From assembly GCA_963678705.1 (NCBI GenBank), contig OY783204.1, forward strand, positions 16,688,759 through 16,752,758: 64,000 nucleotides of DNA. The letters run 5' to 3'. Both the position numbers and the translations under genes were made by a program. The notes beneath the pieces were generated by a model. That model was not told the DNA's origin, did not search any database, and saw only the letters and a program-made list of their open reading frames with translations. Source of the DNA: Panorpa germanica. Its lineage: Eukaryota > Arthropoda > Insecta > Mecoptera > Panorpidae. Below are positions 1-64,000 of the stretch, piece by piece (positions within the stretch are counted from its first letter, which is position 1; every line of letters begins with the position of its first letter).

Positions 1-113
1 CGGTCCAATTATTAAAAATTAATAATATTTTTGAATATTTTCTATAATCCCTAGCATTCACATTTTTGCAAAATATCAATCACCCACCCCTTTACGATGC
101 AGGTATCAATAAA

Positions 114-181
114 CGTCCTGATTGGACGGCTTAAGTGACCAGTGGGTATATAAACCCCTTCTATTTTGAAAAAAAATCAGT
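114..181 (+). promoter_or_regulatory. Core promoter of giant-like copy 1 (inverted CCAAT, TATA, Inr)
   Basis: TATATAAA at 147-154 lies 32 bp upstream of the A of TCAGT (177-181), which matches the arthropod initiator; the predicted start is 179. An inverted CCAAT box (ATTGG, 121-125) sits in the middle of a perfect 5-bp inverted repeat, CGTCC-TGATT-GGACG (114-128). TATA, Inr and the inverted repeat are conserved at the same spacing in all four units. Motifs are seen directly; promoter function is inferred. Confidence 0.75.
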
Positions 182-314
182 TTTATATAACCTAGTACAC
201 GTTACTGAGACCTCCGCATATTATTCATTGCAAATAAATTTTGTGATTTTATTTTAAGTGAAACGCGTGTTAAGTGTGTTCATAAACATTAAATTTTCTA
301 TCACCAGTTCAGAT
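179..314 (+). other. Non-coding exon 1 (5' leader) of giant-like copy 1
   Basis: Runs from the predicted Inr start to a strong donor, AT|GTAAGT, at 315. It contains no complete ATG, so the first AUG of the spliced mRNA would be the one at 3774 in exon 2. The matching acceptor is a TTTGATTTTACAG tract ending at 3751. The leader has the same structure in every unit, although copy 4 has a 2-bp deletion. Confidence 0.7.
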
Positions 315-768
315 GTAAGTGTTTTTTTAATTTAACTATTATTATTGTTTGTTTTTGTTAAGTAAATTGTCTCATAGGTGATATATGTAACCAGTATAAA
401 TTAATTACTAAAAAAGTACGATTTTATCAATATGTAGGATACTTTATCATGGTTATGGACAGTGGCGTAGCTAGGTACCAAAGGCCCTGGTGTAAAAAGA
501 AACTGGGGCCCTAACTAAACTGTTTAGGTTTTATCAAGTCAAAATATATATAAATACCTTAAAAATACAGAACTACTAGTTTATCATCAGCTCTTTATCG
601 TGCACTGAATTCTACGGCAAAACTACTTACTATGTGCATGTGATCTTTAGTGATCGCCTAGGTTCTACAGGTGAAGAGTTTAGGAACGTATACTTGGATT
701 AGAAATATTGGTATTAAGCAATAAAAAAAAATCAAAATCACAAAAATCAAATGGTTTGTGCACGTATA

Positions 769-2801
769 CAGGGTGTCCCAAAATTTAACGATAAGCCGGC
801 ACCAGAAGGTGGTCCTCATGACTACAGAAGAAAAAAAAAAAAAAAAATTATCTCATTTTGCTTAGGAATTAGAAAAAAAGAAATTTTTTTTTCGATAATC
901 GAAACACCTTAAGATGTTTTCAACTACCATGACCACAATTTTTAAAATATTTTTGATTTTTTTTTTGTATCGGCAACCTAAATAGCACTGCTATCCACCA
1001 CAACCATTAAAACTCCCAGAATGCTAGTAGTTTTTGCACAAAATTTAATCGAAATTATTTTTTTCCCTACATTTTTAAAGATTTTTACTTTCAGTCAACT
1101 TTAACTCATCGTGGTGTAAAAAAAAAGTATGAACACTACTATGGCAAGTTTTTTTAAAAATTGGCGCAACTCTTTAGGATTCCAAAATGGTATAATACTC
1201 CAGGAAAACTAGCAATAAAAAAAAATTATGCATACTATTTCTAAACAAGAACCAAATTTCATAAATTGTTGTTGTTGATATTTAAATCTTTTACAATACC
1301 CAAAATAGATTTTTTATAGTTGAATGAATTAAAACAAATGGTACAAACAATTTTTCATTCATTTTATAAATTTATTGCATTATTTACATTACAGTAAATG
1401 TTCAAATTGTTTCCCACCGGCATTAATACAGGCTCAACATCGCCTTAAAAAAGATTGTTTGTTTCGGACGTTATTACCATTGGATAATATCCACAGTGGG
1501 TCGCATTTTGCGATGTTATGCTGCAAAAGCTCAGGGAAGATCCCAATTCTTAGGTAAAATTCTATAGTCGGATGAAATAACCTGCAAGAAAGATGGTTAT
1601 TTAAATCTTCATAACCTACATAGCTGGAGCAATGAAAATTCGCACCTAATGAGACCAGACAAATCCCAATATCAATTCAAGATTAACCTATGGACGGGCA
1701 TATTAAATGGAAAAGTGCTTGGGCCCTTTAAAGTACAAGGAAATTAGATAACAATAGTTATTTGAACTTTTTACAAAATGACTTGTCAGAATTATTAGAA
1801 GACGTGCCCATAAGTGATTTACAAAACATTCGGTTGCAAGTGATGGTTGCCCAGCTCACTATGCTCGTCCTGTGTGAGAATACTTAAACGAAGAGTATCC
1901 AGGGTTTAGATCGGGTGAATGAGGTGGCACGACATGGTCCTATTTTATGGCCACCCCATTCAACCGATCTAAACCCCCTGGACTTCTTCTATTGGGGTTG
2001 TCTTAAAGAAAGAGTTTATTCAAAACCAGTAGCAACATTGGACGAGCTTCGACAAAAAATTACTCAGGTTGCACATCATATGAAAGGTAAACGATATGCT
2101 CGACGAATAAAAAGATTTTTTTTAAGGCGATGTCGTGCCTGTATTTAAGCTGGTGGCAAACATTTTGACCATTTACTATAATGTAAATAAACTATAAAAC
2201 TTATAAAATAAATGAAAAATTGTTTGTACCATTTGTTTTAATTCATTCAATAATAAAAAACCTCTTTTGGGTATTGTAAAAGTGATAACTATATCAACAA
2301 CAACAATTTATGAAATATGGTTCTTGTTTAGAAATGCATAATTTTTTTTTATTGCTAGTTTTCCTGGAGTATTATACCATTTTGGAATCCTGAAGAGTTG
2401 CGCCAATTTTTAAAAAAACTTGGCATAGTAGTGTTTATACTTTTTTTTTACACCACGATGAGTTAAAGTTGACTGAAAGTAAAAATCTTTAAAAAATGTA
2501 GGGAAAAAAATAATTTCGATTAAATTTTGTGCAAAAACTACTAGCATTCTGGGAGTTTTAATGGTTGTGGTGGATAGCAGAGCTATTTAGGTTGCCGATA
2601 CAAAAAAAAATCAAAAATATTTGAAAAATTGTGGTCATGGTAGTTAAAAAAATCTTAAGGTGTTTCAATTTTCGAAAAAAAAATTTTTTTTTTCTAATTC
2701 CTAAACAAAATGAGATACATTTTTTTTTCTTGTTTTCTTGTGTAGTCATGAGCAGCACCACCTTCTGGTGCCGGCTTATCGTTGAATTTTAGGACACCCT
2801 G
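769..2801 (+). mobile_element. Tc1/mariner-like element with very long inverted repeats, copy 1
   Basis: Ends are CAGGGTGTCC and its reverse complement, flanked by TA on both sides (767-768, 2802-2803). The inverted repeats extend inward about 650 bp on each side (roughly 769-1422 and 2150-2801), leaving about 730 bp of unique centre with a broken transposase. Since it lies in an intron, the unspliced transcript could fold into a long hairpin. Unit 3 shows the pre-insertion or excised state of the site. Confidence 0.85.
1420..2148 (+). pseudogene. Decayed mariner-type transposase, copy 1
   Basis: In pieces and broken frames this reads as the catalytic part of a Tc1/mariner-superfamily transposase. 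It has a first aspartate in an SDE motif (about 1571), a second in DGCPAHYA (about 1843), and a third in the conserved block WPPHSTDLNPLDFFYWG (about 1950-2000). Several in-frame stops and a 1-base difference from the unit 2 copy near 1840 show it is non-functional. The N-terminal DNA-binding domain is missing, apparently replaced by extended inverted repeat. Confidence 0.75.
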
Positions 2802-3773
2802 TATATGTACAACACTTTATTGTGCATAAAACATTAATTAAGTATATTACACACCGAGGGAAGAACGTAAGACATTTCAACCCGCGTGTAAAACTGACTC
2901 CGTTAAAATTGGCAAACACGCGGACTGGAATATCTTACTTTCTTCGCTGGCATGTATACTATTTTTCACCATATTTGTAACCGAAATTTTAAATTTCTGC
3001 CACTGTTTTGGGAGGTTAAAAAGTAACTCATAAAATGTTTCACTCATGTAAATCAGATCTGTTCGATCACGATCATTGTTTGCAAGACTCAGGAATACGA
3101 GCACCGGTTAGTACTGCATACCTCACAACAATGCTTAGCTGGTCTACCTTCGATAAATCTAAATCTAAACTGTTCTTTTTATAAAATGAAATAAAAACTG
3201 TGATTTCTCATAAGCCTCAATGTTAAATTAAAAAATTCAAAGTTCAATATATTTTTACTGGTTCGCTGCAGTTTTTCTAAAATTTAACGAGATCATTATC
3301 TTATTATAATCTACTAATACGCCAAATTTTAGAAAATATTAAACGGTAACTTTCTGACCGACAGTACTACCTTAAAATCGTGTTGCACCCTATTTTCTTT
3401 ACATTCCAAAGGTGGGAGAATTTTTAGCTAGTACAATACCAGGTTTGCTGGTCCGTGTCCGAGGGCCCCCTGAGCTTGAGGGCCTAGCTACGCCAGTGGT
3501 TATGGACCTATAGGTTTCATTTTACATTTTAATACTTCATTATGTCATAGTTCTTCATAGTACCTCTTCACCCATAGTTCTACATGATACATATCTTAGT
3601 TGAACAGTTTACATATAATTTTTGATATAACTTAAAACAATATTTTTTATTTGTACTAAAAGTGTTTGCTGGTTTTTAGATTTAGCTTTTCATGATATGA
3701 TTTTACTTTTTTGTACTAAATATATTTATTAATATGTATTTGATTTTACAGATTACGTTCAAGAAAAACAACC

Positions 3774-4763
3774 ATGTTTCCAGTTTTTTATAATCCTTTA
3801 ACTGAGCCGTTGGACCTGTCTTGTCCGCGTCGTTGTGATAGTGTTGAAACACACAAATCGCCATGCCCACCGATTAGCTCTCAGTCATTAGAGCAAGGAT
3901 CTAATAATCCTGAATCTTCAAGAACTTCCCCTAACGAAGACAAACCTACGACTCACACGATCAACCACTGTGATGTTCAGTCATTAGAGCAAGGATCTAA
4001 TAATCCTGAATCTTCAAGAACTTCCACTAACGAAGACAGACCTACGACACACACGATCAACCACTGTGATTTTCAGTCATTAGAGCAAGGATCTAATAAT
4101 CCTGAATCTTCAAGAACTTCCCCTAACGAAGACAGACTTACGACTCACACGATCAACCTTCAAAATCTTATAAATCGCATTGTCAATGCGACAACGTATC
4201 AAGGTCTGCCGCAATATCCGAGTATGTTTTTCCATCAGCAAATGCAGAATCAATTCTTTCCACATACCATTGCTCACCAAATGCCCCAAATTGAAACTCC
4301 AAAAAGAAACTCAGAAATACCTGAGTTAGAATCGGTAGCTACTTCGAATTCAACGTCGAACAGTCGTAAAAGACTTCGTCCTTTTAAGAACTACCCGAAA
4401 GACCCAGCAGAATTACCAGCTTATGTTAATGCTGAAGATAATGAAGAATATATCAAGTTTCGAGAAGCGGAAATGGCAAAAATAAATGCTTTGAATGGGG
4501 GTCAACCCACAGTCACAAACCCTAAAATGCGTCGAACTGTTCCTTCAGAAGGTGACGCTGATAACAGTTCCAACCCTAAAAAGGATCCAGCTTATTACGA
4601 GCGACGAATGAAGAATAATGCATCTGCTAAAAGATCTAGAGACAAAAGAAGAATTCATGAACACGAATCAACCATACGCATTAAGTTCTTAGAGAATGAC
4701 AATGCGAAGCTTCGTGCTGAAAATAATGCATTACGAGAGCAAGTGTTCCATCTCCCAAAATAG
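3774..4763 (+). CDS. gt-like: Giant-like bZIP transcription factor, copy 1 (329 aa, long type)
   Basis: Predicted nuclear DNA-binding repressor of the giant (gap gene) bZIP family. PLDLS at residues 12-16 is a CtBP-corepressor type motif; giant proteins are known to use CtBP. Three 32-residue repeats starting QSLEQGSNNPESS follow (37-68, 69-100, 101-128). RPFKNYPKDP (202-211) and TVTNPKMRRT (246-255) are giant/CES-2-family blocks. The bZIP spans 269-329: basic signature NNASAKRSR (281-289) and zipper leucines 306, 313, 320, 327, with Ser at 299 where giant has Ile. The end (VFHLPK) arises from a 31-bp frameshifting deletion relative to copies 3 and 4. The start is the first AUG after splicing. 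At 329 aa it is shorter than Drosophila Giant (about 450). Family assignment is strong; orthology versus lineage-specific paralogy is open. Confidence 0.9.
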   Translation: MFPVFYNPLTEPLDLSCPRRCDSVETHKSPCPPISSQSLEQGSNNPESSRTSPNEDKPTTHTINHCDVQSLEQGSNNPESSRTSTNEDRPTTHTINHCDFQSLEQGSNNPESSRTSPNEDRLTTHTINLQNLINRIVNATTYQGLPQYPSMFFHQQMQNQFFPHTIAHQMPQIETPKRNSEIPELESVATSNSTSNSRKRLRPFKNYPKDPAELPAYVNAEDNEEYIKFREAEMAKINALNGGQPTVTNPKMRRTVPSEGDADNSSNPKKDPAYYERRMKNNASAKRSRDKRRIHEHESTIRIKFLENDNAKLRAENNALREQVFHLPK

Positions 4764-4786
4764 AGTGAAATTATTTATCCATACTT

Positions 4787-4792
4787 AATAAA
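4787..4792 (+). promoter_or_regulatory. Poly(A) signal AATAAA, giant-like copy 1
   Basis: Canonical AATAAA 24 bp past the stop, which would give a very short 3' UTR. The same signal follows each copy (28320, 45317, 57527). Confidence 0.6.
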
Positions 4793-5313
4793 CAAGTGTT
4801 AAGTTTTAAATTAAAGACATCAATTTTTGGACTTTGGCAACATTGCCTATAAGAATTTTATACAGTCCAGTAAATTGATAGTGTGATATATCATGTGACT
4901 TTTTAATTGATACTGTCCTATATTTAAAAAATATCTAAAAAATTATATGTATATCATATTTTCAGAAATGTATTATTTAAAAACACAATAAAATAAAATA
5001 ATCAAATATCTGGTAATAATCATTTGTATACCTTGAGTTTTGGATTACATTTTGAGAAAGAATTTTTTAAAGTAAATAATTGTTACATAAACCGTTCTGT
5101 TGTTTTAAATATAATGACGTCATTTATTTTATAAGGTAATATTGGCAAATGCAAAAGTTTTAAAAAACATAATACAATAAAATATATATTCAAGTCTTCA
5201 TATCATCGAAGTATATGTGTAACAATTGTTGCAGCGATTTAGGCGCAGCAGTTCACATTAAATAAAACTACGCATATTAGTATAGATAAAAGATATTATA
5301 AATTATCATAAAA
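4793..5313. other. Gene-downstream spacer, unit 1
   Basis: AT-rich, with no coding potential recognised. It contains TGACGTCA-like sequence (AATGACGTCATT, about 5112), a CRE-type palindrome that is retained in all four units. It may be a bZIP/CREB-type site or chance. Confidence 0.4.
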
Positions 5314-5360
5314 TCTACATATTATAATGTTCGTAGTTGTCAAACTGTTCCACCGTTTAT
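5314..5360. repeat. 47-bp inverted repeat, left arm (unit 1)
   Basis: Starts TCTACATATTATAATG and ends CACCGTTTAT. Its near-perfect reverse complement lies at 20437-20483, beyond the LINE and (TA)n tract. The same pair occurs in unit 2 (28847-28893 / 39119-39165) and unit 3 (45843-45889 / 52421-52467). Confidence 0.75.
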
Positions 5361-5362
5361 AA

Positions 5363-6081
5363 CATAGTCGAACTAAAGGATAACGACTTAAAATAATAAA
5401 GGATTCTAACAAATGAATAATAATATTAGTATGGTAACAATGCAATGGCACGTGTGATAATTCTTAAAAGCAATATATACTCGTATATTTTTTACATATT
5501 GAGTGAGTTTGTGATTTCAATTTTTAGGGGTCGTTTTTTTAATTTTTGAATAAAATATAGATTAATACGTGTATGTGTATATTGGCCTGTCTATTTTTTT
5601 AATAAACAAACGATTATGAAAACATAGCTATTTAAAATTAGAATTTCATTTTTGCCGCTTGTATTATCTCTGCGTATGAAGTCACAGCAGAAATAAATAA
5701 TCGAGATTATTTTTTCTTTTTTCACAACAATTATAATATTAAAACTTGATGGGATGCAAGACCTAACTATTAGCAATCACTGACATATTCTATGCATCTG
5801 TGTTGTATAAAAGAGATAGCCAATGTCGTATGTGATCGAATCTTAAATAATTAAATCTTAAATAATCGAGGTCCTTTATGAATATAAAATGTTGGGCGAA
5901 ATTTGTTTTTAACAAATATAATAAATAATTTATACATAAATTTGTTGATATTCCTTTTAATTTTGAACAACGAGCGACATTTCTTGACACACTGCTGAAT
6001 ATTGCTCACATTAATTGGCTAATACAACCCTTCTAGTGTTCATGCGGTTATAATTACGGAATTCGACAAATTTATTTACTT
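5363..6081 (+). repeat. Intra-unit direct repeat, first copy (unit 1)
   Basis: About 720 bp starting CATAGTCGAACTAAAG and ending TTCGACAAATTTATTTACTT, present again at 21225-21981. The second copy has a roughly 35-bp segment (about 21715-21750) that is missing here. The same pair occurs in unit 2 (28896-29614 / 40317-41074). In unit 3 the first copy is truncated (45892-46007) and the second is full (53389-54145). Short minus-strand ORFs inside have no recognisable homology and are not called genes. Confidence 0.8.
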
Positions 6082-6776
6082 TTATTGAATCTTATTTTGA
6101 AAACTTAGGTAGAAAATTTTGCATGCTCAGTAAACATTTTGGAGTAAATTCTACTTAATTTCTATTACATATCATGAGTTTTTTGTCTGAAACGTGTTCG
6201 TTTTCTATTCAGTCGTTCATAGGAAAGGCCCTTTTTATGGCCTACAGAGATCGCAACGACGGTTCACTGCTGAATTAAAAGCGGGGTCGGTTTATGATTT
6301 ATGACCGGAGTTATAAACTTGACACTAGCAGGGATGGTAGGGATATAAAACTTAATGGATTTCTACTTTTTAGAGTCTGCAAAATATAAATATTTAAATG
6401 AAGAAATAAATAGATTGTTTTGGTGATTCAAAAATCCACGATCGGCAGGTCTGCGTTAGGTTTAAAACCTCTGTCTTACCCTCGCTGCTTAAAGTATTTG
6501 TTTAAACATATTATATTCGGAGATTGAGGGAGACAGCGTGTGCCATTAAAGAAATATTTGTTGAAAAAGGATAGCATATACTTTAAACATACTGTACTGA
6601 ACGAAATACTATACAAGTATACAAGTGTAACTGTGAAAAATATATTTTACTTGTCTAACCGCATCTCGTTTCTCTCTCACTTTGGAATGCAAATGAACTA
6701 AACAAATATATATCCTAGTGTGAAAGAAACAACTGCTACTTAATGAATGATGTTGGAAAAAGAAAGAATATTATTA
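6082..6776. other. Spacer, unit 1
   Basis: No gene recognised. It is conserved in unit 2 (29615-30288). In unit 3 its counterpart lies elsewhere (49650-50383). Confidence 0.5.
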
Positions 6777-8736
6777 TGGCCCTTATTTTGAAAGTTAAAT
6801 ATTTTTTTTTACGGCACCCTCCCTTCTGGTGCCAATGCCTAAAAAAATGATTTATGTAAAATTTTAGGTCAATCGGATAATGGGAAAACGTGCCCCAAGA
6901 GCCCCAAAAATCGAAAAATCTCTGATTTTTCTTTGAAAATTCATATATCTTGCGAATTATTTATTTTACGCAAAAACTTATTATGCAAAAGTTGTAGATC
7001 TAATAAAAATACCTACATTATCATCTATTACTTTTTCTTGTACGACTAACAATTTTCGAGAAATAGATGAAAATCAGCTCATTTATTAAAAATCCACGAG
7101 AATCGAAAAATGACAAAATCACGACATAAAAATCGATTTTATTTATTTATTTTACAAAATATTTATTATACACAAAAAAGTGTTTTACAAAAGTTGTAGA
7201 TCTATTAAAAATTCATATATTATCCTCTATCCCTTTTTTTACACACCTAACAGTTTCCGCGAAAACGGTGAAAATCAATTAATTTTTCTAAATATTTTGA
7301 CGCTGCGATAAAGTCGATTTTGTGTTTACATTTACAACTTTTAATTTGTTCCTTAATTCCAGACCTTTTATATAGCTTTTATTTTTTTGCCACACCGATG
7401 GTTCTGTCATAAGGAATTCATCATTCAAGTCAAATCTTTTGAAAAATTCTCTAGTTTCAGAAGAAACGAATTGTTCAATTCCATCGTTAATAATTTCTGG
7501 AATTTCATCTATTAGTATCTGTATTCGTTTCTCACTTGTTACTAATAAATCAGTTTCGCGATTCAAAGCATTGACCATTTTCATTTTTGAATCAAATGAC
7601 AAATTTGGTTCAAAAAAAGCTAAAGCCACTACCTCAGGGCTTAAATACCATAAATGATTCCTTAGTTTTTGTAAAGCCACTCGAGAGATATCACGATTGA
7701 TAGCTTGATATTGGAACAGTTTCGAAAGAACCTTAAAATCCTGATACGGTGTTTTTGCAGCAGAAGGCGCATAAAACCATGCTTCGACATACACATTCAC
7801 AAGAAAAATACAAATATCACAAATTGCACTTTGTTCTATTTCTAATAATTCAAATTTATCACGAAACAGAAAATTTTTCAAACAGTAAATAGCCTTTGCC
7901 ATCCACCTCGCACGATGAAAAGTCCCGGGAACCCGGAAAAATATTCCACGAGATGGTGTTTCGCCAAGAAAAATAGCTGTTAATTCTAAAAGTTCCCTAT
8001 AATCCTCTCTAGGCTGCTGTTCGTTCAAAGTGTTTCTAACAAAGTCAAGATTGTGCGATATATCGCCCCGATTCAAATGCCTCGTGATCTTTTCGTCTTC
8101 AATCCCAGATCGGAAATTTTTAAGATTGATTTTAGGCCAAGCACTTTGAAATTTTTTAAATATTGCCACAGTTGGACCTGTATTTTTGCCTATCTTTTTA
8201 TCGAAAACGCTTCTAAGGATAATTTCAATTTGGTTAAAGAAAACTGTGGGTGGGTCTTTGGATGGGGGAATAAAGTGGATATGGAAACAAAAACTACTAC
8301 GAGTCAAAATTTGAACTATCTATACAATGTACAAATCACTTTTGAATCATAGATGACGCTAATATTTTACTCACGGCACTTTGTGGTACAAGCTGAATTT
8401 CGATCATCAGTCGTTCGTCGATATAGAACGTTACATGGAAATAAAGTGATTTTCACGTATTTCTCGAAAATCGTTCGTCGTACGAAAAAAGGTCATAGAT
8501 GATAATATATGTGTTTTTAATAGATCTACAACTTTCGTATATTACATTTTTGCATAAAATTATTATTTCGCAAGATAAATAATTTTTTTTTTTAAATTCT
8601 GGAATTTTTCAATTTTCCCGGCTCTTGGGGCACCCGGATACTACATATATTATTTTTTCATGCAATGGAACCAAACTGGGGGGTGCCGCAATAAAAAATC
8701 TCAAAAATAATTTTCACCAAGAGTAAATAAGGGCCA
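6777..8736 (-). mobile_element. DNA-transposon-like element with TGGCCCTTATTT ends, unit 1
   Basis: Both ends read TGGCCCTTATTT inward. They are followed by matching subterminal blocks (a GGCACCC stretch, then GTGCCCCAAGAGCC, then TTTTCGAGAAATA), so the inverted repeats are long and imperfect, about 300 bp or more. A minus-strand ORF lies between. No clear target duplication could be found, so the superfamily is unassigned. The right end and its flank are identical in all four units. Confidence 0.65.
7288..8307 (-). CDS. Mobile-element ORF, VNDSAERGVKL family, unit 1 copy (339 aa, C-terminal part lost)
   Basis: I recognise the pattern HLWYLSPEVVALAFF followed by a FxxR/K-FDL block and KVVND from a widespread family of repetitive, uncharacterised proteins in arthropods and cnidarians; its enzyme class is unknown to me. 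After KVVN the frame runs into unrelated residues because about 120 bp present in unit 2 (about 30836-30955), which continue as DSAERGVKL, are missing here. It probably also lacks a proper N-terminus, as family members tend to be longer. Position inside inverted repeats supports a transposon origin. Probably inactive. Confidence 0.55.
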   Translation of the reverse strand: MTRSSFCFHIHFIPPSKDPPTVFFNQIEIILRSVFDKKIGKNTGPTVAIFKKFQSAWPKINLKNFRSGIEDEKITRHLNRGDISHNLDFVRNTLNEQQPREDYRELLELTAIFLGETPSRGIFFRVPGTFHRARWMAKAIYCLKNFLFRDKFELLEIEQSAICDICIFLVNVYVEAWFYAPSAAKTPYQDFKVLSKLFQYQAINRDISRVALQKLRNHLWYLSPEVVALAFFEPNLSFDSKMKMVNALNRETDLLVTSEKRIQILIDEIPEIINDGIEQFVSSETREFFKRFDLNDEFLMTEPSVWQKNKSYIKGLELRNKLKVVNVNTKSTLSQRQNI

Positions 8737-8875
8737 CTCTAATGTACACACATAATCATAAACTTCTCAGGCAGCGGTATAGTTCACATATAATAGGCAA
8801 CGACACCATATAAACTGCCAACATAATAGAAGGTATCGGTTTTAGTACTCTCAAGAGAAGTGCCGTTTTTAAATA

Positions 8876-9960
8876 TAATTAATCAATCCTGCCTCCACTT
8901 CTCCAAACTCGCGCCGCTACTAAGGGTAATTTTATTACGCAAATGCACATACATAGTTTTTATTTTTTTAAATTTGATATTTGGGGCTATTGCTTATCTG
9001 CTGTCGTAGCACTCTGCCTGCCAACGCACCAAATATTAATCCAATGCTACTACTGCATGTAATTTTAATATCTAACATATAGAGAACTATTTTGCTTCTA
9101 TTTAGTATTCTACATGCTAAATATCATCGTTGTATTGTACCGGTATATTGTTCTTATATTCGGTATATCACCCCCTGCCCTGAGGTTACACTTAAGAAAA
9201 TGTAGTTTTCTTATATTTTCGTTACTAATATGTCATTTTATATCTGCATACTGAATTTCAGCTTTGTTTTTATATTTTTGCATTATTGCCCCCCATATAC
9301 CGACGCTACTGAACAAATTTGTCAAATCTTACCACGAATATCTATTTTGTTTGAATGTAAGAATATATATTCTATATTATAGCCTTTCATCTGTATATAT
9401 TTCTGGTTTTTAGCCCCCGGCGCCCGCCACTACTGGAAATTTGTAGTTTTCTATGGTTTGTCTTTAATAACTATCTATAAAGGGTTTATTTATCAAATTT
9501 CAAAGTTCTAGCTCTTTTGCGACATTGCCACATAAATTTGGCCCGCTACTGAATTTTAATTTTGGTGTTCTAGTTACTGGCAAATATGTACAATTAGTGT
9601 GTCTATACATTTTCAAGTTAATATTTTCTTCCGGCGGTGTTTTACGGTCAAAACACCCGCCGCAACTGGAAATTTTAGGTTTTCAACTTCTTTTTCTTCA
9701 GTACTGTCTAATGCGAGCATAACTCTATTCTAACATTGCCCCCCCGAAATTCGCGCCGCTACTGTACTCAAATTTCACATTTTTAATTATTGGAAAATGT
9801 CAATTTTTAGTTTTCTGTCATTTCTTGTTCATGAAATATTTGCAAAAGGTTTTTTTTTTTAATTTCCAGTTTTTCCACATTTAATTCTTCCAGAGAAATT
9901 CAGGGAAAATTACAGGGACGTAGAAAGTCTTAGAAATTTGTCCTCTACAAAATATCAAAA
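8876..9960. repeat. Degenerate CGCCGCTACTG-type repeat field, unit 1
   Basis: A loose tandem array in which a core such as CGCCGCTACTG, CCGCCACTACTGGAAATTTG or CGCCGCAACTGGAAATT recurs every roughly 90-250 bp (about 8913, 9299, 9424, 9539, 9656, 9748), usually preceded by a C-rich run. It is present in units 2 and 3 (about 37860-38965, 47755-48655). In unit 1 the left edge (about 8875) is a deletion join relative to unit 2, removing the DNA that would contain the I-LINE target site. Confidence 0.6.
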
Positions 9961-10360
9961 TTTGAAAAACTTTTTGATTATTGCTTGTTAAGCAGTGCAG
10001 ACGTTCTTTCTTTCAAATATTCTATAAGTTATTTAATAAAATTGTTTTTAAGTACTATTGTGTTTATTATATTAACAAAAGAAGTGTTTAAAACGAATTG
10101 AACGAGTATCCGTTGAACATTTACAAATCATCGTAGATAATCTAAATCTGTAATTAAAGTGGAAAATAAACCTTATATTATATGGTGTATAACCTATATG
10201 GTATAACATGTGGATTTCTCCTCAAACTAAATTCATAGATAAAAAGTGAAATTCCTATAAACAATGCAGTGCACAATCATTGTTCTAATAATAATAGTGT
10301 ATTGTATTGTGAATAAATTATAATCAAATCTAAATTAATTGTTACCCAATAATTAATAAG

Positions 10361-11581
10361 ATGGTGATTAGAAGTCCGCCGCAAAATACAGCAGCTTACG
10401 GCACTGATAAATCAAACATCTCTGATAAAACGGAGACCATCCCAGAGACTATACCCCAAAGTGTACCATCTCCATCCAACTGTTGGACAACCGTGCAACA
10501 CAAGAAAAGACTAAGAAGTCCAGAAGTGCTGAATGCCAGGAAACAGACAAAACTAGCCGACTATTGGCTGAGTAAACCAATAGAAACCAACAACAGTTTT
10601 GAATGCCTGACAGAAGAGGAACGAGGAAACATAGAAACCACAAAGGAGACAGATACTAATGAATCAAGCAACACAACCACTATACCCAAACCTCCACCCG
10701 TAACAATATATAAGGTAGGAGTGATTCAACTCATCCATACACTGATGCAAAAAATTACGAGTAATTATACAGTCAAATCCACTGGCTTTGAAACAATTAA
10801 AGTTCAAGTTTTTGAGGCTGAACACTTTAAAACTGTTATAAAGGAGTTGGATGAGAAAAACACCCAATACCACACCTTCAGACCAAAAAGTGAGAAAACA
10901 TTTAGGTTTGTACTAAGAGGCCTACACCACGGAACGGATGTGGAAGCAATAAAATCAGCGCTCTTGGGTCTTGGCCACGAAGCAGTGAACATTCATAACA
11001 TAAAACACAGAGTCACCAAATTACCTCTACCTATGTTTTATGTAGACCTAAAAACTAGTGGTAACAACAAAGAAGTATACAACATAGAAAAACTTGACTA
11101 TAATATTGTTAAATACGAACCACCACGTACCAAAAGAGTAATTCCACAATGTACAAGATGCCAGGCATTTGGGCATACTAAAGCATACTGTCGCAAAGTA
11201 CACAAATGCGTAAAATGTGCTGAGCAACATGAGACAAAAAATTGCTCCCGCCAAATAAAAGACAACCAAGTAAAATGCGCTAATTGTGGAGGAAATCACC
11301 CTGCAAACTACAGAGGATGTGAAGTTCATAAACAATTGCAACAAAAATTATGGCCTACACTACGTGAAAAGAAGAACATTCAAACTCAAGCTCAACCTAG
11401 CCTAGAAAGCCAAATAAGAACTGGAGTATCATACGCCCGAGCTCTTAATGATCAAACAGTACCAACAAGCACCCAACCAGTCAGCAATATGGTTAAGCTT
11501 GAAGAAATGCTTGCCAGACTCATGGAACAGATGGGGACGATGTTCAACCTACTTACTGTCGTAGTTAGTAAATTGGCCTAA
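10361..11581 (+). CDS. Jockey LINE ORF1, gag-like nucleic-acid-binding protein (406 aa)
   Basis: RNA-binding ORF1 product expected to coat LINE RNA. A polar, low-complexity N-terminus is followed by a PRE_C2HC-like region (around residues 180-255) and three zinc knuckles from about residue 264: CTRCQAFGHTKAYC, CVKCAEQHETKNC and CANCGGNHPANYRGC. Order and spacing match ORF1 proteins of Jockey and X-element. The frame is fully open. The TAA stop overlaps the ORF2 start as TAATG (11579-11583), which suggests termination-reinitiation. Confidence 0.88.
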   Translation: MVIRSPPQNTAAYGTDKSNISDKTETIPETIPQSVPSPSNCWTTVQHKKRLRSPEVLNARKQTKLADYWLSKPIETNNSFECLTEEERGNIETTKETDTNESSNTTTIPKPPPVTIYKVGVIQLIHTLMQKITSNYTVKSTGFETIKVQVFEAEHFKTVIKELDEKNTQYHTFRPKSEKTFRFVLRGLHHGTDVEAIKSALLGLGHEAVNIHNIKHRVTKLPLPMFYVDLKTSGNNKEVYNIEKLDYNIVKYEPPRTKRVIPQCTRCQAFGHTKAYCRKVHKCVKCAEQHETKNCSRQIKDNQVKCANCGGNHPANYRGCEVHKQLQQKLWPTLREKKNIQTQAQPSLESQIRTGVSYARALNDQTVPTSTQPVSNMVKLEEMLARLMEQMGTMFNLLTVVVSKLA

Positions 11582-11601
11582 TGACAGTACAACAACAAAA
11601 C

Positions 11602-12337
11602 TGGTTAAGAACGCATGCACAACCTATATATTTATATAGATATTTCACGTTCTTAATGTATTTCATTAGAATATAATTTTGTATATTTTTAGATCTTAAG
11701 TTTTGTAATAATTCTTTTGTTTAACCAAATAATTTATTTTTTCTTTGTTATTGAATTAACTAACAAAGTTATTATTACTGTTACTCTGCCATTGTATTTT
11801 ATTTTACAAACCAGTTTCAAGGGCACACAGCTGGCCTGACAAATGCATTCTTTCTATCAATGTTCTGATAAAACACTATTAAAATAATCATTATTAACTC
11901 AAACTTCATACAGTAAGCATCACTAAATATCTTTAATTATTAACTCAAACGTCGTACAATAAACACCAAAATATCAGCTCCAACTTTCAACAGTTTGATA
12001 AATTATAAGAAGATTTTAATAGTGAATTGTATCACAGTATCATTGATATATACAGTTATTCATTTAATTTTCAATTATTGTAATTCGTCAAGTGTATTCG
12101 TATAATAAATGTTTTATGTAAAAATACTAGTGTTTTGCTGCTATTTGATTTAAAGCAAGAAATAAAAAATTGTTATTAATTATTTAATAACAAAAAGGTC
12201 CTTCGAGAAACTTTGGCGCAATCCATCGCTATCAAAGGAGTTAGAAGCAATCCATCAATCTGAGAAATTGGATACCGTCAACATCGCAAATAAGCCAATC
12301 TCAAGCTTATATAGATAAATAGGTCCAAACTCAACCA
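11602..12337 (+). repeat. 5' LTR of BEL/Pao element
   Basis: 736 bp, starting TGGTTAAG and ending CTCAACCA. Contains AATAAA-type sequence and AT-rich stretches; no promoter element was assigned with confidence. Confidence 0.92.
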
Positions 12338-12339
12338 TT

Positions 12340-12357
12340 TGGTCGGCTTCGAGCCGG
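12340..12357 (+). promoter_or_regulatory. Candidate tRNA primer-binding site
   Basis: TGGTCGGCTTCGAGCCGG begins two bases after the 5' LTR. Its TTCGAGCCGG part matches the complement of the 3' end of insect tRNA-Tyr, with a mismatch/indel in the acceptor portion. The primer assignment is an inference. Confidence 0.4.
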
Positions 12358-13674
12358 ATGCGAGCTAAGATAATCAGCATTTTGATCTTTCGAAGAAGAC
12401 TCACAAACATTTGGTCATCTTCAAGAGCGGATATACATCATTAAATCATCTTCAAGAACGGATGCGAGCTAAAGATAATCAGCATTTTCATCCTTCAAAG
12501 AAGATTCCATCCATTTGATCATCTTCAAGCAAGATTCTCATCAACGGATCCAACAATTGAGCATCTTAAAAGAAGATTCACACCACACTGATCATCTTTG
12601 AAAAGGATTCATCAAGCAAGGTGAACAATCTAGAAAAATCTCACTTTTGGCGTCAAGTACAACAGCACACACGAGTCAATCGCAGCAGCATCTGGATTCA
12701 GTCTTGAAACGAGAGCTACTACACGACAGTGGTGTCAAGGTAATCCTAAAACATTTATATATTTCCCATCCTATCCTTTATTACCTCTATTTTGGGTTTT
12801 TGCACTTACATCTTACATATTTTTACAAAATTTTACATTTACTACTGTTTGAAGCGTTATTTCATTTTACCAAGGTGTTTACACATCAATGATTCATTTA
12901 CATCATAAGTTCGTATCATTGTTGTATTATATTTTTTAATCAATCTTTCAACGATATTTAGTTTCTGTTTGTAGTTAATAAATCCTTGCCACTTTAGTCA
13001 AGTCATTTAGCGTTACCAAGCTATTGACCATCTATAGGGCTCGTATTAGTGTCATTAAGCACACACACACACACACATTAATTGCATTGGTTGCGAATTT
13101 TAGATTCCATAAATATAGCCTCTTATTACGTCATTTAATGTCCTCTCATAGGAATACGACACTTAGAGCACATATGCCAATCGCATTATTTAGCGAATAT
13201 AATTATTCCATTTTAAGCATTTGAATATATTTGTTCAAATCAAAATACTCATCTGTGTATTTTGCACAGAAATCTTTTTACGTGTTACGTAATAGATCAT
13301 CGATTATATTATTGCATCCACATAATATATATCTTTTTCAATTATTTTTTAAATATTTGAATTATATTTGTGTCATTCAGCACACATACATTAATTGCAT
13401 TGGTTGCGAACATTCGATTCCATAAGTATAATCTCACATAGGTCATCTAACGTCCTCTCATAGGATTAAGACATTTAGAGTACATACGCCAATCGCATTT
13501 AAATAGCGAATATTATTATTCCATTTTTAGCGTTTGAATTTTCAAACCAAAATTACCGTCTGTGTATTTTGCACAGAAGTCTTTTACGTATTTTACGTAA
13601 TAGATTACCTTCATATTATTTGCATCAGCAATAATACACTATTAATCATTAGAGATTTTAAAGTCACATTCACA
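12358..13674 (+). other. BEL/Pao 5' leader with internal duplications
   Basis: 12400-12610 holds loosely repeated GATCATCTTCAAG-like motifs. A block of about 280 bp is duplicated: about 13047-13330 and 13370-13645 share CATTAATTGCATTGGTTGCGA, CGTCCTCTCATAGGA and TGTGTATTTTGCACAGAA landmarks. A short (CA)n lies at 13060-13077. No gene is called here; open stretches are leader read-through. Confidence 0.6.
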
Positions 13675-16659
13675 ATGTCTTTAAAAACCTTAATCACAAA
13701 AATACATAGTATTAAATCATCATTAAAACGATGCAGTAAAGCCATCGAAAATATTGATATAAAAGATCCATCCACGTACGATGTGGAAAATATAAGGTTT
13801 CTTCATAAACAATGGGAACCACTAATGGCTTCTATTAATAAAACTCACTCTCAAATGAGAGAATTAGTAGAAGATGAGAGTGAATTGGATGCCATTGATG
13901 AAGAAAATACCGATTTTTGGATGCAATACGTTAAAATAGGCGCAAAAATCAATAAAATTATCTCAGCGTCTAAATCAATTGAAGCATCATGCACTTCAAT
14001 TTCTAAAGCTGCCACTTCCAGCACACTTACAGCGCAAGTCAAACGCACAAGTCAAGATATGTTATCAACTGCTTTAGTCAACATACCTGACAAAAACGGT
14101 AAAATAATTACTGCACGCGCGCTTCTGGATAACGGTAGTACATCAAGTTTTATTACCAAGAGTTTAGTACAAAAATTAAACATTCACACTACAAATTCGG
14201 ATGTAGTTGCTACCGGAATTGATAACTCCGAAGCTAAAACACATAAGCAAGCAAAAATCATTTTGCATTCATCTATTAACAATTACAAAACGTTTGTAAA
14301 TTGTCTGCTCATAGACACAATAACCGACAAAATCCCACGCATCAAATTGGATATTGTCAATCTATCAATACCGCATACAATAAAACTAGCAGATCCTAGT
14401 TTTAACGAACCACAATCTGTGGATTTATTGTTAGGAGCTGACATTTTTTGGAAATTATTACGCGTAGGCAAATCAACACTATCCAATAATCGATTGCAGT
14501 TGCAAAATACTTCACTAGGTTGGATAGTTACTAAATACAAATCTGCTACCAACAACAATCATGTGCATCATTATCACACATCCTTGCAAACTCAAATTCG
14601 CAAGCTTTGTGAAAGCGAGTATGTTAAAGAATGTGGCACTTTAATTACAAAAGAACAAACTCAAATTCACAAGGTTTGTGAAAGCGAGTCTGTTAAAAAA
14701 TGTAGAACTTTAACTTCAGAGGAACAAGCATGCCATGATCATTGTAGCAAAACTACTACTCGCGATTCAGATCGTAGATTCGCAATTACATCACCATTAA
14801 AATTGCCCACATCAGCCCTAGGGGATACCAAAACCACAGCTACCAAACAATTGCTTTCATTCGAAAGAAAATTTGATAGAAACAAACAACATAAATCTAT
14901 GTATTCTGCATTCACTCATGAATATATACGATCAGGTCATATGACCACTAACATTATTCAAAATTCATCCGAATCTACATATATTTTACCGCATCACGGT
15001 ATAGGAGATCCCAAAACAGCAATTACTAAACCCTTTCTTTTACCACAAAGAAAGCGTGTTACTAGTAAACCTCATAAATCATTCACATTGTCAAACTACT
15101 CCATAGCCAAGTCAAATTTTATATTTGACAAATTTTCAAATTTTAAATCGATCAATAGCGTCACCACATACTATTTACGTTTCATTCAAAATTCTAGAAA
15201 CAAGACAAACGGCATTTCTACGGTCAAGGAATTGCATAATTCAATTCAAATACTTATGAAATTTACCAAAGCAAATGTTTTATCATTAATAGCTAGAACC
15301 TTGGATCCACTCGCATTACTATTGCCTTGTGACATACCATGCGAATTAATGATACAACAACTATGGTTAATTAGCTTACATACAAGGTCTAAATTATTAT
15401 TCTTAAATTCACATCCATATGCCACAAACACCACTCTTAATGATTCATATGTTGATAAGCTACTGACTGGATCAAATGATCTATCAGAACTCAAGCTCCG
15501 CTGTATTAAAACATTAGAAACATTAAGTAGTGCAGGATCTTATTTACGGAAATGGATGTCGAATGATCACATTATTTTATTCAATTTAGACAACACCATT
15601 CAAGACCAACATTTTATTATAGATCACGCAGACTTAGAGCATTTTAAAACTTTAATTGTCAAATGGTGCTCAAAAACAGATTGTTTCAAATACAATATCG
15701 CCCATTTTGATCCACCTATAAAATTACCCAATAAAAATGTTCTATTTTTCATTGCCAAAATCTTTGATCCACATGGATTATTATCACCCTACGTCAAACC
15801 GTTTATGCTATTGAGACAACAAGTAAGGCTAACAAATCTACACTGGAATGTTGAAATTCCAGAAATTTCAGTAAAAACATGGACTCCTGTAATAAAGCAA
15901 TTACCAAGCTTAAACAATGCATCCATACCACAAAAATCATTAATCAAGAATTCCAAAACATTTGAAATTCATGGTTTTTGTGATGTGTTAAAAAATGCAT
16001 ATGGTTCTTGTATTTATTTTAAATCTATTAACTGCAATATCATAATTGACAAACTCTTCTATATCGACCCAGGAGGTATAGAATATTTCATATTAATCAT
16101 TATTCAATATTTCAATTTAATCGTTAAATGGCCCTCTAAACCTAACTGTTTTAAATACAGTATATTGCATTTTTATCTACTTGCCAAATTAACGAAATTA
16201 AATTATCATAACAACTTCAAACTCACTTGTACACTGCAAACTCAAATTGAGGCAATCCTCAATTTCCATCCCTTTTTTTCCGCTTCCAATAATCCCAATG
16301 ACCTAATTCCCTTCACACCTGGACACCTCTTAATAGGACGGCAGATCACAAGAATCGCTCCTGCAGAGGACGCTCTAACTAAATTAAGCCGAACGCAGCG
16401 CTACTCGCAATTTCAAGACTTTATTCAAAGTTGTTGGATAAAAAGGTCAAGCGAATACTTAGGACGCTGTAATCAGCTCGTGAAGTGGAAAATGTCAAAG
16501 GATGCTGTACTGCAGAAAGGAACTTTGGTCCTAGTCAAGGAGCCAAACTTTCATCCATCGCAATGGATGTTGGATAGCCCAGTGAAATTAAGTGTTAGTG
16601 AAGTTTCAGCGACTCGAGCAGCCACTATCAAGACAGCTAAGGGAAAAACCAGCGTCTAG
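13675..16659 (+). CDS. BEL/Pao polyprotein, rearranged and catalytically deficient
   Basis: The frame is open from 13534, but I choose ATG 13675 because the first 47 codons lie in the duplicated leader. Counting residues from 13534: a gag-like start (from 48), an aspartic protease with LLDNGS at about 197-202 (DNG for the usual DSG/DTG) and VDLLLGADIFW around 300, then low-similarity polar sequence with a duplicated QTQIxKxCESE segment. The end of the RT carries YVDK (639-642) in place of YVDD. IAKIFDPHGLLSP with a following HGFCD is the Pao connection/RNase H region, and the tail (RYSQFQDFIQSCWIKRSSEY) resembles DUF5641. An A17-like block (ARTLDPLALLLP) precedes YVDK, out of normal order. 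The RT palm and integrase core are missing. The frame is uninterrupted, so it is translatable but not enzymatically autonomous. Confidence 0.78.
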   Translation: MSLKTLITKIHSIKSSLKRCSKAIENIDIKDPSTYDVENIRFLHKQWEPLMASINKTHSQMRELVEDESELDAIDEENTDFWMQYVKIGAKINKIISASKSIEASCTSISKAATSSTLTAQVKRTSQDMLSTALVNIPDKNGKIITARALLDNGSTSSFITKSLVQKLNIHTTNSDVVATGIDNSEAKTHKQAKIILHSSINNYKTFVNCLLIDTITDKIPRIKLDIVNLSIPHTIKLADPSFNEPQSVDLLLGADIFWKLLRVGKSTLSNNRLQLQNTSLGWIVTKYKSATNNNHVHHYHTSLQTQIRKLCESEYVKECGTLITKEQTQIHKVCESESVKKCRTLTSEEQACHDHCSKTTTRDSDRRFAITSPLKLPTSALGDTKTTATKQLLSFERKFDRNKQHKSMYSAFTHEYIRSGHMTTNIIQNSSESTYILPHHGIGDPKTAITKPFLLPQRKRVTSKPHKSFTLSNYSIAKSNFIFDKFSNFKSINSVTTYYLRFIQNSRNKTNGISTVKELHNSIQILMKFTKANVLSLIARTLDPLALLLPCDIPCELMIQQLWLISLHTRSKLLFLNSHPYATNTTLNDSYVDKLLTGSNDLSELKLRCIKTLETLSSAGSYLRKWMSNDHIILFNLDNTIQDQHFIIDHADLEHFKTLIVKWCSKTDCFKYNIAHFDPPIKLPNKNVLFFIAKIFDPHGLLSPYVKPFMLLRQQVRLTNLHWNVEIPEISVKTWTPVIKQLPSLNNASIPQKSLIKNSKTFEIHGFCDVLKNAYGSCIYFKSINCNIIIDKLFYIDPGGIEYFILIIIQYFNLIVKWPSKPNCFKYSILHFYLLAKLTKLNYHNNFKLTCTLQTQIEAILNFHPFFSASNNPNDLIPFTPGHLLIGRQITRIAPAEDALTKLSRTQRYSQFQDFIQSCWIKRSSEYLGRCNQLVKWKMSKDAVLQKGTLVLVKEPNFHPSQWMLDSPVKLSVSEVSATRAATIKTAKGKTSV

Positions 16660-16741
16660 TGCAATATCTCGTTCCGCTACTTATTACAGAACATCAGTTG
16701 AAAATCAAGATGAATCTTACAATTTTCAACGCGCGGGAGTA

Positions 16742-17477
16742 TGGTTAAGAACGCATGCACAACCTATATATTTATATAGATATTTCACGTTCTTAATGTA
16801 TTTCATTAGAATATAATTTTGTATATTTTTAGATCTTAAGTTTTGTAATAATTCTTTTGTTTAACCAAATAATTTATTTTTTCTTTGTTATTGAATTAAC
16901 TAACAAAGTTATTATTACTGTTACTCTGCCATTGTATTTTATTTTACAAACCAGTTTCAAGGGCACACAGCTGGCCTGACAAATGCATTCTTTCTATCAA
17001 TGTACTGATAAAACACTATTAAAATAATCATTATTAACTCAAACTTCATACAGTAAGCATCACTAAATATCTTTAATTATTAACTCAAACGTCGTACAAT
17101 AAACACCAAAATATCAGCTCCAACTTTCAACAGTTTGATAAATTATAAGAAGATTTTAATAGTGAATTGTATCACAGTATCATTGATATATACAGTTATT
17201 CATTTAATTTTCAATTATTGTAATTCGTCAAGTGTATTCGTATAATAAATGTTTTATGTAAAAATACTAGTGTTTTGCTGCTATTTGATTTAAAGCAAGA
17301 AATAAAAAATTGTTATTAATTATTTAATAACAAAAAGGTCCTTCGAGAAACTTTGGCGCAATCCATCGCTATCAAAGGAGTTAGAAGCAATCCATCAATC
17401 TGAGAAATTGGATACCGTCAACATCGCAAATAAGCCAATCTCAAGCTTATATAGATAAATAGGTCCAAACTCAACCA
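16742..17477 (+). repeat. 3' LTR of BEL/Pao element
   Basis: Matches the 5' LTR over 736 bp with one visible difference. Preceded by a short purine-rich GCGGGAG (about 16733-16739), a weak polypurine-tract candidate. Confidence 0.92.
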
Positions 17478-20351
17478 AAAACTATAAACAACAAAAGTAT
17501 AAATTATGTATTTGGAACGCAAACGGTTTACACCAACACTCTCGGGAAATAAAAACTTTTTTAATTGACCAAGACATAGATATCATGATGGTATCAGAGA
17601 CCCACTTCACTGAACGGCACTACATTAGTATTCCAAAATATAAAATATACCACACTAGACATCCGGATGGTAAGGCACATGGTGGAACTGCAATAATTAT
17701 AAAAGATAGTATTGCACATCATGAAAGAGAGAAGTTTGCAATGGATTATTTACAGGCCACCAGTATTACTATTGAAAATGAAGTTAGCCCAGTAACAATC
17801 TCAGCAATTTATTGTCCACCAAAACACAACAACAAGAAGGAACACTACGTGACCTTTTTTGAAACACTGGGTAACAAATTTGTGGCAGGGGGTGACTATA
17901 ACGCCAAGCATCCAACATGGGGCTCGAGAATAACTAATACCAAGGGTAAAGAACTAGTAAAAGCAATGAGTGCTAAAAATCTAAGATCAATTTCAACTTA
18001 CGAACCAACTTACTGGCCTTCTGACGTAAAAAAAGTTCCGGATGTGATCGATTTTTGTATCACTAAAGGTGTTGACCCGAAAAAGTGTAAAGCGGAATCC
18101 TGTTTAGATTTGTCATCAGATCACTCTCCGGTGATTATTACTGTATACGAGGAAATACGCAGTAGAAAAACTGGGCCATCCTTGCACAATAATCGAACTA
18201 ACTGGGACCTTTTTAGATCAAAGCTAAATGAGTCTATTTCGTTAAGTATACCACTGAAAACTGAACTGGAAATTGAAATAGCAGTAGAACACCTTACTAG
18301 AAACATCCAAGAAGCAGCATGGTTTGCTACTCCCACGCATAAAGCAATCCAAGGGAAGAAGAATGATGTGCCCCTACTCATTAAGGAGAAAATAATGGAG
18401 AAAAGACATCTACGTAAACAATGGCAACTATGCAAATCACCTGCTAATAAAAGAAAATTAAATAGAGCTATAAAAGGCCTAAAGGAATTGATAGTGGAGC
18501 ATAATAACCAATGTATTCAAGAATATCTTGAAAATTTAACACCATCGGAAGCTACGGAGTACTCGCTGTGGAAAGCAACAAGGAAGATGAAAAGACCAGA
18601 GATACACAACCCTCCTATCAAAGATGACAAAAATAAATGGGCAAGGAATGATAAAGAAAAGGCTACGATGTTTGCTAATCATCTGCAGGAAGTATTCAAA
18701 CCGTATCCTTCAGAAACGGCAGCAGAAGAAGAAAATGGTATTTTGGATTTTCTGGACAGCCCTTTCCAAATGGACTTTCCTCATAAGGAAATTGCAACCA
18801 AGGAAACTTGGGAAACAATAGTAAAAGAAATCGATATTAGGAAATCACCCGGTTTTGACCTAATCACAGGAAAGATAATATTCGAACTATCTAAGAAAAG
18901 TATAAAACTAATTACTTTCATTTTTAATGCAATTCTTAGAACCAACTACTATCCTAGTAGTTGGAAGGTTGCTCAAATAATTATGATTCCGAAACCTGGG
19001 AAAAAACCGGAAGAGGTTACTTCCTATAGGCCCATTAGTTTACTGCCGATACTATCGAAATTATTTGAAAAAATATACGTTAAGAGGTTAAAATGTATCA
19101 TTAATGAAAAAAAGCTAATTCCCGAACATCAATTTGGCTTCCGCAATAAGCACGGTACTGTAGAACAAGTACATCGGTTGGTTAACACAATTAATAAAGA
19201 TTTAAATGCCAAAAGATATTGCTCAGCAGCTTTTCTAGACATAGCCCAAGCCTTCGACAAAGTGTGGCATAGGTCTTCAATATAAACTGAAAAAAATACT
19301 TCCGTACCAAGATTATCAACTATTGAGATCATATATGACTAATAGGCACTTCATGGTTAAAATAGGTAGCGAATGCACTGAATTGAAACCCATCCAGTCA
19401 GGAGTCCCTCAGGGAAGTGTCCTAGGACCCACACTTTACCTTCTGTATACTTCCGATTTGCCAACTACAACAGAAACTACCGTTGCTACGTTTGCAGACG
19501 ATACTGCTATATTAGCATCACACACAGACCCAGTATCGGCATCACGGAATCTACAGACTAACCTTGATATGATTCAAGAATGGCTCAAGAAATGGCGAAT
19601 AAAAGCAAACGAAAGTAAATCAACGCATGTAACATTTACCACGCGCAGAGAAACTTGCCCGCATGTGAAAATAAATAATTGTGTAATTCCACAATCCAAT
19701 GACGCTAAATATCTCGGTATACATTTGGACAGATGGCTTACCTGGCAAAAGCACATTTTTACAAAGCGTAAGCAGCTTGGTCTTAAAATCAGGAAAATGT
19801 ATTGGATAATTGGTCGAAAGTCAAAACTCTCTCTGGACAACAAAGTACTTATATATAAAACCATTCTGAAACCCATCTGGACTTACGGAATTCAGCTTTG
19901 GGGCACTGCATGCAACTCCAAAATAGCCATAATCCAGCGATTTCAAAATAAAGTACTACGACTCATTGTAGATGCACCATACTACGTCACTAACGAAGTC
20001 ATCCAGAAAGACATCCCAATAGCATCCATCAAAGATGAAATATACCTATCCAGCACAAAATATAGTGATAGATTAATCAACCATCCCAATGCGTTGGCGA
20101 ATCAACTGAACGTGTGTGACAACAGGGAACCCCGCAGATTAAGGCGATATCAACCAATAGACCTAACTTTAGGTCCGCGATAGGGAATAGTGCACAATAT
20201 ATGATATATTATAATAGATTATTGTATATAAAAACAAGAGGGCATTCACTGGAATGTTTCTCTTACATGTCTTAATTAATTATGCAAGTAATCATGTAAG
20301 AAGCTTATTGCCTACTTAGGCAGATTGCTGAAACAATAGGAGAAATAAAAA

Positions 20352-20360
<9 letters not shown>

Positions 20361-20410
<50 letters not shown>
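20361..20410. repeat. (TA)n microsatellite, unit 1
   Basis: Uninterrupted TA dinucleotides directly after the LINE poly(A). A (TA)n tract sits at the equivalent place in units 2 and 3. Confidence 0.95.
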
Positions 20411-20413
<3 letters not shown>

Positions 20414-21224
20414 ACGCGTTCTTATGCGTATTTCATATAAACGGTGGAACATTTTGACAACTACGAACATTATAATAGGTAGATTGTTTTTTTTTATTTG
20501 TATAATATTAAAAAGTTGACTGAGATATGATTACTTAAATTAGAAATTTGGAGTTTCATCTTTTTTACTTCATATGCAGGGTAGAGATAAATTTATTGTT
20601 TTTATATCTATTACACATAAATATATCATTTTACTAGAGCAATTTTTGGAAAATAGCCTGTTAGTGAAAATCATTCTACAGAGAGGCAAAAATAAAAATA
20701 GAAAATGTAGAGACCCTCCCTCCATACATTATAGACACAGTAAACAATATGGTGAAGTGCCCTATTTAGTGACGTTTCTATCATTATTTCACTTCAATTA
20801 TAGTTCGCATCAACTTTATCTTCATTTGTATTCCGATAGGTGGAGTAATTTCGCCATTTCTAGCCGATAAAGTAGACATTTTATATGAAAAAAATGTGAG
20901 AAAATGAACTATAAATGAACTCTTTTATGACAAAAAAATCATGACGCATCTTCAATATAATGTCAAAGTGACTCCAAAATGTTTACTGGGGAAGCGCAAA
21001 ATAAAAGAAGGAAATCGAGATATTTAAGTTTGTTTGTGTTTTTTAATTATGTATTTTTGTATTCATAACATTGTCTTTTGTACTGAAGAACAATTATATA
21101 GCATTCGTTATCTACAGTGCTCGAAAATTGAATAGGATCTTACTTTCAATTTAGAAAAGAAAGTGTTGCCATATGATATGGCTATGTTGGCACTCTTTAT
21201 TTAGGCAGAAGACTTAGAATTTAG
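20411..21224. other. Spacer after (TA)n, unit 1
   Basis: Begins with the right arm of the 47-bp inverted repeat (20437-20483). The rest has no recognised gene. Relative to unit 2 about 400 bp are missing at about 21118. Confidence 0.5.
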
Positions 21225-21981
21225 CATAGTCGAACTAAAGGATAACGACTTAAAATAATAAGGATTATAACAAATGAATAATAATATTTGTATGGTAACA
21301 ATGCAATGGCACGTGTGATTAATCTTAAAAGCAATATATACTCGTATATTTTTTACATATTGAGTGAGTTTGTGATCTCAATTTTTAGGGGTCGTTTTTT
21401 TAATTTTTGAATAAAATATAGATTAATACGTGTATGTGTATATTGGCCTGTCCATTTTTTTAATAAACAAACGATTATGAAAACATAGCTATTTAAAATT
21501 AGAATTTCATTTTTGCCGCTTGTATTATCTCTGCGTATGAAGTCACAGCAGAAATAAATAATCGAGATTATTTTTCTTTTTTCACAACAATTATAATATT
21601 AAAACTTGATGGGATGCAACACCTAACTATTAGCAATCACTGACATATTCTATGCATCTGTGTTGTATAAAAGAGATAGCCAATGTCGTATGTGATCGAA
21701 TCTTCAATAATTAAATGGTACAAAATGACTATTTTAGTTGTGAATTTATCCCATGATCGAGGTCCTTTATGAATATAAAATGTTGTGCGAAATTTGTTTT
21801 TAACAAATATAATAAATAATTTATACATAAACTTGTTGATATTCCTTTTAATTTTAATTTAATTAAACAACGAACGACATTTCTTGACACACTGCTGAAT
21901 ATTGCTCACATTAATTGGCTAATACAACCCTTCAAGTGTTCATCCACTTATAATTACGGAATTCGACAAATTTATTTACTT
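21225..21981 (+). repeat. Intra-unit direct repeat, second copy (unit 1)
   Basis: Matches 5363-6081 with a roughly 35-bp additional segment near 21715-21750. It marks the distal side of the transposon-rich spacer. Confidence 0.8.
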
Positions 21982-23530
21982 AGGAAAGTTAGGTAGAAAA
22001 ATTTGCATAGGTTGTAAATTTTAACCCTTTTAAAAATATGTATTTGATATTCAAGGTTGTATCAATTTTTACGGGGGATCGTTGAATATACTAGTATACC
22101 GCATTCCTTTAAAAGAAAGTGTTAAGCTCGATCCCCGAACCAAAGTATATGTACAATTCAACTTCTCAGGCTGCAGTATAGTTCACATATAATAGGCAAC
22201 GCCACCATATAAACTGACTAGACCATTTCAGGTAATAATTTGCATACAAAATTAACTTTGTTGAACTATTAATGGTTTTCAGTTTTTCATATGCGGTATA
22301 ATGTTCATCAGAGTTGCTTTTCAATTATTGTTCTTAACGGTTCTAAATATACTTCAATTGGCACGGGTGTACTGCCATCTTACTTTGTTTTGTTACATAA
22401 AGTGAGCACTGAGATATTATAAAAGATTACCCATCATGTGAACCATACCGCTGTCTGATAAATTTATAATTATATTTGTACATAATGAATTTAACCCAGA
22501 AAATATAACTCTAGTTCAGGGTCGAACTCGAAGACACAGCAGTCAGTATCAAGCTATTTAATAAGATGTGACAAACATTGTTCTAAATTGCAAGCAGGTT
22601 GTGTGGCCCAGCAGCTGAAGAAGAGTTGCATTTGCCTAACTAATCTCTCACATTTCTCCATTATCTTGTTGCAATCTTGTAGGACACAGACTCTGTACTC
22701 TGTGCGAATAAGTGTGCCTCCATTATCTTTACACTATTTGAATATGTACCGTTTAAAACATTTTCAAAATCTGACCTTAACTTTCTTCAATTTGTTGACT
22801 TTGTAAGAAATATTTAGTTAAAGGATAGTTTCGAAGACCTCGCAAATTTTACTTTTTGAAAGTTTTTTTGAAAGGCGGTGGTCTAGAGCTCAGAAATTTA
22901 ACGCATTTTGAGAATTGTTTTTCTATAATAACAATAATGATAAAAGATATTTCAACTTTTTAAGCTCATTATTAATTCTGTCATATTAGTACATGGCAAA
23001 GCCTTTACAATACTTATCGTTATATTTAAGAAGTCCATGTCCAATGTCCGTATCCACCACGGCCTACCTTTGACAACATATGGTTATTACCGTTGCATGC
23101 AATTATGACTAGATACAATTGATTTCCACTTGCGCAATGGCTACAGAAGTGTTAATCAGGCTCTGCTAATATCACTGTAAGATATCATCTATAGTGTTAT
23201 GTTATGAGAGGTCCAATGTTCACGCTACGAGTCTTTTCAACTATATATGAGTATTAAAATAACGTTCGGAAAGTGGATTCGATCCCCGTTTTATATTTAT
23301 TTCCAAAACTATCTGACCGTGAGATTCCTCCATTTAGTCAACTCAAAACAACGCTCAAAAACGCGTTGTGTAAAGCTTCTAAAAGTTAGAAAAAACATTA
23401 ATTTACATTTTATTTCGATTGATCATTTTAAAAAAAATTGACTATTTTCAAAATAATAGTAATTATATTAAGTAGGATTTTGAAAATTGAGTTCGTAATT
23501 AAAATTAGATTACTTTTAGCATTTTTCTCA
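21982..23530 (+). other. Block upstream of giant-like copy 2
   Basis: Conserved upstream DNA found before copies 2, 3 and 4. No ORF with recognisable homology. A short portion (about 22160-22220) repeats DNA found at 8773-8830. It is the natural place for enhancers of the copy 2 gene, but this is inference from position and conservation only. Confidence 0.5.
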
Positions 23531-23643
23531 CGGTCCAATTATTAAAAATTAATAATATTTTTGAATATTTTCTATAATCCCTAGCATTCACATTTTTGCA
23601 AAATATCAATCATAAACTCTTTTACGACGCAGGTATCAATAAA

Positions 23644-23711
23644 CGTCCTGATTGGACGGCTTAAGTGACCAGTGGGTATATAAACCCCTTCTATTTTGAA
23701 AAAAAATCAGT
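23644..23711 (+). promoter_or_regulatory. Core promoter of giant-like copy 2
   Basis: The same CGTCC-TGATT-GGACG inverted repeat (23644-23658), TATATAAA (23677-23684) and TCAGT initiator (23707-23711) as copy 1, at identical spacing. Confidence 0.75.
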
Positions 23712-24298
23712 TTTATATAACCTAGTACACGTTACTGAGACCTCCGCATATTATTCATTGCAAATAAATTTTGTGATTTTATTTTAAGTGAAACGCGTGT
23801 TAAGTGTGTTCATAAACATTAAATTTTCTATCACCAGTTCAGATGTAAGTGTTTTTTTAATTTAACTATTATTATTGTTTGTTTTTGTTAAGTAAATTGT
23901 CTCATAGGTGATACATGTAACCAGTATAAATTAATTACTAAAAAAGTACGATTTTATCAATATGTAGGATACTTTATCATGGTTATGGACAGTGGCGTAG
24001 CTAGGTACCAAAGGCCCTGGTGTAAAAAGAAACTGGGGCCCTAACTAAACTGTTTAGGTTTTATCAAGTCAAAATATATATAAATACCTTAAAAATACAG
24101 AACTACTAGTTTATCATCAGCTCTTTATCGTGCACTGAATTCTACGGCAAAACTACTTACTATGTGCATGTGATCTTTAGTGATCGCCTAGGTACTACAG
24201 GTGAAGAGTTTAGGAACGTATACTTGGATTAGTAATATTGGTATTAAGCAATAAAAAAAAATCAAAATCACAAAAATCAAATGGTTTATGCACGTATA

Positions 24299-26334
24299 CA
24301 GGGTGTCCCAAAATTTAACGATAAGCCGGCACCAGAAGGTGGTCCTGCTCATGACTACAGAAGAAAAAAAAAAAAAATTTATCTCATTTTGCTTAGGAAT
24401 TAGAAAAAAAAAATTTTTTTTTTCGAAAATCGAAACACCTTAAGATGTTTTCAACTACCATGACCACAATTTTTAAAATATTTTTGTTTTTTTTTTTGTA
24501 TCGGCAACCTAAATAGCACTGCTATCCACCACAACCATTAAAACTCCCAGAATGCTAGTAGTTTTTGCACAAAATTTAATCGAAATTATTTTTTTCCCTA
24601 CATTTTTAAAGATTTTTACTTTCAGTCAACTTTAACTCATCGTGGTGTAAAAAAAAAGTATGAACACTACTATGGCAAGTTTTTTTAAAAATTGGCGCAA
24701 CTCTTTAGGATTCCAAAATGGTATAATACTCCAGGAAAACTAGCAATAAAAAAAAATTATGCATACTATTTCTAAACAAGAACCAAATTTCATAAATTGT
24801 TGTTGTTGATATTTAAATCTTTTACAATACCCAAAATAGATTTTTTATAGTTGAATGAATTAAAACAAATGGTACAAACAATTTTTCATTCATTTTATAA
24901 ATTTATTGCATTATTTACATTACAGTAAATGTTCAAATTGTTTCCCACCGGCATTAATACAGGCTCAACATCGCCTTAAAAAAGATTGTTTGTTTCGGAC
25001 GTTATTACCATTGGATAATATCCACAGTGGGTCGCATTTTGCGATGTTATGCTGCAAAAGCTCAGGGAAGATCCCAATTCTTAGGTAAAATTCTATAGTC
25101 GGATGAAATAACCTGCAAGAAAGATGGTTATTTAAATCTTCATAACCTACATAGCTGGAGCAATGAAAATTCGCACCTAATGAGACCAGACAAATCCCAA
25201 TATCAATTCAAGATTAACCTATGGACGGGCATATTAAATGGAAAAGTGCTTGGGCCCTTTAAAGTACAAGGAAATTAGATAACAATAGTTATTTGAACTT
25301 TTTACAAAATGACTTGTCAGAATTATTAGAAGACGTGCCCATAAGTGATTTACAAAACATTCGGTTGCAAAGTGATGGTTGCCCAGCTCACTATGCTCGT
25401 CCTGTGTGAGAATACTTAAACGAAGAGTATCCAGGGTTTAGATCGGGTGAATGAGGTGGCACGACATGGTCCTATTTTATGGCCACCCCATTCAACCGAT
25501 CTAAACCCCCTGGACTTCTTCTATTGGGGTTGTCTTAAAGAAAGAGTTTATTCAAAACCAGTAGCAACATTGGACGAGCTTCGACAAAAAATTACTCAGG
25601 TTGCACATCATATGAAAGGTAAACGATATGCTCGACGAATAAAAAGATTTTTTTTAAGGCGATGTCGTGCCTGTATTTAAGCTGGTGGCAAACATTTTGA
25701 CCATTTACTATAATGTAAATAAACTATAAAACTTATAAAATAAATGAAAAATTGTTTGTACCATTTGTTTTAATTCATTCAATAATAAAAAACCTCTTTT
25801 GGGTATTGTAAAAGTGATAACTATATCAACAACAACAATTTATGAAATATGGTTCTTGTTTAGAAATGCATAAATTTTTTTTATTGCTAGTTTTCCTGGA
25901 GTATTATACCATTTTGGAATCCTGAAGAGTTGCGCCAATTTTTAAAAAAACTTGGCATAGTAGTGTTTATACTTTTTTTTTACACCACGATGAGTTAAAG
26001 TTGACTGAAAGTAAAAATCTTTAAAAAATGTAGGGAAAAAAATAATTTCGATTAAATTTTGTGCAAAAACTACTAGCATTCTGGGAGTTTTAATGGTTGT
26101 GGTGGATAGCAGAGCTATTTAGGTTGCCGATACAAAAAAAAATCAAAAATATTTGAAAAATTGTGGTCATGGTAGTTAAAAAAATCTTAAGGTGTTTCAA
26201 TTTTCGAAAAAAAAATTTTTTTTTTCTAATTCCTAAACAAAATGAGATACATTTTTTTTTTCTTGTTTTCTTGTGTAGTCATGAGCAGCACCACCTTCTG
26301 GTGTCGGCTTATCGTTGAATTTTAGGACACCCTG
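24299..26334 (+). mobile_element. Tc1/mariner-like element with long inverted repeats, copy 2
   Basis: Same CAGGGTGTCC termini, same TA site and same broken transposase (about 24950-25680, with the WPPHSTDLNPLDFF block ending at 25680). It differs from the unit 1 copy by small indels only. Confidence 0.85.
24950..25680 (+). pseudogene. Decayed mariner-type transposase, copy 2
   Basis: Same remnants as in unit 1. One additional A near 25369 keeps the second-aspartate motif in a better frame than unit 1, but stops elsewhere still break it. Confidence 0.72.
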
Positions 26335-27306
26335 TATATGTACAACACTTTATTGTGCATAAAACATTAATTAAGTATATTACACACCGAGGGAAGAACG
26401 TAAGACATTTCAACCCGCGTGTAAAACTGACTCCGTTAAAATTGGCAAATACGCGGACTGGAATATCTTACTTTCTTCGCTGGCATGTATACTATTTTTC
26501 ACCATATTTGTAACCGAAATTTTAAATTTCTGCCACTGTTTTGGGAGGTTAAAAAGTAACTCATAAAATGTTTCACTCATGTAAATCAGATCTGTTCGAT
26601 CACGATCATTGTTTGCAAGACTCAGAAATACGAGCACCGGTTAGTACTGCATACCTCACAACAATGCTTAGCTGGTCTACCTTCGATAAATCTAAATCTA
26701 AACTGTTTTTTTTATAAAATGAAATAAAAACTGTGATTTCTCATAAGCCTCAATGTTAAATTAAAAAATTCAAAGTTCAATATATTTTTACTGGTTCGCT
26801 GCAGTTTTTCTAAAATTTAACGAGATCACTATCTTATTATAATCTACTAATACGCCAAATTTTAGAAAATATTAAACGGTAACTTTCTGACCGACAGTAC
26901 TACCTTAAAATCGTGTTGCACCCTATTTTATTTACATTCCAAAGGTGGGAGAATTTTTAGCTAGTACAATACCAGGTTTGCTGGTCCGTGTCCGAGGGCC
27001 CCCTGAGCTTGAGGGCCTAGCTACGCCAGTGGTTATGGACCTATAGGTTTCATTTTACATTTTAATACTTCATTATGTCATAGTTCTTCATAGTACCTCT
27101 TCACCCATAGTTCTACATGATACATATCTTAGTTGAACAGTTTACATATAATTTTTGATATAACTTAAAACAATATTTTTTATTTGTACTAAAAGTGTTT
27201 GCTGGTTTTTAGATTTAGCTTTTCATGATATGATTTTACTTTTTTGTACTAAATATATTTATTAATATGTATTTGATTTTACAGATTACGTTCAAGAAAA
27301 ACAACC

Positions 27307-28296
27307 ATGTTTCCAGTTTTTTATAATCCTTTAACTGAGCCGTTGGACCTGTCTTGTCCGCGTCGTAGTGATAGTGTTGAAACACACAAATCGCCATGCC
27401 CGCCGATTAGCTCTCAGTCATTAGAGCAAGGATCTAATAATCCTGAATCTTCAAGAACTTCCCCTAACGAAGGCAAACCTACGACTCACACGATCAACCA
27501 CTGTGATGTTCAGTCATTAGAGCAAGGATCTAATAATCCTGAATCTTCAAGAACTTCCACTAACAAAGACAGACCTACGACACACACGATCAACCACTGT
27601 GATTTTCAGTCATTAGAGCAAGGATCTAATAATCCTGAATCTTCAAGAACTTCCCCTAACGAAGACAGACTTACGACTCACACGATCAACCTTCAAAATC
27701 TTATAAATCGCATTGTCAATGCGACAACGTATCAAGGTCTGCCGCAATATCCGAGTATGTTTTTCCATCAGCAGATGCAGAATCAATTCTTTCCACATAC
27801 CATTGCTCACCAAATGCCCCAAATTGAAACTCCAAAAAGAAACTCAGAAATACCTGAGTTAGAATCGGTAGCTACTTCGAATTCAACGTCGAAGAGTCGT
27901 AAAAGACTTCGTCCTTTTAAGAACTACCCGAAAGACCCAGCAGAATTACCAGCTTATGTTAATGCTGAAGATAATGAAGAATATATCAAGTTTCGAGAAG
28001 CGGAAATGGCAAAAATAAATGCTTTGAATGGGGGTCAACCCACAGTCACAAACCCTAAAATGCGTCGAACTGTTCCTTCAGAAGGTGACGCTGATAACAG
28101 TTCCAACCCTAAAAAGGATCCAGCTTATTACGAGCGACGAATGAAGAATAATGCATCTGCTAAAAGATCTAGAGACAAAAGAAGAATTCATGAACACGAA
28201 TCAACCATACGCATTAAGTTCTTAGAGAATGACAATGCGAAGCTTCGTGCTGAAAATAATGCATTACGAGAGCAAGTGTTCCATCTCCCAAAATAG
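27307..28296 (+). CDS. gt-like: Giant-like bZIP transcription factor, copy 2 (329 aa, long type)
   Basis: Same architecture as copy 1: PLDLS motif, tripled 32-residue repeat, RPFKNYPKDP and TVTNPKMRRT blocks, and a bZIP ending VFHLPK. By eye, six codon differences separate copies 1 and 2 and four change the protein (Cys21 to Ser, Asp to Gly in repeat 1, Glu to Lys in repeat 2, Asn to Lys before the RKR stretch). The bZIP is identical in protein. An intact promoter, splice sites and poly(A) signal argue for a functional gene rather than a relic. Confidence 0.9.
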   Translation: MFPVFYNPLTEPLDLSCPRRSDSVETHKSPCPPISSQSLEQGSNNPESSRTSPNEGKPTTHTINHCDVQSLEQGSNNPESSRTSTNKDRPTTHTINHCDFQSLEQGSNNPESSRTSPNEDRLTTHTINLQNLINRIVNATTYQGLPQYPSMFFHQQMQNQFFPHTIAHQMPQIETPKRNSEIPELESVATSNSTSKSRKRLRPFKNYPKDPAELPAYVNAEDNEEYIKFREAEMAKINALNGGQPTVTNPKMRRTVPSEGDADNSSNPKKDPAYYERRMKNNASAKRSRDKRRIHEHESTIRIKFLENDNAKLRAENNALREQVFHLPK

Positions 28297-28319
28297 AGTG
28301 AAATTATTTATCCATACTT

Positions 28320-28325
28320 AATAAA
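28320..28325 (+). promoter_or_regulatory. Poly(A) signal AATAAA, giant-like copy 2
   Basis: Same distance from the stop as in copy 1. Confidence 0.6.
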
Positions 28326-30288
28326 CAAGTGTTAAGTTTTAAATTAAAGACATCAATTTTTGGACTTTGGCAACATTGCCTATAAGAATTTTATACAGTC
28401 CAGTAAATTGATAGTGTGATATATCATGTGACTTTTTAATTGATACTGTTCTATATTTAAAAAATATCTAAAAAATTATATGTATATCATATTTTCAGAA
28501 ATGTATTATGTAAAAACACAATAAAATAAAATAATCAAATATCTGGTAATAATCATTTGTATACCTTGAGTTTTGGATTACATTTTGAGAAAGAATTTTT
28601 TAAAGTAAATAATTGTTACATAAACCGTTCTGTTGTTTTAAATATAATGACGTCATTTATTTTATAAGGTAATATTGGCAAATGCAAGAGTTTTGAAAAG
28701 CATAATACAATAAAATATATATTCAAGTCTTCATATCATCGAAGTATATGTGTAACAATTGTTGCAGCGATTTAGGCGCTGCAGTTCACATTAAATAAAA
28801 CTACGCATATTAGTATAGATAAAAGATATTATAAATTATCATAAAATCTACATATTATAATGTTCGTAGTTGTCAAACTGTTCCACCGTTTATAACATAG
28901 TCGAACTAAAGGATAACGACTTAAAATAATAAAGGATTCTAACAAATGAATAATAATATTAGTATGGTAACAATGCAATGGCACGTGTGATAATTCTTAA
29001 AAGCAATATATACTCGTATATTTTTTACATATTGAGTGAGTTTGTGATTTCAATTTTTAGGGGTCGTTTTTTTAATTTTTGAATAAAATATAGATTAATA
29101 CGTGTATGTGTATATTGGCCTGTCTATTTTTTTAATAAACAAACGATTATGAAAACATAGCTATTTAAAATTAGAATTTCATTTTTGCCGCTTGTATTAT
29201 CTCTGCGTATGAAGTCACAGCAGAAATAAATAATCGAGATTATTTTTTCTTTTTTCACAACAATTATAATATTAAAACTTGATGGGATGCAAGACCTAAC
29301 TATTAGCAATCACTGACATATTCTATGCATCTGTGTTGTATAAAAGAGATAGCCAATGTCGTATGTGATCGAATCTTAAATAATTAAATCTTAAATAATC
29401 GAGGTCTTTTATGAATATAAAATGTTGGGCGAAATTTGTTTTTAACAAATATAATAAATAATTTATACATAAATTTGTTGATATTCCTTTTAATTTTGAA
29501 CAACGAGCGACATTTGTTGACACACTGCTGAATATTGCTCACATTAATTGGCTAATACAACCCTTCTAGTGTTCATGCGGTTATAATTACGGAATTCGAC
29601 AAATTTATTTACTTTTATTATCTTATTTTGAAAACTTAGGTAGAAAATTTTGCATGCTCAGTAAACATTTTGGAGTAAATTCTACTTAATTTCTATTACA
29701 TATCATGAGTTTTTTGTCTGAAACGTGTTCGTTTTCTGTTCAGTCGTTCATAGAAAAGGCCCTTTTTATGGCCTACAGAGATCGCAACGACGGTTCACTG
29801 CTGAATTAAAAGCGGAGTCGGTTTATGATGTATGCACTAGCAGGGATGGTAGGGATATAAAACTGAATGGATTTCTACTTTTTAGAGTCTGCAAAATATA
29901 AATATTTAAATGAAGAAATAAATAGATTGTTTTGGTGATTCAAAAATCCACGATCGGCAGGTCTGCGTTAGGTTTAAAACCTCTGTCTTACCCTCGCTGC
30001 TTAAAGTATTCGTTTAAACATATTATATTCGGAGATTGAGGGAGACAGCGTGTGCCATTAAAGAAATATTTGTTGAAAAAGGATAGCATATACTTTAAAC
30101 ATACTGTACTGAACGAAATACTATACAAGTATACAAGTGTAACTGTGAAAAATATATTTTACTTGTCTAACCGCATCTCGTTTCTCTCTCACTTTGGAAT
30201 GCAAATGAACTAAACAAATATATATCCTAGTGTGAAAGAAACAACTGCTACTTAATGAATGATGTTGGAAAAAGAAAGAATATTATTA
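28326..30288. repeat. Post-gene spacer, unit 2
   Basis: Contains the left 47-bp inverted repeat arm (28847-28893), the first copy of the direct repeat (28896-29614) and further spacer matching 6082-6776. No gene recognised. Confidence 0.6.
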
Positions 30289-32363
30289 TGGCCCTTATTT
30301 TGAAAGTTAAATTTTTTTTTTACGGCACCCTCCCTTCTGGTGCCAATGCCTAAAAAAATGATTTATGTAAAATTTTAGGTCAATCGGATAATGGGAAAAC
30401 GTGCCCCAAGAGCCCCAAAAATCGAAAAATCTCTGATTTTTCTTTGAAAATTCATATATCTTGCGAATTATTTATTTTACGCAAAAACTTATTATGCAAA
30501 AGTTGTAGATCTAATAAAAATACCTACATTATCATCTATTACTTTTTCTTGTACGACTAACAATTTTCGAGAAATAGATGAAAATCAGCTCATTTATTAA
30601 AAATCCACGAGAATCGAAAAATGACAAAATCACGACATAAAAATCGATTTTATTTATTTATTTTACAAAATATTTATTATACATAAAAAAGTGTTTTACA
30701 AAAGTTGTAGATCTATTAAAAATTCATATATTATCCTCTATCCCTTTTTTTACACACCTAACAGTTTCCGCGAAAACGGTGAAAATCAATTAATTTTTCT
30801 AAATATTTTGACGCTGCGATAAAGTCGATTTTGTGTAGCCTGGAAACTTTCGACGATAATCATTTACAACTTGAAGTACATACTGTTTCTGTTGTTCGTT
30901 TTTCCTAAATAATTTATTATAATCTCCATGAGCTTAACTCCTCTCTCGGCCGAATCATTTACAACTTTTAATTTGTTCCTTAATTCCAGACCTTTTATAT
31001 AGCTTTCATTTTTATGCCACACCGATGGTTCTGTCATAAGGAATTCATCATTCAAGTCAAATCTTTTGAAAAATTCTCTAGTTTCAGAAGAAACGAATTG
31101 TTCAATTCCATCGTTAATAATTTCTGGAATTTCATCTATTAGTATCTGTATTCGTTTCTCACTTGTTACTAATAAATCAGTTTCGCGATTCAAAGCATTG
31201 ATCATTTTCATTTTTGAATCAAATGACAAATTTGGTTCAAAAAAAGCTAAAGCCACTACCTCAGGGCTTAAATACCATAAATGATTCCTTAGTTTTTGTA
31301 AAGCCACTCGAGAGATATCACGATCGATAGCTTGATATTGGAACAGTTTCGAAAGAACCTTAAAATCCTGATACGGTGTTTTTGCAGCAGAAGGCGCATA
31401 AAACCATGCTTCGACATACACATTCACAAGAAAAATACAAATATCACAAATTGCACTTTGTTCTATTTCTAATAATTCAAATTTATCACGAAACAGAAAA
31501 TTTTTCAAACAGTAAATAGTCTTTGCCATCCGCCTTGCATGATGGAAAGCCCCGGGAACACGGAAAAATATTCCACGAGATGGTGTTTCGCCAAGAAAAA
31601 TAGCTGTTAATTCTAAAAGTTTCCTATAATCCTCTCTAGGCTGCTGTTCGTTCAAAGTGATTCTAACAAAGTCAAGATAGTGCGATATATCGCCCCGATT
31701 CAAATGCCTCGTGATCTTTTCGTCTTCAATCCCAGATCGGAAATTTTTAAGATTGATTTTAGGCCAAGCACTTTGAAATTTTTTAAATATTGCCACAGTT
31801 GGACCTGTATTTTTGCCTATCTTTTTATCGAAAACGCTTCTAAGGATAATTTCAATTTGGTTAAAGAAAACTGTGGGTGGGTCTTTGGATGGGGGAATAA
31901 AGTGGATATGGAAACAAAAACTACTATGAGTCAAAATTTGAACTATCTATACAATGTACAAATCACTTTTGAATCATAGATGACGCTAATATTTTACTCA
32001 CGGCACTTTGTGGTACAAGCTGAATTTCGATCATCAGTCGTTCGTCGATATAGAACGTTATATGGAAGTAAAGTGATTTTCACGTATTTCTCGAAAATCG
32101 TTCGTCGTACGAAAAAAAGTCATAGATGATAATATATGTGTTTTTAATAGATCTACAACTTTTGTATATTACATTTTTGCATAAAATTATTATTTCGCAA
32201 GATAAATAATTTTTTTTTAAAAATTCTGGAATTTTTCAATTTTCCGGGCTCTTGGGGCACCCGGATACTACATATATTATTTTTTCATGCAATGGAACCA
32301 AACTGGGGGGTGCCGCAATAAAAAATCTCAAAAATAATTTTCACCAAGAGTAAATAAGGGCCA
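30289..32363 (-). mobile_element. DNA-transposon-like element with TGGCCCTTATTT ends, unit 2
   Basis: Same ends as in unit 1, but about 120 bp longer at the 3' end of its ORF, so it is the most complete of the four copies. Confidence 0.65.
30864..31934 (-). CDS. Mobile-element ORF, VNDSAERGVKL family, unit 2 copy (356 aa)
   Basis: The longest open version. It contains the IYCLKNFLFRDKFELLE region, HLWYLSPEVVALAFF, the ETREFFKRFDL block and VVNDSAERGVKLME near the C-terminus, after which the frame is lost (unit 3 reads MEDYNKL here). The family is one I associate with repetitive arthropod proteins of unknown biochemistry. It is probably a C-terminal fragment of an original longer transposase or accessory protein. 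Confidence 0.6.
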   Translation of the reverse strand: MTHSSFCFHIHFIPPSKDPPTVFFNQIEIILRSVFDKKIGKNTGPTVAIFKKFQSAWPKINLKNFRSGIEDEKITRHLNRGDISHYLDFVRITLNEQQPREDYRKLLELTAIFLGETPSRGIFFRVPGAFHHARRMAKTIYCLKNFLFRDKFELLEIEQSAICDICIFLVNVYVEAWFYAPSAAKTPYQDFKVLSKLFQYQAIDRDISRVALQKLRNHLWYLSPEVVALAFFEPNLSFDSKMKMINALNRETDLLVTSEKRIQILIDEIPEIINDGIEQFVSSETREFFKRFDLNDEFLMTEPSVWHKNESYIKGLELRNKLKVVNDSAERGVKLMEIIINYLGKTNNRNSMYFKL

Positions 32364-32568
32364 CTCTAATGTACACACATAATCATAAACTTCTCAGGCT
32401 GCGGTATGGTTCACATATAATAGGCAACGACACCATATAAACTGCCAACATAATAGAAGGTATCGGTTTTAGTACACTCAAGAGAAGTGCCGTTTTTAAA
32501 GATTCCCGTCAAGTTTTTTAGGTAACGTTTCCAAACCTTTGATTTAACTACTTTAAACCTCCACCACA

Positions 32569-33678
32569 TATAAGGACATTAACATTATTGCTGTCAGCCA
32601 AAGAAAAATTGAGGTGGAGACCAATAGCCCATTTCTGGCTAATAAAATTATAGAAGACGCTATAGTTCTAGCTAAATACAAGAGCATAATTCCGAAGAAT
32701 TTGGTAGAAGTGCAGGGACTAATCGACTTACACCCCGATAATCTGGATGACGTATTCCTACATGACGCAGTAGGCTTTAATAAAAATAGTAGACAGTTGG
32801 CACCAAAAATTACCGATTTTATTAGATTTAATAGAATTGAAGAAGGCAAAAAGACTCCTACTTGGAAGTGCCTAATATCCTTTAGCGGGGATAAGATCCC
32901 GGAATATATAGCCTTCCAGGGTATCCTTTACCCAGTTTCGGCGTATATACAGAGAATTATACAGTGTCGTCGGTGCTGGAAATTTGGCCACTCCACTAAT
33001 TTCTGCAGAAGTGCTGAATATTGCCAATTTTGTGGTGGAGATCACAGCTCTTTAAGTTGCAAGAAAGAGAAGTTATTTTGTCGCAACTGTAAAGAAGACC
33101 ATAAAGCTGACGATAGATCCTGCAGCAAATACTTAGAATTGAAAAATAAAAACGAAGCTAAAGCTAAAACTACCTATATAGAAAAAATTAAAATTGATCG
33201 TGGGAAAGAGGTATTTACATTAAACCTTTTTGAGTTCCCTTCTTTGGAAGAAAGTATAAATAAAAAGAAAATTACAGACTGTATTATAAGCGGTGAACCG
33301 GAAAGGAAAATCCGTAGAGTTTAGAAAATTTCAGAGCCCCGCAGATCCCCCCGAGAAGTAAAGAAAAGGACGTGGAAACCTGACAATACACATAAGGTAA
33401 AGGAAAACGAACGCTCTAAGCCAATTCCCGTAAATAAAACCGATAAAGTGAAAGAACCAGAGATAATTAAGAAATCAGAGTTCGTTAAGAAAACTGATTT
33501 AGACAAAAATTTTATTGAGAATTCAGAAGAGATCAGAGATTCAGAGGAGATAAACCAAAATATTGATACTGACGAAGTAGTTTTAGAAGCAGAAACTATT
33601 ACTAATAATTTGAACCAAAAAATTGTAAATAACCATACTATTCCACCCCCAGATAATCAAAATATTGAAATGTTCTAA
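32569..33678 (+). pseudogene. I-type LINE ORF1 (zinc-knuckle protein), unit 2
   Basis: 5'-truncated gag-like ORF. Knuckles read CRRCWKFGHSTNFC, CQFCGGDHSSLSC and CRNCKEDHKADDRSC, followed by a lysine/glutamate-rich tail. Small indels at about 33300-33320, netting +3 against unit 4, create a TAG at 33322-33324; the tail continues in the same frame to 33678. Confidence 0.82.
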
Positions 33679-33709
33679 TACAAATATTAGTTAACAAACA
33701 TAATAAAAA

Positions 33710-36700
33710 ATGTATAAAAATACTTGTATAATGCAATGGAACTGCCGCAGTTTAAAATCCAAATTGATAAATCTTAAACAACTAGTTTTTGAAAATAATA
33801 TTGAAATAATCGCGCTCTCGGAAACCTGGCTTGATCCATCTTATAAAATCAAATGGAGAAATATGGAACTAGTAAGAGCAGATAGAAATAACAACGGTGG
33901 AGGCGTTGCTCTAGTAATAAACCACAACATTTTTATTGACAGAATTTTAATTCCTCTCTCAGCAAAAATTAAATGGGGTGATGGGCATATTAATGTTGTA
34001 TCTCTTTATGCCCCAGCAACAGCATCTAGTACTACAGGAATATTGAATACAATATTAAGATCTATTCCAGAACCAAGGCTAATTCTAGGTGACTGGAATG
34101 CTAAAGCCATTGCTTGGGGAAACACCTATGACTGTCCAAGGGGTAAAATTATATGTCAGGTGATGGACAATAACAATATGATGTTCCTTAATGATGGTTC
34201 TCCTACTCGAATCAACATCCATTCAGAAACAGCGTCAGCAATTGATTTATCATGGGCAACCCCATCTCTTGGTAGCCAACTTTCATGGAACGTAATGGAG
34301 GATCAACTAGGTTCTGATCACGCCATTATACTTATGAATGGGGCACAAATTGGTCAATCAAGCAGAGGCAAGGAAAGATTTAAATTAAATATTGTACCAA
34401 ATACAATCGACTGGGACAATTTCTCTAACCAAATAGAAGCAGACTTATTGGCAAACCAAATTCAGTCCAATACTACGCTGGAAAAAAAGTATAATTACCT
34501 CATTGACTCAATTGAGTCTGCAGCTAAAAAGTGGGGGAAAAATATTGCAAACAATAAAATCTCAAAATATCCGCCAAATCCTTGGTGGGATGATGAATGC
34601 AAAGAGGCTGTGCAAAACAGAAAAAGAGCCTACAGAAGATACCACCGAAATAGTTCTGAAACAAATAAAGTAGCTTTAAAAAAAGTAGAATCTGAAACGA
34701 CCAACTTACTAAAGTTCAAGAAAAGACAAGCTTGGAGAAACCTTGCCGAAGAGTTAAACCATAATTTAACTACTAAACAATTATGATGAAAAATTAATAA
34801 GATGAGAGGTTCAGGAAAATGCACGAAAACAATTTCACCTAACAGTGAGGACTTGTTATGTGAACTTTCACAAGTAATAGCACCGCCCTGGGTACCTGAG
34901 CAAAAAAGCGTACTATATGGAGCAACTCAAGACGACTCTAGTAAAATGATGATTAAAGAAGTAGAAATGTGGGAGCTACAATCTCACTTTATAATGACGA
35001 AAACAACCACGCCCGGTCCAGATGGAATATCTTATGAAATGTTAGGCCATCTCCCATCAATCGCTTAAAACTTATTATTAAACATATACAACACAATTTT
35101 GGAAGAAGAACTAATTCCTGAGTCCTGGAAAAATACTCAGATTGTTCCCAATATTAAAAATAGATAAGCCAGTAAATCAACCGACCTCATATAGACCTAT
35201 AACTCTCATTAATTGCTGCAGAAAAGTCTTTGAGAAAATATTGAAAACGAGATTAGAACATTGGTTAGATTCTAAGTCGTTAATACCAAAGCAAATTTTA
35301 GGCTGTAGAAGAGGTAGAAGTACCAGGGATGGCATAGTTGCATTATCAGCTAGAATTGAAGCAGGAAAAAACAAAGGCAACGTATCAATGGCCTGTTTTG
35401 TAGATATCAAAGCAGCTTTCGATAATGTAAACATCAATTTTTTATTAAGGCAATTATATGTAATAGGAGTACCGAGGGTAATAATTAATATACTAAAGAA
35501 TTTACTAAGTGGCAGGAAAACTCAACTATGGTTTAATGGATTATTATCGGACTGGAGACTATGTTCTAAAGGCATTCCACAAGGCTCAGCACTAAGTCCT
35601 CTTCTCTTTAATATGATGGTTAGGTCAATAAAACCGTATCTCAACCCAACAATATCATGGATATCATATGTGGATGACTTAGTTTTCTTATCACAAGAAA
35701 ATACTACAGAGGAGACTGGAAAACAAATGCAAAAGATTGTAAATAACTTAGAGAAATGGCTTAATGGTGCTTGTTTAGAAGCATCAACAGAAAAATCTAA
35801 ACTAATGATTTTTAACATGAGTTCAAAAATATCACAGCCACCTATAATAACTCTAGGTAAACAAAAATTGGAATACACAAATAATTATATATACTTAGGA
35901 TTTCCATTTTCCACAAATAAATCCGAAAAATCAATAATACTCAATATTAAAAAGAAAGCTGAACCTGCAATCAATATACTCAAAATGTTTGCTGGACAAA
36001 GATGGGGACTAAATACATCTTCGCTACTAAATTTATATAAATCATTAGTCCGCCCTCATTTGGAGTATGGTGCAGAGGTACTAATAATGTGTAAAAAGAA
36101 TACAATAGAATCACTTGAAAAATTGCAATATAAAGCTTTAAGAATAGTATAAGGAGCTATCTGTACAACTCATACCCTTTCATTACTAGCAGAGGCTTGT
36201 ATGCCACCATTAAAAGAAAAATGGATAAAGAAAACGTCTTACTTTATGGCTAGCGCTTTAATGACAAATAACACATTAATAAGGGACGAACTTAACGAAT
36301 TATCAAGAACAGGTTCAAGAAGTCATGAGCTTAATGCAATTTGGATAAATGAAAAAAGGAAATGGACAGAAAGAGGAACCCCAGTAGAAATACCAATTTT
36401 CGAATTAGATTATTATTACTCAGGTAGAGGAACTCCTGCAAACATAACTATTGGCAAGGAGCTAAATATGAGTAACATATTACCTGAGCTAATAACTATA
36501 GACTTACAACAAAAATTAGATCAACAATTCCCGAATTATACAAAATTATATACTGACGGCTCAAAAGAAGCAGATGGAGTGGGTGCAGCAGTAGTAGATA
36601 TTAACAATAGCAGAATTTACAAGCTTCATAATCAAGCATCCATATATACAGCTGAGTTATGTGCTATAGATCTAGCTGTGGATCAAATCATTACTGATGA

Positions 36701-37389
36701 CAGAGACAGCACTTTAATATTATCCGACTCGTTATCAGTCATACAGTCCTTAAGCAGTAAGGGAATCAATACAAAATTAGACAACAAAATTTATTATGTC
36801 AAAGAAAAAATAAATAGGGTAATAGATAAGGGGCGAAATATTAAACTAATTTGGATACCGTCACATAAGGGAATTAAGGGAAATGAAAAAGCTGATCAAA
36901 TGGCCAAGGTAGCTACTTCCTGTGATAAATATATTTCATTTTTTATAAAATCAGACATGAAAGCAGAATTAGAAAAGAATGAAATGAAAAATTGGCAAGA
37001 CAAGTGGGATAATTCTGATAAAGGTATAATTCTATACAATACAACCAATACTGAGACGTAAGCCATGGTTTGCCAAACTAAAATGGCCAAGAAGATTAAT
37101 GACAATGTCCTCAAGACTAAGAATGAATCATACTGGAGCTCCGAAACATCTAGCAAGAAACAAAATCATTCCAAACTCTAAATGCGAATGTGGTGAAGAA
37201 GAGGCAGACCCTGACCACATTCTGTGGCAATGTAAAAATACATCAATGGCAAGAAATGGACTCCAAAGGGCGGTGCTACAGACTTCGCAGACGCTTCCTG
37301 TTATCACCGCTTTTTTGATTGAGAAACCGAGATTTATAACTGCAGTAGCCATGAATAGATCATTCTTGTTATCTGGGTATAATATATAA
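33710..37389 (+). pseudogene. I-type LINE ORF2 (endonuclease-RT-RNase H), unit 2, multiply broken
   Basis: Domains in order: AP endonuclease (QWNCRSL, LSETWL, GDWNAKAIAWG, GSDHAII), RT (SYRPITLIN, GIPQGSALSPLLF, catalytic YVDD at 35667-35678), RNase H (YTDGSK, TAELCAIDLA, SDSLSVIQSL, GNEKADQMAK), and a C-terminal CECGEEEADPDHILWQC zinc motif. Lesions visible against the unit 4 copy are two adjacent TGA codons at about 34784-34789, TAA at about 35066, a 1-base insertion at about 35150 and TAA at about 36150. A further frameshift lies near 37060. Non-functional. Confidence 0.88.
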
Positions 37390-37477
37390 GAAGAGACAGA
37401 ATAGTATTAGGGGCGATAAAAGGCTACGTGCCTACGAAGCCCAAAAATCTATAATTAAAAAAAAAACCTCCACCACA

Positions 37478-37859
37478 GAGCGCCTCCTTCCTGCACCCTC
37501 CCTAAGCATCGTCGGTCCTAAGAGTACAGACTAAAGCTTTGCCCCGTCGCAAAGCGACGTGTATATAATATTTGTGCTTAAATAAAAATTATTTGATAAA
37601 TTGAACTTAATGCAAAATATTATTTTTGAGTAATTTTCGCTAAAATATATATTTTTTCAAATCTATGTTCCTTTATTTTGTTTTAAAATTATAATTATTC
37701 TTAGTTAAGCGCTATATTGAACAATGTCCAGTTCCCCACCCCTAAACACCAATCATCATCGCTTGGCTCCAGTCCATCTCTGAGCACCGTCCTCCTTAAA
37801 GAATTTTTACAGCGCCCGCGCTTTAGCACTATAATTAAATAATCCTGCGCTTATAATTA
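37478..37859. other. Spacer after I-LINE, unit 2
   Basis: GC-richer than its surroundings, with no ORF recognised. Also present in unit 3 (47405-47755) but deleted from unit 1. Confidence 0.45.
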
Positions 37860-38965
37860 ATCAATCCTGCCTCCACTTCTCCAAACTCGCGCCGCTACTG
37901 AGGGTAATTTTATTTCGCAAATGCACATACATAGTTTTTATTTTTTTAAATTTGATATTTGGGGCTATTGCCTATCTGCTGTCGTAGCACTCTGCCTGCC
38001 AACGCACCAAATATTAATCCAATGCTACTACTGCATGTAATTTGAATATCTAACATATAGAGAACTATTTTGCTTCTATTTAGTATACTACATGCTAAAT
38101 ATCATCGTTGTATTGTACCTGTATATTGTTCTTATATTCGGTATATCACCCCCTGCCCTGAGGTTACACTTAAGAAAATATAGTTCTCTTATATTTTCGT
38201 TACTAATATGTCATTTTATATCTGCATACTGAATTTCAGCTTTGTTTTTATATTTTTGCATTATTGCCCCCCATATACCGCCGCTACTGAACAAATTTGT
38301 CAAATCTTACCACGAATATCTATTTTGTTTGAATGTAAGAATATATATTCTATATTATAGCCTTTCATCTGTATATATTTCTGGTTTTTAGCCCCCGGCG
38401 CCCGCCACTACTGGAAATTTGTAGTTTTCTATGGTTTGTCTTTAATAACCATCTATAAAGGGTTTATTTATCAAATTTCAAAGTTCTAGCTCTTTTGCGA
38501 CATTGCCACATAAATTTGGCCCGCTACTGAATTTTAATTTTGGTGTTCTACTTACTGGCAAATATGTACAATTAGTGTGTCTATACATTTCCAAGTTAAT
38601 ATTTTCTTCCGGCGATGTTTTACGGTCAAAACACCCGCCGCAACTGGAAATTTTAGGTTTTCAACTTCTTTTTCTTCTTTACTGTCTAAAGCGAGCATAA
38701 CTATTCTAACATTGCCCCCCGAAATTCGCGCCGCTACTTTACTTAAATTTCGCATTTTTAATTATTGGAAAATGTGTAAAATTATTATTTCAGTACCCAC
38801 ATCAATTTTCAGATATCTGTCATTTCTTGTTCATGTAATATTTGCAAAAGTTCTTTTTTTTAAATTTCCAGTTTTTCCACATTTAATTCTTCCAGAGAAA
38901 TTCAGGGAAAATTACAGGAACGTAGAAAGTCTTAGAAATTTGTCCTCTACAAAATATCAAAATTA
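37860..38965. repeat. Degenerate CGCCGCTACTG-type repeat field, unit 2
   Basis: Same repeat field as 8876-9960. Its right edge continues into DNA that is interrupted by the Jockey LINE in unit 1. Confidence 0.6.
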
Positions 38966-39034
38966 AAACTTTTCAGGCGCCGTTTAGAAGATACTATATA
39001 AGATTTTGGTACCGGATAAATATCGTTCTATCAT

Positions 39035-39036
<2 letters not shown>

Positions 39037-39097
<61 letters not shown>
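39037..39097. repeat. (TA)n microsatellite, unit 2
   Basis: About 30 TA dinucleotides without the adjacent LINE, showing that the tract predates or is independent of the unit 1 LINE tail. Confidence 0.95.
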
Positions 39098-39100
<3 letters not shown>

Positions 39101-40316
39101 TTCTTATGGGTATTTCATATAAACGGTGGAACATTTTGACAACTACGAACATTATAATAGGTAGATTGTTTTTTTTAATTTGTATAATATTAAAAAGTTG
39201 ACTGAGATATGATTACTTAAATTAGAAATTTGGAGTTTCATCTTTTTTACTTCATATGCAGGGTAGAGATAAATTCATTGTTTTTATATCTATTTTCTGT
39301 TCTTTATATATATACATAAATATATCATTTTACTAGAGCAATTTTTGGAAAATTGCCTGTTAGTGACAATCATTCTACAGAGAGGCAAAAATAAAAATAG
39401 AAAATGTAGAGACCCTCCATACATTATAGACCCAGTAAACAATTTGGTGAAGTGCCCTATTTAGTGACGTTTCTATCATTATTTCACTTCAATTATAGTT
39501 CGCATCAACTTTATCTTTATTTGTATTCCGATAGGTGCAGTAATTTCCCCATTTCTAGCCGATAAAGTAGACATTTTATATCAAAAAAATGTGAGAAACT
39601 GAACTATAAATGAACTCTTTTATGACAAAAAAATCATGACGCATCTTCAATATCATGTCAAAGTGACTCCAAAATGTTTACTGGGGAAGCTCAAAATAAA
39701 AGAAGGAAATCGAGATATTTAAGTTTGTTTGTGTTTTTTAATTATGTATTTTTCTATTCATAACATTGTATTTTGTACTGAAGAACAATTATATAGCATT
39801 CGTTATCTACAGAAGACCCCTAGACTGTAGGTTCATAGTATCCAAAAGGTTTTATCAGCTACAGTATTATATAACTTTTGATCATATTTACCCCCGAGTT
39901 AGTATCGCCATCTATGTTTCGCGAATTAAAAATGGCCAAGTATCGTTTCACCATAAATAAAGGAATTACTCTTTTTGAAAGTTACATCGGCGCCTCTTTT
40001 TTAAGAGGTAGGCTACATTACATAGACTACTTTACAACCCACTAATATTTTGAGTAATTAAATGTTATCGTTATCTTTATATCGTTAAATAGTTAGTTAT
40101 AACTCTATTGAATAATCTCCTGAAGGTTAGGTAGATAGAAGTAAATTAGGTTACAAGTAAAGTTAAGTAAAAGTCTGGGCAGAGCTCTAATAAGATTCGT
40201 TGCGCCCTGTGCTCGAAAACTGAATGGGATCTTACTTTCAATTTAGAAAAGAAAGTGTTGCCATATGATATGCCTACGTTAGCACTCTTTATTTAGGCAG
40301 AAGACTTGGAATTCAG
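39098..40316. other. Spacer after (TA)n, unit 2
   Basis: Starts with the right inverted-repeat arm (39119-39165). No gene recognised. Includes about 400 bp (about 39812-40205) that is missing from unit 1. Confidence 0.5.
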
Positions 40317-41074
40317 CATAGTCGAACTAAAGGATAACGACTTAAAATAATAAAGGATTCTAACAAATGAATAATAATATTTGTATGGTAACAATGCAAT
40401 AGCACGTGTGATTAATCTTAAAAGCAATATATACTCGTATATTTTTTACATATTGAGTGAGTTTGTGATCTCAATTTTTAGGGGTCGTTTTTTTAATTTT
40501 TGAATAAAATATAGATTAATACGTGTATGTGTATATTGGCCTGTCTATTTTTTTAATAAACAAACGATTATGAAAACATAGCTATTTAAAATTAGAATTT
40601 CATTTTTGCCGCTTGTATTATTTCTGCGTATGAAGTCACAGCAGAAATAAATAATCGAGATTATTTTTCTTTTTTCACAACAATTATAATATTAAAACTT
40701 GATGGGATGCAAGACCTAACTATTAGCAATCACTGACATATTCTATGCATCTGTGTTGTATAAAAGAGATAGCCAATGTCGTATGTGATCGAATCTTCAA
40801 TAATTAAATGGTACAAAATGACTATTTTAGTTGTGAATTTATCCCATGATCGAGGTCCTTTATGAATATAAAATGTTGTGCGAAATTTGTTTTTAACAAA
40901 TATAATAAATAATTTATACATAAACTTGTTGATATTCCTTTTAATTTTAATTTAATTAAACAACGAACGACATTTCTTGACACACTGCTGAATATTGCTC
41001 ACATTAATTGGCTAATACAACCCTTCAAGTGTTTATCCACTTATAATTACGGAATTCGACAAATTTATTTACTT
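40317..41074 (+). repeat. Intra-unit direct repeat, second copy (unit 2)
   Basis: Counterpart of 28896-29614 and nearly identical to 21225-21981. Confidence 0.8.
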
Positions 41075-42849
41075 AGGAAGTTAGGTAGAAAAATTTGCAT
41101 AGGTTGTAAAGTTTAACCCTTTTAAAAATATGTATTTGATATTCAAGGTTGTATAAATTTTTACGGGGGATCGTTGATCGTTAAACTTCTCAGGCTGCAG
41201 TATAGTTCACATACAATAGGCAACGCCGCCATATAAACTGACTAGACCATTTCAGGTAATAATTTGCATACAAACTTTATTGGATTTTTTTATTTTGTCG
41301 AAATTTGTAAAAAAAGAATTTTGTGAAAGCTACAATATTTATAATCCTTTTTAAATAATTTGTAAATAATGTCGTTCGCCCAATCCTCAATATGTTGCCA
41401 TTTTTCTTTTAGGATATTCTAATTACAATGATCATCTATCCTATATTACATATATTCTATAATATCTATTTTATTGATTGAATTATTCTGTTGAATTCTG
41501 TCTTGATTCTTTTGTGTTCTAAATGGTTGTACGGTAAGCTTAACATGTTACCAAATTTGTTGGGATCATTGATATGTTTTTGTGTAAGCCTACCATTATC
41601 TTTGTTGAACTATTAATGGTTTTCAGTTTTTCATATGCGGTATATTGTTCATCAGAGTTGCTTTTCAATTATTGTTCTTAACGGTTCTAAATATACTTCA
41701 ATTGGCACGAGTGTACTGCCATCTTACTTTGTTTTGTTACATAAAGTGAGCACTGAGATATTATAAAAGATTTCCCATCATGTGAACCATACCGCTGTCT
41801 GATAAATTTATAATTATATTTGTACATAATGAATTTAACCCAGAAAATATAACTCTAGTTCAGGGTCGAACTCGAAGAGACAGCAGTATCAAGCTATTTA
41901 ATAAGATGTGACAAACATTGTTCTAAATTGCAAGCAAGTTGTGCAATTTGCCTAACTAATCTCTCACATTTCTCCATTATATTGTTGCAATCTTGTAAGA
42001 CACAGACTCTGTACTCTGTGCGAATAAGTGTGCCCCCGTGATCTTTACACTATTTAAATATGTACCGTTTAAAACATTTTCAAAATCTGGCCTGAACTTT
42101 CTTCAATTTGTTGACTTTGTAAGAAATATTTAGTTAAAGGATAGTTTCGAAGACCTCGCAAATTTTACTTTTTGAAAGTTTTTTTGAAAGGCGGTGGTCT
42201 AGAGCTCAAAAATTTAACGCATTTTGAGAATTGTTTTTTTTTTAACAACAATAATGATAAAAGATATTTCAACTTATTAAGCTCATTATTAGTTCAGTCA
42301 TATTAGTACATGGCAAAGCCTTTACAATACTTATCGTTATATTTAAGAAGTCCATGTCCAATGTCCGTATCCACCACGGCCTATCTTCGACAACATATGG
42401 TTATTACCGTTGCAAGCAATTATGACTAGATACAATTGATTTCCACTTGCGCAATGGCTACAGAAGTGTTAATCAGGCTCTGCTAATATCACTGTAAGAT
42501 ATCATCCATATTGTCATGTTATGAGAGGTCCAATGTTCACGCTACGAGTCTTATCAACTATATATGAGTATTAAAATAACGTTCGGAAAGTGGATTCGAT
42601 CCCCGTTTTATATTTATTTCCAAAACTATATGACCGTGAGATTCCTCCATTTAGTCAACTCAAAACAACGCTCAAAAACGCGTTGTGTAAAGCTTCTAAA
42701 AGTTAGAAATAACATTAATTATCATTTTATTTCGATTGATCATTTTAAAAAAAATTGACTATTTTCAAAATAATAGTAATTATATTAAGTAGGATTTTGA
42801 AAATTGAGTTCGTTAAATTAAAATTAGATTACTTTTAGCATTTTTCTCA
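41075..42849 (+). other. Block upstream of giant-like copy 3
   Basis: Conserved upstream DNA without recognised genes. It holds about 330 bp (about 41278-41605) that is also present before copy 4 but lost before copy 2, so copies may differ in distal control sequence. Confidence 0.5.
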
Positions 42850-42937
42850 CGATCCAATTATTAAAAATTAATATTATTTTTGAATATTTTTGCAAAATAT
42901 CAATCATAAACTCTTTTACGACGCAGGTATCAATATT

Positions 42938-43005
42938 CGTCCTGATTGGACGGCTTAAGTGACCAGTGGGTATATAAACCCCTTCTATTTTGAAAAAAAA
43001 TCAGT
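42938..43005 (+). promoter_or_regulatory. Core promoter of giant-like copy 3
   Basis: Inverted repeat CGTCC-TGATT-GGACG (42938-42952), TATATAAA (42971-42978) and TCAGT (43001-43005) at the same spacing as in the other copies. Confidence 0.75.
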
Positions 43006-44511
43006 TTTATATAACCTAGTACACGTTACTGAGACCTCCGCATATTATCCATTGCAAATAAATTTTGTGATTTTATTTTAAGTGAAACGCGTGTTAAGTG
43101 TGTTCATAAACATTAAATTTTCTATCACCAGTTCAGATGTAAGTGTTTTTTTAATTTAACTATTATTATTGTTTGTTTTTCTTAAGTAAATTGTCTCATA
43201 GGTGATATATGTAACCAGTATAAATTAATTACTAAAAAAGTACGATTTTATCAATATGTAGGATACTTTATCATGGTTATGGACAGTGGCTAAGCTAGGT
43301 ACCAAAGGCCCCGGTGTAAAAAGAAACTGGGGCCCTAACTAAACTGTTTAGGTTTTATCAAGTCAAAATATATATAAATAGCTTAAAAATACAGAACTAC
43401 TAGTTTATCATCAGCTCTTTATCGTGCACTGAATGCCACGGCAAAACTACTTACTATGTGAGCCTAGGTTCTACACGTGAAGAGTTTAGGAACGTATACT
43501 TGGATTAGTAATATTGGTATTAAGCAATAAAACAAAGTAAATCAAAAGGTTTATGCACGTATGTATGTACAACACTTTATTGTGCATAAAACATTAATTA
43601 AGTATATTACACACCGAGGGAAGAAAGTAGGACATTTCAACCCGCGTGTAAAACTGACTCCGTTAGAATTGGCAAACACGCGGACTGGAATATCTTACTT
43701 TCTTCGCTGGCATGTATACTATTTTTCACCATATTTGTAACCGAAATTTTAAATTTCTGCCACTGTTTTGGGAGGTTTAAAAGTAACTCATAAAATGTTT
43801 CACTCATGTAAATCAGATCTGTTCGATCACGATCATTGTTTGCAAGACTCAGGAATACGAGCACCGGTTATTACTGCATACCTCACAACAATGCTTAGCT
43901 GGTCTACCTTCGATAAATCTTAATCTAAACTGTTCTTTTTATAAAATGAAATAAAAACTGTGATTTCTCATAAGCCTCAATGTTAAATTAAAAAATTCAA
44001 AGTTCAATATATTTTTACTGGTTCGCTGCAGTTTTTCTAAAATTTAACGAGATCATTATCTTATTATAATCTAGTAATACGCCAAATTTTAGAAAATATT
44101 AAACGCTAACTCTCTGACCGACAGTACTACCTTAAAGTCGTGTTGCACCCTATTTCATTTACATTCCAAAGGTGGGAGAATTTTTAGCTAGTACAATACG
44201 AGGTTTGCTGGTCAGTGTCCGAGGGCCCCCTGAGCTTGAGGGCCTAGCTACGCCAGTGGTTATGGACCTATAGGTTTCATTTTACATTTTAATACTTCAT
44301 TATGTCATAGTTCTTCATAGTACCTCTTCACCCATAGTTCTACATGATACATATCTTAGTTGAACAGTTTACATATAATTTTTGATATAACTTAAAACAA
44401 TATTTTTTATTTGTACTAAAAGTGTTTGCTGGTTTTTAGATTTAGCTTTTCATGATATGATTTTACTTTTTTGTACTAAATATATTTATTAATATGTATT
44501 TGATTTTACAG
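43003..44511 (+). other. Exon 1 and intron of giant-like copy 3
   Basis: Exon 1 at 43003-43138, donor GTAAGT at 43139, acceptor AG at 44510-44511. The intron contains the hAT element without the nested mariner. Confidence 0.75.
43284..44258. mobile_element. hAT-like element without nested mariner, copy 3
   Basis: 975 bp with the same ends and GTTATGGA flanks. At about 43557-43570 the sequence reads GCACGTATGTATGTACAAC. This equals the mariner-less site predicted from units 1 and 2 (one TA) apart from one base, so the nested element is absent here. Confidence 0.82.
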
Positions 44512-44533
44512 ATTACGTTCAAGAAAAACAACC

Positions 44534-45298
44534 ATGTTTCCAGTTTTTTATAATCCTTTAACTGAGCCGTTGGACCTGTCTTGTCCGCGTCGTAGTGATA
44601 GTGTTGAAACACACAAATCGCCATGCCCGCCGATTAGCTCTCAGTCATTAGAGCAAGGATCTAATAATCCTGAATCTTCAAGAACTTCCCCTAACGAAGA
44701 CAAACCTACGACTCACACGATAAACAATATGGCAACGCAAGGTCCACTGCCACTATATCCGGATATGTTTTTCCATCAGCAGATTCAGAATCATTTCTTT
44801 CCACATACCATTGCTCACCAAATGCCCCAAATGGACACTCCAAAAAGAAACTTAGAAACACCTGAGTTAGAATCGGTAGCTACTTCGAGTTCAACGTCGA
44901 ACAGTCGTAAAAGACCATCTTATTTTAATGCTGAAGATAATGAAGAATATATCAAGTTTCGAGAAGCGGAAATGGCCAAAATAAATGCTTTGAATGGGGG
45001 TCAACCCACAGTCACAAACCCTAAAATGCGTCGAACTGTTCCTTCAGAAGGTGACGCTGATAACAGTTCCAACCCTAAAAAGGATCCAGCTTATTACGAG
45101 CGACGAATGAAGAATAATGCATCTGCTAAAAGATCTAGAGACAAAAGAAGAATTCATGAACACGAATCAACCATCCGCATTAAGTTCTTAGAGAATGACA
45201 ATGCGAAGCTTCGTGCTGAAAATAATGCATTACGAGAGCAAATAGAGAGGCATCAGAAATCAGAATTAAACCATGTTCCATCTTCCAAAATAGAGTGA
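44534..45298 (+). CDS. gt-like: Giant-like bZIP transcription factor, copy 3 (254 aa, short type)
   Basis: PLDLS at 12-16 and a single QSLEQGSNNPESS repeat (37-64). The next region is rewritten (NMATQGPLPLYPDMFF) before rejoining the shared FFPHTIAHQMPQ stretch. A 42-bp in-frame loss removes RPFKNYPKDP and neighbours, giving RKRPSYFNAED. The bZIP starts at about residue 182; zipper positions are S212, L219, L226, L233 and H240. The C-terminus is IERHQKSELNHVPSSKIE instead of VFHLPK. TVTNPKMRRT is retained. Intact promoter, splice sites and AATAAA. DNA specificity is probably shared with copies 1 and 2 since the basic region is identical. Confidence 0.9.
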   Translation: MFPVFYNPLTEPLDLSCPRRSDSVETHKSPCPPISSQSLEQGSNNPESSRTSPNEDKPTTHTINNMATQGPLPLYPDMFFHQQIQNHFFPHTIAHQMPQMDTPKRNLETPELESVATSSSTSNSRKRPSYFNAEDNEEYIKFREAEMAKINALNGGQPTVTNPKMRRTVPSEGDADNSSNPKKDPAYYERRMKNNASAKRSRDKRRIHEHESTIRIKFLENDNAKLRAENNALREQIERHQKSELNHVPSSKIE

Positions 45299-45316
45299 AA
45301 TTATTTATCCATACTT

Positions 45317-45322
45317 AATAAA
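45317..45322 (+). promoter_or_regulatory. Poly(A) signal AATAAA, giant-like copy 3
   Basis: Same site as in the other copies, shortly after the stop. Confidence 0.6.
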
Positions 45323-46017
45323 TAAGTGTTAAGTTTTAAATTAAAGACATCAATTTTTGGACTTTGGCAACATTGCCTATAAGAATTTTATACTGCCCAG
45401 TAAATTGATAGTGTGATATATCATGTGACTTTTTAATTGATACTGTTCTATATTTAAAAAATATCTAAAAAATTATATGTATATCATATTTTCAGAAATG
45501 TATTATTTAAAACACAATAAAATCAAATAATCAAATATCTGGGAATAATCATTTGTATACCTTGAGTTTTGGATTACATTTTGAGAAAGAATTTTTTAAA
45601 GTAAATAATTGTTACATAAACCGTTCTGTTGTTTTAAATATAATGACGTCATTTATTTTATAAGGTAATGGTGGCAAATGCAAAAGTTTTGAAAAGCATA
45701 ATACAATAAAATATATATTCAAGTCGTCATATCATCGAAGTATATGTGTAACAATTGTTGCGGCGATTTAGGCGCTGCAGTTCACATTAAATAAAACTAC
45801 GCATATTAGTATAGATAAAAGATATTATAAATTATCATAAAATCTACCTATTATAATGTTCGTGGTTGTCAAACTGTTCCACCGTTTATAACATAGTCGA
45901 ACTAAAGGATAACGACTTAAAATAATAAAGGATTCTAACAAATGAATAATAATATTTGTATGATAACAATGCGATGGCACGTGTGATTAATCTTAAAAGC
46001 AATATATATAATATTTA
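45323..46017. other. Post-gene spacer, unit 3
   Basis: Matches 4793-5480 with the left inverted-repeat arm (45843-45889) and a truncated direct repeat (45892-46007), then joins abruptly to the minus-strand element ORF, skipping about 1.5 kb present in units 1 and 2. Confidence 0.55.
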
Positions 46018-46760
46018 TTATAATTTATTATAATCTTCCATGAGCTTAACTCCTCTCTCGGCCGAATCATTTACAACTTTTAATTTGTTCATTAATTCCA
46101 GACCTTTTATATAGCTTTCATTTTTATGCCACACCGATGGTTCTGTCATAAGGAATTCATCATTCAAGTCAAATCTTTTGAAAAATTCTCTAGTTTCAGA
46201 AGAAACGAATTGTTCAATTCCATCATTAATAATTTCTGGAATTTCATCTATTAGTATCTGTATTCGTTTCTCACTTGTTACTAATAAATCAGTTTCGCGA
46301 TTCAAAGCATTGACCATTTTCATTTTTGAATCAAATTTTTTCAAACAGTAAATAGCCTTTGCCATCCGCCTCGCATGATGGAAAGCCCCGGGAACACGGA
46401 AAAATATTCCACGAGATGGTGTTTCGCCAAGAAAAGTAGCTGTTAATTGTAAAAGTTCCCTATAATCCTCTCTAGGCTGCTGTTCGTTCAAAGTGTTTCT
46501 AACAAAGTCAAGATTGTGCCCCGATTCAAATGCCTCGTGATCTTTTCGTCTTCAATCCCAGATCGGAAATTTTTAAGATTGATTTTAGGCCAAGCACTTT
46601 GAAATTTTTTAAATATTGCCACAGTTGGACCTGTATTTTTGCCTATCTTTTTATCGAAAACGCTTCTAAGGATAATTTCAATTTGGTTAAAGAAAACTGT
46701 GGGTGGGTCTTTGGATGGGGGAATAAAGTGGATATGCAAACAAAAACTACTATGAGTCAA
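46018..46760 (-). pseudogene. Mobile-element ORF, VNDSAERGVKL family, unit 3 copy (broken)
   Basis: Two defects relative to unit 2. An in-frame loss of roughly 100 codons joins IYCLKK directly to FDSKMKMVN, removing the HLWYLSPEV block. A 10-bp deletion near 46520 also splits the ORF into an N-terminal (46488-46760) and a C-terminal part (46018-46491). The C-terminal part preserves VVNDSAERGVKLMEDYNKL. The element's left inverted repeat is gone; its right end (TGGCCC, reversed) is at 47193. Confidence 0.65.
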
Positions 46761-47193
46761 AATTTGAACTATCTATACAATGTACAAATCACTTTTGAAT
46801 CATAGATGACGCTAATATTTTACTCACGGCACTTTGTGGTACAAGCTGAATTTCGATCATCAGTCGTTCGTTCGTCGATATAGAACGTTACATGGAAATA
46901 AAGTGATTTTCACGTATTTCTCGAAAATCGTTCGTCGCACGAAAAAAAGTCATAGATGATAATATATGTGTTTTTAATAGATCTACAACTTTTGTATATT
47001 ACATTTTTGCATAAAATTATTATTTCGCAAGATAAATAATTTTTTTTTAAAAATACTGGAATTTTTCATTTTTCCGGGCTCTTGGGGCACCCGGATACTA
47101 CATATATTATTTTTTCATACAATGAAACCATACTGGGGGGTGCCGCAATAAAAAATCTCAAAAATAATTTTCACCAAGAGTAAATAAGGGCCA
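46761..47193. mobile_element. Right terminal region of the TGGCCC-ended element, unit 3
   Basis: Matches 8308-8736, including the subterminal GGCACCC-type blocks. Present without its left partner. Confidence 0.6.
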
Positions 47194-47391
47194 CTCTAAT
47201 GTACACACATAATCATAAACTTCTCAGGCTGCGGTATAGTTCACATACGCTATACCATAGGCAACGACACCATATAAACTGCCAACATAGTAGCAGGTAT
47301 CGGTTTTAGTACACTGAAGAGAAGTGCCGTTTTTAAAGATTTCCGTCAAGTTTTTTAGGTAACGTTTCCGAACCTTTGATTTGATTACTTT

Positions 47392-47412
47392 AAACCTCCA
47401 CCACAGAGCGCC
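47392..47412 (+). other. Empty target site of the I-group LINE
   Basis: A single AAACCTCCACCACA runs straight into GAGCGCC. In units 2 and 4 the LINE sits exactly after this 14-mer. Confidence 0.88.
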
Positions 47413-48655
47413 TCCTTCCTGCCCCTCCCTAAGCATCGTCGGTCCTAAGAGTACAGACTAAAGCTTTGCCCCGTCGCAAAGCGACGTGTATATAATATTT
47501 GTGCTTAAATAAAAATAAATTTTTGAGTAATTTTCGCTAAAATATATATTTCTTTAAATCTATGTTCCTTTCTTTTGTTCTAAAATTATAATTATCCTTA
47601 GTTAAGCGCTATATTGAACAATGTCCAGTTCCCCACCCCTAAACACCAATCATCATCGCTTGGCTCCAGTCCATCTCTGAGCACCGTCCTCCTTAAAGAA
47701 TTTTTACAGCGCCCGCGCTTTAGCGCTATAATTAAATAATCCTGCGCTTATAATTAATCAATCCTGCCTCCACTTCTCAAAACTCGCGCCGCTACTGAGG
47801 GTAATTTTATTACGCAAATGCACATACATAGTTTTTATTTTTTTAAATTTGATATTTGGGGCTATTGCCTATCTGCTGTCGTAGCACTCTGCCTGCCAAC
47901 GCACCAAATATTAATCCAATGCTACTACTGCATGTAATTTGAATATCTAACATATAGAGAACTATTTTGCTTCTATTTAGTATACTACATGCTAAATATC
48001 ATCGTTGTATTGTACCTGTATATTGTTCTTATATTCGGTATATCACCCCCTGCCCTGAGGTTACACTTAAGAAAATATAGTTCTCTTATATTTTCGTTAC
48101 TAATATGTCATTTTATATCTGCATACTGAATTTCAGCTTTGTTTTTATATTTTTGCATTATTGCCTCCCATATACCGCCGCTACTGAACAAATTTGTCAA
48201 ATCTTACCACGAATATCTATTTTGTTTGATGTAAGAATATATATTCTATATTATAGCCTTTCATCTGTATATATTTCTGGTTTTTAGCCCCCTGCGCCCG
48301 CCACTACTGGAAATTTGTAGTTTTCTATGGTTTATCTTTAATAACCATCTATAAAGGGTTTATTTATCAAATTTCAAAGTTCTAGCTCTTTTGCGACATT
48401 GCCACATAAATTTGGCCCGCTACTGAATTTTAATTTTGGTGTTCTACTTACTGGCAAATATGTACAATTAATGTGTCTATACATTTCCAAGTTAATATTT
48501 TCTTCCGGCGGTGTTTTACGGTCAAAACACCCGCCGCAACTGGAAATTTTAGGTTTTCAACTTCTTTTTCTTCTTTACTGTCTAAAGCGAGCATAACTCT
48601 ATTCTAACATTGCCCCCCCGAAATTCGCACCGCTACTGTACTCAAATTTAACAAA
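47413..48655. repeat. Spacer and degenerate CGCCGCTACTG-type repeat field, unit 3
   Basis: Matches 37478-38745 of unit 2 closely until about 48648, where similarity stops. Confidence 0.6.
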
Positions 48656-49647
48656 CATAACTAAATTACTTTAATTATTTCTATTCGCTTTAAGGATGTG
48701 CAGGACGTACCGTCAATGCAAAAAGTTTATCTCTCGGTAATACGAAATGCAAAATACCAAGTACATGAGGAAGGAGCAAATATTGGGACTGTATCTTTGA
48801 AAATGAATTTTCAATTCTCTATTAAGCTGCTTTTTGGTTGTTAAAATGATTTTTTGTGCATATAATAGTTTAATAAATTAAAAATTACCTATAATTAATA
48901 ACAAATTTATATTAATAAAAGGAATAATAAATTTTGCAACGCTGCAAATTTATGTGTGTTGACGCATGCGTGATTTGGTTTTTTGACCAATAAATTGTTA
49001 TATTTTATATAACATTTATTACGATTTTGAATTTCCCGCTCAAATTATCATTTGCAACGTTGCCGGCTTATAATCTACATTTACTGTTTCTTAATGGTTT
49101 TATTTAAATATTTTCGTAAATAGGTATCCTTTTGATAATTTTCCTTTTGCAATAGTTACAGAAAAGATTATTTTATATACACCTAGTTTTTGAAAGCCGT
49201 GTCACCATTTTTTTATAGCTAAAAGTTATATTATGTGGTGAAAGTGAGCTAAAAATTATGATTTGTATGGAAAATGACAATGTATGGATCATGTATAAAA
49301 AGAAAACTATGAACCCTAGGTCTCGAAAATTTTGACACAGCATGTATTTTAACTATTTGTATTTACCCTCCAAATTTCACAACGTTTTCATCATTTACAT
49401 TAACGTCCTGTAACTCCTTAAAATGTGTATTAAACTATATCATACAATATTGAATAAAGCTTCTACTTTAATTAAAGAAGGCCGCCATTGTTCTGTACGA
49501 AGTTGTAATTTTCGTTACTCAAAATACGTGCATCATCCGTATAAAAGGAAAGCGGCACATTGATCTACGGACGTATGAACCATAAAATGAGAACGGTGTT
49601 ATGGGGCTGTCCATAAACTACGTAGTAGCTCCATTTTGGGTTCTTTC
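48656..49647. other. Unit 3-specific DNA
   Basis: About 1 kb found in no other unit of the window. No ORF of note. Near its end (about 49602) is GGGGCTGTCCATAAACTACG, which resembles a terminus motif common in insect DNA transposons, so part of it may be a transposon fragment. Confidence 0.4.
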
Positions 49648-50383
49648 CCAGTAAACATTTTGGAGTAAATTCTACTTAATTTCTATTACATATCATGAGT
49701 TTTTTGTCTGGAACGTGTTCGTTTTCTATTCAGTCGTTCATAGGAAGGGCCTTTTTATGACCTACAGAGATCGCAACGACGGTTCACTGCTGAATTAAAA
49801 GCGGAGTCGGTTTATGATTTATGACCGTAGTTATAAACTTGACACTAGCAGGGATGACAGGGGTATAAAACTTAATGGAATTCTACTTTTTAGAGTCTGC
49901 AAAATATAAATATTTAAATGAAGAAATAAATAGATGTAATCTTTAGTACGGATCGTGATTTTTTTAATGAATATTATTCATCTTCAACAATACTCGTTAT
50001 ATTAGTTTTTTACATTGTTTTGGTGATTCAAAAATCCACGATCGGCAGGTCTGCGTTAGGTTTAAAACCTCTGTCTTACCCTTGCTGCTTAAAGTATTCG
50101 TTTAAACACATTATATTCGGAGATTGAGGGAGACAGCGTGTGCCTATTACCATTAAAGAAATATTTGTTGAAAAAGGATAGCATATACTTTAAACATAAT
50201 GTACTGAACGAAATACTATACAAGTATACAAGTGTAACGGTGAAAAATATATTTTACTTGTCTAACCGCATCTTGTTTCTCTCTCACTTTGAAATGAAAA
50301 TGAACTAAACAAATATATATCCTAGTGTGAAAGAAACAACTGCTACTTAATGAATGATGTTGGAAAAAGATAGAATATTATTA
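49648..50383 (+). repeat. Displaced spacer segment in unit 3
   Basis: Matches 6140-6776 (unit 1) and 29660-30288 (unit 2), which there lie directly before the minus-strand element. Here it lies about 2.5 kb downstream of that element. It ends at ATTATTATG exactly where the TGGCCC element starts in units 1 and 2, and carries a few small extra insertions (about 49936-50015). Confidence 0.75.
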
Positions 50384-50889
50384 TGAAAAAATTCTAACAA
50401 CTAACACAAAATCTGTGCAGGTAGAGAACTTGTAAAGCGTTAGAATTGAATTGTACGAGTGACTCGAATGTCACTAAATAGGGCACTTCACCAAATTGTT
50501 TACTGGGTTAGAACCACAGGAGGGTGCTTTAGTGTTTTTTTCTATGGGATTTTTATTATATCACTATTTAACCGTATTTAACTTGAATAACAAATTACAA
50601 TAATATTGTAAGATATTGCAAATCCTATTAAGATGAATACAACATGTGAATGCTCTGAGAACATAATTTGAGTTTTGATACATAAAATCAATCAAATTCA
50701 ATAATATCATTACTCTTTATATGATACATCGTGATAAATATTAGTACACTGTAAATAATTTATATTTAAAAAATACACTATCCCATGTTATAATGTTCCA
50801 ACTGTATGTTTATATTCTTATATTCTTATCATATATTATAATGTTCCAACTGTATGTTTATATTCTTATCTAAATTTTAAAAAGAAACA
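50384..50889. other. Unit 3-specific DNA with an inverted fragment
   Basis: About 50468-50508 is the reverse complement of spacer at about 39430-39470 in unit 2, which is missing from its expected place in unit 3 (about 52715). A 36-bp stretch is repeated in tandem near 50795-50870. No gene. Confidence 0.5.
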
Positions 50890-52210
50890 AGCATACACAC
50901 AAAAATAGTTTAGGAGAAGAAGGAAGGAGGAATACAAGAAATTTTGTGAAAATATTAAGCCAAAAACTCCAGCCAAATTAATTTGGGGAGTAGTTCATAA
51001 ATTATCAAGACCAAGAATAAACGAAGGCACCAGAAGTATGAATAATGATTGGATTGAAGAGTTTGCTATAAGTTATTGTGGTAATTACAATATCATTCCA
51101 AGGCCGTATATTCAAAATTTTAAAGTAGTAGAATTTTTAGATAAATCTATACAGTTAGAAGAATTAAATTACAGTTTAAATCATAACAAGAAAACAAGTA
51201 CTGCTATTGACAGAATCTCATATGAAACGATTCAAAATTTACCTAAAAGCGCTAAAAATGTCCTAGTTAACAATTTTAATAATATATTCAATAATAGAAT
51301 AATTCCTACCGATTGGAAAAATCATATTATTGTTCCTATTTTAAAATCTGGAAAGAATCCTGAAGTAGCATCATCATATCGACCAATTACTTTAATATCA
51401 TGCCTAGCCAAAACAATGGAAAATATTTTTAAAAACAGATTAGAATGATATTTAGAACAAAACAATAAATTACCAGATACGCAATTTGGATATAGGAAAA
51501 ATCTAAGCGTGCATGACAGCTTAAATATATTTAATCTGGACATTCAAAAAACGTATAGTTCTAATAAATACATGCTAGCTGTGTTCCTAGATATTAAGGG
51601 AGCTTATGATGCAGTTACCTATCCTAACCTACAGAAAAATTGCAATAACCAGCAAAATTACAAATTGATTAATGTCATATTCCTTTATGTACTAGAAGTA
51701 TTAGAATAGAACTATTTTAGTAAATAGTTATATTAAATTAAAGGATCTAAATATACAGAGAAATTCCAAATTTCCTATATACTGTATTCCTTTTGAATCA
51801 TTATAATGGAATTATAATTAAACCTATCAAGACTTTATTAAGAAAAGCCAGTTAAAAGGAAGAGATTATTATATGTTACATCCAAATTTAAGTAAGAAGA
51901 GATGGTTTAGAAATGAGTCCCGCAAAATTATATCAACTATAATCAGAATCAAAAGTAATCATTGCAAAATTCCTCTCATATGTACAAAATTAATATTAAA
52001 TCTAACGATAGATGTCAATGTGGTGAAGAAGGAACTTTGGTTCTTATTATATTTGAATGCATAAATTTTAGTTTACAAAGATCAAAATTCAATAATAAAA
52101 TATTAGATGTGATTAAAACGATTCCTGTTAATACTAAATTTTTGTTAAGTGATTCAAAATTAGTTAGTGAATTATTTAAATATTTAGAAATTTATACAAT
52201 AGAATTATAA
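50890..52210 (+). pseudogene. Decayed third LINE (RT remnant)
   Basis: The frame is open from about 50910 with an RT N-terminal region (KKTSTAIDRISYE, SYRPITLISCLAKTMEN), a TGA at 51446-51448, then TQFGYRKNLSVHDSL and FLDIKGAYDAV. The rest of the RT palm, including any xxDD box, is lost. A C-terminal remnant follows (DRCQCGEEGTLVLIIFEC), the same CxC zinc type as the I-group LINE, suggesting a distant relative. Multiple stops; ends beside a (TA)n tract. Confidence 0.78.
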
Positions 52211-52285
52211 AATGTTAAATATGTATAAAAAATGTTAGATGGTGGCTATGACGAATAAAAGTCAAGGCAAATAAATTATTAAAGA

Positions 52286-53388
<1,103 letters not shown>

Positions 53389-54145
53389 ATAGTCGAACTA
53401 AAGGATAACGACTTAAAATAATAAAGGATTCTAACAAATGAATAATAATATTTGTATGGTAACAATGCAATGGCACGTGTGATTAATCTTGAAAGCAATA
53501 TATACTCGTATATTTTTTACATATTGAGTGAGTTTGTGATCTCAATTTTTAGGGGTCGTTTTTTTAATTTTTGAATAAAATATAGATTAATACGTGTATG
53601 TGTATATTGGCCTGTCCATTTTTTTAATAAACAAACGATTATGAAAACCTAGCTATTTAAAATTAGAATTTCATTTTTGCCGCTTGTATTATCTCTGCGT
53701 ATGAAGTCACAGCAGAAATAAATAATCGAGATTATTTTCCTTTTTTCACAACAATTATAATATTAAAACTTGATGGGATGCAAGACCTAACTATTAGCAA
53801 TCACTGACGTATTCTATGCATCTGTGTTGTATAAAAGAGATAGCCAATGTCGTATGTGATCGAATCTTAAATAATTAAATGGTAAAAAATGGCTATTTTA
53901 GTTGTGAATTTATCCCATGATCGAGGTCCTCTATGAATATAAAATGTTGGGCGAAATTTGTTTTTAACAAATATAATAAATAATTTATACATAAACTTGT
54001 TGATATTCCTTTTAATTTTAATTTAATTAAACAACGAGCAACATTTCTTGACACACTGCTGAATATTGCTCACATTAATTGTCTAATACAACCCTTCAAT
54101 TGTTCATCCACTTATAATTACGGAATTCGACAAATTTATTTACTT
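53389..54145 (+). repeat. Intra-unit direct repeat, second copy (unit 3)
   Basis: Counterpart of 21225-21981 and 40317-41074. Confidence 0.78.
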
Positions 54146-55985
54146 AGGAAAGTTAGGTAGAAAAATTTGCATTGGTTGTAAATTTTAACCCTTTTAAAAA
54201 TATGTATTTGATATTCAAGGTTGTATCAATCGTTACGGGGGATCGTTGATCGTTAAACTTCTCAGGCTGCAGTATAGTTCACATATAATAGGCAACGCCG
54301 CCATATAAACTGACTAGACCATTTCAGGTAATAATTTGCATACAAAATTTATTGGATTTTTTTATTTTGTCGAAATTTGTAAAGAAAGAATTTTGTGAAA
54401 GCTACAATATTTATAATCCTTTTTAAATAATTTATAAATAATGTAGTTTGCCCAGTCCTCAATATGTTGCCATTTTTCTTTTAGGATATTCTAATTACAA
54501 TGATCATCTATCCTATATTACATATATTCTATAATATCTATTTTATTGATTGAATTATTCTGTTGAATTCTGTCTTGATTCTTTTGTGTTCTAAATGGTT
54601 GTACGGTAAGCTTAACATGTTACCAAATTTGTTGGGATCATTGATATGTTTTTGTGTAAGCCTTCCATTATCTTTGTTGAACTATTAATGGTTTTCAGTT
54701 TTTCATATGCGGTATATTGTTCGTCAGAGTTGCTTTTCAATTATTGTTCTTAACGGTTCTAAATATACTTCAATTGGCACGGGTGTACTGCCATCTTACT
54801 TTGTTTTGTTACATAAAGTGAGCACTGAGATATTATAAAAGATTACCCATCATGTGAACCATACCGCTGTCTGATAAATTTATAATTATATTTGTACATA
54901 ATAAATTTAACCCAGAAAATATAACTCTAGTTCAGGGTCGAACTCGAAGACACAGCAGTCAGTATCAAGCTATTTAATAAGATGTGACAAACATTGTTCT
55001 AAATTGCAAGCAAGTTGTGCGGCCCAGCAGCTGCAGAAGAGTTACATTTGCCTAACTAATCTCTCACTTTTCTCCATTATCTTGTTGCAATCTTGTAAGA
55101 CACAGACTCTGTACTCTGTGCGAATAAGTGTGCCTCCATTATCTTTACAATATTTAAAACATTTTCAAAATCTGACCTTAACTTTCTTCAATTTGTTGAC
55201 TTTGTAAGAAATATTTAGTTAAAGGATAGTTTCGAAGACCTCGCAAATTTTACTTTTTGAAAGGCAATGGTCTAGAGCTCAAAAATTTAACGCATTTTGA
55301 GAATTGTTTTTTTTATAACAACAATAATGATAAAAGATATTTCAACTTTTTAGGCTCATTATTAGTTAAGTCATATTAGTACATGGCAAAGCCTTTACAA
55401 TACTTATCGTTATATTTAAGAAGTCCATGTCCAATGTCCGTATCCACCATGGCCTATCTTTGACAACATATGGTTATTACCGTTGCATGCAATTATGACT
55501 AGATACAATTGATTTCCACTTGCGCAATGGCTACAGAAGTGTTAATCAGGCTGTGCTAATATCACTGTAAGATATCAGCCATATTGTTATGTTATGAGAG
55601 GTCCAATGTTCACGCTACGAGTCTTATCAACTATATATGAGTATTAAAATAACGTTCGGAAAGTGGATTCGATCCCCGTTTTATAACTAAACGTGAAATA
55701 TCTTTAGAAGAATTTTATGTTATTTGAAGCTAGCATGTCACTATTATTATTATTTCCAAAACTATCTGACAGTGAGATTCCTCCATTTAGTCAACTCAAA
55801 ACAACGCTCAAAAACGCGTTGTGTAAAGCTTATGAAAGTTAGAAATAAGACTAATTAACATTTTATTTCGATTGATCATTTTAAAAAAAATTGACTATTT
55901 TCAAAATAATAGTAATTATATTAAGTAGGATTTTGAAAATTGAGTTCGTTAAATTAAAATTAGATTACTTTTAGCATTTTTCTCA
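54146..55985 (+). other. Block upstream of giant-like copy 4
   Basis: Matches 41075-42849, with a roughly 70-bp insertion at about 55685-55752. No recognised gene. Candidate regulatory DNA by position only. Confidence 0.5.
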
Positions 55986-56098
55986 CGGTCCAATTATTAA
56001 AAAATAATAATATTTTTGAATATTTTCTAATTTCCCTAGCATTCACATTTTTGCAAAATATCAATCATAAACTCTTTTACGACGCAGGTATCAATATT

Positions 56099-56166
56099 CG
56101 TCCTGATTGGACGGCTTAAGTGACCAGTGGGTATATAAACCCCTTCTATTTTGAAAAAAAATCAGT
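56099..56166 (+). promoter_or_regulatory. Core promoter of giant-like copy 4
   Basis: Inverted repeat (56099-56113), TATATAAA (56132-56139) and TCAGT (56162-56166) preserved at the same spacing. Confidence 0.75.
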
Positions 56167-56721
56167 TTTATATAACCTAGTACACGTTACTGAGACCTCC
56201 GCATATTATTCATTGCAAATAAATTTTGTGATTTTATTTTAAGTGAAACGCGTTAAGTGTGTTCATAAACATTAAATTTTCTATCACCAGTACAGATGTA
56301 AGTGTTTTTTTAATTTAACTATTATTATTGTTTGTTTTTCTTAAGTAAATTGTCTCATAGGTGATTTATGTAACCAGTATAAATTAATTACTAACAAAGT
56401 ACGATTTTATCAATATGTAGGATACTTTATCATGGTTATGGACTCACCCATACCTAGCTACGCCAGTGGTTATGGACCTATAGGTTTCATTTTATATTTT
56501 AATACTTCATTGTGTCATAGTTCTTCATAGTACCTCTTCACCCATAGTTCTACATGATACATATCTTAGTTGAACAGTTTACATATAATTTTTGATATAA
56601 CTTAAAACAATATTTTTTATTTGTACTAAAAGTGTTTGCTGGTTTTTAGATTTAGCTTTTCATGATATGATTTTACTTTTTTGTACTAAATATATTCATT
56701 AATATGTATTTGATTTTACAG
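56164..56721 (+). other. Exon 1 and shortened intron of giant-like copy 4
   Basis: Exon 1 at 56164-56297, with a 2-bp deletion in the GCGTGTTAAG stretch. Donor GTAAGT at 56298, acceptor AG at 56720-56721. The intron is about 424 bp because the hAT element is almost wholly deleted. Confidence 0.75.
56443..56468. mobile_element. 26-bp scar of the hAT-like element, copy 4
   Basis: Between two GTTATGGA octamers (56435-56442, 56469-56476) only CTCACCCATAC plus the right terminus (CTAGCTACGCCAGTG) remains. The left part is non-element filler, consistent with abortive excision and repair or an internal deletion. Confidence 0.78.
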
Positions 56722-56743
56722 ATTACGTTCAAGAAAAACAACC

Positions 56744-57508
56744 ATGTTTCCAGTTTTTTATAATCCTTTAACTGAGCCGTTGGACCTGTCTTGTCCGCGT
56801 CGTAGTGATAGTGTTGAAACACACAAATCGCCATGCCCGCCGATTAGCTCTCAGTCATTAGAGCAAGGATCTAATAATCCTGAATCTTCAAGAACTTCCC
56901 CTAACGAAGACAAACCTACGACTCACACGATAAACAATATGGCAACGCAAGGTCCACTGCCGCTATATCCGGATATGTTTTTCCATCAGCAGATTTTGAA
57001 TCATTTCTTTCCACATACCATTGCTCACCAAATGCCCCAAATGGACACTCCAAAAAGAAACTTAGAAACACCTGAGTTAGAATCGGTAGCTACTTCGAGT
57101 TCAACGTCGAACAGTCGTAAAAGACCATCTTATTTTAATGCTGAAGATAATGAAGAATATATCAAGTTTCGAGAAGCGGAAATGGCAAAAATAAATGCTT
57201 TGAATGGGGGTCAACCCACAGTCACAAACCCTAAAATGCGTCGAACTGTTCCTTCAGAAGGTGACGCTGATAACAGTTCCAACCCTAAAAAGGATCCAGC
57301 TTATTACGAGCGACGAATGAAGAATAATGCATCTGCTAAAAGATCTAGAGACAAAAGAAGAATTCATGAACACGAATCAACCATCCGCATTAAGTTCTTA
57401 GAGAATGACAATGCGAAGCTTCGTGCTGAAAATAATGCGTTACGCAAGCAAATAGAGAGGCATCAGAAATCAGAATTAAACCATGTTCCATCTCCCAAAA
57501 TAGAGTGA
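56744..57508 (+). CDS. gt-like: Giant-like bZIP transcription factor, copy 4 (254 aa, short type)
   Basis: Nearly identical to copy 3: PLDLS, one repeat, NMATQGPLPLYPDMFF, RKRPSYFNAED, the same basic region and the IERHQKSELNHVPS tail. Protein differences seen are Gln to Leu in the QQIxNHFF stretch, Glu to Lys after the third zipper leucine (LRKQ), and Ser to Pro near the end. Because the Glu/Lys change lies beside zipper position e/g, it might alter dimer preference; that is an inference. Promoter, splice sites and poly(A) signal are intact. Confidence 0.9.
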   Translation: MFPVFYNPLTEPLDLSCPRRSDSVETHKSPCPPISSQSLEQGSNNPESSRTSPNEDKPTTHTINNMATQGPLPLYPDMFFHQQILNHFFPHTIAHQMPQMDTPKRNLETPELESVATSSSTSNSRKRPSYFNAEDNEEYIKFREAEMAKINALNGGQPTVTNPKMRRTVPSEGDADNSSNPKKDPAYYERRMKNNASAKRSRDKRRIHEHESTIRIKFLENDNAKLRAENNALRKQIERHQKSELNHVPSPKIE

Positions 57509-57526
57509 AATTATTTATCCATACTT

Positions 57527-57532
57527 AATAAA
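57527..57532 (+). promoter_or_regulatory. Poly(A) signal AATAAA, giant-like copy 4
   Basis: Same site as in the other copies. Confidence 0.6.
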
Positions 57533-57917
57533 CAAGTGTTAAGTTTTAAATTAAAGACATCAATTTTTGGACTTTGGCAACATTGCCTATAAGAATTTTA
57601 TACAGTCCAGTAAATTGATAGTGTGATATATCATGTGACTTTTTAATTGATACTGTTCTATATTTAAAAAATATCTAAAAAATTATATGTATATCATATT
57701 TTCAGAAATGTATTATTTAAAAACACAATAAAATCAAATAATCAAATATCTGGGAATAATCATTTGTATACCTTGAGTTTTGGATTACATTTTGAGAAAG
57801 AATTTTTTAAAGTAAATAATTGTTACATAAACCGTTCTGTTGTTTGAAATATAATGACGTCATTTATTTTATAAGGTAATGTTGGCAAATGCAAAAGTTT
57901 TGAAAAGCATAATACAA
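57533..57917. other. Post-gene spacer, unit 4
   Basis: Matches 4793-5178; the rest of the usual spacer, including the inverted-repeat arm and first direct repeat, is missing. The TGACGTCA-type palindrome (about 57855) is retained. No gene. Confidence 0.5.
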
Positions 57918-58253
57918 TCTTCTTAATATATATAAATTACGTGTCACTGTGTTGTCCGCTATGGACTCCTAAACTACTTAACCGATTTTAATGAAATTTG
58001 TACACCGTGTCCAGTTTGATCCAACTTGAAAGATAGGATACCTTACATCTCAATTTATTTATCTTATTGCTAATTATTTGTCTATTAATTATCTGTATAT
58101 GACATATGACATCGGGCGACGATGATGGCGACATCTGTTGACTAGATTGAGTTAATATTCTGTTAAGAAAATCGAAATCTGTTGACTAGATTGAGTAACT
58201 ATTCAATAGATGGCGCTACGTTAGGCACAGCAACGCGTGGCCGGGACAGCTAG
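57918..58253 (+). mobile_element. Short Helitron-like element
   Basis: Starts TCTTCTTAATATATATAAA after an A. Ends GCCGGGACAGCTAG before a T, with no target duplication: a TC...CTAG structure inserted between A and T, as in Helitrons. The interior phrase GTCACTGTGTTGTCCGC and the GGCCGGGACAGC end resemble Helitron-derived repeats I recall from arthropods. A CTGTTGACTAGATTGAGT segment occurs twice (about 58132, 58176). Only in unit 4. Confidence 0.6.
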
Positions 58254-58254
58254 T

Positions 58255-58992
58255 TTATTATAATCTTCCATGAGCTTAACTCCTCTCTCGGCCGAATCAT
58301 TTACAACTTTTAATTTGTTCATTAATTCCAGACCTTTTATATAGCTTTCATTTTTATGCCACACCTATCATAAGGAATTCATCATTCAAGTCAAATCTTT
58401 TGAAAAATTTTCTAGTTTCAGAAGAAACGAATTGTTCAATTCCATCATTAATAATTTCTGGAATTTCATCTATTAGTATCTGTATTCGTTTCTCACTTGT
58501 TACTAATAAATCAGTTTCGCGATTCAAAGCATTGACCATTTTCATTTTTGAATCAAATTTTTTCAAACAGTAAATAGCCTTTGCCATCCGCCTCGCATGA
58601 TGGAAAGCCCCGGGAACACGGAAAAATATTCCACGAGATGGTGTTTCGCCAAGAAAAGTAGCTGTTAATTGTAAAAGTTCCCTATAATCCTCTCTAGGCT
58701 GCTGTTCGTTCAAAGTGTTTCTAACAAAGTCAAGATTGTGCGATATATCGCCCCGATTCAAATGCCTCGTGATCTTTTCGTCTTCAATCCCAGATCGGAA
58801 ATTTTTAAGATTGATTTTAGGCCAAGCACTTTGAAATTTTTTAAATATTGCCACAGTTGGACCTGTATTTTTGCCTATCTTTTTATCGAAAACGCTTCTA
58901 AGGATAATTTCAATTTGGTTAAAGAAAACTGTGGGTGGGTCTTTGGATGGGGGAATAAAGTGGATATGGAAACAAAAACTACTATGAGTCAA
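58255..58992 (-). pseudogene. Mobile-element ORF, VNDSAERGVKL family, unit 4 copy (broken)
   Basis: Shares with unit 3 the large internal loss that joins IYCLKK to FDSKMKMVN, but keeps the N-terminal part unbroken. An 8-bp deletion near 58368 shifts the frame, ending the ORF at 58354; the VVNDSAERGVKL code remains out of frame at 58255-58353. Confidence 0.65.
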
Positions 58993-59421
58993 AATTTGAA
59001 CTATCTATACAATGTACAAATCACTTTTGAATCATAGATGACGCTAATATTTTACTCACGGCACTTTGTGGTACAAGCTGAATTTCGATCATCAGTCGTT
59101 CGTCGATATAGAACGTTATATGGAAGTAAAGTGATTTTCACGTATTTCTCGAAAATCGTTCGTCGTACGAAAAAAAGTCATAGATGATAATATATGTGTT
59201 TTTAATAGATCTACAACTTTTGTATATTACATTTTTGCATAAAATTATTATTTCGCAAGATAAATAATTTTTTTTTAAAAATTCTGGAATTTTTCAATTT
59301 TCCGGGCTCTTGGGGCACCCGGATACTACATATATTATTTTTTCATGCAATGGAACCAAACTGGGGGGTGCCGCAATAAAAAATCTCAACAATAATTTTC
59401 ACCAAGAGTAAATAAGGGCCA
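58993..59421. mobile_element. Right terminal region of the TGGCCC-ended element, unit 4
   Basis: Matches 8308-8736; ends with GGGCCA at 59421. Confidence 0.6.
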
Positions 59422-59626
59422 CTCTAATGTACACACATAATCATAAACTTCTCAGGCTGCGGTATGGTTCACATATAATAGGCAACGACACCATATAAAC
59501 TGCCAACATAATAGAAGGTATCGGTTTTAGTACACTCAAGAGAAGTGCCGTTTTTAAAGGTTCCCGTCAAGTTTTTTAGGTAACGTTTCCGAACCTTTGA
59601 TTTGACTACTTTAAACCTCCACCACA

Positions 59627-60733
59627 TATAAGGACATTAACATTATTGCTGTCAGCCAAAGAAAAATTGAGGTGGAGACCAATAGCCCATTTCTGGCTAA
59701 TAAAATTATAGAAGACGCCATAGTTCTAGCTAAATACAAGAGCATAATTCCGAAGAATTTGGTAGAAGTGCAGGGACTAATCGACTTACACCCCGATAAT
59801 CTGGATGACGTATTCCTACATGACGCAGTAGGCTTTAATAAAAATAGTAGACAGTTGGCACCAAAAATTACCGATTTTATTAGATTTAATAGAATTGAAG
59901 AAGGCAAAAAGACTCCTACTTGGAAGTTCCTAATATCCTTTAGCGGGGATAAGATCCCGGAATATATAGCCTTCCAGGGTATCCTTTACCCAGTTTCGGC
60001 GTATATACAGAGAATTAGACAGTGTCGTCGGTGCTGGAAATTTGGCCACTCCACTAATTTCTGCAGAAGTGCTGAATATTGCCAATTTTGTGGTGGAGAT
60101 CACAGCTCTTTAAGTTGCAAGAAAGAGAAGTTATTTTGTCGCAACTGTAAAGAAGACCATAAAGCTGACGATAGATCCTGCAGCAAATACTTAGAATTGA
60201 AAAATAAAAACGAAGCTAAAGCTAAAACTACCTATATAGAATAAATTAAAATTGATCGTGGGAAAGAGGTATTTACATTAAACCTTTTTGAGTTCCCTTC
60301 TTTGGAAGAAAGTATAAATAAAAAGAAATTTACAGACTGTATTATAAGCGGTGAACCGGAAGGAAAATCCGTAGTTTTGAAAATTTCAGAGCCCCGCAGA
60401 TCCCCCCGAGAAGTAAAGAAAAGGACGTGGAAACCTGACAATACACATAAGGTAAAGGAAAACGAACGCTCTAAGCCAATTCCCGTAAATAAAACCGATA
60501 AAGTGAAAGAACCAGAGATAATTAAGAAATCAGAGTTCGTTAAGAAAACTGATTTAGACAAAAATATTATTGAGAATTCAGAAGAGATCAGAGATTCAGA
60601 GGAGATAAACCAAAATATTGATACTGACGAAGTAGTTTTAGAAGCAGAAACTATTACTAATAATTTGAACCAAAAAATTGTAAATAACCATACTATTCCA
60701 CCCCCAGATAATCAAAATATTGAAATGTTCTAA
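59627..60733 (+). pseudogene. I-type LINE ORF1, unit 4
   Basis: Same zinc-knuckle protein as in unit 2. One nonsense change (AAA to TAA, 60242-60244) interrupts an otherwise continuous frame ending at 60733; the indels that disrupt the unit 2 copy near 33310 are absent here. Confidence 0.82.
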
Positions 60734-60764
60734 TACAAATATTAGTTAACAAACATAATAAAAA

Positions 60765-63700
60765 ATGTATAAAAATACTTGTATAATGCAATGGAACTGC
60801 CGCAGTTTAAAATCCAAATTGATAAATCTTAAACAACTAGTTTTTGAAAATAATATTGATATAATCGCGCTCTCGGAAACCTGGCTTGATCCATCTTATA
60901 AAATCAAATGGAGAAATATGGAACTAGTAAGAGCAGATAGAAATAACAACGGTGGAGGCGTTGCTCTAGTAATAAACCATAACATTTTTATTGACAAAAT
61001 TTTAATTCCTCTCTCAGGGGATATTGAAATTATAGGAGCAAAAATTAAATGGGGTAATGAGCATATTAATGTTGTATCTCTTTATGCCCCAGCAACAGCA
61101 TCTATTACTACAGGAATATTAAATGCAATATTAAGATCTATTCCAGAACCAAGGCTAATTCTAGGTGACTGGAATGCTAAAGCCATTGCTTGGGGTCCTA
61201 TGACTGTCCAAGGGGTAAATTTATATGTCAGATGATGGACAATAACAACATGATGTTCCTTAATGATGGTTCTCCTACTCGAATCGACATCCATTCAGGA
61301 ACAGCGTCAGCAATTGATTTATCATGGGCAACCCCATCTCTTGGTAGCCAACTTTCATGGAACGTAATGGAGGATCAACTAGGTTCTGATCACGCCATTA
61401 TACTTATGAATGGGGCACAAATTGGTCAATCAAGCAGAGGCAAGGAAAGATTTAAATTAAACATTGTACCAAATACAATCGACTGGGACAATTTCTCTAA
61501 CCAAATAGAAACAGACTTATTGGCAAACCAAATTCAGTCCAATACTACGCTGGAAAAAAAGTATAATTACCTCATTGACTCAATTGAGTCTGCAGCTAAA
61601 AAGTGGGGGAAAAATATTGCAAACAATAAAATCTCAAAATATCCGCCAAATCCTTGGTGGGATGATGAATGCAAAGAGGCTGTGCAAAACAGAAAAAGAG
61701 CCTACAGAAGATACCACCGAAATAGTTCTGAAACAAATAAAGTAGCTTTAAAAAAAGTAGAATCTGAAACGACCAACTTACTAAAGTTCAAGAAAAGACA
61801 AGCTTGGAGAAACCTTGCCGAAGAGTTAAACCATAATTTAACTACTAAACAATTATGGGGAAAAATTAATAGGATGAGAGGTTCAGGAAAATGCACGAAA
61901 ACAAATTCACCTAACAGTGAGGACTTGTTATGTGAACTTTCACAAGTAATAGCACCGCCCTGGGTACCTGAGCAAGAAAGCGTACTATATGGAGTCACTC
62001 AAGACGACTCGAGTAAAATGATGATTAAAGAAGTAGAAATGTGGGAGCTACAATCTCACCTTATAATGACGAAAACAACCACGCCCGGTCCAGATGGAAT
62101 ATCTTATGAAATGTTAGGCCATCTCCCATCAATCGCTAAAAAGTTATTATTAAACATATACAACACAATTTTGGATGAAGAACTAATTCCTGAGTCCTGG
62201 AAAAATACTCAGATTGTTCCAATATTAAAAATAGATAAGCCAGTAAATCAACCAACCTCATATAGACATATAACTCTCATTAATTGCTGCAGAAAAGTCT
62301 TTGAGAAAATATTGAAAACGAGATTAGAACATTGGTTAGATTCTAAGTCGTTAATACCAAAGCAAATTTTAGGCTGTAGAAGAGGTAGAAGTACCAGGGA
62401 TGGCATATTTGCATTATCAGCTAGAATTGAAGCAGGAAAAAACAAAGGCAACGTATCAATGGCCTGTTTTGTAGATATCAAAGCAGCTTTCGATAATGTA
62501 AACATCAATTTTTTATTAAGGCAATTATATGTAATAGGAGTACCGAGAGTAATAATTAATATACTAAAGAATTTACTAAGTGGCAGGAATACTCAACTAT
62601 GGTTTAATGGATTACTATCGGACTGGAGACTATGTTCTAAAGGCATTTTACAAGGCTCAGCACTAAGTCCTCTTCTCTTTAATATGATGGTTAGGTCAAT
62701 AAAACCGTATCTCAACCCAACAATATCATGGATATCATATGTGGATGACTTAGTTTTCTTATCACAAGAAAATACTACAGAGGAGACTGGAAAACAAATG
62801 CAAAAGATTGTAAATAACTTAGAGAAATGGCTTAATGGTGCTTGTTTAGAAGCATCAACAGAAAAATCTAAACTAATGATTTTTAACATGAGTTCAAAAA
62901 TATCACAGCCACCTATAATAACTCTAGGTAAACAAAAATTGGAATACACAAATAATTATATATACTTAGGATTTCCATTTTCCACAAATAAATCCGAAAA
63001 ATCAATAATACTCAATATTAAAAAGAAAGCTGAACCTGCAATCAATATACTCAAAATGTTTGCTGGACAAAGATGGGGACTAAATACATCTTCTCTACTA
63101 AATTTATATAAATCATTAGTCCGCCCTCATTTGGAGTATGGTGCAGAGGTACTAATAATGTGTAAAAAGAATACAATAGAATCACTTGAAAAATTGCAAT
63201 ATAAAGCTTTAAGAATAGTATTAGGAGCTATCTGTACAACTCATACCCTTTCATTACTAGCAGAGGCTTGTATGCCACCATTAAAAGAAAGATGGATAAA
63301 GAAAACGTCTTACTTTATGGCTAGCGCTTTAATGACAAATAACACATTAATAAGGGACGAACTTAACGAATTATCAAGAACAGGTTCAAGAAGTCATGAG
63401 CTTAATGCAATTTGGATAAATGAAAAAAGGAAATGGACAGAAAGAGGAACCCCAGTAGAAATACCAATTTTCGAATTAGATTATTATTACTCAGGTAGAG
63501 GAACTCCTGCAAACATAACTATTGGCAAGGAGCTAAATATGAGTAACACATTACCTGAGCTAATAACTATAGACTTACAACAAAAATTAGATCAACAATT
63601 CCCGAATTATACAAAATTATATACTGACGGCTCAAAAGAAGCAGATGGAGTGGGTGCAGCAGTAGTAGATATTAACAATAGCATAATTTACAAGCTTCGT

Positions 63701-64000
63701 AATCAAGCATCCATATATACAGCTGAGTTATGTGCTATAGATCTAGCTGTGGATCAAATCATTACTGATGACAGAGACAGCACTTTAATATTATCCGACT
63801 CGTTATCAGTCATACAGTCGTTAAGCAGTAAGGGAATCAATACAAAATTAGACAACAAAATTTATTATGTCAAAGAAAAAATAAATAAGGAAATAGATAA
63901 GGGCCGAAATATTAAACTAATTTGGATACCGTCACATAAGGGAATTAAGGGAAATGAAAAAGCTGATCAAATGGCCAAGGTAGCTACTTCCTGTGATAAA
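60765..64000 (+). pseudogene. I-type LINE ORF2, unit 4 (one frameshift, otherwise open)
   Basis: Endonuclease start (QWNCRSL, LSETWL) to GDWNAKAIAWG, then a small deletion at about 61195 shifts the frame and ends the first part at 61235. From 61232 the downstream frame appears open for 923 codons to the window edge, through RT and RNase H. The lesions that break the unit 2 copy between 34784 and 36152 are all absent. Two substitutions hit conserved prolines: RT GIPQG reads GILQG (62648-62650) and SYRPIT reads SYRHIT. YVDD is at 62738-62749. RNase H YTDGSK and GNEKADQMAK are present. Confidence 0.85.

Follow-up and report, generated by a model that had tools for sequence, protein, structure and literature searches.

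The gap gene giant has probably undergone a genuine, lineage-specific amplification in the scorpionfly Panorpa germanica (Mecoptera). We counted 33 copies in the genome, 23 on chromosome 3, 7 on chromosome 1, 2 on chromosome 5 and 1 on the X chromosome. The window, that is, the whole stretch of 64,000 nt analysed here (GCA_963678705.1, OY783204.1, 16,688,759-16,752,758, forward strand), lies on chromosome 1 and holds four of the seven head-to-tail bZIP genes of the array there. Gap genes rank near the top of the segmentation hierarchy and should be sensitive to dosage, and to our knowledge giant is a single-copy gene in other, well-studied insects. A preliminary description of the window had proposed a tandem amplification of giant; the 33 copies, together with tko microsynteny at the chromosome 3 array, make the case stronger than was claimed.

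Gene units and mobile elements of the window

Four open bZIP ORFs were found on the plus strand (stop to stop, 3744-4763, 27277-28296, 44504-45298 and 56714-57508), spaced by 23.5, 17.2 and 12.2 kb. Self-BLAST showed the units to be direct repeats, with most aligned blocks 91-99% identical and some weaker stretches, such as a coding repeat at 85%, so the head-to-tail arrangement described earlier was borne out. The signatures TVTNPKMRRT, KKDPAYYERR and NNASAKRSR, previously put forward as giant-family motifs, were present in all four translations, and each unit carries a TATA box, GTAAGT donor, acceptor and AATAAA signal, as the earlier report of a promoter, splice sites and a poly(A) signal had it (Table 1). 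The intron of unit 4 is about 0.4 kb long and resembles that of the chromosome 3 copy adjoining tko. No inverted repeats of at least 200 bp in the window passed the settings of the repeat tool; an inverted-repeat element was seen by self-BLAST within the introns of units 1 and 2.

Table 1. Gene parts and mobile elements by position in the window
Feature	Position	Strand	Remarks
Unit 1 core promoter and 5′ UTR exon 1	140-314	+	TATATAA 147, Inr-like TCAGTT 177, predicted; similar segment precedes chromosome 3 copy adjoining tko
Unit 1 exon 1 donor GTAAGT	315-320	+
Unit 1 acceptor	end 3751	+
Unit 1 exon 2, bZIP ORF	3752-4763	+	ATG 3774, 329 aa, tail altered by 31-bp deletion
Unit 1 AATAAA	4787-4792	+
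Unit 2 core promoter and exon 1	23670-23844	+	donor 23845-23850
Unit 2 exon 2, bZIP ORF	27285-28296	+	ATG 27307, 329 aa, tail altered as in unit 1; AATAAA 28320-28325
Unit 3 core promoter and exon 1	42964-43138	+	donor 43139-43144
Unit 3 exon 2, bZIP ORF	44512-45298	+	ATG 44534, 254 aa, full tail; AATAAA 45317-45322
Unit 4 core promoter and exon 1	56125-56297	+	donor 56298-56303
Unit 4 exon 2, bZIP ORF	56722-57508	+	ATG 56744, 254 aa, full tail; AATAAA 57527-57532
Unit 2 LINE	32501-37851	+	endonuclease, reverse transcriptase and RNase H by Pfam
Second LINE, unit 1	10334-20183	+	PRE_C2HC ORF1, EN/RT ORF2; probably a single element
Pao-type LTR retrotransposon splitting the unit 1 LINE	11602-17477		736-bp LTRs, 99.86% identical
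Dispersed repeat ORF, mostly decayed	7288-8319	-	also 30864-31946, 46018-46551, 58354-59004

The description of all four copies as intact holds for the two with a full tail but not for the other two. A 31-bp stretch present in copies 3 and 4 is missing from copies 1 and 2, where the frame shifts at the end of the zipper, giving the C-terminal tail VFHLPK instead of IERHQKSELNHVPS[SP]KIE. An altered tail occurs in three chromosome 1 copies.

A LINE common to the tandem units and in one orientation was found in the window in units 2, 3 and 4. The site of the unit 2 element, whose ORF1 appears zinc-knuckle-like by eye without a Pfam match, is also occupied in unit 4 (59559 to the window end), while unit 3 retains only a 5′ and 3′ remnant (about 47338-47749) and unit 1 has no LINE there. 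The Pao-type element of unit 1 has AAAAC on either side. The surrounding transposons had been described as decaying; this fits the remnant in unit 3 but not the nearly identical LTRs of the Pao-type element. A minus-strand ORF of 343-360 aa, a candidate for a further gene within the unit, was rejected as such, as it is a dispersed repeat and not specific to the array: 125 genome matches were listed for its longest copy, most of them with stops, and Pfam gave no family above cut-off for it.

Orthology to giant and the copies across the genome

The last chromosome 3 copy lies 21 kb from the orthologue of tko (mitoribosomal S12), and a search of the genome for the S12 family gave one mitochondrial-type (tko) copy. 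According to the part of the source available to us, CG32797 and tko lie on either side of giant in Drosophila (PMC3852391). Because the chromosome 3 copies lie beside tko as Drosophila giant does, the orthologous giant locus itself appears to be an array. The window copies are tied to that array by sequence and a shared promoter, not by position.

The Pfam bZIP_2 domain was detected at the C-terminus of both copies scanned (copies 1 and 3; E values 4.5e-14 and 8.7e-14, 52.7 and 51.8 bits, cut-off 22.3). In the structure predicted for copy 3, one helix spans 209-245, with a mean pLDDT of 90-93 over 211-240, and another spans 137-153; outside the helices the model is poor (overall mean pLDDT 56.4). 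NFIL3 chains were the only PDB matches at E<0.01. NCBIfam returned matches below cut-off only, and Rfam returned none at gathering scores. A PLDLS motif was found in all seven chromosome 1 copies (including all four in the window), both chromosome 5 copies, the X copy and the chromosome 3 copy adjoining tko. In the other 11 of the 12 chromosome 3 copies of the A class the P is replaced by A or S (A/S-LDLS), and the motif is missing from all ten copies of the B class that were read, out of 11. In the part of the paper available, PXDLS is given as a CtBP motif present in giant of Drosophila, among others (PMC3671672). The orthology to giant is thus drawn from microsynteny and motifs together.

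When 147 bp upstream of the ATG were used as a DNA query, 38 places in the genome were matched, which we assigned to 33 genes and five apparent partial exon duplicates. Most of the 33 copies have open reading frames; a stop or frameshift lies within the coding region of seven. The stop in L020-L022 may come from an indel and not from a point change. In the chromosome 3 array, 12 A genes with a promoter strictly alternate with 11 B genes without one, copies recur about every 53.6 kb, and coding sequences can be identical in repeats at that distance (e.g. L017-L019). A 221-bp promoter/exon 1 segment was matched at all 7 chromosome 1, both chromosome 5 and all 12 chromosome 3 A copies, and the X copy had no such match. 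As read in the window and by similarity elsewhere, every A copy except that on the X has a TATA-type promoter of its own, a UTR exon, a single intron and one coding exon. The basic region of the B class is altered, and zippers are shortened, lost or extended in some of the 33 copies. The earlier estimate of at least two protein types was right, and the range is wider than stated.

A canonical single-copy giant elsewhere in the genome was also looked for. Among 51 bZIP_2 matches, 33 are the giant family, and all 18 others were translated and read; no single-copy giant with giant synteny was found. One of them, on chromosome 7 (C7:16437808), is possibly related to the giant/PAR group by reading, and this single-copy relative was not found beside tko. 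At 18 of 30 positions its basic region agrees with that of the tko-side copy, compared with 19 for the PAR-type gene and 17 for the vrille-like gene. We read it as a PAR/CES-2-type gene, which could still bear on the identity of giant. The basic region of window copy 3 agrees with the tko-side copy at 27 of 30 residues, against 17 for the PAR-type and 16 for the chromosome 7 gene, so the window gene is not closer to the PAR-type genes. Nor is it a vrille orthologue, as a separate vrille-like gene lies on C21 (39% over the bZIP to copy 2). Named by reading their basic regions, the separate genes are vrille-like C21:2930148, PAR-like C15:12882457 and PAR/CES-2-like C7:16437808.

Coding constraint and explanations of the amplification

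Codon analyses were carried out with 28 of the 33 copies, 20 of them distinct; L004 (stop), L011 (frameshift), L025 and L026 (stop at codon 18) and the B copy C3:13369186 were left out. Over an estimated 517 substitutions, a family free of coding constraint should have gained about 22.4 nonsense changes; three stop-type events were observed. The test is biased, since its tree was built from copies kept for being open, and the count of three excludes the L011 frameshift and the 31-bp tail deletion. Coding constraint in the family is real. Omega, estimated without a formal test, was 0.83 for the whole family, 0.47 for chromosomes 1 and 5, 0.14 for the bZIP of chromosomes 1 and 5, and 1.3, close to neutral, among the chromosome 3 A copies. 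Comparisons of B with other copies often gave 1.0-1.4, and the X copy gave 0.73-1.40 against the copies compared. Given a family omega of 0.83 despite real constraint, relaxed constraint and recurrent duplication would explain much of the picture.

In the explanation that we favour, the alternating A/B array of chromosome 3 would have arisen at the giant-tko locus by duplication of the ancestral gene, and copies would also have reached chromosome 1 (seven, four of them in the window), chromosome 5 and the X. Unequal exchange between units sharing the LINE and other repeats is the most likely route. With a promoter of its own, each non-X A copy is probably transcribed independently of the others. 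The encoded protein probably forms a bZIP dimer, which would repress through the CtBP-type motif PLDLS, seen in the translations. Because variation among the copies is greatest in the zipper and this motif, raised dosage and copies with altered partner choice or strength are likely. The B copies may be either modulators without a repression motif or copies on their way out. The new roles or dosage selection suggested earlier may apply to the copies. In favour of this explanation we counted the number of copies, tko, the shared promoter, the NFIL3 matches, the few stops, the low omega of chromosomes 1 and 5, the conserved upstream block, PXDLS and the shared LINE site. Counted against it were the near-neutral omega values, the lesions, the altered tails, A/S-LDLS, the promoterless X copy and the chromosome 7 gene.

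Neutral amplification by LINE-driven recombination, with most copies being undecayed non-functional passengers and the tko-side copy the functional giant, is unlikely in our judgement, though to be taken seriously. Omega near 1 in the chromosome 3 A copies and overall, identical coding sequences in the 53.6-kb repeats, lesions in 7 of 33 copies and a LINE inside the unit would all be expected of passengers. However, some 22 stops were expected against three events, and the bZIP columns show no amino-acid change among the five chromosome 1 copies compared, with bZIP dS up to 0.067. Moreover, the 144 bp upstream of the ATG diverge by 3-9% between clades, against dS of 0.11-0.26, in the eight copies compared, indicating constraint on this block, and the promoter was matched in all 21 non-X A-type copies.

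A further reading, which we hold to be rather improbable, is that P. germanica has no single-copy giant at all. The tko side would then be a 23-gene array in which A genes with a repressor motif alternate with promoterless, motif-less B genes of altered basic region, perhaps alternative last exons of A promoters. Satellite clusters would carry different zippers, and the gap-gene function would be borne by a pool of dimerising variants.

Instead of acting in embryonic patterning, the copies could serve in germline conflict, expressed in testis or ovary and amplified in an arms race in which the X copy takes part. Multi-copy X/autosome drive systems offer a precedent, the protein evolves fast, and one copy lies on the X (C21, recognised by its scaffold length) with the others on three autosomes. 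Against this, the X copy is single, lacks the promoter/exon 1 match and shows pairwise omega spanning 1, which leaves germline conflict with a slim chance.

Identical coding sequences in some copies and the 53.6-kb period could indicate haplotypes or a repeat falsely expanded in assembly, which is nevertheless very improbable given the uneven ORF spacings, chromosome 1 units of unequal length that diverge by several per cent, copies on four chromosomes with tko only once, and a HiFi assembly at 52x with QV 59.9 and 14 haplotypic duplications removed in curation (genome paper).

Comparison with known systems

The process is familiar; the gene and the scale were not found reported. No giant expansion was recognised in the searches of an open-access library, judged by titles and the starts of abstracts, and the word giant does not occur in the main text of the Panorpa cognata paper. 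D. melanogaster giant is a bZIP protein. Like it, the Panorpa array adjoins tko and has a PxDLS-type CtBP motif, as far as the portions of the sources available show. Unlike it, Panorpa has 33 copies, zippers that are shortened, lost or extended, and B copies without the motif. With vrille/NFIL3, PAR and CES-2-type proteins the family shares the bZIP_2 domain, and the nearest solved structures are of NFIL3; it differs from them in that the Panorpa genome has separate vrille-like, PAR-like and PAR/CES-2-like genes.

Mecoptera is an order close to Diptera. With some 30 copies of giant in a scorpionfly, one can test how such amplification is tolerated or put to use by a segmentation network. The chromosome 3, 1, 5 and X copies are natural replicates with an altered zipper, an altered repression motif or a lost promoter.

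The nearest parallel is the zen-derived Shx genes of moths, which form tandem expansions in the Hox cluster with interspersed LINEs and up to 165 loci (PMC9977156). Going by the part of that paper available, in both cases a developmental transcription factor that evolves fast has multiplied in tandem beside its parent within one lineage, with LINEs interspersed and many copies. The Panorpa gene differs in being the bZIP gene giant and not a homeobox gene, in its order, in its spread to three further chromosomes and in its two strictly alternating classes; moreover, Panorpa yielded no separate parent gene with giant synteny that had escaped amplification. A process known from moth Shx, the multiplication of patterning transcription factors in association with LINEs, would thereby extend to other genes and orders.

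Gene units of the window and copies across the genome

The four head-to-tail units of the window, each with a bZIP ORF, were confirmed, and the promoter, splice sites and poly(A) signal that the preliminary description had assigned to them were found in all four. In every unit the core promoter consists of TATATAA and an Inr-like element, TCAGTT, with the A of the latter 32 bases downstream; the 5′ UTR exon is closed by a GTAAGT donor, the ATG stands 22 bases beyond the acceptor TTTTACAG, and AATAAA lies about 20 bases past the stop codon. A 31-bp stretch near the ORF 3′ end is missing from units 1 and 2, leaving the tail VFHLPK, and both carry a 96-bp coding repeat (2.9 copies); the full tail is present in units 3 and 4. 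A LINE occupies one shared site in three of the four units, unit 1 being without it. The inverted-repeat element of units 1 and 2 is presumably mariner-like. A dispersed ORF family was also found, which is without a Pfam family.

The four tandem copies that had been reported are real and understate the family. Searching the P. germanica genome at the protein level returned 61 matches, assigned to 33 gene bodies, two other bZIP genes and partial pieces; a bZIP_2 search recovered the same 33 copies plus 18 other matches. Seven copies lie on chr1, three of them outside the window (one with a TGA), two on chr5 (one frameshifted), one on the X and 23 on chr3. Stops or frameshifts occur in 7/33 copies (L004, L011, L020-L022, L025-L026). 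A DNA search with the 147 bp before the ATG matched 38 places, assigned to the 33 genes and five partial exon duplicates. These five, comprising the acceptor block and early codons, stand upstream of the CDS at L016-L019 on chr3 in steps of about 315 bp and could serve as extra acceptors.

The searches covered 464,208,970 bases in 249 contigs (C1, 30,639,171; C3, 27,763,522; C21, 47,989,005 bases). The P. germanica genome note gives 464.2 Mb (464,228,243 bp) in 254 scaffolds, 20 autosomes plus X, 30.64 Mb for chromosome 1, 27.76 Mb for chromosome 3 and 47,989,005 bp for the longest scaffold. We read C21, the twenty-first and longest contig, as the X on this basis. Mitochondrial cox1 fragments were seen in nuclear contigs C1, C3, C5, C16, C21 and others, 19 of the 20 matches listed being outside contig C249.

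Positions of the features (C numbers are contigs of the P. germanica genome)
Feature	Position	Strand	Remarks
Inverted-repeat element	window 765-2811		ends CAGGGTGTCC; in intron of units 1 and 2
Dispersed ORF family	window 7288-8319, 30864-31946	-	with relatives, 125 matches among those listed, mostly broken
Open frame of the same family	C6:20948613		401 aa, 41% identity
Young Pao-type LTR element	window 11602-17477		inside a LINE; 99.86% identity between its LTRs, AAAAC at either flank
144-bp block (example)	window 56600-56743		
Array of 23 giant copies	C3:13369186-13547180		repeats ~53.6 kb apart, identical CDS in triplets
Last chr3 copy	C3:13546323		next to tko
ATF3-like bZIP gene (own reading)	C3:13592066-13592227	-	45 kb from last giant copy
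chr7 bZIP gene, two exons	C7:16437808 and about 16438646	+	giant/PAR/CES-2 group (own reading); single copy in searches made

The chr3 array and the giant locus

The last chr3 copy lies 21 kb from the mitoribosomal S12 gene, the tko orthologue; the S12 family search gave two matches, the other being of the cytoplasmic S23 type in our reading. In Drosophila, the neighbours of giant are CG32797 and tko (PMC3852391). The chr3 array is therefore the orthologous giant locus. The strongest candidate for the ancestral gene is the copy next to tko, whose intron measures 0.4 kb and which is preceded by a promoter and exon 1 similar to those of the window units. In the trees, the six chr1 copies used grouped with the one chr5 copy used.

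A canonical giant elsewhere in the genome was also considered. The 18 other bZIP matches were read as vrille-like, PAR-like, C/EBP-like, XBP1-like, ATF3-like and other common types, and only the chr7 gene could belong to the giant/PAR group. Its zipper sits in the second exon, no Asp-Leu-Ser codons turned up in a limited pattern scan over 4.5 kb, and among PDB chains it, too, matches NFIL3 best. In the basic region it has 18/30 residues in common with the copy next to tko, compared with 19/30 for the PAR-like and 17/30 for the vrille-like gene. With some doubt, we take this gene to be of PAR/CES-2 type.

Two classes of copies and coding constraint

Along chr3, strict B-A-B-A alternation extends across 178 kb and ends in A-A (12 A and 11 B copies). 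The promoter and exon 1 were matched at all chr1 (7/7), chr5 (2/2) and chr3 A copies (12/12); the same search gave no match at the X copy (0/1) or the B copies (0/11). The chr1, chr5 and X copies carry PLDLS, as does the copy next to tko; the remaining 11 chr3 A copies have ALDLS or SLDLS at this place, and the stretch is absent from the 10 B copies read. PXDLS is described as the CtBP motif of Drosophila giant and other repressors (PMC3671672). Each A copy would be transcribed, and repression would be exerted by bZIP dimers via CtBP. In three aligned B copies the basic region reads YYEQQMRSNAAA[EK]KSRD versus YYERRMKNNA[AS]AK[KR]SRD in A copies. Because the core N and R are kept, DNA binding by B copies may be weakened rather than lost.

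The coding sequences are under constraint. Only three stop-type events were counted, all in copies left out or truncated, where 22.4 stops were expected (estimated 517 tree substitutions; 4.3% of random changes produce a stop). Omega was 0.825 over 20 distinct copies. By group, as estimates without a test, it was 0.47 for chr1 plus chr5, 1.3 for chr3 A and 0.65 for chr3 B, with 0.14 for the chr1 plus chr5 bZIP (4 distinct sequences); for the whole family, likewise without a test, it was 0.65 in the bZIP and 0.95 in the N-terminal part. Pairwise dS was 0.11-0.26 between most clades, 0.01-0.08 within chr1 and 0.09-0.14 for chr1 versus chr5. Taking an insect rate of about 3e-9 per site per generation and one generation a year, the clade dS of 0.11-0.26 would correspond, very roughly, to 20-45 million years.

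Between clades, divergence in the final 144 bp upstream of the ATG is 3-9%, about one third to one half of dS, alike in X, A and B copies; in the preceding 130 bp it is 7-14% where alignable. This 144-bp block is less divergent than synonymous sites even where the promoter and exon 1 match is absent. A TATA-like stretch was seen by eye about 30 bases before the acceptor, so the block may hold a second promoter.

Zipper variation and known parallels

Sequence variation among the copies concentrates in the zipper. In the 6 chr1 copies whose reading frame extends that far, the first heptad position holds S instead of L; two extra residues separate the basic region from the zipper in L017-L019, the zipper is lost in L020-L022, about three heptads (AMLRAED/AMLRDEN repeats) are added in L016, and the tail is changed in L001, L002 and L008. 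These changes may alter partner choice.

Search listings of the open-access literature gave no report of such an amplification for this gene or this order, nor of the four-chromosome spread or the A/B alternation. The amplification of giant in Panorpa is real, and the process is one already known from Shx.
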